NCBI RefSeq assembly: GCF_019649055.1
Contig: NW_026570323.1
Location: 186,001-250,000 of the forward strand
Origin: Paramacrobiotus metropolitanus
Taxonomy: Eukaryota; Tardigrada; Eutardigrada; Parachela; Macrobiotidae
Reading direction: 5' to 3'
DNA: 64,000 nt
Positions within the stretch are counted from its first letter, which is position 1, and each line of letters begins with the position of its first letter. The notes under the pieces are model-generated. The model searched no databases. It was not told where the DNA came from and saw nothing but the letters and a program-made list of their open reading frames with translations. Position numbers and translations under genes: made by a program. Below are positions 1 to 64,000 of this stretch, one piece after another.

Positions 1-2
1 AT

Positions 3-1559
3 GCCTTGCAGACGATGTGCGAAGATTTGGAGAATCAGTTGCGATCGCGTCCTGCTAGCCCGGCACAACCTGCCGGACATCGGGGACAACCGTCGCGAAC
101 TGAACGATGCGGAACCGGAGTTAGTCGTGGTTGTTCGCCGGTAGTTGAAAAACGCACCGGTGAAGCAACCGGAAGTGGTGAATTTCGCCGTCGACAGTTG
201 AATAAAGAAACAGTTATCGATAAGGCAATGGGTGGTAGGTTGAGAACGGTTGTCCGTTCTACCGCCGAGCTCGAGAAGGAAGTTACAATCGTAAAGGAAG
301 TCGTGAAATCGGTTCCCGAGGTCAAGGCCGATTCGGCTAAGATCTTTAAGGGTAATACGGTTAATCCAACGAAGTTTGGTGGATCGAAAGATAATGTCGA
401 AAGTTTTGTACTTCGATTTCGATTGGCAGCAACAGCAAACGGCTGGGATGAGTCGGAGAAACTCGCCAACCTGGCTAACGCTGTCAAGGATGACGCTTTG
501 ACTTGGTTTGATGGGTTGTTGACCTCGCCGTCGGCACCCACTACAAGCGAAGGGTTTTTATTGAAGATGGTTGAACGATTTGGTGGTAGTAAGAAGTCAG
601 TTAACGCGTTGACGGAACTGACAAATCGATCATATCGACCTGGGCAGGAATCGCTTGAGCAATATCTCCAGATAATGGAAATACTGCGTGACCGAGCGAA
701 CTTCCAGGGCGATCCAGAACATTTCGTATCGTTCGTTATGCGTGGACTGAAAACCGATCAGAAAGTGTACGATAAAGTGATGACGAAACAGCCAGAAACA
801 ATCGATCAGCTTCGCCAGTATATTCGTTATCTGGTGTCTAGCGATCCAGACGGCTTCCAAGTCCCTATCGATAACAAGGCGCGAAAGAATCAGGAAAGAT
901 CAAAAAACGATTCAGCTGCAGTGCATGCGGTCGATGCTGACGAAGCACGATCGGATGCCGGCGGCAACCAGAGAGGAAAATCGAACGATGGCGCTGCTGG
1001 TGGCTTTGGTGGCCGGTCCCGGTCACCTGCCCGTGGCGCGCCTCGTGGTCGCGGTAATTTCGGTGGAAACCGCGGCAGCTTCGGCCGTAGCGGTGGAAAC
1101 AATCGAAGTGGTTTCAGCAGAAATGGAGGCGGATCTGGTGGTCGCGATGGTTTCGCTGGTCGTCAGAACTCTGGCGGTTCTGGTAACAACGATTCCTATA
1201 AGCTGTGCACTAACTGCGATGTCCATAACCATACGATCGATGAATGCAAGTTTCGAGATGTGCCGCGCGATCAAAATCCGATCTATTGTGCGTATCACTA
1301 TGCTGACGGCAGCCGCCGTTATGCAAGCGACTTTCGCCGAAACCGGGAAAATTCTCAAAGTCGAAATGATAACTATCAGGGACAAAATAACGGAAATCGA
1401 CGTCGATTAAACTCGTGGACAAACGATAAGGCACCACAGTCCAGCCAGAACGGTGGCGGTTCTGGTAGTGGCGGCCAAGACGCTCGGGGCTCCAGCGGCT
1501 CTGCCGGTGGTGCCAAGGGCGGCTTTGGTGGCGGCCAGGGAAACGGGAACGGGCAGTAA
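3..1559 (+). CDS. gag: Element A gag (capsid and nucleocapsid), open to the left edge
   Basis: Structural protein of the retroelement particle. The frame is open to the window edge; the first ATG inside the window is at position 15, so the N-terminus may lie outside. Roughly residues 120-260 form a retrotransposon Gag capsid-like helical domain (the motif WFDGLL and a later GQESLEQYLQ are visible). An Arg-Gly-rich segment follows, then a zinc knuckle CX2CX4HX4C near residue 400, then a Gly/Asn/Gln-rich tail. The same knuckle followed by CKF and QNP occurs in element B gag, supporting homology. The last codons contain the slippery site described separately. Gag in this family assembles cytoplasmic particles around the genomic RNA. 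Confidence 0.85.
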   Translation, partial: ALQTMCEDLENQLRSRPASPAQPAGHRGQPSRTERCGTGVSRGCSPVVEKRTGEATGSGEFRRRQLNKETVIDKAMGGRLRTVVRSTAELEKEVTIVKEVVKSVPEVKADSAKIFKGNTVNPTKFGGSKDNVESFVLRFRLAATANGWDESEKLANLANAVKDDALTWFDGLLTSPSAPTTSEGFLLKMVERFGGSKKSVNALTELTNRSYRPGQESLEQYLQIMEILRDRANFQGDPEHFVSFVMRGLKTDQKVYDKVMTKQPETIDQLRQYIRYLVSSDPDGFQVPIDNKARKNQERSKNDSAAVHAVDADEARSDAGGNQRGKSNDGAAGGFGGRSRSPARGAPRGRGNFGGNRGSFGRSGGNNRSGFSRNGGGSGGRDGFAGRQNSGGSGNNDSYKLCTNCDVHNHTIDECKFRDVPRDQNPIYCAYHYADGSRRYASDFRRNRENSQSRNDNYQGQNNGNRRRLNSWTNDKAPQSSQNGGGSGSGGQDARGSSGSAGGAKGGFGGGQGNGNGQ

Positions 1560-1582
1560 ACACCGGCTTTGCTGTCCCTGTA
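1538..1582 (+). promoter_or_regulatory. Element A gag-pol -1 ribosomal frameshift signal
   Basis: The heptamer GGGAAAC (1538-1544) is positioned in the gag frame as G GGA AAC, the classic -1 slippery arrangement. After a short spacer, GGGCAG can pair with CTGTCC (one G-U pair), enclosing the gag stop codon in a hairpin. The pol frame is -1 relative to gag and is open across this point. Frameshifting between gag and pol is known in this family. The same heptamer in the same phase, also followed by a hairpin, is present in element B. Confidence 0.7.
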
Positions 1583-4500
1583 CCTCCCAAACCGCCGGAT
1601 ATATCGATTAACGGATTTACGATTACTGATACGATTACCGATGCGAATAACGATAACGATACCTGTATGATTTCCCAGCTGAAACCTAATTCATGCGAAC
1701 CGAAGCGAACTCGTGCGCTGATGCATGTCATCAGTGTCGATGGAGCTGAGGTTAACGCATTGATCGATTCAGGGGCGGAAACATCTCTTGTTTCCGATGA
1801 ATTCTTACGTGCTAATCGAATCCCCCGATTCCCATTATCGAAACCGCTGGACATTCGTGGCGTCGGTGGTGCTCGTAGCTTTCCAGTTACCGACTACTGC
1901 GCCGTAATGATTACCATAAAAGATCGAACGATACCCCATTCCTTATACGTCAAACCGATAAATGATTCAGTACAAGTACTGTTAGGCCAAGATTACTTGG
2001 TCCAATTTCAGTATATTGTTCGTGAGAGTTCGATATTAAAAATGGAACTGGCGCGAGACTGTAAGCCTCCGCCAGAAACCGTATCAAACTCAAATCGTCC
2101 GAGCAGTGTACATGTTGCGTCGACTATGATCGATGCCACGATACCGGTCCCAGTTTTCCCCGCGCCCGTGGCACGGAGAAAAACTGCAACCACAATACCT
2201 GTAAAGGATAAATCGATACCTGCAAAGGAAACGATACCCGCAAGGGAAACGATGCCCGAAAAGGGACCGATGCCTGTAAAGGAAACGATATCTATAAAAG
2301 TTAATGCGATACCCGAAAGGGCCAATAAATCGATTCAGACGGAAGCACTGGTGCTTCCGTGCAATCGCGATAATGCGAAATTTTTCCCCACGCCCGTGGC
2401 AAGGAAAAATTTCACCGATAAAGCCAACGATAAATTTAAAATTAACGCCTGGGGAAATTTATATGAAGAATATCGAGTATTTATCGATGATATACAGCGA
2501 TCAGTCCAGGATAATTATTGGTTTCTCGTTGACTATCAGGAACGACTTGAAGAAGCGCGTAAGAATGAAGATGATCGAGCCATTGTGGCAGCCAAAGTAG
2601 AACTTTGGGCGCTCGAGACCGATATCGAACATGAAATTGAATACTGGAATGAACTCCAGGATCAGTTACGACAAAAATTTCTCGATGACGAAATTCAGCC
2701 CCCTGGTGGACTTTATGTCCCCGCCGATATGATTCATAATCGATTTATTGAAGACGGAAAGATCGCGCTCGAACTGTTACTCGAGGATGTTCCAATTAAA
2801 GAACTTCTGTCGATAACTCACGATAAGAATAAGCCTAAGACGCCAAAACGAATACGATTTGAAGACGAGTTACCAGAATTAACTAAAATTGTTACGGTTG
2901 TACCGGTAAGCGGCCCAGCGGCGGCTGCACCGGACATCCAAAGCACCGATACTCCCCTCGCGTCTTCTGGCCCTCCCGTCGTGCATTCATGCATGAAAAA
3001 GAGCAAGAAGCCTCCAGCGAGCGATCCCATATCAAAACCCGATAAACCTCTCATGGTGGAAAACGATAAAAAGAAGAATGACGATACTGTTAAGATTAAT
3101 TATCGAGAAAGCGATGATGTTTTTAAAAGCAGAGGACATAATATCCACGATATGTATCCAGCATATTCGAATAAGAATTTAATCGCTGCGCCAACATCGT
3201 TGTCGGCTCTTTTAAAAATTGGCCAATCGATGAAGGAAACTGCAGCTAAATATGCAGCAGAAGCGGATAAATACGATAAAATACTGATCGATAAAACTCC
3301 GAAAGAAATTGTCGCTGCTTGGAATAACACGCCAGTCGATAAAGTTGAAACTTCACAAAAATCGATACCTGTAATTGAATCGAATACCGATAAATGGGAA
3401 TTCGAGGATGCGTTCGAAGTGTGTGAGATCGCTAATCCTTGCCCGAAACGACAAATGGTGAAAGTTTATGCAGTCGATGACTTTACGATCGATCCAGGTG
3501 CGACGTGGGCGTCAGTTTCAACGAGGCGGAATGCTGAGTTGGACACACCATTGCACATTTTCATCGGTAACCCCAGCCTGTACTCTTCCGGCAAAATGGT
3601 GCCGGAATGTGGGCTTGTGAAACCGAACGATGGTAAATTTGAAGTACTCGTATCGAATTATTCGATGTCTCGACGGAAAGTCAAGAAAGGCGCCTGGGTT
3701 GGCGTGATCGAAACTTACGAAGAGGACGATGACCCCGTAGTTGCTACAGCAGACGTGAAGCCGCGTACGCTGGAAGAGCATAGCGAGGTTCTAAAATCGA
3801 TAAATGAGATGCACATAAATCCCGATTTAACCGATGCTGAGAAGAAACAGTTTCAAGAACTGTTTGTCGAATTTGCCGATTTATTTCCTACGTCGAAACG
3901 ACCGTACGGAAACGTTACGTGTTATAAACATACGATCGATACTGGCGATGCAAAACCGATTAAATCGAGACCTCACCGAACAAGTTGGAAAGGTCGTGCC
4001 TTCATCCAGGAGCACGTCAAAGAAATGCTTGAGCAGGGCGTGATACGTCCATCGATTTCCGACTGGTGTTTTCCCGTGGTTCTCGCGGTGAAAAAGAACC
4101 CAGACGGTACGATCGGCACTCGATTTTGTATTAATTACATCGCTTTAAATAACGTCACGAAAAAGAACAGCTATCCCCTCCCAAACCCTGACGTTCTACT
4201 CGATGCTGTAACCGGTAATAAATACTTTTGTGGTTTCGATTGTTCCGCGAGATTTTGGCAAATCCCGATGGACGAAGAGTCGATTGCGAAAACTGCGTTT
4301 ATAACGCAGGACGGCCTCTACGTATTTCTTCGTATGCCGTTCGGCGTTTGTAACGGGCCTGCAACGTTTCAGGCGATGATCGATAAAATTCTTGGTCCGT
4401 TACGCGATGAAGGAATTTTCGGTTACCTTGACGATTTAATTTGCGCTGCTAAAACGATAGCCGAATTTATTATAAAAATACGACGATTATTCGAGCGATT

Positions 4501-6997
4501 GCGTGCAGCTGGTTTAACGCTTAAACCATCGAAGTGTCACATCGCTAAGACCGAGTTACATTTTCTCGGTCATGTAATATCAGAAAGTGGTATTCGCACC
4601 GATGAGGATAAGATTTCCGCGATTCGAGAATTTCCTAAGCCGACTACCGAAACTAAATTGCGATCGTTTCTTGGCTTAGCCAATTACTATCGAAAATTCG
4701 TGAAGGATTACGCTAAAATCACTCGAAACTTGTACGATTTGTTTAAAAATAAAAAGGATGTCGTTAAAGACTGGACTCCGGTCCACGATGCGGAATTTGA
4801 ATCGTTGAAGCAGGCGCTGACGAATGCGCCCTGCTTGGTAAAATTCGATCCGATGAAACCAACAGTAATCGAGTGTGACGCTAGTACGATTGGCGTTGGT
4901 GCCGTCCTTCATCAGGACGACCACCCGATTGCTTACGCAAGTCGATTATTAACGCCAGCAGAGCAGAAGTATCCGATTACGCAGCTCGAATGCTTGGCAG
5001 TCGTATTTGCCGTCACGAAATTTCGCCATTATATCGATCACATGCCGTTTACAGTAAGAACCGATCATCAGGCATTAACGAATTTAATCCGATCTGCTTC
5101 GAATAAGCAAGGGACAAATGGTCGATTAACGCGATGGGCACTCTTATTGGGTAGCCATGATATGACGATAAAGTATCGACCGGGAAAACAGTGCGACAAC
5201 GCTGATGCGTTGAGTCGCAACCCTGTCGGTCCGCCAGAGGAAGTTGATGAATGGGACGAACTAAAAGACGATAAATTCAGTAGTCGAACGGTACGAGTAA
5301 TGTCGTTGAGCGATCCTGCTGACGAGATGCGACCGGAAGAGTCTTCGTTTACGTTCCTTCGTAATGAACAATTACGCGATCCCAGTCTTGAGAAAATTAT
5401 CCAGGATATCGAAAGTCGTGCCGAAAGTATGTTAGTGAAAAAGCAACATTCGGAGTTCGAAATGTACCAGGGTGTACTGTATCGATTATCTACAGCTAAT
5501 GATCGAATTAATCGACGATTTGTGGTGCCGAAACACTGGCGACTTGATATTCTGAAAGGGATGCACGATAGTCCAGCCAGTGGACATCTCGGTTTAAAGA
5601 AAACTTACGATGCGATTTCTTTACGATATTATTGGCATAATATGACGACCGATATTGACGATTATGTAAGAAAGTGTCGCGGTTGCCACGCCCGAAAAGC
5701 GCCCCGTCGCGCTCCGCCTGGCAAACTGCGAGATGTAAAAGTCGGTGAGCCGTTCTTTCGCGTCCAGTTGGACATCAAAGGACCGCTTCCAAAAACCGAA
5801 CGTGGTAATGACCACATTGCAGTCGTTGTCGATGAGTTGACAAAATTCGTAATCGCTAAACCGATTAAAACGCAGTCTGCACGGGAGGTTGCGAACTTCC
5901 TGCTTTACGATGTAATTTTGCCGTATGGTGCGCCTCATGAGATTAATACCGATCAAGGTACAAATTTCATGGGACGCCTTATGCAATCGTAATTACGTGA
6001 ACTGAAAATATCGCACCATTTTGGATCTGCATACCACCCGATCGGGCGCGGCCTGGTCGAGAGGCAAATGCAGACGATTGCCGATTCGTTATCGATTTAT
6101 GTTAAAGATAAAAATAAGACCGATTGGGATTTAGTCCTACCGTTTGTCGTATCAGCTAGAAATCGTGTTGTACAAGCGACGACGCGATTCTCTCCGTTCT
6201 ATATGTTGTACGGCCGGGAACAGGTTATCCCCGCCGACACCGTAACGAAAACGAATGTTCCTGTCGAGCACGGTACGATTAAGGAGTACATGGATGCTCT
6301 TCGATCGAACTTAACTGAAGCGCATGAATTAGCGAAAATCTATATTCAACAGGAGCACGATAAAACTGCAAATCGATTTGGTAAAAAGCGTACGCAAAGT
6401 GAATTTATTATCGGTGATGCCGTTTGGCTGAGTATCCCGAAGAAGAAAGGTGAATCGAAAAGCTTACGCGATCGTTACGACGGTCCGTATGAAATTATCG
6501 ATTTCCCATACGATGGTGCAGCTATAATCCAGAAACAGGGCGGTAAAGAAAAGATAAAAGTGACAGTTTCCCGATTAAAGTCGTATGTCTCCGATGACGA
6601 CTTACTTGTTAATGCGAACAACGATGAAGCAGCTGACGCCGATGACGCAGCAGAAACTGAAATGATAATCGATGAACCTGTTGCGAATGAAATCGATAAG
6701 TCATCTCCTAACACCCTTCATGGCGGAGAGAATAAGGAAAACGATAATAACGATGATAAAGTGCCTAAAATTAAATCAAGCGGTAAATTAAAAATTAAAT
6801 TACGAAATCCGATGTTTAAATCGAAGGCCGATGACCCCGTCCTGCCTGCGCACGCCGCGCAGACGGATGGCACGGCTGATAAAATCGATGAAGATAAAGC
6901 TGTCGATAACGCCCTGGATGAGCCGATCGAGCCAGAAGATCAAGCATTTCTTCAGAAGCTCCAAAAGGAGAAGAAGAAGAAACCGCGATTTAATTAA
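1545..6997 (+). pseudogene. pol: Element A pol region (protease, RT, RNase H, integrase), lightly broken
   Basis: Polyprotein region. An aspartic protease with the DSGAETS active-site motif lies near 1765. A spacer with short PAKE/PVKE-type repeats follows, then a Trp-rich helical block (about 2440-2860) and a beta-rich linker (about 3440-3715). Reverse transcriptase has a YLDD catalytic motif near 4425. RNase H carries the TVIECDAS motif near 4860. Integrase shows an HHCC zinc domain (about 5570-5695), DDE core motifs and a GPYE-type C-terminal module near 6480. The tail after integrase is acidic and then Lys-rich. It is close to whole but broken, probably once. The gag-pol junction is a conventional frameshift and is not counted as a break. 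Confidence 0.9.
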
Positions 6998-7077
6998 ATC
7001 GATGTAGCGACGTAGATACTGTGGCTAGAGTGTGTGCATGCATTACCGTATAGTATTGTGTGCGCTATATTTTAGTC

Positions 7078-8490
7078 ATGGATCGCCGAAACGTGAATCC
7101 ATTCAGACGGAGTATCGGACAATATCCAATGAGACAAGCACTGTTCCCAGTCGTCTCATTCGATCAGGCTCAGCGGAGGAATTTTGAGGAAGGCCTGCGG
7201 GCACAGATCGAGTCAGAAAGTAGTATTGATCGATCGGTTGGGACGCAAACTGCAGGAATGCAGTCGGCCGAACAACAGACGGATCTTTCGAGAATTTATA
7301 TACATCGTAGGAGTAAGAAAGTTGGAACGATGAAACCGACCGACTCAGGCAACGACGTGCAGCAATTTGAGTCACAAACGATTTCCGCAGTCGATAATTC
7401 GGTGCAGCTACCACCGGTGGCTCCCGTCGAAAGTCGACCAGAAATGCCCGAAGATGGCACCCTGCAGACAGATGAACCATCCTCAGAAGGCAGCGGAATT
7501 TTTAAATTGACGATTGTCGACGAACCAAAATCGAACGATACAGATTATGACGTGTTGGCAGAGAAAGGTTTAATATCGCCATCGATGCTCGAACTAGTAC
7601 AGGCAGCGAAACGAAACGAAGCAACTACGTCGAGTAAATCGCCGAGTCAAACGCGTAAACCGCAGACGGCTCGACGATCACGTGGTCGCGGCAGATTGAA
7701 TTTTGCAGACCCACGCCGATCGCCAGCTAAAATCGTGTCAATCCCTCGTGTAAAGAGAATCAGATCGAGCACTGCAGAATCGATTGAGATTATTCCGGAA
7801 GTTCAGATTCAGGATGTGATTCCGTCGCCGAGCGCGTCAGTCTTGACGCCTCCTAAAACGATAGCGCCAAAAGTACCGCTGATTCCGGTACCGAATATGC
7901 GGTTTGTCCCTGTGCCAGGAACACTTGCTGTTCCCGAAAATTCGCAGCCGACAAGCAACAGTCGATCTCAGGCAGTTGATATGCGACCAGTGGAAGAAAA
8001 TGTACCGTTAGCCGATCAGATTTGTCAGTTTTTGCGAGACGATAAAACGATGGCGCGATTTTCAGTGGAAATGATACATGCCGAATTTGTCAGGCGTCGA
8101 TTGGTTACCGATATTAGTGTAACGCAACAGATTATGAATACGCTGTTTAAGAACTCGAAAGTGCTGGTAGGGTTCGAAGATGGTGTAGCGAAGTATATGG
8201 TGCCAAGTCGACCAAGCGATCACACTAAGCATTCTTGGCAGACTAATATCGTTGCGATGATCCGACACCTAAATAAGCCAGGTGGCGCGACAGTGAAGGA
8301 AATCTATCGAAATTTGAAGGCGGTAGATCCTAATTTACCGACGAGCGCGGAAGCGACGATCTCAGAAACTGTTCGATTAATGGCCGGCCAGAAAGCGCTG
8401 GTCATGACCCTCGATACGATGCACAATGTGTGTTATCAGTTAGTGCCGCCGTCGCCGGCACAACAGTCGCCGGCGCAACAGCGCAAATAA
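7078..8490 (+). CDS. Element A ORF3: accessory protein with tandem winged-helix-like domains
   Basis: About 470 residues, starting at the ATG at 7078 shortly after a 3' splice-site-like TTTTAG. The N-terminal two thirds is low-complexity and polar. The C-terminus holds two helix-helix-helix-hairpin units (about 7996-8205 and 8233-8450) that look like winged helices. In the second, a run beginning WQTNIVAMIRHL is followed by KEIYRNL, a third helix, and a beta hairpin ending YQLVPP, a pattern similar to linker-histone H15 folds. Element B ORF3 ends in the same two-unit arrangement. No signal peptide or membrane segment is visible, so this is not an envelope gene. Nucleic-acid binding is inferred from fold resemblance only. 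Confidence 0.7.
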   Translation: MDRRNVNPFRRSIGQYPMRQALFPVVSFDQAQRRNFEEGLRAQIESESSIDRSVGTQTAGMQSAEQQTDLSRIYIHRRSKKVGTMKPTDSGNDVQQFESQTISAVDNSVQLPPVAPVESRPEMPEDGTLQTDEPSSEGSGIFKLTIVDEPKSNDTDYDVLAEKGLISPSMLELVQAAKRNEATTSSKSPSQTRKPQTARRSRGRGRLNFADPRRSPAKIVSIPRVKRIRSSTAESIEIIPEVQIQDVIPSPSASVLTPPKTIAPKVPLIPVPNMRFVPVPGTLAVPENSQPTSNSRSQAVDMRPVEENVPLADQICQFLRDDKTMARFSVEMIHAEFVRRRLVTDISVTQQIMNTLFKNSKVLVGFEDGVAKYMVPSRPSDHTKHSWQTNIVAMIRHLNKPGGATVKEIYRNLKAVDPNLPTSAEATISETVRLMAGQKALVMTLDTMHNVCYQLVPPSPAQQSPAQQRK

Positions 8491-8880
8491 AGTGTTAAAA
8501 ATTAATCGATTTTTGTGTGGTGTGATTTCCGAATTGATTTGAGTATCGATTTTGTAATCGCATCGATTTGTTCAATTAATTTTTATGGCAGAAATTAAGG
8601 AAAAAAAATATTAATAAATTTGTTTTAACTATCGATCCGAACTACAACATCGATTGTGGTTCATGATGAAATGATTAATTTAATTCGAAAACCTGTTGAT
8701 TTAACCCCGTCGATTTGTATAATAACCGCTCATGGTGGAGATTTCATGGTTTTCCTTTCATGGTGGAAATTAACCTGTTTAATTATCGATCTGATTGTCA
8801 TATCGATCTCCGATTCCTCCGATAAGGAAACAATCGATTAATAACATGTGTTTACGTTTGCGATGTTCATTACAGTAACA
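8491..8880 (+). other. Element A spacer between ORF3 and ORF4
   Basis: No coding potential was seen in the 390 bases. It is AT-rich and densely seeded with ATCGAT/TCGAT. Two copies of CATGGTGGA lie near 8730-8770. A polypyrimidine-poor but acceptor-like TTACAG ends at 8875, six bases before the ORF4 ATG, suggesting expression from a spliced subgenomic RNA. Confidence 0.6.
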
Positions 8881-11429
8881 ATGGCTCGACGTCAACCGAC
8901 AGAAGAAGAGCAGTGGCAAGGACATTCCCTGAATTGCCCAGACTGCAGAAATAACTGGCCACGACGCCGATGCCATCGACACATAACGGAGAATATCCCT
9001 GAGCTGCTGGATCGATTTCAAGTGTGGCGGAACGAGGTGGTGTTTGAAGGAAATCTCGATTGCTACATCCACCTGTTGAATCGACAAAATTGGAATCATC
9101 ATTACCTAATGACCAGCCACAGAGCGATTGTGCGGGCGGCACAAGAGAATATCGAGCAACGCAACGGAAATTGGATAAATGCGCCCGCACCACCGGAGGT
9201 TCTGATGCCACCACGGAATCGAGAGGAGCAGCGCGAGCGGGAGCAGGCAGATCTCGCGGATCGAGAATTGGGCCACCGACGAGAACAAGAACGGGTCGAA
9301 CGAGAAAGACTCCAGCGATCGAATGAACCCCCAAGTGCGTCCAGTGGAAACTCACGTGAGCGTCCACCGAATATGCGATACATGATTACAGGAGTCGATG
9401 AATATGGACGGGCTCATGAATGTGGCGAAGTGCACACCCGGGCGATGAATCTCAACGACGTCCTGGATGCGGTGAAGGATCGAGACGAACCAACACGACA
9501 ACATCAACGTGAACACCGGAAACCGATTCTACCGCCGACACAAGAAGAACTCCAGCGTCCATTTCCACGAGTTCGAGTAATTAATAATGCGGGACCACGT
9601 CCGATGAGACCGCTGCAAGAAGAGTACGATGATCCACTCTTCAATGATCCGATGAAAGATCCCGAAGTTCAACGTTTGATAAATACGCCACAGTTTCCGC
9701 GCCGTACTTACCATGATCGAGATAAACCTGTGGTGGATAGAAACCGTCCAAGCGGAAGCCGTGGTCCGGAAGGAAATCGACGTCCCGTCGCCTTTGGAAA
9801 TATCCGAAAAGATCGCGGAATTGATTTTGAGACGCTGAAACCGAAACTGTCCGGACGAGCTTCTGAATTGGGTATATATTTTGACTTCAACGATTACCAG
9901 ACGCCGACGAATTTAATTATGGATATGTTGGATGTTCCTGAACATTCTTACGCAAGCGTCCACGAATCCATCGAGCGATTGGTAATGGATGCTCATCGAT
10001 TCCTACGGGAAGTCGAGTTCGAAGCGGCATACGCGAATTTACAGAACACCAGCCAGCTGCGCCCACGAGAAGGAGACGCAAGGCGACGATATTCAGCTCG
10101 ACGTGCGAATGGATTGCGAAGTGCCTTGCGACTGGTTGGGATTACTGAACCGATTCAACACCCAAATTACGAAAAATTATTCCAGTTCGCGATGCGCCCG
10201 ATGCCCGACGCCGAAGCCTTCGCTGCACAGTTCCTTCACGAAAACGCTAATCCGGCGATGTACCTGTATGCCTGCCGTGTAATTGCTGGGTTGCTGCGCG
10301 CAATGGACAAGTTCAAACTAAGAAATCCCGATCTTTGGCCAACTGCAGAACGCGGAAACGATCAATCGACGACTTACCGGGCAAAACCGAAGATATACTT
10401 ACGACGTGCGTTGGCAGCGATCCTTGGCCATTACGACAGTCACAACAAGTTGCATCATTACGACCCGGAAGTCCCAGAATTGTCTTACCTGGCAGACCGA
10501 ATAGGACGTCCTCAACGAATGATCGACGTAGCAACTTCCCTGCGGCGATTAATTGAAGGAACTCTTCCCGATCCCGATGCTACACGATACGACTTGGAGT
10601 GTACGGAGTCCGTACTACGGACTGTATCGAGGATCACCTGAAAATGATCGAAGAAAGAGAAAAATGGAAGCCCTGGAATAGAAAGCGATCATCAACAACA
10701 GCAGAAACATTGGATCGCGAGCTTGAGGATTTGTCCGAAGGCAGTAAGAGAACACGACGGGAGGAAGGAACTGATAAACGTGGAAATCGTCTCCACCAAT
10801 CAGGTGGTTATGGAGATGTCCCGCATCGTCTCCGTCAATCAGGCGGTTGTGGAAATGACCCGAATCGTCTCCGTCAATCAGGCGGTTGTGGAAATGTCCC
10901 GAATCGTGATCGTCACTCAGACGGTTTGGATAACCCAAATCGTAGTCGCAAACCCCGCGGCTTGGATTCCCCACATCGAAGTCGTCATACTGGCGGCATG
11001 GATTCCCCGAATCGCGATCGCCGAAAGGCTGGTCAGGGATCTCGACGAACGAAAAAGTCAGTCAGCAAAGAGTCAGATTCCGGGGAGGATAAACCGAAAG
11101 GGCGAGGAAATATGCGGCAAGATGTTGAAGTCCCGAATTTCCAGAAACTTACCGAAATGGAAATCGATTCGAACGATAAAGAGAAGAAGGGACTGAGTGA
11201 TAAGCCGCACGGTAACGATGAGAGAATGGACACATCGGCGCCCGCTAATGCGCCTGACCAGAGCAGTGTCGGAAATGCGAATAACTTACCTGTATGTCCA
11301 TCGCTGGAAGATATGCGGAATTTGAATTTGGAAGCTGTCGGTTTGGTGAAGAGAACCGATGACGAGAAACCGGATAAAAAGAAACCGGACGACGAAACGA
11401 AGACAGCGGAAGATGAAGAGAAGAAGTGA
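8881..11429 (+). CDS. Element A ORF4 region: Cys/His cluster, conserved unknown domain, Arg-rich repeats
   Basis: I chose the ATG at 8881 because element B ORF4 likewise starts with a short MA- leader before its zinc-like cluster. The N-terminus has CPDC followed by a second Cys/His pair (about 8932-8982). The middle is strongly charged (RE/RQ-rich). About 9860-10320 is a helical domain that aligns with element B ORF4 around the motif FAAQFLHENANPAMYL (B: YVAQFVLRHVNPAFKL). The 3' part of the region (about 10780-11030) encodes repeats around SGGCGN-PNR and then an acidic, Lys-rich tail. The region is read in two overlapping frames; whether that is natural or due to decay is not judged here. 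Function unknown. Confidence 0.65.
10785..11030 (+). repeat. Short tandem coding repeats in element A ORF4 region
   Basis: Five to six degenerate units of about 42-48 bases, containing CGTCTCCGTCAATCAGGCGG, encode Arg-Ser-Gly-rich peptides of the type NRLRQSGGCG. Element B ORF4 has an Arg-Ser/Glu-rich run in a comparable role but not the same repeat. Confidence 0.7.
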
Positions 11430-12262
11430 TGTGGTGAATACGATGCGCAGTGATGAAACGGTCAACCTCGACAGTTTGACGATAATCGCCCCGTGAAACT
11501 GTAAGTCCTCCCGGAATCCATTTTACGCCCAGTGGAATAAAGTGTTCATTATTTTTCTCGATTTTATTACGCATTTAAAAATGCATTTGATAACGATTGA
11601 ATTGTGTTTACGATTTTAACGATCGTCTTACGTTGTGATTTTTGCTAACGATTTTCAAATCGTGTGATGAAAGCGCATTTACTTTTGTTCTCACTTATGT
11701 TGATCTCTATGATCGGAATTGATGTTTTTACGATTTGTTGCATTCATGTTAAAATCGCCATTAACCAGCGAGTCATCCCCCGATGCCGATTTGGATCCGA
11801 TGCACGTCGGAGGACCTCCGTGTCCCCGCCCGTGGCATGCTAGAGCGTTCGGCTCTTTGCTCACGTCGGTCTCGGATGGACCGCCGGTGCAGCCGATCTC
11901 CATTCATCGGATTCCACCGATTCATTACGACGGATTTTTGGCCTCAGTGAAGGATCCTAGATTTTCACTTCGGTGTTTTTCTGTTTTCTTTCGCTGATGT
12001 TTTCTCGATGATTTGATGTTTTTGATTTACGATCTAATAAAATACGATTTTATTCGATCTTGTGTTTCATCGTCGATCCTCGCTCACATAGACGTATCGC
12101 TCAGAATCGCACTCCTTTCACCAGACTTTCAATATTATTAAAAGTCAGCGATTTACGTTTGTGTTTCCGCATAGCTCGCGATCCATATCGTATCGCTCGC
12201 TTCCGCAGGATAGATTCCGTTTCTATCTCTGCATCTGGATCACAGTTGGATCTAGCATTAGA
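11427..12262 (+). repeat. LTR-like segment between elements A and B
   Basis: It begins after the purine tract GAAGAGAAGAAG (11415-11426), a plausible polypurine primer, with TGATGTGG overlapping the last stop codon. It ends at ATTAGA just before a primer-binding-site-like TGG. The upstream part is CGAT-rich like element A. A hairpin AATAAAAT-ACG-ATTTTATT (12036-12054) contains a poly(A) signal. The last 142 bases (12121-12262) recur at 36370-36517, and about 100 of these look identical. The left boundary is an estimate because the 5' LTR of A is not in the window. Confidence 0.6.
12121..12262 (+). repeat. Terminal block shared with the right end of element B
   Basis: It starts CCAGACTTTCAATATT and ends CTAGCATTAGA. 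Compared with 36370-36517 it differs by two small length changes near its start. It then runs about 100 bases with no difference I can see. It probably represents R-U5. Sequence upstream of the block is unrelated to that upstream of 36370, apart from a few short words. Confidence 0.85.
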
Positions 12263-12280
12263 TGGTAGCAGAGCCGACAG
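12263..12280 (+). promoter_or_regulatory. Candidate tRNA primer-binding site of element B
   Basis: TGGTAGCAGAGCC follows directly after the LTR-like end. A TGG start matches the CCA end of a tRNA primer. The tRNA is not assigned. Confidence 0.5.
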
Positions 12281-12388
12281 CGGTTCTCTGAATTGATCTG
12301 ATTTGATTTGTGTCAGGCATATTTGGCCTGTTATCGGACGTGTTACCTGCGACCAGTAAGGCACAGGTCTGTGTGACAGCAAGGCGCA

Positions 12389-12611
12389 CACCACAAGCGG
12401 TGAAATTTCCCCCATCGGACGCGGACTTCCAGCTTCGGTTTTCGGTACAGTGTCTTCAGCGAAGACCTGTGCTGTTTCCTTAGCTGTGCAAGAGTGCAAG
12501 ATTTCAGTCGGCAGTGTTCCTCGGTACGGAGTCTTCAGCGAAGACCCGTGCTGGTGTCACTGTTACTCGGCAAGGCTTCAGCGAAGCCTAAGCCGTGGGC
12601 CACAAGCGGCG
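12389..12611 (+). repeat. Leader hairpin cluster with compensated stems
   Basis: GTCTTC-AGC-GAAGAC occurs at 12452-12466 and 12531-12545. GGCTTC-AGC-GAAGCC at 12574-12588 keeps the pairing with different bases. CACC-ACAAGC-GGTG (12389-12402) and GCC-ACAAGC-GGC (about 12599-12610) are a second family with the same loop and changed stem. The second family recurs in the tail of the element near 35085 and 35264. A packaging or dimerisation role is inferred, not shown. Confidence 0.7.
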
Positions 12612-13156
12612 AAGCGCCAAAAGGGGCGCACGGGACAAGATCAGATCAGACTCCTCCAAACTGGAGTAGAGCGCCACTACTGTTGCTACGGCAGTCAGCC
12701 GGCACAGTAAACGACCAAAAGCGTGCGGCACAACCGTTACGGTAAAACCGGCGGCAGCGCGGGAACGGACAGTGGAAGAAGAATCTGGATCATCGGGATC
12801 GATTCTTGTGGAACGGACGAGGAAACAGGTAGAAAAACTGTTATTAATTACGGGATTGGTTAGTTGGTAAAAGTGGCAATTTTCATTGGTCCGTTCTGAG
12901 CTGAGCATAGACGTAGGCGGAGTTTTGCGCACGGCACGCATGTCTGGCCGTTGACCGTGACGTCAGGCGGATATAAATTTTAAGTGGACTAACGCTATTG
13001 GTCAGTTATCTGAGCTGTGATTGGTCGAAATCTGAACTGAGTAAATTGAACTAGCGGACCAATAGGAACGAAGTAAACAACCCGAATGGGGATTTTCCGT
13101 TGAACTCGAGCTGTAATGGGAAATTTGAATTGAGATGAGATATTTGAAAGGAAAAG

Positions 13157-13565
13157 TGACCTTTAACTGAAATTGAGTTGGAAAGTGACCTTTAACCGAA
13201 ACCGAGTTCGAAAGTGACCTTTAACTTAAAATTGAGCCGGAAAGTGACCTTTTAAGTTGAGTTGAGTTGGAAAGTGACCTTTGAGATCAGAAGTTGATCT
13301 TTGGTCAAAAGTGACCTTTTAACGAAGTTGAAACCGAGTCGATTAATAGTACAGCGATATCAGCAGCTGTAGAATTATATTTGTAAAGGTGTTTCGAAGT
13401 GAAAAACGGTTTCGAAAGTCTTGTCTGGAAAGTGACCTTTAGAGCAAACCTCTCGAACTTTTTATCGAAAAAGTGACCTTTAAACGGAACTTAGCCGAAA
13501 TTTCTCAGTCGAAAAGTGACCTTTAACAGGGACTTAGAAAAATTTCGAAGTGTAAAGTGACCTTT
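13157..13565 (+). repeat. Array of TGACCTTT motifs in element B leader
   Basis: Perfect TGACCTTT starts at 13157, 13186, 13215, 13245, 13275, 13312, 13433, 13474, 13517 and 13558. The first five are 29-30 bases apart inside a degenerate tandem unit of the type GTTGGAAAGTGACCTTTAAC. The reverse complement AAAGGTCA contains the AGGTCA half-site bound by many nuclear receptors. Confidence 0.9.
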
Positions 13566-13640
13566 AGGACAACTGAACAAATCATACAATAACGTGTGTG
13601 TGAGAACAATTGACAGGAGCGTCCAAGTTATCCGATCAAC

Positions 13641-16600
13641 ATGGATAAAGACAAAGAGGAACCGACATCTAACAGCAGTCAGGGAAGCAGGAGCTCCCGA
13701 GGGTCACAGCAAAGCGCAATCGATCCCTATAAGAAGGAATATAAGTCGCTCGCACGTCCAGTCGGGCACGATAGACAGACCCGAGCGGCTGTGACCTTTG
13801 CAAGGAAGGACAGCAAAGGCAGCGACAGTACATACCAAGTGGCGCTTGGAGCTACACAGAACGAAGAGAGCTCCAGCGGAGATCGAAAGCAAACCCCCGC
13901 GTCTGTGGCGGGAGGTAAACCGATGAACCAGAAAAAGGTCACTGGGGAGGATGGAACCACAGAAAGAGGAGCGGAGACAATTGGAGCATCACAATCGGAT
14001 GCTACCACAACCGGAACGAATGAGCAGGATAAAAATGTGAACCTAGCTCAATCGGAAGTTGACAAGACAAAAGTCACCGAAGAGGAACTTGCTGAACTCG
14101 GATTGGATGACCTTTCATTGAATGATAGGACTGCAGGCGATGACCTTTGGGCAACTCCAAGGGTCTCAGACGAATCAAATGAATCGTACTTCACGGATGA
14201 CGAAACGACGATAAATATGTCCTTCCATTCGGCGATGAGACAAGCTGACCGTGCAGAAGGGATAACACCTTTCAAAGATATACCGGAGCACCTCATTGAA
14301 CGAACACAGACAGGAAAGGTCATCAACGTAAGACCGCCATCACCGAACAGTCCCACGTCAACTCTTAGGAGACGCGTGAAGGAGTTGGAAGAAGAACTCG
14401 AAGCCAAGGAGGACCAGGTGATGAAGAAGAAACAGGAATACCAAACTCGGATAGGATCATTGGATGCTCGTATTTATGAACTGGAGCAGCAACAGGGTAA
14501 CCTGGAAAACGCAGCGGACGAATGGAAAATCAAATATGAGCGCCAAAAAGAACTCGCAGAGGAATACCTGAAAATGGTAGATGACAGAGAAATGGAAGGT
14601 CATCTCGCAGTCAGTGATCTCAACGAGAGTATGTCAGAAGAGTCAGCGGAAAGGTCACGGCACTTAGCCGAATTGAAGGACGAATGCGACTCATTGAAGT
14701 TAAAGGTCACCGAAGCAGAAGCCAAAAGAGACGAGTATGCGAATAAACTGGCTGAAGCTTCACAACGACTGTTGAACAACACAAATGAGGTGTTTAAGCT
14801 GAGAAACGAACTAAAGCAGCGAGATGAGAGTATCGGAATTCTTCAGAGAGAATCGAAAGGTCATCAGAGAAGAGCCGACGAAGCCATCCAAGCGGCTAAG
14901 GACTTGAGGGACCTTACAGCCACCGAAGGTGCACGGCTGAAGAATGAGATAAGACAGGTGACAGAAGAGAATAAAAAGGTCACGGAAGAAAACAAGGAGT
15001 TGAAAGAAACCGCCAAGGCCATGGCCGAACAAGGTTCGAACTGGGAACGGGAAGCACTCCGTTTAGACGAGATGGTTACGGCGCTCGAACGGAAAGACAA
15101 GGAGTGGCAACAAACAGTCCACCAGAAGACACAAGAGATCATTAAGCTCAATACGGAGCTGATTGATATGACCCAAACAGTGATGACAAGAGAAGACGAA
15201 GTTACTCAGACAAAAGACCAATTGAAAGCGGCAGCCGAAGAATATATGAAGCTGGAAAGAGAAGTTACCCATTTGGCGGAACATATCAAAAAGGTGGAGA
15301 ATGACACTGAAAAAGTCGTTCAGGAGAAAACATTCCAGCTTCACCACCACATGTTAAAGATCAATCAGGAAAATCAGGACTTGAAAGTCCAGAAAGACCA
15401 ATCGGAGTTGAAAATCAGACGCCTCGAAGATGAGAATAAAGCGCTCAATATGTCTAATAAGCACAAAGACGAACAGCTCTTGCAATACGGAGTTAGAACG
15501 ACAACGGTGGAATCGCCTCCGCCCAGTTACAGCAAAGCGCATGAAACGGGCACGGGTAAAAGCTTCCATTTTGAAATGCCATTACGAACCGGTACAGGCA
15601 GGGGGAACGTTAAAACGGAACAAGACGGCGAAAAAGTCAAAGATGATAAGGAACCACCATCAGGCTACTCACACTCAAGCCGAGGTGACCCTTCACAATT
15701 TCCCCCACATAGCGAAGTGAACGCGTCCATCGACGAAGGGCGACGGGACAGACCCCCTAGTCGACAGGAGCGTCCAAGGAAATCCCGTTACGCTAAGCCG
15801 AGACGAAACCAAAACGATGACGACAGTAGCGAAGAAGAAGATCCAAGAGGAGGATTTGCATTGGCAAAAGCATTGAACTCCATGGCTCGGAAAACGCCAC
15901 TCGTGACCTTTGACGGCAGCCGCGACACCGTCAATGGCTGGACAAGACTGGTGAAAGAAACACTGGACACCTACGAGCTCACTGACAAACAAATAATGAT
16001 TGAAGTGGCCAGCGCAGTGAAAGGGCCGGCTAAAGGCTGGTTCGAAGGAGAAAAGGATATCGCGGCAGAAGACGGAATCGAATATACCGTAACAGAATGG
16101 ATGGACAAATTTAAAGACGAATACGGTGATCGGGACGAAGAAGTCTTAGGCCTACGCGAGGCCTACGCGAGGAAATTTGAACTGGGTAAAGAGTCGCTCG
16201 ACCAATATTATCAGGCGATGATGCGATTCAAAGCAAAAGCAAATCATTACGGAAAAACAAGCAGTGGGCTTCTTAATCGAAGGATGCAGAGTAGATAACG
16301 AACTATACAAGGCATTGCGTACACAAAAGTGCAGGACGCCAACAGACGTAAAGGACTTTTTCCGACATTGGGCTACTGGGGAGGAAAAATATAAGGCGCC
16401 GAAAGGTCAACGTAACCAGGATTACGTGACCATCCGCCAGGGTCAAGTGGAAGACATGCCACACCAGAGAATGGCAGCGGCGCCGGCCCAACAGTCACAG
16501 GAAAATCGCAGAGCAAATCCAGTTCAGGAAGCAATAAGGGAGGTCACTCTCGCCGAGGCAATGGTAGCAGCCATACAGGCGGCGGCAGTACAGATGGCGG

Positions 16601-17346
16601 CTCAAGCGAGACCAGCACCCCAGAATGTAGTCCCACTGAATATGGGAGTACCACAACAGCCAGTTAACTTTGGCGGAAACGGATATGGAAATGGAAATTG
16701 GAACGGAGGTCAAGGAAACTTCCAGAATCAGGGTCAAGGTCAAGGCAACTTTCAGCCAAATAGAGGAAACCAGAATCAGGGGTCACGGACAGAATTCAAG
16801 TTCCAGTTAATCGATGGATGGGTTGCAAATGGTGTGCAGATGTGTCAGCACTGCATGTATGGAAACCACCAAACGCAGGGATGCAAATTCGCCAACACAC
16901 CACCGGAACAGAATCCGAATCTGTTCACCTTCAGAGAATGGCAGCGACTGCGCGGGTTAGGCGGTTGGCAACAAGCGGTGGCAAATGGATACGACTTGAT
17001 AACACAATGGTACCAGCATAAGGCCACTTTCCCAAACCAACAAGGCAACGGAGGCGGCCAAGGTGGTGGTTACGGCCGTGGTGGCTACGGCCGCGGCGGC
17101 TTCAGAGGAAGAGGCAGAGGCTTCGGCCGCGGAAATTGGAATGGCGGTAACCGAGGCGGTGGGAACGGAGGCGGAAACTACCAACAGGGTGGTGGCCAAA
17201 ATAATGGTGGCGGCCAGAACATGGGAAATGGACAGAACCCTAACCCGGCAAACAATATCGGTCAACAACAAGGAAACGTGCAAGGAAATGTACAGGGCGC
17301 GCAACAAGGTGGTGCGCCGGTTCAGGGAAACGGGCAAGATCAGTAG
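13641..17346 (+). pseudogene. gag: Element B gag region with an added long coiled coil
   Basis: The N-terminus is polar and acidic. From about 14360 to 15470 the protein is a near-continuous heptad-rich coiled coil of roughly 370 residues, highly unusual for a Ty3/gypsy Gag. A capsid-like domain follows (about 15895 to 16400; motifs PLVTFDGS, GWFEGE, ESLDQYYQAMM). A Gln/Gly/Asn-rich stretch leads to a zinc knuckle CX2CX4HX4C (about 16840-16890) and a long Gly-Arg-rich tail. The knuckle is followed by CKF and QNP as in element A. The region appears broken about once; otherwise it is well preserved. Confidence 0.85.
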
Positions 17347-17367
17347 GCACCGGTGAGCCTACTGATC
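17325..17367 (+). promoter_or_regulatory. Element B gag-pol -1 ribosomal frameshift signal
   Basis: GGGAAAC (17325-17331) lies in gag phase as G GGA AAC. Six bases later an 11-base-pair perfect stem forms: GATCAGTAGGC (17338-17348), loop ACCGGTGA, GCCTACTGATC (17357-17367). The gag stop codon is inside the 5' arm. The pol frame is -1 and open through the site. Heptamer and layout match element A although the hairpins differ in sequence. Confidence 0.85.
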
Positions 17368-20300
17368 GTCCCGACCCTAAACCACCGGATAAAAAGGGAA
17401 TGGAAAGGTCACCTCTGCAGAATGGTACTGCAGAGAATGTGACCAATGCAACGGCTATAAGGATGCCGTCAGCGAACAAAGAAAGTGGACCGGCTATATG
17501 GATGCCGCAACCACAGCAAAGGGCTATATGGATGCCGCCACAGCAAAATGAGACGGCGATATGGATGTCGTCATTGCAAAAGGAAATTGAAGCGGCTATA
17601 AGGATGCCGCCACAACAACAGAATCAAAGGTCACCGCAGAATGGTACTGCGAGTGGAGGCGCGCAACGGGACCAAAGGTCACCGCAGAATGGCACTGCGA
17701 GTGGAAACTGTCGTGACGGTAGCGCGACACTGCGAACAGCGCAGCAAAATGAAAGGTCACCGTATTGCAGCGAAGAAGTGTTAGCGCAACGACGCGCACA
17801 ACGAAATGCAAAGATTCGCCAGGCGCTACTGAATCAAAGGTCACCACTGCAGAATGATACTGCAAGTGGAAATGGATGTCAAAAGACGAGATGTAACTGC
17901 ACACCAGAAGAAGTGGATGATGAGCAACATGCGAAATTCAGAAAATATTTGGCAGAGAAAGAGCCACGTTGCAGTTGTCGTGTAACGGGGACAGGATACA
18001 CGGAAACAGGCATCCGACCCAGATTTTGCAGTTGCTTGGAAGACAAAGACTTAAAGCAGAATACCACTAGTGACAATAAAGACGAAAGGTCACCTTCCGT
18101 AGGAAAAGTCCAAGTGAAAGGTCAAGGAGCAAGTGCGAACGTTAAAGGTCATGGTGAAAGCACCGTGTTGAAAGGTCAAGAAACAGACTTGACACTGCGA
18201 ACAGCGCAGCAAAAGAATGGCGGAAATGCACAAAACTCTGATGACTCGCTTGTGGATGCAATAACGTTGCAACGGAAGGAAATATGGCGAAAAGTGGCCT
18301 ACAGACCGAACGGAAATCACGGGATGTGGACACCCGTGACACCAAAAGCGAAACAAAAAGGGGGAATGTCGCAAGAAGATTACTGGGACATGCAACAGTT
18401 GCGAACGCAATGCGAAAGAAAGCGATTAGAAGAGTTAGTTACCGGGAAACTAACGCAAAGGTCACTGAACCCTGCCCCAGTATTCAACGCGACTGAATAC
18501 AAGAACGCACAAGCTGACATGAATAACCCGCGAAATGCCCCACCGGAAGGAAAACCTTTGAACTATGGTGAAAAAGTTCCCATACAAAGGTCGTCAAATG
18601 GCGGATTTGTCATAGAGCGCAACGAAAGGTCACAGGACTTAGCGCAAAATGAACAGAAAGGACGGTCAAAAGAGACGCCACAAACGCGACAGAGTAATGC
18701 AGTCGAAAGGTCACGGGACTTATCACAAGCACTGCAAAAGGATGCCAACGATAAGTCACCAGCCCGAACAGACGGAATGTCTTCACAAACTGACCCGATG
18801 AAAACGAATAATGAAGTGTCAGCGAAAGTGATTGAATGGATGACTCAAAAGGGATACGATATGATAACGTGTGAAAGGTCACCGGACAGCGAAGAATATG
18901 ACCTGAAGAAAGCTGACCAGATAACAAATGGGGTCATCGAGAAGCTGCGAGACAAACGAAATGAAAACCGTAAGGAGGAACTGATTCATCAGACGATAAC
19001 CGAAGTGACTAAAGGTCACGTGGATAGCACAAAAGCAAATGAGCAAGTGCAGAATGGAGAAAAGGTCATCAGTGGTAAAACGGCAACAGAGAAGCAAACA
19101 AATAAAGAGAAGCCGCGAAAATATTACGATGTCCGAACTGACGTCCCACACAGGATTGATAAGTTGAGCGAAATACTGAAAGGTCACAGTACTTCGACAA
19201 AAGGACAAGTGCCTCCCGATATGGATCCGGGACCGGTATCGCTAATCCCTGTGAAATGTAAAGTTCATACATTGAAGATTCAAAATGGAAAATTGCCCAA
19301 AAGAATTGAAGCGTATACACACGAAGTGAAAGTGGGAGACATAAAGGTCAACGCAATGTTGGACACTGGCGCTGAGACGTCGCTGATCAGCAAACCGTTT
19401 TGTGAGAAGAATGGACTTCATATGCTCCCACTACCACCAGACAGACTGGTGAGGATAAATGAAATTAGCGGAACGTCAGGATTCATGGTGACGCACTACT
19501 GTGTAGCACCAGTGACCTTGAGGAAAAAGACTAGTGAACACTCCTTTTACGTCCGACCGAAATGTGACGACGTACAGGTGCTACTGGGATTCGACTTCTT
19601 AGAAAAGAAGTTCGTACTGATGGATAACGAAGGCGAAGAGGAAACAGAAGATGATCCGAAACCAGTCGCCAAAGTTCAAGTCGGAAAGGTCACCGAACTT
19701 GCTCAAACGGCTAATAAAACGCTAATCCCAGTACCAGAGGCACAGGGAAAGGAAACGAAAAAGATGGTACAAAAAGAATTGTCAACATTGGAGCAGTGGA
19801 AAGTGATCCAAAAGGAAATAGAAAACACATTAAATCGGACACCGCTGACACAAAAGGGAAGAGAAAAGGTCATCCCAATACCAGAGGCACCGGGAATGAC
19901 AAAAGTGCAGCAGAACGTTAAAGTGCAACAGCAAGAAGTTATCCCAGTACCAGAGGCACTGGAAATGAAAATTGAAAATGGAAATGTCGAAAAAGTTATC
20001 CCAGTACCAGAGGCACTGGGCAAGGGAAATGAAAGGTCACCAATTACAGATACTGTGAACTTGGTACCAGAGTCGGATCCGAAAAACGCCAGTACGACCT
20101 TTTTCGAACCACGCCCTGTTACGAAAGATAACGAAATTGCAATTGTCAAGAAAGTCAACGAAAAGAAAAAGGAAACGCTTGCGCCAGACATGAATGAGGC
20201 GATCATATTTCTCCCGGACGGGAGAAGTATGATCGCAGATGCCTGTGAGCAAAAAGTCACAGAAAAAGAATCGGTTGAAAAAATTATCCCAGTACCAGAG

Positions 20301-23300
20301 GCACTGGGAAAGAAAGACGAAAGGTCACCGGCGATCAGAATACCAGAGCGTACTTCGAACCTTTTCGAACCACGATCTGCTACCCATAACGAAAGGTCAC
20401 CGGATAAAGCTAAAGAAAAGGTAACAGAACGTGATCCTCAAAAGGAACCCTTTCTCGAACCACACTCCGCTATCAATGACGAAAGGTCACCAACGCTTGA
20501 AGAGATAGTTGCCACACAGAAAGAAGCGGCAGCCGCAGCGAAACAATCGCTCGTGCCTGGCATGGAGTGGGCAAAGCCTATCCCAGTACCAGAGGCACTG
20601 GGAATAAAGACGGCTAAAGTGTGGAAGGATAAAAAGAGTGAAAGGTTACGAGTATTGAAACGAATAGCCGAAGAGGAACAGATGTTTACCAGAGAAATTC
20701 GCGATAAAGCGATTGAACAATTGAAAGGTCACCGAGTGAATAAAGAACAGGAGGTCATCGCATTATCCTCTGATGACGCAAGTGTGATCCAAATTGAACG
20801 AGAACAAGATGCCGCAGCACACAAAGATAATAACCCGCAAATAAGCCAAAGGACATTAACTCCAGAAGAACGAGCTAGGAGTTGTCACCACGGTTACTAT
20901 GAAGATCCGTGCAGAGTACAACCTCAATGGGAATGTGCTGAATGTCGAGAGGACGCCTCTCAAGATGACCTTTCGGAATGGCCGAAATGCAACCCTGCAA
21001 TAGCAGACCTCAAAGGTCATGGCCAAAAGGAACTGAAAGGCCTGTTACGGACAAATGAAATGTGGAAACCACACATTGAACGATATCATTGGAATAGATA
21101 TCGGGCATGGTTATCAAGTGTGAAGAACTTCATAATGGGGAGAGGAAAATGGCTAAACCATTGGCAGCAACGCGCGGATAATGGTTACCAAGACCCCCTT
21201 GATCCGGTAAAAACGGAACGAAAACTTGAAAGGGAGATGGAAGAAATGAATGAAGAGGTGCAGTTATGGGAAGATGCGAGGGTAGAACTATTCTGGGACT
21301 TCCGCATAAACCATATGTATAAAGGTCAAGGAAGAACAGTCATATTCCCGACAGGACTTGGCACACCGGTATACGAGTCAGTCGTGATGTTCTGCAAAGC
21401 ATTAAAAGAAGACAACTGGGACATATTTGACAAATATTGGACGAAATTTGAAGCGGACATCCCTATATTTGATACAAAAGAGATGCGAGAATTACAAGTA
21501 ACCCGGAAAAGAAGGTTACCGGGATTACTGATAAAGAAAAAGGTGACATTTGCACCGGACCCAGATGGAGTGGATTATCCTGAACGAGGAGGGGATACGT
21601 GGTGCATGTATGAAACAATTCCAAGTGACGACTGGGTCACCGAAGAATTGATGGCAAATTGCGTCTTTGTCGGCCCCAAACGTCCAAAAGGTTATGAAAC
21701 GGTCCAACAGGACGAAATAAAAGAAACGGAAAAGGAGGAACCAGTTAAAGAGACGAATGAAGGAAGATCAAACGAAACCGAAGAAAGTCCAAAGTCGGCT
21801 TTCGACATCGCACAGATGTTAACGGATAGAGGTGAAATGTGGAGAAAGTTTAAAGAGGAAGTGGAGCGAATATCGAATGAACAGCAAAACCCAGTAACTG
21901 AGGCAAAAAACGGGGAAAGGTCACTCGATAACGGTGAGGAATGTCCGCCGGTCGAGTTGACCGTAAAGCCATTATTAAGTCTTGAAGAAATAGACGAACT
22001 AGAAAAATCAAATCAAGAGGAACAAAGGTCAAACTCAGATCAGTCGGAAAGGTCATCAACAAGAATACGAGTAGCAAGGAGTCACCCGAGAGTCGCTACA
22101 CGAAATGGGCGAAAGGCAAAAGAAGGGGACAAACCTCTGCTCAAAAATCCGAAAGCGAAAAAACTTAGCGATTCGCAGGAAAACGAAAGTGACCTTTCAT
22201 CAGAAGATGAAGGAGTTGATGAGCGCCCACTCGAAAAGGCTGACAAAGGTCAAGCTACTGCACAAGAATATGAGAGCAGTAACTCGGATTCAGAGTGGAC
22301 GAGTTCAAGCGATAATTCAACGACTTCAGAAGATTCAGGTGTAAGTGACCTTTCAGAACAAGAGGACTTACTGGACTTGGACGAAGACGACGAAGTGGAT
22401 GAAGAAAAAGAAAAGGATATTAAAGTCAGAAGATTGAAAGTGGAAAAAGCTAGAATGTCGAAAGATGTGATTAAAGTCTACAGCGACCAGCGAATCAAAC
22501 TGAAACCGTCAAATTGCACACGCGTAAAAGTCAAGATGGGAAAATATGCACCGGCTCAAAACAAGTTGATGTTCACACCGGTCCCACAAGTGGAAACTGA
22601 AGTGCAACCGTTGGCAGGAGTGACGGACCACAGAGGAAAACATTTTGAAATTGTCATTGCGAATCATAGTAGCAAATACCGGATCGTGAAGAAAAATCAG
22701 CTTCTCGGCTACGTTGAGCCGTATGAACACATGGAAAATGTAAAGGTCAACGCCGGGACAGTAAAGAATGTACTCGAAGACCCAGAAGTTGACGATACGA
22801 CGAAAGCTGAACTGACAAAGATAATTGGAAATTTGAAATTAGGACCTGACCTCACAGAGGAACAGAAGAATGATGTGTATAATGCCATCTGGGAATTTTG
22901 GAAAGTCTTACCGACATCAAAGAAACCGTATGGAGATGTGAAAGGGGTCACTCACGTAATTGATACGGGAGATGCCAAACCAGTTAAATGTAACCCGGCC
23001 AGAACGAGTTGGACAGGCCGCGAGTTCATAACGAAGCATATCGAAGAGATGCTAGCACAAGATGTAATCGAACCGTCGGACGCCGAATGGAGTTTTCCAG
23101 TCGTCTTGGCAGTCAAGAAAAATGGCGACGGAACAATGGGAACGAGATTTTGTGTCAACTACATAATGCTCAATAAGTTAACAAGAAAGAACAATTACCC
23201 GCTACCGAATCCAGATGAGTTGCTCGACGCCTGCGCAGGCAACAAATATTACGGAAAAATGGACTTGCAAAGTGGATTCTGGCAGATCCCCATGGATCCA

Positions 23301-26300
23301 GCGTCAATCAACAAGACGACCTTTGTAACACAAGACGGAATGTACCGATTTAAAAGGATGCCATTCGGAGTTTGCAACGGGCCAGCAACATTCCAATTGT
23401 GCATGGATAAAGTACTGTCGAAAGCGAAAAGGAACGGTTGCGTTTTCGGGTACATCGACGACGTCATATTCGCCGGAAAAACGTGGGCGATCTTCATGCA
23501 GAATTTGAGAAATGTACTAATGAGCTTAGTCGAAGCGGGATTCACGATTAAACCGACCAAATGCGAATTCGGAATGAGACAAATGGGATTCCTGGGACAT
23601 ATCCTCAGTGAAGACGGAGTTCGAATGGATCCTGAAAAGGTCACCGCAGTTAAAGAATTCAAACGGCCTCAAACAGAAAGGCAACTAAGGTCATTCCTTG
23701 GACTGGCGAATTATTACCGCAAGTTCATAATGGGATATGCACAGAAGACTTGCCATTTGTACGAACTGCTGAGACAGGATAAACATGTAAAGAAAGACTG
23801 GACGAAGATACACGAAGATGAATTTAACAGTCTGAAACAGCTGTTATGCGAAGGACCGGTATTAGCAAAGTTTGACCCTGCGAAGCCGACCGTCATCGAA
23901 TGCGACGCGAGTAAAGAAGGAATCGGTGCTGTCCTATCCCAAGAAGGTCACCCGATCGCGTACGCTAGCCGCGTTTTACATGGAGCAGAGAGAAATTACG
24001 GCGTAACGGAATGGGAATGTCTGGCAGTGGTGTTCGCTGTCAGAAAATTTAAGCCATTTATCGATTATGCGGAATTCACCGTACGAACAGATCACCAGGC
24101 ACTGACCAACTTGTTAAGGTCAGAGACGAATAAAGTCGGCATGAACCCGCGTTTGACAAGATGGGCGATGGCACTGCAAGGTCACCAATTCAAAATTGAA
24201 TATAAACCGGGAAAGTATTGTGACAATGCAGATGCACTGTCAAGAGCACCAATTGAAGGCCCTACATGCCAAGAAGAGGAATTTGACGAGATCCCGAATT
24301 TCGAAGATTATAAGAAAGAATTTGATACGAAAGAACCGGCAATTGAAATTGGACAGTTGTTCCTACAGATGGTGGAACAACGCGAAAAACGTCTAAAGGT
24401 CACCTCAGCTACGGCGAATGAGTCGGCTGAATCACAAGTGCAAGTGAACCGTGTAAAAAGCTGGTTGCCAAAAGTTAGCGACTTAAAGGTCACCGGACTT
24501 GAAGCGGAATCTGAAGCTCCCAATGTAAAGGTCACCGGACTTAATCAAGCGACAGAGAATAGAGATGACCTTTGGGAAACGGATAAAGTGACCCAAGCAC
24601 TGAACGAATGCCCGATCAAGTTGTTGAGATTCCCAAAACAGCTGAAAAAGAGATACAAGCCATTACCGCGATGCAAGGTCATCAAAGATTGGAATGAACT
24701 GAGTACAGCGACAGTCCGCATCGTCAACCTGCAAGGTGATGAGGAAGAAGAAGACGACTCGAACTTACAGTTGCGGAATAAACAACTAAAAGATCCCCAT
24801 CTGGCAATGATTATAGATGAATTGGAACATCTACCAGATGCGGAAACAAGATCGAAATTCGAAGTACATTACCAGTTGTGGAACGGCATATTGTACCGAG
24901 TAAAGGATAAGAATGGAAAACTTGAAAGGTCATATGTGGTACCGTTGTCAATGCGAAGAGCGATAATCCACGCATTGCACGACGAGAAAGCAGCAGGCCA
25001 TTTGGGATTTGAAAAGACTCTGTCAGCAATAAGACTGCGCTACTATTGGGACAGAATGAGCACTGACGTGAAGAATTACATACTTGCCTGCCAAGGATGC
25101 CAATTTCGCAAGACACCGAGGAAATGCCCACCCGGTAAACTACAGGAGATAAAAGTTGGACACCCATTCTTCCGAGTCTACGCGGACTTGAAGGGGCCGC
25201 TGTTGCCAACGAAGAAACGTGGATACAAATACATAGCGGTGTTCATTGATCAGCTGACCAAGTATGTGATAGCAGTACCGATGAAAACGGCAACGGCGAA
25301 AGAGTTTGCAAAAGTGTTCGTCAAACACGTGATATTGGTACACGGAGCGCCGCATATCCTGCACACGGATCGTGGACGACACTTCACAGCCGAAGTGTTG
25401 ACAAAGGTCACCAATGTGTTTAAGATTAAACACACATTTGGAACGGCGTATCATCCAGAAGGTCAAGGCCAAGTAGAAAGACAGATGCAGACGATTGCTG
25501 ATGGCTTGGCGCAATACTTGAAAGCGGGAAACGAACGAAAGTTTAACAAGTATCTACCATACGTCATTTCTGCGATGAACCGAGTCGTACATGCCACAAC
25601 TGGATATTCGGCATACTATATGTTGCACGGCAGAGAAATGACAATGCCGGAAGATGTGGTCACAAAGACGAACATTCCAGATGACTATGGGACTCCTGAT
25701 GAGTGGGTGGAGACCATGAAAAGGAACTTGACTTTTGCGGAAGAAGTAGCAAAATGCAACATTAAAGATGCTTATGAAAAGAATGCGGAAATCTACAACA
25801 AAAAGAAATCGGAACCTAACTTTAAAGTGGGTGACTTTGTACTGATACGACTTCCGAAGGATACGAAACAAGGAAAGAAAGAAAATCAATCGGACTTTAA
25901 GTCGAAATACGATAAAGTGTGGAAGATCCTCAGTTTCCCGCGAGCAAATGAGGCTGAGGTCATTGAGCAGAACCCGAAGAAAGAAGCAGACTTAAAGGTG
26001 GTCTCGATTGATCGATTAAAGCCGTGGCACCCGCCATTACCCGAAGTCAAAGACTCGCAAGAAGCACCAGAGCGTACTTCGAATTTTTTCGAACCACCTC
26101 CGCTACCTGAAACGGAAAAAACGGATGAAAGCGCAGAGCGTACTCAAAAAGATTCGGACAAACCTTTTTTCGAACTACATTCTCTGCTACCTGACAACAG
26201 TGGAGACAAACCAAAAAAGAAGAGAGGGAGACCGAGGAAAGAGGATAAAGATTTCGAAACTGTAGTTACAAAAAAGTTGAACGCAGAAGCAGGAAATCTG

Positions 26301-26618
26301 GCAGAAAGGTCACTGGAAGAAGGCATGGAAGCCAGTCTTCAAGTAGCAGATCGTAATGAAAAAGCTCTTTTCGAACCACGCACTGCTACGACGAACGGGA
26401 GTGACCTCATACACAAGAGAAAGGAAGAAATAGAGGCGGTCAAATCAAAAGCTGAACAATTGGGCCGCGACATAGCGAAAGCAATTGATGAACGAAAGGT
26501 CAAACAAAAGAAAAAGAAACTAACCCCAACTGAGTTGTTAACCCAGAAAGGTGAAGTGGAAGATGCGGCCGACAAAGAACTTCTTGATCGGATAACTAAA
26601 GGACGCAAAGACAAATAA
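17332..26618 (+). CDS. pol: Element B pol polyprotein (about 3070 residues)
   Basis: One long open frame; the first ATG is at 17400, but entry by frameshift from gag is likely. A repetitive N-terminal extension precedes the protease (LDTGAETS near 19360). A spacer of about 1000 residues follows. It contains repeated VIPVPEALG and FEPR-type peptides, a Trp-rich helical block (about 21060-21600) ending in KKVTFAP, an acidic stretch, and a beta-rich linker (about 22450-22730). Reverse transcriptase shows YIDD near 23450. RNase H has TVIECDAS near 23890. Integrase has an HHCC zinc domain and DDE core (about 24990-25500), and a C-terminal tail with an AT-hook KKRGRPRK near 26216. Unusually long for Ty3/gypsy pol. 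Confidence 0.93.
19718..20605 (+). repeat. Repeated PVPEALG and FEPR coding units in element B pol
   Basis: At least six copies encode (V/I)IP(V/I)PEA. At DNA level the unit is CCCAGT, nine bases, ACTGGG, so each copy can fold into a six-pair hairpin; some copies have lost one pair. Interleaved copies of TTTTCGAACCAC followed by CTGCTAC-like sequence encode FEPR-type peptides and recur near 26085, 26165 and 26368. Most are next to an AAAGGTCA word. Confidence 0.75.
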
Positions 26619-26740
26619 ACCACATAGATACAAATAAGGGTTCATTACACTAGAAATAGGAGTTGGAGAGGTGTAAAAGGTCATCACCGTTACAAAGCTA
26701 ATTGATATCGTTTCATTCTTACAGAAGGTAAGCACAGTTA

Positions 26741-29700
26741 ATGGATAGATTGGAACGACAAAACTCAGATAACTCTGATTCGGAAAGTATCGGAAATCCC
26801 TTAAAAGCATCGACTCCTAAAAGAATGGAAGGCGAATACGGTTACGACACCTCATACGGCGAAGGATCGATGTCGTCGGCAGGAACGGCACAGAACGAAC
26901 CTGGAACAGTGTATTATGGATATCCAGGACAGCCGACAAGTTACCAGGATACGGTCAACTGGGTGCACCACGGCTCGACTGCCGGAACCCAGTACACAGA
27001 ACAAGCGACGTATAATGCCCCTTACCAGTCCTACCCAGGAACGTATACCCCACCGATGGGACCTATGCAGGTGATGATGGGACCGGCAACAATGTTGATG
27101 CCGCCACCGCAACAGACCACACCGAGCAGGTTTACGGGACACAGCGGATTTAGCGGAACGATATCGACTCCAGTGCAGTCTCAAAGGGGATCGCCGATAC
27201 TGCCACCTTTCCCAACAACGGGAGGTCTGTCACTGTCGGACATTGGAGCACCTCGGTTGAGATCACCACAGCAATTGGGAGCGCAGCGACCCCATCGAAA
27301 CTCGCCACAAAAAGGAGGGAGGCGAGGAGGAAACCGATTTGATTCCCCACGACCGCGAGGCATATTGCCATCACTGGGTCCCAACTTAGACGAGACCGGA
27401 CCGGACGGGTTACGGCTGACGCCACCAGGCGAACCTTCAGTTCATGAGTATGCACCAAAACTCCCGTTGGACCTTAGAGATGACGATGCGCGTTTGAACG
27501 TGATCGTGGACGAAACGGAGAAATTGACAGAAGCGGATAGAAGGGCCATCCAGGACTTTAACAGGATGTGCCGCGACCTTTACAGAACTCATATGAGAGT
27601 TGAAGATGAGCACGCATGGTATGGAAAGTTAATCAGCCTGGAGGCTGTCATTAAACCGTGTCACATCGCCTTGAAGGAAAAGACGAAACAGATTGAAGCA
27701 AAGCGCAAGGAACATGCGATAAAGGTAGCATCGATGTGGCAGTACCACCCGTCGATAACTGGTAGGCAATGGCCTCCAATCGTCGAAAAAGTCCTTCGGT
27801 ATCTCAAAGTGTTCCCGGAACCAAGACAGATGCCGACCACCAGCGGCGCGGGACCATCCAAACCCACCGTTGCAAAAGACGCCCCGGTCGATGAAATGAC
27901 GGACGACGACCTTTTGGCAACAAAGAAGAAGATTGATGCTGTGTTAACTGAACGAGCAGAAAGGTCACGGGCCAGCTCGACCGCAGGATCAACACGCGGA
28001 CGTACCAGCTCAGTAACAGAACCTTCGAGCGGAACTACGAAAAGTGGGAAACGAATAAGGTCACCAACAAATAGCCCACCAGAAGATGGGAAGAAAGGGC
28101 AGCAGACCAAAAAGGTCACGAAGAGTAAAGTACCACAGACACCGATTCCAGTGGGTAGACAGAGTGTGCCACCCACGCCGACAAGCACCGGACCTGTGGC
28201 ACTTCGATTCCCGAAACCCAGAACTTTTACGTGTAAATACACCGGGATGGACCATAACGAACGAAAGGTCACCGCGAGGATAGTTAATAAGGCAACGAAT
28301 GAAGAGATCGAATCGTATAATCCTCTAGCGGACAGATCGGTCAAGAACGAGATTGGGGAGAAGTCAAAGAGGGAAGTTTATGAGGCGCTACAGTTCATTC
28401 CCCCAGGAGAGCGTCACAATCCAAGAGTTCTTGTTCAGATGATGAAACATGTCGTGTCGAAAGTGGCAAATGAAGAAAACGCATGGATCCGAATTAAAGT
28501 TGGCACAAACGACGACCACTTAGCATACACATACACAGAGGAAGGAAGGCTTCTGACGGTTGAAAGAATTCGCCCAAGATCGACCGCAGATCCTGACCCG
28601 AAGAAACGAACAATTGACGACTATGAGGCAATTATGAAATATACTGACGCGACATGCAGGAAAATGACATTGAAATTGGAATATGAAGCCGATCCAACGG
28701 AGATCATAACTGCGGTGATCGTTGATCAGATAACGGGGGACCCGATTCCATTTGCACCATGGGACGCGTCAGACGAAAGTGCGCGCAACGCTGATCAAAA
28801 GGCTCGCGACGAATTATGGAACCTCATCCCACCAAGCGATCGCGAGGATGCTAACGCTCATAAAAATACGATGATCAGTATGATGCGCCATCGAGCAGAA
28901 ATGGACGGAGCTCATCTCCGCATAACGAAAAATATGAGTGATGGATCATACAAGACAGGGTTCTATAATGAGAAGCTCAGTCTTCTATCGGAGATAGTGA
29001 CACAACCACCAAAGGTGCCGTCAGCTCATCTGGAAATAAACCCGGCACAAGAAGGCGGAGCCGGAGAGATGGCAGAGGCCTCCGTAGCCGAAGTGGCAGA
29101 AGCGGAGCAAACCCGACGACCATCGGAAGAAGACGATTCAGCGGAAGAAAAAGATGAAGGCGATTCGGAAGAAGAATCAACCGATGAAGAAGAAGACGAC
29201 GAAGCGGTCGAAAAAGACGATGCCCGTTCAAAAGTCGTCGTTAAACCCTCCAAAACTCGCCGTCCAAAAGTCGCACCAAAATTGGAAGAAGCGATGAGTC
29301 GTGATAAGGTTAAGAAAGGTGACTTCCTGAAGAAACGGAGGGAAGAAGAAGATAAGAAGAAAAAGAGTGGTGATGAAAGCGAGAGCAAAAGCACTGAGGA
29401 AAAGAAAGGTGAGAAGAAGAAAAAGGATAAACCGTCTTCTCCCGATGTCGAAATTCTGAACGAGTCAGTTGGAGAAAGGTCATCGTCACCCATAACGTCA
29501 AAGAAATTCGTGATCGAATCGGCCACATCGAAGTCAAAGTCAAAGGTCATTGAGCCTGAACCTACACCATCCAAGGGAAGGGTCATAGCCGTCAAACAAG
29601 TTGTCCCGGTTGTCATCTCAGCATCTACTCAGAAAGAACGTGGGGAGAAAGGACAGCGCGAGAAAGCAAGACGAGAAACGTCCCGCGAATCAGAAGCATC

Positions 29701-31633
29701 AGAAGCGAGTTTACCAAGTACTTCAACAGTTAGTACAAGGTCACAAAAGGAACCGAAAACGGCCCGTTCAAAAAGCCTGGCGGAGGCTCTGGATAAAGCA
29801 AAGAAAGCAAAGAGCGAACCGGTAAAATCTAAAAAGAAAGGGAAAGAGGCCATAAAAATAGATGCACTGGCGATGGCTACTTACATCGCACCAGATGGTG
29901 AAAGCGAGCTCGATTTCTCGGGAGACGAACTGGAATTTGATGAACCGGACAATGACAACCTGGCTACGGTAGATGAAATCGTTGCAGCGTTCGACGGTGC
30001 TGAGAAAAATTTTACGCGGACCAGGACGGCACCAGTTACAGGGAAATTTCGAACGGGCCTGAATAACTATTTGAAAGGGAAACGCCGCAGTTTCACCAAG
30101 CAGAAATTCGACGTGGTACTGGAGTATGCGCGGAACGCCGGAAAACTCATCCAGAGACATCCGAACTTCGCATACAGGGCCAAGCTCTTCAGACCAGCGA
30201 GTTCAGACAAAGCGCTGACAACTCCGAACGAAGACACCCAGATGCGAGTAGAAAGGGCAATCGCGGGGATGACGAGCCCGCTGGGATCAACGAGTCACCG
30301 CATTAGCCAATATATTAATGCTGTCTGGAATGACGGAAAAGGAATGATAAAGGAAGTTGACACGGCCACCGAACGCGTATTGCCGCGGATGATTAAGCAG
30401 AACATTCTCTCAACAACGAATGCGCACAAAGGTCTACCGATCCGATACACGCGAGTTGGCCTGATACCGCCAGAAAGGCAGACCTACTGTTACATGTCCG
30501 ACAGCCAGGACATGGAAAAAGTTGTTGTTCCGTTGAGTGGAGATCCGTCGACTCCCATACTGAATCAAATCGCACAGAAGACGGCTGAAGAAGAGGCTGC
30601 TCGGAAAAAGGCCCAGACGTCGAGAAGGTCGAAAAAGAGAGGACCAATGGACGAAGAATCGGAAGAGAGTGGTGATGATGATCCGACGCAGACGCCTCTG
30701 GAACCAGCGACAGAAAAAGATGCCGAATCAAAAGGTCAAGACACATCTGCGAACGTGGCGAAAGGTCATGAGACTCCGCGAGAGGGGGCAAAAGAAAAGG
30801 TCATGCTCCCAATGGAGAAAGCGGCGGCGGAAGCAGAAGCAGCAGCAGCATCCGCGCGCCAGGTGTTTCAAAGGTCACTATTTACACCATTAAAGGAAGT
30901 CTTTGAGAAAGAGCGATCGAAGTCGGCTGGCGAAGTGGCTACCCAAGAGACTTTGCCGCAAGAGGAAAAGAAGATAGCCGAACCAAAATCGGCGGGGTCA
31001 TCACAAGGATCATTGGCAAAGCTGAGGATTGACGAATCAGCGACAACTGACTCAACGGACTCGGCAAAATCCCCCCAGAAGACGGGAACCAAGGAGGCGA
31101 CAGATTACTCGCTTATAGCACCGTTAGACGTAACTAATCGAACATGGAACGAAGTTCAAGCTGCGCTCCAGATTATTCGAGAAAAGGAAATGCTTGGTAC
31201 CGATTTGAAGAGGCAAGTGGCCGTAAACTCAAATGGAAGGTCATCACTAAATATGACTGAACGAGTCCTGAAGCGAGCATACAAAGAGGGACGATTGGGA
31301 TGCAAATATAACAAAGACAACAAGGTTATCTACTACCTTCCGAAACAGGGCACGGAACGCACGCCCAGACTGAAAATGGAACTGGAGGCGTGGAAGATAG
31401 CCATTACAGATGTGGTTTTGGACGCCATTGGCGGCACCAATGGAGTGTCGTGGGGTGACCTTTCAAACTTCATGGCCGTTCACTACGAACTTGGAGAATT
31501 GAACATTGAAAGTGACAAGGAATGGATCAAGAACGCCGTAGAGGCACTTGTTGCAGATGAAGTGCTCCATATCAAACAGGATGGCCGAGTTGACTTTAAA
31601 CCATATCAACCGTCGGCGAAGGAATCTGAATGA
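26741..31633 (+). CDS. Element B ORF3: 1630-residue accessory protein, tandem winged-helix-like C-terminus
   Basis: Starts at the ATG at 26741, 17 bases after an acceptor-like CATTCTTACAG. The N-terminus is Tyr/Gly/Pro-rich. Around residues 508-620 and 653-765 there is an internally duplicated domain (each copy has a helix ending in IPPGER or IPPSDRE, then a beta-rich part). A long acidic and Lys/Glu-rich region follows. Residues about 1460-1625 contain two winged-helix-like units ending YYLPK and FKPYQ, equivalent in position to those of element A ORF3. It is more than three times the length of the A protein. No membrane segments. Unknown function; DNA or RNA binding is inferred. Confidence 0.75.
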   Translation: MDRLERQNSDNSDSESIGNPLKASTPKRMEGEYGYDTSYGEGSMSSAGTAQNEPGTVYYGYPGQPTSYQDTVNWVHHGSTAGTQYTEQATYNAPYQSYPGTYTPPMGPMQVMMGPATMLMPPPQQTTPSRFTGHSGFSGTISTPVQSQRGSPILPPFPTTGGLSLSDIGAPRLRSPQQLGAQRPHRNSPQKGGRRGGNRFDSPRPRGILPSLGPNLDETGPDGLRLTPPGEPSVHEYAPKLPLDLRDDDARLNVIVDETEKLTEADRRAIQDFNRMCRDLYRTHMRVEDEHAWYGKLISLEAVIKPCHIALKEKTKQIEAKRKEHAIKVASMWQYHPSITGRQWPPIVEKVLRYLKVFPEPRQMPTTSGAGPSKPTVAKDAPVDEMTDDDLLATKKKIDAVLTERAERSRASSTAGSTRGRTSSVTEPSSGTTKSGKRIRSPTNSPPEDGKKGQQTKKVTKSKVPQTPIPVGRQSVPPTPTSTGPVALRFPKPRTFTCKYTGMDHNERKVTARIVNKATNEEIESYNPLADRSVKNEIGEKSKREVYEALQFIPPGERHNPRVLVQMMKHVVSKVANEENAWIRIKVGTNDDHLAYTYTEEGRLLTVERIRPRSTADPDPKKRTIDDYEAIMKYTDATCRKMTLKLEYEADPTEIITAVIVDQITGDPIPFAPWDASDESARNADQKARDELWNLIPPSDREDANAHKNTMISMMRHRAEMDGAHLRITKNMSDGSYKTGFYNEKLSLLSEIVTQPPKVPSAHLEINPAQEGGAGEMAEASVAEVAEAEQTRRPSEEDDSAEEKDEGDSEEESTDEEEDDEAVEKDDARSKVVVKPSKTRRPKVAPKLEEAMSRDKVKKGDFLKKRREEEDKKKKSGDESESKSTEEKKGEKKKKDKPSSPDVEILNESVGERSSSPITSKKFVIESATSKSKSKVIEPEPTPSKGRVIAVKQVVPVVISASTQKERGEKGQREKARRETSRESEASEASLPSTSTVSTRSQKEPKTARSKSLAEALDKAKKAKSEPVKSKKKGKEAIKIDALAMATYIAPDGESELDFSGDELEFDEPDNDNLATVDEIVAAFDGAEKNFTRTRTAPVTGKFRTGLNNYLKGKRRSFTKQKFDVVLEYARNAGKLIQRHPNFAYRAKLFRPASSDKALTTPNEDTQMRVERAIAGMTSPLGSTSHRISQYINAVWNDGKGMIKEVDTATERVLPRMIKQNILSTTNAHKGLPIRYTRVGLIPPERQTYCYMSDSQDMEKVVVPLSGDPSTPILNQIAQKTAEEEAARKKAQTSRRSKKRGPMDEESEESGDDDPTQTPLEPATEKDAESKGQDTSANVAKGHETPREGAKEKVMLPMEKAAAEAEAAAASARQVFQRSLFTPLKEVFEKERSKSAGEVATQETLPQEEKKIAEPKSAGSSQGSLAKLRIDESATTDSTDSAKSPQKTGTKEATDYSLIAPLDVTNRTWNEVQAALQIIREKEMLGTDLKRQVAVNSNGRSSLNMTERVLKRAYKEGRLGCKYNKDNKVIYYLPKQGTERTPRLKMELEAWKIAITDVVLDAIGGTNGVSWGDLSNFMAVHYELGELNIESDKEWIKNAVEALVADEVLHIKQDGRVDFKPYQPSAKESE

Positions 31634-31995
31634 ACAGGACAAGTGTAATATGCAGCGAGTAATGAACCCTGCATATTACAGGAAAAAGCATAAAATAGTT
31701 AAAAACGAAAGAGAAAAGTTTTAAGAAACACTGAAAGTGAAAAGGTCATCTCTACAAGTAGCAATGATAAGACTAACAGAAAAGGTCACAGGAGTCAGAA
31801 AGTGCTGATAACGTGAGAAAGGTCACCACGTTACAGTGAGAGAAAGGGCGGCAGGAGCTAGGAAAGTCTCAGCTCAGTAACGGAATAGGCGTAAAAATGA
31901 TAGAAAGCCTTGATAACGGATAGGAATGGAAAGGATTAACGTGGAAAGTTTACTATGAGGGATTGTTTTCTGATTACAGATTCTAAACGGATAAA
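31634..31995 (+). other. Element B spacer between ORF3 and ORF4
   Basis: No gene seen. Three AAAGGTCA words occur in this 360-base non-coding stretch. It ends with GATTACAG (ending 31979), an acceptor-like site 16 bases before the ORF4 ATG. Confidence 0.65.
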
Positions 31996-34737
31996 ATGGC
32001 ACAAAAAGGTCAAGCCTCTTCCAAGAGCTCGGCATCGGAGATAGACAGATCTACGGGCTATAACCCCAAGTGTCCGGACTGTCTACGAAATAACAAAAAG
32101 GTCGACAAAAAGTTCCCCTGTTACACATGTATTCACAAGTTGGGAGACCCACACATCGTCTCACTCGTCGGGATCATGGAAGCTAAACGCGGGAATCTGG
32201 ATGTCTTTCGAAACCTCATCAGCGCGAGGAATTACGGCAGCATCCCAGTTGAAGAGCGCATGCTACTTGAGGATCGCTATCGGGAAGCGATCCGGAATAA
32301 TGAGAGTGGTTGGGATGAAACTTTGGAGCCGCTGAAATGCCCACAAACAGACGCATACCGACAGAAGTTTGAAGAGGATCAAGCGAAGATGCGACTTCAG
32401 AAATTGGAAGACGAACTCCGTGCAAAGATTAACGCAGAGAACAAAAGGGCAAGCGAACAGGCCGCACGAGAGACAATGCCCAGCACGTCGAGCTCAACTG
32501 TCCCAACAGCAAGTCTAAACGACGATGAAGCGCAGTTAATACGTCAGTCTCTCATCATTCAGATCGACACGTTGACGAAAGACCCCGCGGCTATGCAACA
32601 GGACGTATTTGACATGTTGTTACGGGAAAAAATGAGACTGCAGAAAGGTTTTGCTCCGGCGCCATACATAAAGAAAGCAGTGGAAGAACGTATGGCAGAG
32701 CTGCGCAGATCCCGTCAAACTGAGAGTGACGTCTTGCACGCGTTCAGAAGTTTCAAACGGGATGAAGGCTTTATACGACCGCGATCGCCTCCGCATAGAG
32801 AAAGGTCACGCGGACATTCACGCGAACATGAGCGGACTTCTGAAAAACGAAGTGAAAGGTCACGCGAGTACTCTCGCGAAAGGACACGCGACTATCACAG
32901 CGAAAGGTCACGCGAACATTCTCGCGACCGAGATTACCGTGGCGGAAGAGGATGGGTACGCCATGGAAATGAGATAACGGAAACGGGTATTCAGCGGAAA
33001 ATCGATACGGCGAAGATTCTGGCTGCAACAAGGGGACGCGAAGAACAACGGCGTGCGGAAACATTCCGCACAGAGCCTGAAAAAGAAGGTCATCAGGTGC
33101 CGTTGGGAGTTCCATTCCGTAATCGTAATGTCCGCATGTCAACACCTGAAAGGTCATGGGACAAGCGACGCGAACGTACCCGAAATCGAACACCAGATCC
33201 AAAGGACAAGCAATGGCAAGAACGAGCCAAGTACTATGCGAGTTTTGAACCGGGCACAAGTAAAAGGTCATCGAGCACGGAGCGGGAAGACTCACCCCCG
33301 AAGTATCAGCGAATGGAGTCAACGGTCCATGTAGTTGATCCAATCGTGAATGCGATACAAGACGTACAGGAAGACGATACGATGGAGGGGACCAACTCAG
33401 TCGTCGAAGCGTCTCAAGAAAATGTGACCCATCGAAGAAATGTACTTCTTGATAGTGACCTACAACCTGCCTCATCGGCGAGTAATGAACCGCCGCAGCG
33501 AGAACTTGAGGAGCGACGCGAACAAGAAGTTCAGCGTGAAGCGAGTGACCGGCGCGTAAATGAGCAACGGAAAATTTCCAGATTCAATAACCGACAACCC
33601 GATTCCATTGATATGGAATATAATATGAATGATATCGACGAACAGACAGTGGAAATTTGTCGATACTTTGGCATCGAAAACGATTCGGTTGAAGCTAACA
33701 AGATTGGCACCATACTGAATCAGCTACGTCAATTCTTACTGGATTCCGGCTACGCTAGGGAGATTAAGAGGGGAGTAGAAGAAGGAACTTTCCGCCGGTT
33801 GTACATTCCTCGTGACTCCGCACGAGATTGTTATCTCCCCATCCGACGAAACGGATTACACAGTTTGCTGGATTTGAGTCTATTGGATGTGCCATTGGAC
33901 ACGACTGACCCAGTCGGCATGACACAATTCTGGTACACAGACTATGACGAACGACAGGAATATGTGGCTCAGTTCGTTTTACGACACGTGAACCCGGCCT
34001 TCAAGTTGCTCGCAGCTAGAGCATCAATCGGACTACAAGTGGACCCGAAAGACTATGCCGCAAAAAGGATGGGGCAAAAAGTCTTTGCTGCGAGACTGGC
34101 ACATTATAAAACACAGAATCAATTGGTGTCCAACACAATGAAGGACGATATTCCACCATTTTTCCGACCTCACGTCGTTAAGTTGGGAGAACCTATGGAA
34201 CATGTTGGGATAGCCCACACGGCTCGCAAAGCGTTAAAGAAGTGCAGGACACGAATGGAAAAGGGCAATCTTGTAGCGCGTCATGCCTCCCAAGTGGAAG
34301 AGAGGATTAATCGCATCAAAGATACCATGGGGAGCGATTATGTGGAACCAGTAGACGGGGTCGATGTCTACGTTAACGAATTTCTGGTCAACAAAGGCGA
34401 CCGACGCCCAGAACGCGCTCCTAACCAGATAGGAAGACGCGGCCTGCGAAACCAGCAGCTTCGCGAAAATCTTGCCGATGTACAGCGCCGATTGGCGGAC
34501 GACCCTAATAACCGGAGACTACGGTTAGAAGAAAACGACGCACGCCATCGAGTCGAGGCGGTAAAACGCAGTCGCCAAGGGAAAGGTCGTGGCCAACGTG
34601 CAGTTGACCCAGCAAAGGTCATGGCGGTTGATTCAACGGAACCAGTCGACCGAACATCTGATCGTAATCAACCGGAAAGCACTAAGAAACGCCCGCCGAG
34701 AGACGGCGAGGAAGACGATTCAAATGAAATGGAATAG
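31996..34737 (+). CDS. Element B ORF4: Cys-cluster, Arg-Ser-rich, conserved unknown domain
   Basis: About 913 residues in one frame. CPDC, then CYTC and a His (about 32068-32133), form a probable zinc site matching element A ORF4. A charged helical region follows. About 32790-32950 encodes an Arg-Ser/Glu repeat (motifs SERSRE, ERTRDYH) in which several codon runs are AAAGGTCA words. About 33620-34060 is the helical domain shared with element A, including the run YVAQFVLRHVNPAFKL. The C-terminus is basic then acidic. RS-type sequence suggests RNA-binding or splicing-factor contacts, but this is an inference. No known family recognised. Confidence 0.75.
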   Translation: MAQKGQASSKSSASEIDRSTGYNPKCPDCLRNNKKVDKKFPCYTCIHKLGDPHIVSLVGIMEAKRGNLDVFRNLISARNYGSIPVEERMLLEDRYREAIRNNESGWDETLEPLKCPQTDAYRQKFEEDQAKMRLQKLEDELRAKINAENKRASEQAARETMPSTSSSTVPTASLNDDEAQLIRQSLIIQIDTLTKDPAAMQQDVFDMLLREKMRLQKGFAPAPYIKKAVEERMAELRRSRQTESDVLHAFRSFKRDEGFIRPRSPPHRERSRGHSREHERTSEKRSERSREYSRERTRDYHSERSREHSRDRDYRGGRGWVRHGNEITETGIQRKIDTAKILAATRGREEQRRAETFRTEPEKEGHQVPLGVPFRNRNVRMSTPERSWDKRRERTRNRTPDPKDKQWQERAKYYASFEPGTSKRSSSTEREDSPPKYQRMESTVHVVDPIVNAIQDVQEDDTMEGTNSVVEASQENVTHRRNVLLDSDLQPASSASNEPPQRELEERREQEVQREASDRRVNEQRKISRFNNRQPDSIDMEYNMNDIDEQTVEICRYFGIENDSVEANKIGTILNQLRQFLLDSGYAREIKRGVEEGTFRRLYIPRDSARDCYLPIRRNGLHSLLDLSLLDVPLDTTDPVGMTQFWYTDYDERQEYVAQFVLRHVNPAFKLLAARASIGLQVDPKDYAAKRMGQKVFAARLAHYKTQNQLVSNTMKDDIPPFFRPHVVKLGEPMEHVGIAHTARKALKKCRTRMEKGNLVARHASQVEERINRIKDTMGSDYVEPVDGVDVYVNEFLVNKGDRRPERAPNQIGRRGLRNQQLRENLADVQRRLADDPNNRRLRLEENDARHRVEAVKRSRQGKGRGQRAVDPAKVMAVDSTEPVDRTSDRNQPESTKKRPPRDGEEDDSNEME

Positions 34738-36369
34738 TGTTGGTCGTTAGGATCACACTATTAAAAGGACGTCTACGGCATTTGTCGGTACGTCACAAAA
34801 ATGAAAAATGGTGTTGTATATGAGGGCGATATGACTTGTCTACATAAACTGTATTTGTGTATTTGTTGTTTTCAGCGTTTATAGCACAGAACCGCAAAGG
34901 ATAAAGAAATCATGTGGAGCATCGATTGGGGTTAAAATTGATTCGGTCTATAATGCCGGCCCCAAGGGAGTAGTTACGGCAGTTAGCCGGCTCTCCTCCT
35001 TAAGCGACTCAGTGTTACAAATCGGCAAGAGAAACTACGGTAACCAAGCCGGATCTCTTGAAGACGAAAGGGGGCCACAAGCGGCGAAAAAGAGAAAGAC
35101 AACAGGTGGAAATATTAATGGGGTTGAAATTGATTCGGTCTATTAGCCGGCCCCATCGGAGATGCTACGGTAATTATGCCGGCAATCTCTTTAATCGGTT
35201 CAGTGTCAAAATTCAACGAGAGAAATAACGGTAATCAAGCCGGATCTCTCGTACGGAAGCTGGGCCACAAGCGGCGAACAAGAGTAAAAGATCTAATGTG
35301 GAAGCGTCATGGGGTAAATTTAATGCGGTAGTTAGCCGGCCCCATCAGAGATGTTACGGTAAACTCTGCCGGCACTCTGGCCGCTCGAGGCATATTGAAG
35401 TGGGATGTGCGACGGAAAGGTCAAAGTGAAAGCTTTACCAGGGAGGCAAGCGAAGACATGCTTGAAAGTCGTTATAAATCGGCTGAGTTCCTCCATGACC
35501 TTTAATGGAAGTTTGAAATGAACTCGGATGACCTTTGGAATCATTAATGTCCAACAGAGTCACCGCACCGGAGTTTAAGTCGCATGACCTTTGGGACCAT
35601 TAACCCAAAATGAGTCGCACATCTCAACGGATCATCTCGACAAAGGATGACCTTTACCAGGGAGGAAGCGAACTACGCTTGTCTACATGACGTCCCTCCA
35701 TGACCTTCACTGGATCTCATTTTGAAGTCGTACAATTGATACGCACTATATTCCAAAGATGAAGCAGTATTCCTAAGTCGTACTTGATACGCACCTGATT
35801 CTCAAGCGGATTGTGATTACAAGTCGCATTACGGATGCGCGAAGTTGCTCAACAGAGCGGAATGGATTAACGTGCGGAAAACGGTGGACAGGACCTGTGA
35901 CCTTTACGAGTCAGAAATGGAGGATCCTAGTCTACTTTTGATTAATACTTTTGTTGATCTTATAACTGTTGATCTGTTTTATATTAGAATTGATATTGAA
36001 TGGTATTTTGATATAGATCTCTTTATTCACATTGTGCATTTGGAATTGATGTGATAAAACGGAATAAGAGAATTTGATGTTTTTGAGCACACACAGACAC
36101 TGGCGACCGTCGTTTTCGTGGATTCGGGAGCGTGTCCAGCCTCACAGGAGCTCGGCATCCCCCCAGAGGCATGTGAGCGGGGGTTCACTTGCGTTCACGT
36201 CCGCAACGCTACGCCACCGGATTACGTGTCTGTGTTGTGTCTCGCCTTTGATTGGCTTGCGTTATGTTAGTGGGCGCGGCTTAGCACGTGCTGCACAGCG
36301 TTGCACGCTGTTGAACGGGCTCCACGCTTTACGATCGAGCTGCGCCGATCAGAATTGATTTTCTGTTCT
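34738..36369 (+). other. Element B non-coding tail (3' untranslated and U3-like)
   Basis: No gene seen. It starts with a 190-base tandem repeat array. Paired repeats around CCAGGGAGG-AAGCG and TGACCTTTGG follow (35430-35720), then an AT-rich stretch (35930-36060), then a GC-rich promoter-like part (36080-36350) with an inverted CCAAT. At least six TGACCTT/AAGGTCA words occur. How much of this belongs to the 3' LTR cannot be decided, because the matching 5' LTR is not present. Confidence 0.6.
34928..35395 (+). repeat. About 191-base tandem repeat, two and a half copies
   Basis: Copies start near 34928, 35120 and 35311 with GGGGTTNAAATTGATTCGG-like sequence, then AGCCGGCCCC, AACGGTAA-C-AAGCCGGATCTCT, and GGCCACAAGCGGCGAA. 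The last motif is also in the leader at 12597, so the two ends of the element share a structured module. Confidence 0.85.
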
Positions 36370-36517
36370 CCAGACTTTTCAATATTAAAAGTCAGCGATT
36401 TACGGTGCGACGTTTGTGTTTCCGCATAGCTCGCGATCCATATCGTATCGCTCGCTTCCGCAGGATAGATTCCGTTTCTATCTCTGCATCTGGATCACAG
36501 TTGGATCTAGCATTAGA
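36370..36517 (+). repeat. Right terminal LTR-like block of element B
   Basis: Near-identical to 12121-12262, including the end CTAGCATTAGA. It is followed directly by host sequence starting GGTATATAAC rather than by a primer-binding site, so it marks the right end of the retroelement. Confidence 0.85.
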
Positions 36518-36519
36518 GG

Positions 36520-36526
36520 TATATAA
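36520..36526 (+). promoter_or_regulatory. TATA box of the downstream host gene
   Basis: TATATAA begins three bases after the element B end. The host start codon is 97 bases further on. Confidence 0.6.
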
Positions 36527-36622
36527 CTGCGGTCTGCGGTGCAAGTGGAATTCGCTAGCAGGGTTCAGTTTTGGAAATTTTTTGCTTTGCACCACGATAA
36601 ACTTTTATAATATTGTACAAAA

Positions 36623-37222
36623 ATGGCGAAGTTATTGTTTGTGTACTTCCTCGTAGCGACAGCCGGTAAGTGCGAATGCGGGATGCCCGAGCACTGCTCT
36701 CGCAATGGTAGACGCTGGCTGTTGATAGTGATATCGCGATAATTACGCTGTAGTGGCGGAATGATTTTCGATCCCAATCAAATGACCTTAGTAGCCGATC
36801 ATGACTAACAGTGTGTGCTCGATTTTGCAGTGGTGTGCATCAACGCCACCAAGGGCTCCGGATCGGGCAACAAGGGTGGTCGACCCGGCAGCAGCAGCGG
36901 AGATAAACCCAAAACCCTGACCAAGCTGTGCGCCGATGAAGTTGCCAAGCAGATGGTCCACGAATTTGCCGAGAAGTACCAGGCAGCTGTCAAGGGCATC
37001 CTCTATCCCGAAGACAAGGCCCACGCCAGAGACAGGGTCGATGCGGAAGTCAAGAAGATTCTGGATGAACACTATCACATTCCCCCCGGAGCGATCCCAG
37101 ATCTGGTTAAGAGTATCCGGGAACAGGCTGAAAAGCAGAAGAACCCCAAGAAACACAAACATGTTACGGATCCCATCATCGCCAAAGTCTTGGGCATGCT
37201 TCCACGATGCATCACTAGCTAG
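36623..37222 (+). CDS. Small secreted host protein, two exons, family not recognised
   Basis: Exon 1 is 36623-36665, exon 2 is 36831-37222, with a GTAAGT donor and TTTTGCAG acceptor; the spliced protein is about 144 residues. The N-terminus (MAKLLFVYFLVATA, continuing hydrophobic across the junction to VVCIN) is a good signal peptide. The mature part is Gly/Lys-rich at first, then helical and charged (ADEVAKQMVHEFAEKY), with two remaining Cys. A poly(A) signal AATAAA lies at 37354. Not recognisable as a known tardigrade SAHS or CAHS protein from its motifs. The promoter region is short because element B ends just upstream. Confidence 0.75.
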
Positions 37223-37359
37223 ACATGAGTCCAACTGTTTGCTCTACGTTTGCTTTACTTTAGAGTTGTGTTTACACTTGCGGATTTTCAAAGTTTTTTG
37301 GCCTTGTGTATACTGTACTCTGTATATACCTGACAAGACTTGGACTGGTCGGTAATAAA

Positions 37360-37930
37360 TTCAATGACTGATACGGTTGCTGGCACGGAAATTACGATAA
37401 ATCATGTAGTACATAAATGAATCCTTTATGCAGCAAAAGCTAAGACTTGCGGTGGACTTTAAATAAAATGATACGAGTTACGTAAATTGATTATGAATCT
37501 ATAAAAAAGCGAATGAATAAATGTTCTCGCGCTAGTACAGTCTGTCTAGATACAGTACTCGTACATGACTACATGTACATCGACATTATTTAATTAATGC
37601 AGTAAAATCTGTGTACATTTAACACTTCCGGTTCTTAAAAAAGTGTTCAGTGTAGGTAATTGTTCAATATTTGCAGCAGACGCCCCTGAGGGTACCCCTC
37701 AAAAATGTAAAACAAATTAAAAGCAACATTCTACGAACGAGTCTGGTTGTACGGACTTTACAACCAAAAGCATTATCATATCTACGGGCATGTTGACTGG
37801 CGGTCTGCTTTTTGATGTTTTCTTATGTTTCCTTAGCAAAGTAGCAAATTAGCTAACTTGCCGCTCTCACTGCGTCAAAATAGCTTATAGTTAATGATGC
37901 GGCAAAATTTGCAGCAATTAAATTAATTGG
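37360..37930. other. Intergenic, AT-rich
   Basis: No gene seen. It ends with an acceptor-like GTGTGCAG that leads into the orphan exon. Confidence 0.5.
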
Positions 37931-37956
37931 ATTTGCGTGTGCAGAGTGGATTTCTG

Positions 37957-38475
37957 GAGGCATCGGCATTAATGGAGATTCGCCAGCACAAATACCGCTT
38001 CTCCAGTGTGCCCCGACGGGTCCCGGTCATCCGTGCTGGAGATGTGGTGTTTTTTCATAAGGAAGAAGTTTTCGTGAGACGAACCGTAAAGCGACAGAAG
38101 ATCTGGCAACCTGCTGTGGTGATTGGTGCGCGCGGATCTGCCGGTCATGTACATCATGTGCAGTAAAAACAGAGACAAGGTGCGCGCTATAAAGCAGGAG
38201 AAAGTCGTTCGCGCATCGGCAATATTGACTGCCTGTCAGCACGTTCATTATTCCGTTAATGGCAATCTGGAAAACTATAAGGATGGACGGTATGTCGGAG
38301 CAAAAAGTGACGATCACTCCATCATTGTGGGCCGCACAGAGCAAAAGGTCAAGTTCAGTCAGCTTTTTTTCCAACATTGGCAAGTGAAAGAGTGGAAGAA
38401 AGCCAATAAGCAGCGCGACAATTCGGAGGGTTACAGTACGAGAAAGCGTTCACTGGATGGCGTTGGCTTTGTGTG
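37957..38475 (+). pseudogene. Orphan last exon related to the BTB-BACK gene at 51-54 kb
   Basis: After an acceptor GTGCAG, the frame reads SGFLEASALMEIRQHKYRF, matching the last exon of the BTB-BACK gene (CGLLEASELSELRHDKQRF). The match continues through VIRAGDV, VVIGARGS and VKFSQLF to a basic tail TRKRSLD. A one-base shift relative to the other copy occurs near 38140, so the exon is not read in a single frame. No BTB or BACK exons are found upstream. Best read as a partial duplicate of a host gene; a sequencing error at one site cannot be excluded. Confidence 0.7.
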
Positions 38476-39308
38476 AGACGTAAGTTACGTAACTGGTGCG
38501 TTATTAGCGATACCGAGCGTTTGGACGCTATTTTCTTATATTTACGGCTCTTCAGTTCTTATTAAATGTATGCGTGTAGCAAAGCCAGTGATTACAGCGC
38601 AAATGGGAAGAGGACAATCGTCTCCAGGCAAAAAGTCGTATGCTATTATGTTTTATTAAAAAGATTTAAACAGATTAAGGTATTACAGATTTAAAAACAA
38701 CTGGAAGCGGTGTATAGTGACTGCCTCTTTAGATTGTGCCTCGGTGCCTTCCCTTTCAGGTCAGATAAAGCAGAGTTTTCTTTGATGTACAGCTTAGGAC
38801 TAAAAGGACGCATACCCCCATACCCAGATATCCGTACGCATGTGGCAAGTGCACTTGTACGACAACCGGGTATTTTAGCTGAGTCGTACAGGGCATTGCG
38901 CCGCATGCGTTCGGAATGCTGTGAGTGGGATTATGCTGTGGGTGGGATTATGCGTCTTTTTTGTCCTAAGCTGTATTTTGTAGAATTCGGTTGTAATTTT
39001 GTAGCACGAGTTGTCAATATGATCTCTCGCCTGTTAGTTGTCTAATAAACCCTAGGTGTGTTAAACTCAGTTCGTTCGACCTATAATATCTAGACAACTT
39101 TGTCAATGATATTATGGATTCTACGGAGCGTTCAGGGCACTGTATAATTTTTCGACAGACGCCGCTGAAGCGTAATAATGGAATCAGATGCAGAGTCAAT
39201 TAACACTTGAGCCGCAATGCTGGAAAGGTCACTGCAAGTGCATGACTATCGTATCTTCATTCTTCCACTGTTCAGTTTGGCTCGTAAGCCGTGGGCGATG
39301 CGCGCGCG
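38476..39308. other. Intergenic between the orphan exon and the cyclase gene
   Basis: No gene seen on either strand; it holds the 3' flank of the minus-strand cyclase gene. One AAAGGTCA occurs near 39225. Confidence 0.5.
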
Positions 39309-42300
39309 TCAGTGATCGAGCCAGTACGTAAGCATGTCTCCTTTGCCCTGCAATGTGGCATTGTTGCTTAACCAGGCTCTTTGAGAGGGTGAAGGAAACT
39401 TAGTCTGCAGTAGTGTTCAGAAAATCCAACCTCGTACCTTAACGAAAAGTAGCCCGCGCTCTTGCAGACGGAAGCGGTGACTACCGGCATCAGCAGCCAG
39501 GAGATCGTGGCTGGCCTGGCTGAGGTGGATGCGACCGCCCTGACCGTTAGTGTTCATGCGGGCAGCCACGTTCACCGTGTCGCCGAACCTGAAAAAATTC
39601 AGTTGGCATTATGCATCGCTGTAATCGATTAGATAGCGCTTAATTAACGCTTACAGACAATAACGGGGAACGCGCATGCCAATGACTCCGGCGGCACAGG
39701 GACCTACAGGAAGCCAGGCGCACAAAGTGTTAATACTGGCACTTGATCATTAGAAAGATCAACGATATCCTTCAGAATGACGCAGTTACAGACATTGACC
39801 ACGAATGAGGCTTGAGTTAAGAAAAGGCCTACCTGAGTGGATACCGCAGCGCAATCCTAGCAACGAGTGATGACCGGTCTGCGGATGCCCAGTGCCTACT
39901 GTTACCGGCGTCTCTTGACTCTTCGAATTTCTTCTGGCTTCGGTACCGGCAAACACTCGCAGCAGTTTGACGGCCATACGGCAAATTTCCAGCACGTGCT
40001 GGTTGTCGCCTCGTACCGGAATACCGCTGACGGCCTGTAAAAGCCGGATTTGCGACTAGAGTGTTTGTGCACGTCCGAATGTAGTGACTGACACTGACCA
40101 TGTAGCTATCTCGCACGGTCTCCACTTTGTAGACGTCCATTTCCTGGATGGCTCCGTCGAAAGCACTAAACAGCGCCGTAACGGTGCCGATGACCACCAC
40201 GGGTGGGACGCTGCTCATCCAGTCGACGAAGTTATCCAGGTCGGAGAAAAAGACACTGACGGAATTGTAGAACTCCGCTACCATTGCTTCGTGGTTACGT
40301 AGCTGGTCCACGACGCCTCTACGCAATAATCAGGTTTTAGAAATACTTTCTCGGTTTTCTTTGCTTTCACAGCGGAACCGTATTGTTGTATCGGCTTTCA
40401 CAGAAAAAAAGCGCTGACCTACCGGGGAAGCAGTTCGCAAAGCAGATCATCACACTTCTTTCGCTCGCTCAGTAGCTCCTCTGTCTTCACTCGCACCGCT
40501 TCATCTAAGGTCACCGTGTATGCCTCAAAGCGCCGTATGATGCTTTCTACGACGTTTCGGGATGCCGGCTGCCCGGGAACATGCAGCCGTCCCATAGCGG
40601 TCAGAAGCTGCTTTGCCGTGGGACGCGAAACGGGATTGGTATGCAGGCAGCGGTTTGCCAGTAGTGTCAGGTCTCGCTGGATGTTGTGATTCGCCGCTTC
40701 TACCTCTTCAAGCTCCATCTCCCTTGCCGCTCTAATGGCTAGCTGGGATGGCGTCGTGTGGGTCGACTGATAGATGATCACTAGAAGTATCTGGCCGGCT
40801 GCGTAGATGTCAGCCGGGAAAGCCATATCCCTTTTGGGAGCACGAACGTCCGAGGATTTGTCTAGCGAGAGGGCATGGCCAATCGCGGCGAAGCCGAACT
40901 GTCCGATACGCAGAGTGAAATGGTCGTCGATGAGGCAACAGCCGGGAGACAGGCAGCCATGCGCTCGGCCGATGTTGCTGTGCAGATAACTAAGACCCTA
41001 TTGAATAATCACTTTATTACGGGTAATTATGGAAAGGTTATTTTTGCGGCGTACCTTGGCAAGATCGCGGGCCATGGACAGCTGGAAATCCTGGTCTATT
41101 TGAAATACTTCCAGGAGCGTCAGCAATGAGCCGCGTTTGCAGTAGTCCGAAATAAGGATGGCCTGATGCGGCAACATAACTATGCCCAGCAGCGCATTGA
41201 CATTGGGATGCTAAGAAATCAGGCAAAGGGAAAATGAAGTTGTTTAGGGTAGCAACTGTAACTAGAAATTATGCAATAGTAAAGGTGCTTCACTGTTCCA
41301 TTCCGGACGCCAACCAGAGTGTTCTCCACTTTATTCCTCGTGTAAATTCGGAACACAAAACTCGTCGCAGTACAAAATCTAAGTTACAAGCTGGCTGAGT
41401 GCACCCTCTGGAATCGAGACAGACGTTTCCACTAACCGCCGTATTGGGCACAAGACCCGTTAGTAACGACAGGTCGTAACGGTCGCGACCCTCCATCGTG
41501 GTTAGCCACACGGTCGTGTTTCTCCATGACACCGGATTGATCAATTCTGTCCGAATCGTGGTAAGGCTAGCGTTCCACTCATTCTCGTTGATCAGCCACC
41601 AGTAACGAGATCGGTCGTTCCGTCGCGCTTTTCTGTAACAGCCCAGAATTCGTAATATGCAACGACAACCGAGAGGACTCGATAATAGTCTTACTTCGGT
41701 AAATAGTTATTTATACCGGCACGCTTGATTGTACATATATAGATATTTCGATCCTTCATTCGTATGTACAGATACGTATGTCGTATGTCTGTACAGCACA
41801 ACCTAATAAATTGTGTCTGGGTTCTGGCCACGTAGTATATTGATGTTTTTATACCGGTAATCGCAAGCACAGCTGATTTTGTTAGTTTGGATACTGTTCA
41901 GTCCTCACTGTCAGCAGCTCATTCGAAGCACCGCATAAGCAATTAGAATGGAGATGTGCTAACAGCGGCTTGCACGTGTGGTTTTTCCCGGACACAGAAA
42001 AGGCATGTGAATTATGTTATGGATGAACACAAATTGGAATATAAATATCAAGTTGAAGCCTCTCACTCTTCTTTGCAATGATGAACCGCATCGTCAGTAC
42101 ATATACGTACTCTATAGGTGATTCATGAACAAAAGCTCACTTACCGAACTGCAAAGAGCGCCCCGCAGGATGCGCCTAGAATTACCACCGCAACTCCAAC
42201 GGCCACAGGAAGAGCGACGGTCAAGACGGATCCCAAGCGTGCTGCAAACAATTAACCTGCACCGTTTTGGTGGAGGCTTTAGCGATCTGATTCTTAACGG

Positions 42301-45300
42301 TCACACGAGGTGGAATATACCGTGGTCGCGACAGGGCCCTTCTCGTCCGGAGAAACCGCATACCGGTACATCTAGCGGCGTACTTCCAGTTGGCCAGTCC
42401 CGAACTGACGTGTTCCTCGGCTCCAAAGTTCCGCTAACGGAACGGTACACCGCGAACATCTATACAAACTTCAACCGTTCAGTCAGAGCAGGGAAATAAG
42501 TGTATACGTGATCAAAACATGCGTTACGCTCATATTCCGGCTGTGTGAATCGAACATCCAAATGTCGACATCCATGGCAGAACGGCCGCTTGGGCCAACG
42601 GCCACGGTGGCGTGTGGTAAGCTGAAGGTGCGATTAAAGAGCAGCGAAGCCAGGTGGTCACCCGCGCAGAAAGCAGCGCGCTGCGCAGCAGGCAGCCGGT
42701 GATATTCATCCAGCTTGTCGGCCAAGATCCCACTAATTAGCTCGATGGAAGTATAAGCCAAACGCGTCGGGTAATTGCTCAGCGGCTGCAAAGGGAGCCA
42801 TTCGTCTGGATGCATTACGAGTAAAAACCATACTATTCGGAAAAAATTGTCGCGCGCTTACTACAACCATTACTCGCGGAATACTGCCCTCTTTCAACTA
42901 AGTGCTGTAGTGCGCAAATAGCGTACTAACAAGTAACAGTAACAAAAAATACGAGTGCTGAAATGCAGTTGCTGCTACATATTAATGCATGTTATTGTTG
43001 TCGCATCTTTAACATATCCGTAGAGACCTTCAAGTGGCCACCTATGTCAAGTCAATGGGCGACATACCTTCAAGTGGCCAGGCTGCAGTTATTTGGCCCC
43101 AGAACCGATTTTCTTCCGGTTTTTTGGTACAGCATGTTCAGCTCAACTTGCTCTTTACAGAGTACTTGAAAATTTCGAAATCGGTTGAACCGTTTTTTAG
43201 TTATTTACAGGGGTGCCGGGCCAAGTTGGGACAGTTGCGTAAAATAAATTCAGAAAAATTCCCAAAAGGCACTTTGTTTCCATATTTGAACTCTCCTAGC
43301 GTAACTTTCTATTGCGAATCCAGCAGTGTTAAAACTGTTGGCGTTTGGTACGGCAGTAAAGACCCACGGAGCGACTAAGGGGGCGGGGTGGTGGTAATTT
43401 TTCGGCCGCTTATAACTGCAGCTGTAAGAAATGCACCAATTGATATTTCTGCGTTTACGTTTTCTGGAACTATTGCGTGACCCATGAGGTGTCTTTTATA
43501 GGTTAGCCGAAAATTCTGGCGCGATCAGTACTCGAGATCACCTCGAAGGAAGGTGAACCTTCCATAGACTTGTATGTTAAAGAGCACCAACAGAGAAATG
43601 CGGTTGCCTGGAGCGCGGATCGCATTAGGGAGAACTTTAGTGTTTAGATGAAATGTGGGAAGGACCGTCAGAAAACCACGCTATTAGTTGACGGTTCCTT
43701 ACCTTCGCCAATTTTAAAATTATTTTCGATTGAACTTGATTATTTCTCAGTAAGCTGTGCGATTTTTGCACTAAAATTTAAATTAAACAATTAGCCCCCG
43801 TTCCTTGTACTTCAGCTTTTTGCATCGAAATAAAAAACTGAAAGGTACTACAGACCAAATGCTATCGTTCAGCAGCTAAATAAAAATTTTAGACTTCATT
43901 GGTGAAAAAACAGGAATTTTTTGTGACTGTCCCAACTTGGCCCGGCAGGGCTGTACGTTGTAAAAACCAGTGACGAAACGCTTAAGCCACGCCACGAGAG
44001 CGACTACACTACGCCAGCTTATTTCACTTATTAACCACACGTGTGCGGATGCAGCAAGCACTCGCTTTATCTGAGCGGATAAGAGCACAAAGGCAACCGG
44101 GATCAAATTAAGTTTTGAAAAAGTCCTTAAAATTTACAAAAAAAACAACAGAACCAAAACAATAAAAATCACAAATTAGAGAGCATGCGAAAATTCACAG
44201 GTTAGTGAAAATAAAAATTCACAGGTTAATGGACACCGGTTAGCAGTACGACAACAATGATCAAAAACCCTTTCCAGTTCCCATACTTGTACTCGCCGTT
44301 TTCCACAAATCAATTCAGCGATCCCTGCTAACCGGTATACTTAACTATCTTATAAATTTTTATTTTCACTAACCTGATTTTTCGCATGCCCACTAATTTA
44401 TGATTTTTATTGTTTTGTTTCTGTTGTTACTTTTTTGTAAGTTTTAATGACTTTTCAAAACTTAGTTTGATCCCGGTTGCCTTTGTGCTCATATCCGCTC
44501 AGATAAAGCGAGTGCTTGCTGCATCCGCACACGTGTGGTTGATAAGTGAAATAAGCTGGCGTATTGTAGTGGCTCTCGTGGCGCGGCTTAAGCGTATCGT
44601 CACTGGTTTTTTACAACGTAAATAACTAAAAAACGGTTCAACCGATTTTGAAATTTTCAACTACTCTGTAAAGCGCAAGTTGAGCTGAACATCCTGTACC
44701 AAAAAACTGGAAGAAGATCGGTTCTGGGGCCAAATAACTGCAGCCTGGCCACTTGAAGGTATGTCGCGCATTGACTTAACATAGGTGGCCACTTGAAGGG
44801 CTCTACGGGTAGTGATAGCAAGCAACGAGATGTAGAATTAAGTACCAGCTAGTAAATTATGATTAGTTGACCTTTCTCTACAACTACGAAGCTACAATCT
44901 GACTTTGGCAGAAAGGTCAATAAGGTATTTTATCTCCGCACTCGCTTGATGACCTTACACACCGTTCTGATTGTGTATAATTTACCCAGGAGTGAATTAG
45001 TTCTGCGAAATAGGTACTCGCGCGTAGACATGGAGTTAATTAGAGGCGCTTGCTTAGAATTTTCTTTTGCCGGTTGTGAGAGGACTATTATTCTTCCGGT
45101 AAATGAGTCAGCCCACTCACTGCACTAATAGTCGAGCAGTTTACCTGGACTCCTGGTTCGTAAGTTACGTTGTACAGCTCGTGGGCCAACTGACGCAGTT
45201 CGCCATTCAGTTCTCGCTCAGAGTCGGTGTCGTCGGATTCATGGAAGGTGAGAAAAATCATGTTCCATGTCAAGTTCAGCATCTGTGGAGCACAAGTCCT

Positions 45301-47971
45301 CAATATTCACACTTAGAACATGTAATTGCCAATACTGTACTAGAACGAGGCTGGCTTTCATCGTGTGATACTTATTGGCCCATACTGAATACTTATTAAT
45401 TTTGGTTTTGACAATCAAACATCTAAATGCCGATTGCTTTAATAAATCGCTTCGAATATACTTCTGTTAGTTACGTAATACGAACATCAAAGGGAAATAT
45501 TTCAACTGACCAACGGCGTGGGGTTGTTGAAGAAAGACGCCTTCCCGTAGAAGTTGTTCTGGGCTGGTTGCACATTGAGGAACACCTGCAAGCCCATCAA
45601 ATGGCTATATCTTGCTGCCACCTGTATGGAAGTACAATCTTCTGGAGACGCACGTATTCTCCGTTGGTCATCCCGAGTCGGCTGGCCAGATCCTGTGAGT
45701 ACGAATCACACGCGTGATCAAACATTTGTTACAGGCAACATCTAAAGTTGTCCTTAAGCAGTACCCTATCCCTGATCCCGGATCAGATATAATGACAATT
45801 AAAGCTCGTATCCAGAAAACATCAATGGATCAGTTGATGTTGGTTGTAATCACTCATTAGCCACTGCTAAATTGGAAATTTTATTTTTAACGTGCATATC
45901 AATTTGTTTAGTCAGTTGTAAATTCACTATGGAATCCATCAACGGCAACAGCAGAAAAAGTCATAGATCATTCTGGTATTTCCCTAGGTCCAGATGATCA
46001 TGTTCGTATGCATTCGTCTAATGATTTGTTTCTCGTACATGTTTTCTTCGGTTGATGTGGTACCAATGCTATGTGTTAACAATCTCATTTGCATGGCGAT
46101 AATGAAAACGTCTCGCCAGTCTCTCCTGCTTATTAAGTTTCCGCTGGAGCGAGCAAGACAGCGCCCAGCGGTAGGCGCACCTTTACCTGAACCGTAAGTA
46201 AATAACAACACTACATTATGTTTAAACCAGTCCCAAAGCGGGTAGCAAGTTCTGTGACTTTGTCAGCTTGCCGGTAATTTGTCGACCAATCTACTGCAAA
46301 TTCGTTGACTACGCTGTGCTGAATAACATTTTCCTAGTTTTTCTTGGTTTGGTTTAATATAGTGTTTTTCAGATTTTCGATTTGTCGGTCCGTAAGATGA
46401 TGTTTAGCAAATCATCGGTGTGAACTTGTTGCGAAGAGAAGGAACAAGAGGAAGATAGGCAAATCATGAGATGTGTGACTAAAATATGCCATTGCATCCC
46501 GTCTAATAAGCGGTTTTATCGCTACTGCTCTGTGGCTTACTGTTAATTCGCATTTTCACAAGTATAATAATTGTTAGAGTACGCTTAGAAGGGCTTGTCT
46601 TGTACCTACGTATACTTAAGTATTACGTACCATTATCAGGCAGGCTACGGACGCAGAGGCAGCCAGGAAGAAAACTGCAACACGGAAAGCATTTAAGCGA
46701 AACAGAGGATGTTCAATAATGCACCTCCACAGCGCAGCGCATTTTCCCAAAGGAGACGCTTGGCTAATTGCTAACGTACCACGGCTAGTCTCCTGGGCGC
46801 GGAGCAGACCGTTGACAATAGAGGTGTTGTCGTTGGGCAGGAAGGGATATGAGCCAATGGGGACTTTGCTGGCCAGCGAGAGCGCCTTGGCGGCATTGAG
46901 CAGACTACCATAGAAAGTTGTAGTGGCGCGCGTGTCGAGCAGGAAAGCCACTCGCGACCAGCCGAAGTAGCGGAGGATACCAAACACGGTCCGCATCGCG
47001 TCCACCCCGCTGCCGGCCAGATTCAGCAAATACGTAGGAGTAGACCTCGGCGGGACGGATACCGCGATACCGCTGGAAATGGTATAAACGAGTATCATAC
47101 AGCGCCGCGCCACTTCTTTCCCGGAAAGAAATCTTACTTATTGAAAAAGAAGGCATTCCATTCTGTGAAACATAAAACGTTGTAACAACTGTGGCAAGCA
47201 AAACCGTACGGACGGGATTAACCGTATGCCGGGTAACTTTGCCGTTAAACCAGGAAAACCGATCACCGTCCAAAGAATAATTAATGCAAACAATGCGAAT
47301 CAAATATACTTGTGCAAGCGACCTTTTGGGAAGCGAAACGAAAGCACAGAATTGATAACTGACGCGTTACGCCGGAGCGCAACCAGACACTTTATTGGAA
47401 TGTGCTTACGCGCTGGACGGTTTTGCCGGTTACACAAAACCACGCATCATGAGGCTACTGGGGTTTATGAGCAGGCGTTAGTAAGCTTACCGCTGGATAA
47501 GGACAGCATCTGAAAATAGTCCATGCAACCTGCAAAATGAACCATCTTACCAACAAGCCTGCATTTTTGCAACTAAAGCAGCACTGGTCTACTATTGGTG
47601 AAGTAGAGGTCGCAGGTGCCCGACCAATGCTGGTCCAGGTTGTGACGATAGTAATAGTCGGCCAGGTGGAAAATCCCCTCGGCGGCCGTCTGAGGGCAAG
47701 TGTAGTTAATCATGACGTCCAAGGGGTGCACCACGAAGCGCAGTCCACGCTGCGCATAGCGTTCGTTGGCGCGCTGCACGGCCAGCTGCAGGGCGCCGCC
47801 CATCCACACCAGCCCGACCGCCACGCTGGGCTCCCGTATCTGCAGACTGACCACCCGCACCTCCAGCGTCGGGGCAATAGTGATCGGGATGGAGGGCTGA
47901 TCTTGGCTGAGTGCCAGCCGAATAATCAAAATTGTGCACAGGACACTGGAACGAGCGCTATGCCGGTACAT
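39309..47971 (-). CDS. Receptor-type guanylate cyclase (natriuretic-peptide-receptor-like)
   Basis: Single-pass membrane receptor that makes cGMP. Exons on the minus strand: 47971 to about 47590 (signal peptide, start of ligand-binding domain), 47072-46780, probable exons near 46190 and 45700-45480 (LGMTNGEY motif), 45282-45145, 42785-42528, 42459-42321 (WPTGSTPLDVPVCGF), 42241-42145 (transmembrane, PVAVGVAVVILGASC), 41632 to about 41300, 41210-41055 and 40997-40423 (kinase-homology domain, GLSYLHSN, and dimerisation coil), 40318-40099, 40034-39833, 39703-39655, 39588-39438, 39347-39309 (cyclase domain to GKGDMLTYWLDH). FFSDLDNF, VYKVET, CLFGDTVN and AARMN keep the metal, guanine and catalytic positions. 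Splice phases agree at every junction from 42785 down. The 45.7 kb part is less certain. Confidence 0.9.
43017..44809. mobile_element. Palindromic non-autonomous DNA transposon in a cyclase intron
   Basis: Outer ends read TCCGTAGAG-CCTTCAAGTGGCC and its inverse, flanked by TA on both sides (43015-43016 and 44810-44811). The arms continue inward for about 480 bases (left 43017-43207 plus 43956 to about 44247; right about 44330-44809), leaving a spacer of only about 90 bases. The element is therefore almost a perfect foldback. No transposase is present. TA duplication suggests Tc1/mariner-type mobilisation, by inference. Confidence 0.85.
43208..43953. mobile_element. Second DNA transposon nested in the left arm of the first
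   Basis: Ends CAGGGGTGCCGGGCC and, inverted, CAGCCCTGCCGGGCC, continuing AAGTTGGGACAGT. It is flanked by TA (43206-43207, 43954-43955). The right arm of the host transposon shows the uninterrupted target ATTTACGTTG, proving the insertion. 746 bases, no transposase. Confidence 0.85.
44868..44922. repeat. Inverted pair of AAAGGTCA words in the cyclase intron
   Basis: TTGACCTTTCT and AGAAAGGTCAA face each other across about 32 bases, just outside the DNA transposon. Confidence 0.7.
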
Positions 47972-50900
47972 TTTTAAACGACCTGGTTACAGGTTTCTAA
48001 TGTTTATTGGGCAGCAACCAGTTCGCACAACTACAACGTTGTGCTAGTAGACATTGGTCAAAATGATTCAGGTTTAGATCGAGCACTATGTCGCAAACAG
48101 AACTTCACCAATCTTCCGGAAATCTGCAACACTCTGATTACACCCGTCCCATGGCGATACGGCCAGTATCATGTTGTACACCTTAAAAGTAACAGAAAAT
48201 CGTTAGTAAAATTCATGATCTCAGGCAGAATTCCTAAGCGTGATTTAAAACCTCAGGTCGCACTTCCACTGGTTCTAAAAGAACGGTATTTTTTCTCTAA
48301 CCAGCTCTCGTACGTTAAGCATTAACCCTGAGGAATACAGAGATTGAATTTCGTCGGGAATGCGTTTCAAGCAGACACATGTCGCCAATGACCACAGCAA
48401 GGCTACGCAGCTGAGAAGCAGTTTACACAACTTGACAGTGCACCTGCTGTTGTCATGCTCATTGGAGCACGTGACGCGTTAATTAGTATCGCATCGAAAT
48501 GTTTCTTTGATCTATAGATATCTTTGTATTTTGGCCAGGCACAGTAACATCCGATTGAAGATTAGCGCGAGTAATTCTGTAGATGCTCCACTAGGAGGGT
48601 GTGTAATTATACGAAGTACAGTACTGCCTGTTCTGCCCAGCTTATTTAATTAATCCCGTCTTCCGCTATGTTGCGCTACAATACGGGTTGCGCTGCTTGC
48701 GCATACTGGAACGCAGATTAATTAACCGGCAACAAAATGCTGATTTGAGAGGAATTTTTGGGTAGTCGACGATGACGCCTCGTTAACCCTGAATACTTGG
48801 TTGCGTGATCGTGAGGTCTAAACTTACCTTACTGCATCTGGACACGGTTTGGTAAAAATCGAGCAGCCGAGCTATTGGGCGATTTGCTTCGTGGATCTCA
48901 AGCTTGTGTCGTGCAATATAGAATACAAGAAATAAAACGACGTTGTATGCGATGGTGAAATGCACTTCCCGGACCACGACCAGTCGGAGGAATAGAGCGA
49001 CTCTTATCTCAACTTCTTATGTAATTCATGGAGCGAAAGGTTAAGGATGTTGATGTACAAGTATGAGATGATATGCAAGGATGAAGAAGAGGATCCGGAA
49101 CCCGAAAGCCTGCTGAAAGAGAAGACACGAAAGGAAAACACAAGGATGCGAGAAGTTATACGTTACCTGTCCGACGCTAGATGGTAGCCGAAGCGTATGA
49201 GAATTCCATCAACCTGGCGCTACAGGGCATGAAGATCGAAGGGACCGAAAGGTCACGGCAAACAAGTGGGATCAAGTGGGTAGCCTGTTACGTCACGAGA
49301 CTATCCGAAGATGATAATGCACGTCGACGAAGTAGAGGAATGACCCCTGACAATAGGTGAAAGGTCACCCAGAGGTCAGTTTGAACAGCCTCACTTGGAA
49401 AGAGAAGACCAGAGCAAAAGCCTGAAGTTAATCAGATCGAGTAACAAGACTCTACTTTTGTTGGGATTACAACTCTTGACATTTCTGTGGGCGACGAGCG
49501 CCTTATATAGCCCTGGGCACCGCAAGTGCTGGCTCTTCGTACGCGCAGGTACGGGTCTGAGAACAATAGGGATTTACACGCTAACCAATAAGAGACATCT
49601 AAGGACACGTGGACTAATCACACCGCTGCATCTCTACACGTGGACTAATGAGAACAAGAGGTCAGCTAATACACTAGAACAATAGGTTGAGCTACGTCAT
49701 CGAAGCGCGGTCACGTCGAAATGGCAAGTCGCGGTCAAAGTTCTCTGCTGAAGATTTCTAAGAAGTCGAACTAGAGACTCGGGGTCAGGACTCGCGTAGA
49801 AGTTGTAGTAAAGCCTAAGCCTTAATAGTAGGGGTAGAAGTAGTAAAGTAGTACCGATGTGTACTAAGGGACGCCAGTACACGTCACTTGATTAACGTGC
49901 GAGTGTACTCTATCCGGGTTTTTCTTACAATTACTTATTTACAACGACAGTGGCCGGTGTTGTCACAATGCACTGGAAAGGTACATGCTGCCGGAAATGT
50001 ACATGTCATGATGTGCGAAACCGTGCCAGTGTTGTCCCAAAGTGCTGCAAACGCACTTCCCAGTTTTTATACGGTAATAACCGCGCACCTGCGGATGGGA
50101 GGCTAGCAAAAAGCACCAGTTAGCTATTATAAAACCAATACGAATATTAGGTTCATCGTTTTACCTAGTAACAACGAAAATCGGGGTAGAACACGAAAAA
50201 TTATCGTCATTCAGTTGAAAAACACTTTCTGGTATAAATTCACATACTGCCGTAGCAGTCGGTATCTGATGCACTACAGATCATGTTTTTCTGAAGGTTT
50301 TAATATTGTTGTAACCTTTTAGTAGCGGCCCCTTAGTTTACTTTGTGCGGTTAGACTTATGGACTTTTACCTAACCGGAAATTAGCAAAATACAAACCAC
50401 ATTTCAAATACACTAAAGAAAGGTCACAAAGCGCACACTTTGCCATGTCGATTTTGTTTCCAGATGGTTTTTTGGCACTACTACAGGGATTTCGAACATG
50501 TGTCCAAATGAATCCCGCCCGGTTCCGGCCACGAAGTGTTTTCTCAGTATCTGGTTGTACACAGACAAATTAAAGCGTTGGCAGAAAGGCTACGCGACTC
50601 TTTTGTGCATGGCTGACATATGGTAAAATTCCGGCCCGGTACATAAGCGCCATATGTCACATGTCACAACGTCACACTCCATCCGAGTGATGGCAGCAGA
50701 AGAGGGAAATGGTTTGAATAAAGCGGTGTTCCCCCCTTATATCGATTTTTTTTGTATTCGTTGCAGATTGCACCGGAAATAATATTCATCCGGCGGCAGC
50801 TTTCGCACCGTGCACGGTATTCCAGTTTCCTACAGTATACAGTATCGCCACATCAAGCATCACGGAGACCTTTGCTCATTGCTGGAGAGGCAATGTTGCT

Positions 50901-51424
50901 TGCACACACACGCCCGAGTCCCGAGTTAGGTGATGCATGAGTGTGGAACTGTGGATGTTGGTTAACTTGGTATCTAACCGATTGCAACGTACAAGAGCTG
51001 TCACGGGCGGTGGCCTGGGTACACTGTTAAGATACAGGTTAGCCTCGCACGGGCCGCGGTTTGTCGAATCATCTTTTGCGGTGCCGGTGTCACATGGTAT
51101 GCAGTATGCACTAAGCAGTCCGTAACGGCGCATGTCAGAACGCGAACTCATAACGAATACTCGTACCGCATTTTGCGGCAGTTCTTCGTCTGAACTTCGA
51201 TAATTTTTCATGTTTTGTCGTTTCGAATTGGCAGGTTGTACCTTGAGTAGTTTGTGGATGTTGAGTTGTCCTTTGTCAACGTTAGAGGTGGCATCGTTAG
51301 ACCTCGATAAGAACTTTCTGCATCCATTCATGTGTAATTACAGTAGTAACAGCTGCCACTCACGTGAAAAGCTATCGGACTGAGATCTGAGAATAGGACT
51401 TTATCCCAACGTGAAACTACAGAC
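47972..51424. other. Intergenic between the cyclase and BTB-BACK genes
   Basis: No convincing gene. It contains the cyclase promoter side, a possible retroelement remnant at 49020-49900, and the BTB-BACK promoter side. Confidence 0.5.
49020..49900 (+). mobile_element. Possible LTR-element remnant
   Basis: Composition resembles the non-coding tail of element B: two AAAGGTCA words (near 49251 and 49362), many GGTCA half-words, CCAAT and TTATATAG promoter-like motifs, and a repeated ACACGTGGACTAAT. No protein domain was recognised and no terminal repeat was found, so this is tentative. Confidence 0.3.
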
Positions 51425-53897
51425 ATGCCAAAAAACGCGACACTATCGACAAAAGAAAGCCCCCCACGACGGGGCGCTATTAAAGGGGTGGACAAGCGGA
51501 TGGAGCAGATGCTAAAGAGCGGTGATCTGAGTGACGTGGAGTTTTCCGTGGGGCGACATTTTGGACCAGCGAAAATCTTCAAAGCACACAAGTAAGTTGA
51601 TGTCGTACCTGCTGGTATAACGCTGGTTCGCTGAATATAACCAAAAGTTCTCCATGGTCCGTCAATTGAACAGGTTCGTGCTAAGCAGCGGAAGCGATGT
51701 CTTCTATACTATGTTTCACGGGAGTTTGCCAGAGAAGGGCAACGATGTCATTGAGCTTCCGGACATTCATCCTAAAGCATTCCGAAATATGCTGACGTGA
51801 GTAGCCTTCCGACTTTTTTCTTGGTTTCATCAAGAGAATCAAAATAAAGAGCATGAGCACTACAGTATTTGAAAGTAGAGGAGCAACTACATGTAAGTTA
51901 GAGAGAAGGCTGGAATAGCTACGGTTCGGTGACTTGAGTTTACAATTGTTAGCTAATACTTATCGGTTATTTGAAATGTACATTATGGCTTGTAATAGAT
52001 ATATTTATGGCGATGGAGAGGGTATGACAAAGGCTGATGTCTTTCCGACGCTGCAATGCGCCGTCAGCGCCGACAAGTACGATGTCAGCCTGCTGGCCGA
52101 CATCTGCTTCAATTTTATAATGGAGGATCTCATCAAGAACGACGAAGATCCTGATCGTTTGTTACTGCATCTTGAAAATGTATGAACAGCTCATATTCAT
52201 CTGCCTCCGTTAATTTTTGGTATTTGCTCGGTTTCAGTTTAATTCTGTATAGGCGCTGACCTGGGCTGTTGGTTTGGACAGCGTCGTGGAAAACTGTCTC
52301 CACTTCGTGGACGTGCACTGTGAGGAAGTCTTCAAGTCGCAACGGTTTACTGAATTGCAGCCCGCCACGCTGCGCGCTATTCTGGAACGCGATACGCTGT
52401 TTGCTGAAGAAAGTCTCATCTGCATGGCTGCCGATCGGTAAGTAAACAACTACAGCAGGTTTTTTTCGTTTTTATTTGGCAATAGCCAGTACCCATACAA
52501 ATACGACGCGCGGATTTGAAACTAATTAAACTGAATGTTTTTTACAGTAGTTACTACAGCAGGACCTGAGTAGGTTGACTGTTCTTGTACAAAAATAACG
52601 GATGTACCGTCACACCGTGTTCGCAGAAAGCCAGATAAAAAACTGACTGGAAGTTGTAGAACAGGAATAGTCAGCAGTTCAGACTGAGTGGTCTTTCGTT
52701 GGTACGGCAGTTCACCCGGTAGCATTAAATACGAGCTGGTAGTGAGTTCTTGGTAATCGAAGGAGCCAGGAGGTAAGGTTAATGTGTATACGCGGTTGTA
52801 ACCGTAGCAACGGTTGACGGGGATATTTTCGCAGGTGGGCGGTGGCTGCCTGCATTCGCAACGATCTGGAGTTTTCACCTGCTAACCGGCGCGAAGTCCT
52901 TGGAGAACTGTTTTACCTGATTCGATTCCCAGCGATGACTGACAGTCAAGTGGCTGACTTGGCGGCAGATGTAAGGCGGTGAAAGCTGTTTAACCCTTCC
53001 AGACTTCCAGCCATTCATGATCCGATCTGAAGATCGAAAATTACTGCACCTTTTAGAACGCGCTTAACTATTGAATACAGTGAAACAAAAACATTTATGT
53101 AGCAGATCGTGGCCGTTCCTTATGGTATTTGTAAATTTCCTTTTTTTAATACTATCTCAGACAACATACTTCTAAGATATACCATGTTGTTGAGCTATGA
53201 TGGTCAAACGGTGTAAGTTTTGACGTTCTGGTTTTGCACTGCATTAAAATTTGAATGTGTAATTATTGAATGGACCAAATTCTGTTTACAGTGTGGGCTG
53301 TTGGAAGCATCAGAATTATCGGAGTTACGCCATGATAAACAGCGCTTCCCGATGGAACCCCGAACGGCCCCGGTCATCCGTGTCGGGGATGTGGAATTTC
53401 AGCACAAGGAAAACGTTTTCGTGCAGAAATCGCATTACTGGCGTCCCACTGTTGTAGTCGGTGCACGTGGCTCGCTGGTCTTGTGTTTACGCAACTCAAA
53501 TCCAAAGCAAATGAGCCACATTCCGCTGGGCGACCTAATCCGCGCATCGGATATCTTGGCGGCCAAACAACATGTTGTCTATCCCGTTCCGGGTTATGCG
53601 AACCGTGTGAGGGATGCCAGGTACGTGCGAATGACCGGGGACCAGCACATCATTAAGATGAGCGGTAAAGAAGAAACGGTCAAGTTCAGCCAGATATTCT
53701 TGAACATTCTCGAGTGGAAGCGTGGAAGAAGGCTAAGGCTACTACTCCTAGCAGCAAACGCAAGAATAAGAATTCGAGAAAGCGTTCACTGGATGCCGCT
53801 GACCTCGCGTGAATTCTTGACTGTGGCGCTGGAGGCGTCGAAGCTGCTTGGGACGATAATTTCTGATGATGCTTATAACAGTACTTCAATTTTCTAG
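51425..53897 (+). CDS. BTB-BACK protein with a C-terminal extension
   Basis: Six exons with consistent phases: 51425-51591, 51674-51796, 51999-52179, 52253-52437, 52835-52970 and 53292-53897, giving about 465 residues. The BTB/POZ domain covers exons 1-3 (SGDLSDVEFSVG, HKFVLSSGSDVFYTMFHG). BACK follows (CFNFIMEDL, AILERDTLFAEESL, then RWAVAACI). This resembles BTBD2/3/6-type Cullin-3 adaptors, but the usual PHR domain is replaced by a different C-terminal part starting CGLLEASE. The C-terminal tail after about 53705 is in a different frame from the related exon at 38.4 kb, so one of the two copies is shifted there. A poly(A) signal lies at 54322. Role as ubiquitin-ligase adaptor is inferred. 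Confidence 0.8.
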
Positions 53898-54327
53898 TGG
53901 ATGCGTGGAGCAAGTCCAAAGACGGGAAAGAGCGGAAATGACAAAGTGCAAGTTTCTCCGAGAGGAAACGTCTACTGGATACCGGAGCTCTTGGCTTGCG
54001 TTGGTGATTGATTTTACTGTGTATAACGAGCTTTGTACTTATTTCGGCCTATTTGGTCCAGGAAGTTATACACCCTACATGTTGGGGCGGTATTCACCAG
54101 AAGCTGCTTTTATTGACAGATCGGAGTGTGAGAAAACCTGTTTTTTCAGCAGTAGGAAACTCATAAGACTGCGCATTGGTCACCTCCGTGTCAGATGAAA
54201 GTTATCACGACAATTATTTGTTTCCTTTTCTTATAATCCTGTGTTACTTTTGTTGAAGCTTAGCAAATTTTGCACAGTGTCCGTACTCGTAAGTGGATAG
54301 TTATATGTGATTACAATTTACAATAAA

Positions 54328-55340
54328 CTCTGATGTGTTGTGTTTATGTAATTGGATCGTAAACTGAAACCGATCAAATTCGACTTCCTCTGAACGACGT
54401 ACCAGCGACGCATCAACAGCCCAGAGCTGTTGTTCATTTATGCGATTTCGGGACGGGTGCAATTATTTCCGTCCCAATCAGAAACGAATACTTGAATAAC
54501 AGATCATAGTAACGTACTCGGTGTACTAAAGTATGATCTGTACAATAAGGACTAGGAGCAACGCTATGCCCGTAGTACTGACTACTGAGTACCGGGAAAT
54601 TCAATCCAAATTTTTGAAAAATAAACCTGCGGCACTCGATGCATTGCCGATCCTGCTTTTTAGAAACATTGATATTGTTGTCACCTTTTGCTGGCGACGC
54701 TATCGTTAACTTTTTGCGATTTGTATCTTTAACTTTCGGGACCCATGTCTCGGGGTGTTAATTCTCGTCAGAGCAAAGAATTCAACGATATTGCACGCTT
54801 ATAGCATTTCATCGTTCGAAGCAGTGCTCCGTCAGAAATCCGATCGTTTTTCGCATCCTGCCGTTTTGAATTGGCGAACTCTATCTTCAGTCGGTTGTTG
54901 TTGTTGAGTTGCCTTACGAGGAGGTGGTACTTCGAGTCGGAAGTAGTTACCCACTACACATATCGCAGAACCTTGAGCCGAACACGATGTCTACTAGCGG
55001 TTGGCACAACTGTCAACCGTAGATGGTCGCAGTGTGTAAAAACCGACTAGTGCCACGCACCAACCGGAGAAGCAGAACAACATTACTTGTATTCAGCGAC
55101 TTGCTATCGGAATGCATTTTCAAACCAACATAGGAGCGGGTACGCCGGGCATTTTAATTTCCATGCAATATTACATTCGAATTCATCCAGCAAAGTTAGA
55201 CTATGTTAATGATATTCGATGACTGTTGTTAGTTAACCGACTGAGTCATCCCCTGCCGTGTCCGACCGAAATCCAGCACAGTGGATGTGTGGCACTGGCC
55301 ACTAAAACATGTTCGCTGATCACCGAAGCAGAATGACTGT
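54328..55340. other. Intergenic
   Basis: I see no gene or repeat that I can support in this kilobase. Confidence 0.4.
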
Positions 55341-58300
55341 GGAACCCTCGCAAGACATGTTGGAGCTTTACCAAAAGTATTTATTGAATACGACACCCAC
55401 TTTTATTGCCGGTATATGCGCCAGACGGCGTCCGTGTGGCTGGCGTACGTGGCACTGAACGGGTATGGCAGGCGAGGCGCAACTGGAGAGCTTCACCGTA
55501 GGATACGCGTATCGGTAGGCATGGGCGGCGAGACTGCACAATGGTGGCTGCAGCTGCCCGGTTACCGGTTCATTCAACCTGCAAATATCAGCTCGTTAAA
55601 GTATCAGTTGTGGTAGCTGCTCAGCCTGCTCTCACATAAAGCAATAAGTCCCTTTTCACCGGACCGCCACAGCTATAAAACCAGCTAACCAAAATTTCAT
55701 TGGTAAAGCTTACATTCACTTTCACGCGACAAAGCCGGCTTGGCCTTCGTTAAGGAAATCATTTTTTGCGTCATATAGACCACACTGACTCTCCCATGAT
55801 TGCACTATTACGAATACATAATCACTTGACTGCGCCTAGAGCAATAAAATGCGGGACGGAATTATTATCATCCGGAATTATATAATACTACAGAACATGC
55901 CCGATTTGTGCTTCTTTATTTTCGTGGTAGTTGGGACAACACTTGTAAATACTCGTACATACAGTTGTAGCATGAAGAACAGCCGGCTGCGCGACCGCTG
56001 CTCCGCACCGCTAATCATCGCTCGGCAGGATTGGTCAATTACTTCCCATTCGGAGGCAGACAACTTAGGACATCCGGCGTCCAAAACCCTGGAGAAATGT
56101 CGCAACCGATCGATTTCACTGAGCGTGCAGTGCAGGACAGCTTTGTCAACAAAAACATCGACATCCTGGCAAATACCGGCCGGCGCGTGCCACAACTCGG
56201 CGATGGGACCGAAGACGGTAGGGAAGGTGACGTTACACAGATGCAGTACTTGGCAAGCTTGCATCAAGTGGCGGAGGTTGCACCATTCCAACCGCGACAT
56301 CTCGTAGTGCTTCTCAATAGCGTGAAAGGACCGACTACTTTTCAAGACGAGCATAGGCACACGCGTGACCTTCATCGACAGACACCGAAAAATGTACAGG
56401 TCCATCTCTGGGCTGAGACTGCCGTTTTGCAGCGTTAGAGACACGGTGGTCGTTGTTACGGCGTTTTGGAGGACGTTACGCAGGTGAGTTCGGTTGTACT
56501 TTCGCTCCTGGTCGCCTTTGCCTTCGGCTAGTAGATTAGTCAGATTAATAGCAACGTGCTGGCTGCGGCGCCGACCATTAAGAATGTCGGTCCAGACCTT
56601 CCAAACCCTGCAACATATGCTGCATAGGTTAGTTTCCCAAGTACTCACAATACTGAAAGAGAAGTAATAATGTCGAATAGGTTTATCATGTTGCGCCTGT
56701 CCGTTCTACGTATTAGCATGGCTGCTTTACAGGAGCGTGCCAAATTGCCTTTAACCTAACTTTACTTGGAGTAATCGTGTTTTTCCTCATTCGGGATGAT
56801 GATCAAAACATCAAACCAACCGAGCTGGTAAAACGGTATTTTCTTAATTTTAATCGTCCCAATCTTAACTGCACGGTGACCTTATATATATGTTTTGCAC
56901 CGGCTAAACGGTTCCTTTGGGCGTTGAATATGCGATTCGATTGGATATTCATAATCATATTTTGTGGCAGAATCGTTCCAGTCATCCTTGGCTACACAAA
57001 CCATTACTCTATGATGCCCATTCTGCCTTACTGGGCGCCGCCTCATTAATTAGATGGGATGTTGTTTCATCTTATTTTCACATCTTACCTCTGAGCACGA
57101 ACGACGCTGTGAATGTCTTGGATTTCCAGCAAGATCCACTCTTGCAGCTCGTACGGCAACCTTCCCAGAAGAGCAGTGGTTTTCGTGTCGTCGGAATATT
57201 GCAACGGTGCGAGCGCGTTGGCGCGACACCGGTACGATCTGCGGACTAGATCGATATCTCCCAAGTCAGTTTCGTGAAGAAAGCCAGGTTCGCTTTTCGT
57301 ATAGACACATTGGACGCATTTGGTGGCTTCCCATATCCGCACCACTTTCATCCACGGTATGTTTTTCAATGCCAGTGACAAGGGCTGCAAATTAATATTT
57401 TCCGCATCCATATAGGGATCGAGCCGCGCCGTCCGTTTATGCAAGGAACGACAGTATTCGACAACAGAGAGTGATTCAACGATTTCCCGATGGTTTTGCG
57501 GATATTTCGGCACAATGCGCAGCTGGATAGGGTTGAGGAACTTCCGATTGGGGATTCCGCCGCCCGGTGGTGTTACTTCCACGCAGATTAGGCGGGAGTT
57601 GGCGTGAGTATCCGAAAAGATGATTTGCGCTGGTTGGAATACGTAGGGGTGGTCGCAATTCAGCCGCCACGCGGCTACGACCTTCGTGTCAGAGTGCATT
57701 TCATTTATACTGACAGGCCTATGCTGGCGGACCTTCACGATGGGCAGCCAACGGGGTGGGCGGCGGCAGGCGAAATCAACCAGAACTCGACGTACCGGCC
57801 AGTCAATGTCGCAGACGTAGCATAGAGAATGCTGTCCCCTGGTAACTCGCATATAGCTGGCTGCAGATTTTCCCCCAAGATTTGCCGACAGCTGCTGGCG
57901 TTGGCGATGGAACCATGATCGTCGGGAGGTTTCAAAATGGTGGACGCGATTGCTTTAGCAGGAACAAGATGATCTACTCGATTTGCTTCCATGTTGCAGC
58001 TTTGTCGAGGGAATGACAACGGCTTCCAGGATCTATAGATCAAGCGATCGAAGCGCGTGTTTGTCGATTGGATGCCTGAGATCTGGTTGGCTGTTTCGGC
58101 AAACCAATCACCATTAGATTGGATCCCATGAAAATCATAAAATTATTTATCGCAAATTAATTACTAATAATTTTTCAGCTTTGTTGAAAATAGCCTGGCA
58201 AATGGTATGAAACTGGCTGTTGTGGTTTGCGCAAGAGCTTCCATGGTTGTGCTGATCCGCTCGCCCCAATGAAAACGGCTAACGAACGTTGTACGTTGAA

Positions 58301-58380
58301 CCTGTACGTTGTATCGATCAAATGGATGCGTAACAGCTTATTGATAATTTGCTGGAGCAGCCGCATCCACACATGAAACC
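55341..58380. repeat. Left copy of a tandem segmental duplication
   Basis: Matches 60110-62860 over gene, introns and flanks, with small length differences (for example an extra stretch near 55616-55850). Starts around CGCAAGACATGTTGGAGC and ends around GAGCAGCCGCATCCACA. Confidence 0.8.
55878..57852 (-). CDS. F-box-like protein, left copy
   Basis: Two clear exons: 57852-57089 and 56607-55878, joined by an AG/GTAAGATG donor and TGTTGCAG acceptor in phase; about 497 residues. The first exon encodes a beta-rich domain (RVLVDFACRRPPRWLPI, later PYVFQPAQIIF). Across the junction the sequence LPYELQEWILLEIQDIHSV plus RVWKVWTDIL fits an F-box, which would bind Skp1 in a Cullin-1 ubiquitin ligase. 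The C-terminal region is repeat-free and helical. Start uncertain: the open frame extends upstream of the chosen ATG and the right-hand copy lacks that ATG, so an upstream exon is likely. Substrate unknown. Confidence 0.7.
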
Positions 58381-60109
58381 TTCAACCTTGCCCGCGTACC
58401 GCTGACTCGCGGCGAGAGCGGAGAGGGTGACTGAACCGGAAGTCTACCGATAAAGGCGCGCGGTGTAGTAAAGCGGAAGTTGTCAAGCTTGGAGTACGTA
58501 GCGCACCCCACAAGCTGATCAGTTCCAGGATGCGCAGGATGCAGCGTGTGATAGTGCGAATCGGAAAAGTGAGTGCCGGCTGTGTATTGAACTGGCACGT
58601 AGAGGAACTTTAATGTAATTTATAAACCAGCCAATGGACAGAAGTACTGTGAATACGGCAACCGAGTTAATTATGTGATTACCGTACGATGAGTTTGTGA
58701 TGTTGCAGTTTCGCTTTTGCAGTTCGGCGCCTGTAAACAGCGCCTAATGTATGAAACTATTTATTGGGCTACTGTACTACATACTCGTATTAGTCGTATA
58801 TGATATACTCGTACACAATTTAATATTCTTACACCCCGATTAACAGTCATACGACCACTATATTATGGGCGCACCGGAATGCCACCACGTACGCTAGCAA
58901 ACGGCACCACAGCGACAGCGAAAAAGCTAACGCACTGAATAAAATGTACCATGACAAATGGGTAATTTTTTGACAATTGATTTTTGAGGAGGTAGCAAAG
59001 ATTTCTGTCACAAGATCCAGTTGGAAGCTCGAAATAACCAGCAGCTTTCTAAAATCGCAGCATTATCCATTCTAACACCGCTTATATTAATCTTTACTGC
59101 CGCGATCAGCGAAGGTGCATTTCAAACACCGTGGAAACGCTCTTTTATAACCCTTCTTAGACGCGAATTTTGCGACGGTTTGTTTTTACCTGAACCTGTA
59201 GTTTTCTAAAGTCCTGGTTCCGTACAGATGCCAAAAACATAGAACTAACCGCATCCAGCTAATGATGCCCGATTGAATCAAAGGTCACAAAGTCATCGAT
59301 TTTCTAGTAAAACCAACATTTACCAGGTAGGAACTCTGTCAGAGTTTGCTCTGGAATTGTGTAATTCTCTTTTCGCAGTACTGGTCCGACCTGCTAATTC
59401 AAAAACCGCACAGAAAAGCCTCCATAAACCCCTTCATCTGATGGTCGGATGGATGGAGCCAGTCGGATGGATCTATAAGTATGGTAATGTACAGAGACGC
59501 TGCAAAAATGGTATTTCACCACACGGCAGTCGTTGGTCGGATAAATATGTATTTTTCGTAAATGAGGCTTGCTAGGGGAATATAATTCCGCAAATCAACA
59601 ACATACAACATAGGTGTAAAACGACTAGTATAGTATTACACAGCATATAAATACTGTATGTATTTGTACAAATACGCACGGAATGGAATGCGGAAGTCGT
59701 GCGGTGACAGTGCACTCGATGGACAACCATAAACAGCGAGTAGGTAGCTTAAGAATCGCTCTTGACTCCATGAATGCTGCTCGAATTCTCCCTACACCCG
59801 CTAGGTAAGCGGATTCCCGTGCCTAGCAGATATTAATAAAACCATGACATTGAAGACCTTCCCAAACGTTTAATCAACCAAAACTCAAGAAAACAATGCA
59901 GAGCAGAACGGAACAGAACGAGTTATCGACCTTTCAGCCAAATACAAGCTCGCAAATTTATTCGCGCAACCAGAGCCTTTGATGAAATCAGCGATTATTT
60001 TTGTTAGATAAGAACAGCTAATGTAGGTTCAAACAGTAGCGTATTGGTTTTTGTTTTAGGTTTTTTATCGTTCTCACGAGACAACCGGGACGTCTGCTAA
60101 ATTGAGCCC
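58381..60109. other. Intergenic between the two F-box copies
   Basis: No gene that I can support. One AAAGGTCA occurs near 59281. Confidence 0.4.
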
Positions 60110-62860
60110 ATTCGCAAGACATATTGGAGCAAGGTAAGAAATATTATTGAATACGACACCCATTTTTAATGCCGGTATGTAGCCCAGACGCCGTCGATAT
60201 GGCTGGCGTCACGGGACGCTCAACGGGCAGGGTAGCAGAGGCGGAAATGGAGGGCTTCACCGTAGGATACGGCTCATACGAGTATCGGTAGGCATGGGCG
60301 GCAAGACTGCACAATGGTGGCTGCAGCTGCCCCGTTACCGGTTCATTCAGCCTGCAGATATCAGCTCGTTAGAAGCAACAATTAGAATACACTGATAACT
60401 GCTACTATATATTAAGCATAATTCCGTTCCGTCAGACCTTCATACTCCATAAAAATGAAACCAATAAATACATACAATTTTAGCATGAGGAACAGCCGGC
60501 AGCGCAACGGCTGCTCCGCATCGGTAATCATCGCACGGCAAGCTTGATCAATTACATCCCATTCAGAGGCGGACAACGCTGGGTATCCGGCGTCCAAAAT
60601 CCGCGTAAAATGCCGCAGCCGATCGATTTTACTGAGCGAGCAGTCCAACACAGCTTTCTCCACCAAAACATTGACATCCTGGCCAATACCGGCCGGCGCG
60701 CGCCATAACCCAGCGATGGGACCGAAGACGGTAGGGAAGGTGACGTCACGCAGATGCAGTACTTGACAAACCTGCATCACGAAACCCAGGGTACACCATT
60801 CCAGCCGCTGCATCTCGTAGTGCTTGTCATAATCAATGACGCGCAAGCAGCGAATATTTTTCAAGACGATCACTGGTAGACGCGTTGCCTTCACTGACAG
60901 ACAATGAGCAATGTACATGTCCATCTCCGGGGTCAAATTGCCGTTTTACAGCGTCAGAGTCACGGCGGCCGTTGTTACGGCGTTCTGGAGGGCGTTATCC
61001 AGATGGGTTTGAAGGTACACTCGCTCCTGGACGCCTTTGACTTTGACTAATAGATTAGTCAGATCAACAGCAACGTGGTGGTTGCGGCGCCGACCATTAA
61101 GAATGCCGTTCCAGACCTTGCAAACCCTGCAACATATGCTTTAATGCAAGTTTCCCAACTCATAGTGTCGAATAGCTTTATCATATTGTGCCTGTCCGTT
61201 CTACGTATTAGCATGGCTGCTGCTTTACAGGGAGCTTGCCAAATTGCCTTTAACCTAACTTTACTTTAAGTACTCTCGTTTTTCCTGATTCGGGATGATG
61301 ATCCAAGCATCAAACCAACTGAGCTGGTGAAAAGGTATTTTCTTAATTTTATTCGTCGCAATCTTAGCTGCACGGTGACCTTATATATGTTTTTCCACCA
61401 GCTAAACGGTTCCTTAAGGCGTTGAATATGCGATTCGATTGGATATTCATAATCATATTTTGTATCAGAATCGTTCCAGTTCTCCTTGGCTACACAAACC
61501 ATTACTCGATGATGCACATTCTGCCTTACTGGGCGCCGCCGCATTAATTAGATGGGATATTGGTTTATCTTATTTTCACATCTTACCTCTGAGCACGAAC
61601 GACGCTGTGAATGTCTTGGATTTCCAGCAAGATCCACTCTTGCAGCTCGTACGGCAACGTTCCCAACGAAGCGCAGTTTTCGCAAGGGTTAATGTCGCCG
61701 GAATATGGCAGCGGTGCGGGCGAAATGCCGCCACACCGGTATGATCTGCGGACTAGATCTCCCAAGTCAGTTTCGTGAAGAAATCCAGGTTCGTTTTTCG
61801 TGTGACACATTGGACACGTTTGGTTTCTGTCCATATCCGCACCACTTTCATCCACGACAGGTTTTTTAATGCCTGTGATAAGCGCTGCAAATCAATATTT
61901 TCGGCATTAACATATGGATCGAGCCGCGCCGTGCGTTTATGCAATGAACGACAGTATTTGACAACGGAGAGTGATTGATCGATTTCCCGGTGGTTCTGCG
62001 GATATTTCGGCACAATACGCAGCTGGATAGGTTTGAGGAATTTTCGAATGGGTAGACCGCCACCCGGTGGTGTCAATTCCACGCAGATTAGATCGGAACT
62101 GGCGTAAGTATCGGAAAAGATAATTTGCGCTGGCTGGAATACGTAGGGTTGGTCGCATTTCGGCCGCCACGCGGCTGCGACCTTCGTTTCAGGGCGCATT
62201 TCACTTTTGCTGACAGGCTTATGCTGGCGGACCTTCACGATAGGCAGCCATCGGGGTGGGCGGTGACAGGCGAATGCACCAGAACCCGGCGTGCCGGCCA
62301 GTCAACATCGCAGACGTAGCCTAGAGAGTACTGTCCCGTTGCGACTCGGTATACGGCAGGCTCCAGATTTTTCCCAAGATTTGCCGACAGTTGCTGTTGT
62401 TGTCGGCGATAGAACGATGATCTTCGGGTGGCTCCGAAATGCTGGAAAAGATTTCATGTGCATGGAGGGGATTCGCTACTCGGTTTACTTCCATTATTTG
62501 TCGAGGGAATGACATCATCCAGGACCAACAGATCCAGCGATCAAAGCGAGCGCTTATAGACCGGGATGCTGATCTCTGATTGGGGTTTCGGCAAACCGAA
62601 GACTATTAGATTTGATCGGATGAAAAAACGAAAAATTATTCACTGAAATTAATCAGTTTTTTATCTTTGTTGAAATCCGCCTGGCCAACTGAAACTGGCA
62701 GTTAAGAGTGGTTTACTCTAGAGTCTAGAGCTTCCCTGGTTGTGCTGATCATCTCGTCCCACTGAAACAAACTACCGCACGTTGTAAGTTGAACCTGCAC
62801 GTTGTAGCAATCAACTCGCTGCGTTGGACTGGATCGAGCAGCCGCATCCACATATACAAC
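60110..62860. repeat. Right copy of the tandem segmental duplication
   Basis: Parallel to 55341-58380. Intron positions and splice motifs of the F-box-like gene are preserved, showing DNA-level duplication rather than retrocopying. Confidence 0.8.
60412..62370 (-). pseudogene. F-box-like gene, right copy, decayed
   Basis: Same architecture as the left copy (ARRVLV region, PYVFQPAQIIF, LPYELQEWILLEIQDIHSV, then the C-terminal exon). Relative to the left copy it has a one-base loss after RRVLV near 62270, another near 61800, and a CAA-to-TAA change in the last exon near 60943. Three independent lesions in a host gene make sequencing error unlikely. Parts remain very similar to the left copy, so the duplication or its last conversion is fairly recent. 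Confidence 0.75.
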
Positions 62861-63145
62861 CGAGACGGGGCGAGAGCAGAAGCATGGCAAACTAAACCGT
62901 AGTCAAGCTGAACTCCCTGCTTCTATATACCACAGAAGGTCGGTCGGCCACAAGACGACGAATAACAACTGCCGATTTCAAGGAATCCCTTGGTTTATGA
63001 CTCAAGGGGTCCCAAGACAATAGAACGATTTGTTTGCACAGTCATCGCATCGGCGAAGCTTACAACATGTGGGGGCCAGACCTCTCATCTCTGTATCACT
63101 GATCTTTTGCCATCTAACTACGACTAAACTGAGACAGCACAAGGA

Positions 63146-63175
63146 CAGTATATAACGGGTACCCGTTATATACTG
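63146..63175. repeat. 30-base perfect palindrome with TATATAA on both strands
   Basis: Each arm is CAGTATATAACGGGT with no spacer. Allowing one mismatch, the symmetry extends to 63140-63181. Both strands carry TATATAA facing outward from the centre GGTACC. Confidence 0.95.
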
Positions 63176-63852
63176 GCCTTGGACAGGACCGCTGTGTTCT
63201 GTCTGCCCTCTTTCAAAAGCTGCCATATATATGTACGCTCCAATCTTTAACGAAGTACGATTAGGTGAACATTGCTGCCGCCGGGCCAAACTGCTGTGTG
63301 CATTCATGGACGGCCGATGCTCGCTGGACGGCACTGGTCAAGATGCCGCCCACTGCCCAGTGCGGGTACAACAACGTGCGGCATCAGGAAGTGACAAGCG
63401 CACAAAGACAGTACATTAATCAAATGAGTACTGTTAAAATAGTACGTAATGTACTTCCGCCGACCAGCAGTAAGAACGCGTTGAAATAAACTACAGGACA
63501 ACATGCGAAAAAATTGGAAACAAGTTACAATGTCGTTTGAAAACGAAAAAGTTAAAAAAATCCGCAAAAAATCACAACACTCCTACCACTTATTGCTAGA
63601 AAATTTTTATATTTTAATTAACTATGTAAGCAGCAAGGCACAGAGGGCTCGCGATAGTGAGGAACAAGGCTTTATTGGGATAAATAAAGCAACACAACGC
63701 AAAATGGACAATACTGAATATGGCAACGATACTCTAGTGAAAACTGCGCGGCACATCCAGCCAACGCCAACAAAAGCCTATCAATGGGCGGCACTGGGCG
63801 GATCCATGCACGAGTGATGACGCCGATTGCGACGGCACCGCCTGATCGGCTC

Positions 63853-63888
63853 AGCGAGTGCGTGCGACTGAGCGAGTGCGTGCGACTT
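63853..63888. repeat. Two copies of an 18-base repeat
   Basis: AGCGAGTGCGTGCGACTG is repeated in tandem with one small difference at its end. Confidence 0.8.
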
Positions 63889-64000
63889 AAAGTGCGACTC
63901 CGACTGTGAGTCGGCACACCGGAAGCAAGACTGTCGGTAGCTGCTACCGCGGCGGGCTGCAATAGCGACCGGCCTCACAATAAATAATAACAAATTATTA

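Follow-up and report, generated by a model that had tools for sequence, protein, structure and literature searches.

The window, the whole 64,000-nucleotide stretch of Paramacrobiotus metropolitanus DNA that was analyzed, contains a Ty3-type LTR retrotransposon (element B, positions 12263-36517) with a body of ∼24 kb. It is preceded by a related Ty3-type element (element A, positions 1-12262, plus strand) that holds zero copies of the octamer AAAGGTCA (hereafter, the word) and 43 copies of ATCGAT (expected 10). The window copy of element B starts at the 3′ end of element A and is missing its 5′ U3; the R-U5-like end of element A (12117-12262, plus strand) is a 91% match to the 3′ LTR of element B (36172-36521, plus strand, ∼350 bp, zero words), and this shared stretch together with the missing 5′ U3 suggests a chimeric A-B junction. 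Immediately after the 5′ LTR, at the position expected for a tRNA primer-binding site, lies TGGTAGCAGAGC. The leader runs for 895 bp from the end of the 5′ LTR to the first word and then carries an array of 10 words (13157-13565), all on the minus strand and each within AAAGGTCACTTT, at successive spacings of 29, 29, 30, 30, 37, 121, 41, 43, and 41 bp.

Five ORFs follow on the plus strand. The gag-like ORF (13641-16298; 885 aa), to which the gag of element A is weakly similar, holds 10 words (six plus, four minus), and ORF2 (16264-17346; 360 aa), rich in glycine, asparagine, and glutamine, holds one. The pol ORF (17400-26618; 3072 aa; 43 words, 39 plus and four minus) encodes protease (residues 642-735), reverse transcriptase (RT; 1907-2069), RNase H (2134-2260), and integrase (2514-2686) domains, in the order found in Ty3/gypsy elements. 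Downstream are ORF4 (26741-31633; 1630 aa; 10 words) and ORF5 (31996-34737; 913 aa; seven words), the latter with N-terminal cysteine pairs CPDC/CYTC. The four long ORFs other than pol had no Pfam match at an E-value of 0.001. Ahead of the 3′ LTR, a non-coding stretch (35416-35905) holds a further six words, five of them on the minus strand.

Besides matches at 85-91%, a search with the RT sequence gave at least 56 with protein identities of 93-98%, some of them partial and the window copy not counted (79 scored of 1753 candidates). The 3′ LTR of element B matched 5′ LTRs at 18 of 20 loci, with L019 lacking a match. These 5′ LTRs (window copy and L019 excluded) contained no word in 6394 bp, and the first word lay 867-914 bp beyond the LTR in each of the 18 copies, although homologous copies amount to one observation repeated. 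With the LTRs free of words, a promoter motif was ruled out.

Enrichment, strand, and spacing of the word

Element B contains 91 exact copies of AAAGGTCA (67 on the plus strand and 24 on the minus strand), distributed as 10 in the leader, 71 in ORFs, four between ORFs, and six in the 3′ tail, in agreement with an earlier note on this DNA that had placed such words in the leader, between genes, and in the tail as well as in pol. The shorter 7-mer AAGGTCA/TGACCTT occurs 105 times, and 91 of these belong to the full octamer. That note had counted about 50 of the 7-mers in pol by eye, and there are exactly 50 (45 plus, five minus). Its estimate that about one would be expected by chance was too low, since shuffles that preserve the protein and codon use keep the peptides KGH, ERS, and KVT and gave a mean of 6.1 in pol; the largest values among 200 shuffles were 13 on the plus strand and three on the minus strand, so the observed 50 is still far outside. 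Across the five ORFs (200 shuffles per ORF), 71 words (62 plus, nine minus) were observed compared to 5.6 in the shuffles (5.2 plus, 0.4 minus), and the codon-preserving control that the note had proposed thus did not reproduce the count. Plus-strand words are read in every phase, as the note stated (9, 19, and 11 octamers of pol in phases 0, 1, and 2). Minus-strand words occupy two phases; a word in the third would create an in-frame TGA stop.

The word is exact, and its surroundings are not. The 24 possible one-mismatch variants each occur zero to seven times in element B, whereas neutral decay after duplication should have left near-misses in plenty. Sequences flanking the words are varied except in the leader, which rules out a longer repeat unit as the source of the words. 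The base that follows the 91 words is C in 54 cases, T in 25, A in 12, and never G. Within pol, the conserved enzyme domains contain two of the 43 words, though they make up 1578 of the 9219 bp. Word positions showed a 10.0-bp periodicity (r = 0.249, one of ten periods tried).

The strand ratio of 62:9 in ORFs is near the composition-only expectation given by the shuffles, which fits an orientation-neutral site. In the leader and tail, 15 of 16 words are on the minus strand although the local composition favors the plus strand; the leader units look tandemly duplicated, and the minus bias there may therefore reflect few events. None of the 90 start-to-start spacings in element B is below 24 bp. 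When the words were jittered, ∼9 to 11 spacings below 24 bp were expected and none of 5000 trials lacked them, at each width of 50, 100, 200, and 500 bp. Other copies (L004-L053 plus L001, L003, L080, L082, and L083, which are not independent) commonly have a 20-bp spacing in their leaders and few shorter ones, namely 7 and 16 bp at a duplicated locus (L001/L003) and 12 bp in one leader. A minimum spacing of ∼20-24 bp resembles the steric clearance that a single protein on each word would need, and it speaks against dimeric nuclear-receptor sites. The adjacent half-site pair AAAGGTCAAAGGTCA occurs three times genome-wide compared to nine for its backward control, and dimeric sites of the DR1-DR5 type were ruled out, although the one duplicated locus L001/L003 does contain a 7-bp pair. 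The nuclear-receptor connection raised by the earlier note is accordingly plausible for a monomer site only. Two sequences chosen through a search for double words, L001 (G000:C7 2151198-2154212) and L003 (C370 13779-16793), seem to be copies of each other; with 29 words per 3 kb, each is denser than the element in the window.

Conservation of the word among copies

We compared the window copy of pol with 29 other copies at synonymous third positions. The fraction differing was 0.016 within words (36 sites) and 0.312 outside words (1343 sites); codon-matched draws from outside words gave 0.295, and none of 20,000 draws was as low as 0.016. Third positions within 12 bp of a word differed at 0.273 (94 sites). 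Words were ascertained in the window copy alone, which removes the bias of an earlier run restricted to sites in at least 15 copies, and copies were counted only where the first two codon bases agree. Using 30 copies of a 4.65-kb pol piece, each serving as the reference in turn, the retention of words was 0.88-0.97 compared to 0.30-0.45 for other 8-mers; per reference copy, 1-6% of the other 8-mers were retained as well as the mean of the word, as conserved protein would give. Retention was 0.90-0.97 for plus-strand words (13 sites) and 0.88-0.91 for minus-strand words (five sites), and this held in the open phases. One repeat-rich pol copy that was kept in the analysis (L046) abounds in 7-mers unrelated to the word (GTACAGG alone occurs 31 times in 4.65 kb) and still has eight words; its 7-mer excess is probably a tandem array.

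The word edges were also examined in the non-coding leader. Compared with 19 other copies, the eight bases of the window words disagreed at 0.00-0.04, the CTTT that follows at 0.05-0.11, and the further flanks at 0.08-0.50, including 0.25 directly before the word and 0.32 directly after CTTT. Constraint in the leader thus ends at the word edges. Per-base disagreement at 14 pol words was 0.01-0.02, and in the smaller gag sample (nine words) the contrast was weaker, with 0.02-0.12 within words and 0.03-0.38 around them. Selection on the nucleic acid, independent of reading frame and in coding and non-coding DNA alike, is strongly supported by these data. The same conclusion, as opposed to codon or protein selection, had been drawn in the earlier note, and the shuffles, the codon-matched third positions, the retention by phase and strand, and the sharp non-coding edges all bear it out.

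Other words in related elements

Ten relatives sampled by their pol sequences (85-90% RT identity and 68-77% DNA identity to element B) differed in their content of the word, the site table covering 11 of 15 sequences. Three of them (L080, L082, and L083) have 7-14 words per 4.6 kb and cluster with the element B copies with support of 90/89, under the tool's starred level. In pieces of about 4.5 kb, L074, L075, L076, and L081 have zero words and L077-L079 have three each. Hence AAAGGTCA is lineage-specific, with seven of the ten sampled relatives holding zero to three words.

A replacement octamer as sharp as that of element B was sought in the word-free relatives and not found; looser motifs only were present. 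Across 13.6 kb of the word-free copy C97, AGNTGA occurs 99 times (37 expected) and AGCTGA 39 times (7.5 expected), and its pol has 29 AGNTGA compared to 14 in synonymous shuffles (sd 3), about a twofold excess. Among four word-free copies, GAGCTGA was retained at 0.95, with a 7-mer mean of 0.55, and other 6-mers outranked AGCTGA in retention in the C97 group. For L077-L079, the retention of AGCTGA did not exceed the average (0.60 compared to 0.62). The AGNTGA-type motif in C97 relatives was found post hoc by scanning many patterns and is provisional.

Element A, whose RT region is 52-61% identical to that of element B, yielded a firmer candidate. Its pol has 65 ATCGA/TCGAT compared to 23 in shuffles (sd 4). 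In a retention scan of three fetched copies, scored as excess retention multiplied by the root of the count and thus favoring frequent words, ATCGA ranked first of 369 5-mers and ATCGAT first of 908 6-mers, with ATCGAT retained at 0.80 compared to a mean of 0.425; rarer 6-mers reached a retention of 1.0, and another word led at seven bases. Third positions within ATCGAT differed at 3 of 24 and 1 of 24 sites in two copies, compared to 166 of 609 and 170 of 603 outside. The core is looser than that of element B, with neighbors that keep the CG intact likewise raised. ATCGAT as the word of element A is firmer than the motif of the C97 relatives, and conserved words of this kind are probably a general feature of the clade, each lineage having a different one. 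At 10786-11008, the last ORF of element A contains a direct repeat (189-column match, 80% identical, offset of 36-39 bp) that encodes repeated RLRQSGGCGN-like units. For the ORF of element A at the position of ORF4, database relatives were sought and none were found.

The word in the host genome

Genome-wide, AAAGGTCA occurs 42,562 times compared to 15,522 for the backward word (2.7-fold), and AAAGGTCAG accounts for 4042 of these. Backward controls are good to a factor of about two, as the one-mismatch word AAAGGACA is present at half the level of its own control (6039 compared to 12,642), so a twofold difference such as that of AAATCGAT (10,369 compared to 5051) means little. Within the window, element A contains zero words and the 27.5 kb beyond the 3′ end of element B eight, compared to 91 in element B, so that host DNA does contain the word. 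Much of the genomic excess comes from element copies, perhaps not all of it. One tandem array (G000:C1:2537724-2538368) has AAAGGTCAG every 90-91 bp in eight units.

We examined the following base for 100 plus-strand words listed from C1:1-831757. Twenty-four were in one cluster, and four of the other 76 were followed by G, compared to 15.6% (2427 of 15,522) for the backward word. Twenty of the 76 were chosen as isolated; none of these was followed by G, and one of the 20 matched pol-family DNA among the sequences compared. The isolated words may be old element relics that are too diverged for blastn, or a host factor with the same specificity is possible, and the shared absence of a following G fits the host factor better.

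Discussion

With a probability of roughly one half, we interpret AAAGGTCA as an address in double-stranded DNA that is read by a protein and maintains the body of the element in an active or unsilenced state. The exactness and spacing of the words suggest that a protein occupies them, and the retention of minus-strand words almost as well as plus-strand words points to double-stranded DNA as the target. According to this proposal, a sequence-specific protein would bind AAAGGTCA followed by C, T, or A, the ∼90 repeats of the word would mark the lineage's own DNA, and the bound protein would prevent silencing of the integrated element throughout its 24-kb body, as VANC proteins do for VANDAL elements. 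The anti-silencing role is suggested by analogy with that system.

VANDAL/VANC is an anti-silencing system of Arabidopsis (Hosaka 2017, PMC5735166; Sasaki 2023, PMC10398659). The former study describes VANC21 as binding YAGTATTAY in VANDAL21, places this motif in non-coding regions (two exon probes that were tested lack it), and states that related VANDALs carry other motifs that are quickly gained or lost (PMC5735166). The resemblance to element B lies in a short motif accumulated within the element, with tandem units in non-coding parts, and in motifs that differ between related elements and change between close relatives; in the relatives of element B, different motifs are firm for element A and weaker for the C97 relatives. 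That an element is targeted by a protein it encodes has been shown for VANDAL/VANC and is proposed for element B. VANDALs are plant Mutator-type DNA transposons, whereas element B is an animal LTR retrotransposon; the VANC21 motif is described as non-coding, whereas 71 of the 91 words of element B are in ORFs; and DUF1985/DUF287, the VANC protein, had no Pfam match in the five ORFs of element B. Because two tested features, non-coding confinement and a VANC protein, do not carry over, we say that element B works like VANDAL/VANC, its nearest precedent, and not that it is such a system.

Other comparisons are more distant. The 5′ leader of gypsy holds about a dozen Su(Hw) sites in tandem, so that element B resembles it as a Ty3/gypsy element with tandem leader sites for a protein, the binding in element B being a proposal; the gypsy sites are another word and confined to the leader, whereas element B has 81 more words in its body and 3′ end. 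The DNA uptake sequences of Neisseria and Haemophilus are short exact self-tag words in coding and non-coding DNA, but they serve natural transformation of bacterial genomes and have no mechanistic link to element B. Such words in tardigrade Gypsy elements or in retrotransposon coding regions did not appear in the titles or abstract starts of the literature matches listed, which is not proof of absence.

If the address interpretation is true, the genes of a retroelement can themselves carry a dense signal at the DNA level, this signal can differ between related lineages, and element B may be an animal counterpart of plant sequence-specific anti-silencing. Dozens of copies and lineages with two or more words would then offer a natural experiment in which a DNA-binding specificity and ∼90 sites change together. 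The results also warn that synonymous sites of transposon genes can freeze for reasons outside protein or codon use.

Recruitment of a host nuclear receptor, with no reader encoded by the element, is the strongest of the alternatives, though we regard it as doubtful. The octamer AAAGGTCA is identical to the NBRE, the monomer octamer of NR4A nuclear receptors, and monomer sites for a receptor of the NR4A, ERR, or FTZ-F1 type could gain transcription or open chromatin for the element. Stretches coding for zf-C4 are present in the host (63 matches), and its own words obey the same rule for the following base. The LTRs, however, the usual seat of enhancers, are without words; some close relatives also show enrichment of another motif in place of the word, and the isolated host words may themselves be element relics. 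By title, all of the literature containing AAAGGTCA among the matches listed concerned NR4A receptors, and the NBRE is known as a single site or a few sites in promoters; its dense dispersal in coding DNA did not appear in the titles or abstract starts of the NR4A and retrotransposon literature matches listed.

We consider a role at the RNA level improbable. Plus-strand words of the body could pair with minus-strand words of the leader and tail, or a Gag-like protein could read dispersed packaging signals. The opposite strand biases of the two regions (15 of 16 minus, 62 of 71 plus) are consistent with pairing, and the preference for the following base, Y opposite R, would lengthen the duplex by one pair. 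The bases at -1 and +2 of body words, however, do not extend complementarity to the leader, and the ORF strand ratio is what composition would give. Double-stranded DNA is favored because a reader of one-strand RNA should ignore minus-strand words, yet the five coding-region sites on that strand are kept. Very improbable is a decoy function, with the element sequestering some host DNA-binding protein that would otherwise act against it; many exact, spaced, orientation-neutral sites would serve titration too, but it offers no obvious reason for sites in the body only with empty LTRs, and one more element would add little to the 42,562 genomic words. An origin without selection on DNA, through codon usage, repeated peptides (KGH, ERSP, KVT), or short units that were recently duplicated, can be dismissed, for although these tripeptides are frequent and the leader and tail words lie in repeated units, that cause was refuted by the shuffles, by the missing one-mismatch decay products and the varied flanks outside the leader, and by synonymous sites that are frozen within words but not 12 bp away.

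If the word is indeed a protein-read address in double-stranded DNA, the protein that reads it most likely differs from lineage to lineage. That the element encodes this protein, with ORF4 as the candidate, falls somewhat short of an even chance in our estimate; a host factor, for example a monomeric nuclear receptor, is only slightly less likely. ORF4 is attractive because closer relatives have a related motif and distant ones an unrelated motif, as a co-evolving reader would give. More tentatively, animal LTR retrotransposons may have a system of private addresses: each lineage may write its own word through the whole body and also through its genes, where a co-evolving reader would coat the spaced sites to protect or activate them, with word and reader changing together as lineages split. 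Several observations weigh against the address interpretation. Spacings below 24 bp occur in other copies, 1-6% of the other 8-mers per reference copy are kept as well as the average word, and the minus bias of the leader and tail could be explained by tandem duplication or an RNA role. Moreover, judging from its sequence, the ORF4 C terminus does not appear to track the word clearly: in ORF4 pieces beside word-bearing relatives (L089 and L090, assigned to the elements of L083 and L082 by nearness only), the putative first-domain helix is nearer that of the word-free C97 than that of element B, whereas L089 shares KDNK of the putative wing with element B. The C-terminal region evolves fast, and its 230 residues are predicted in the order HHHEE-HHHEE by a low-confidence model, both structure models being poor (pLDDT of 38.5 and 51.8). 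A profile comparison of ORF4 with the ORF of element A at the same position found nothing. Relatives of ORF4 (26741-31633) are filed in public databases as host proteins, one of which is named golgin-like.
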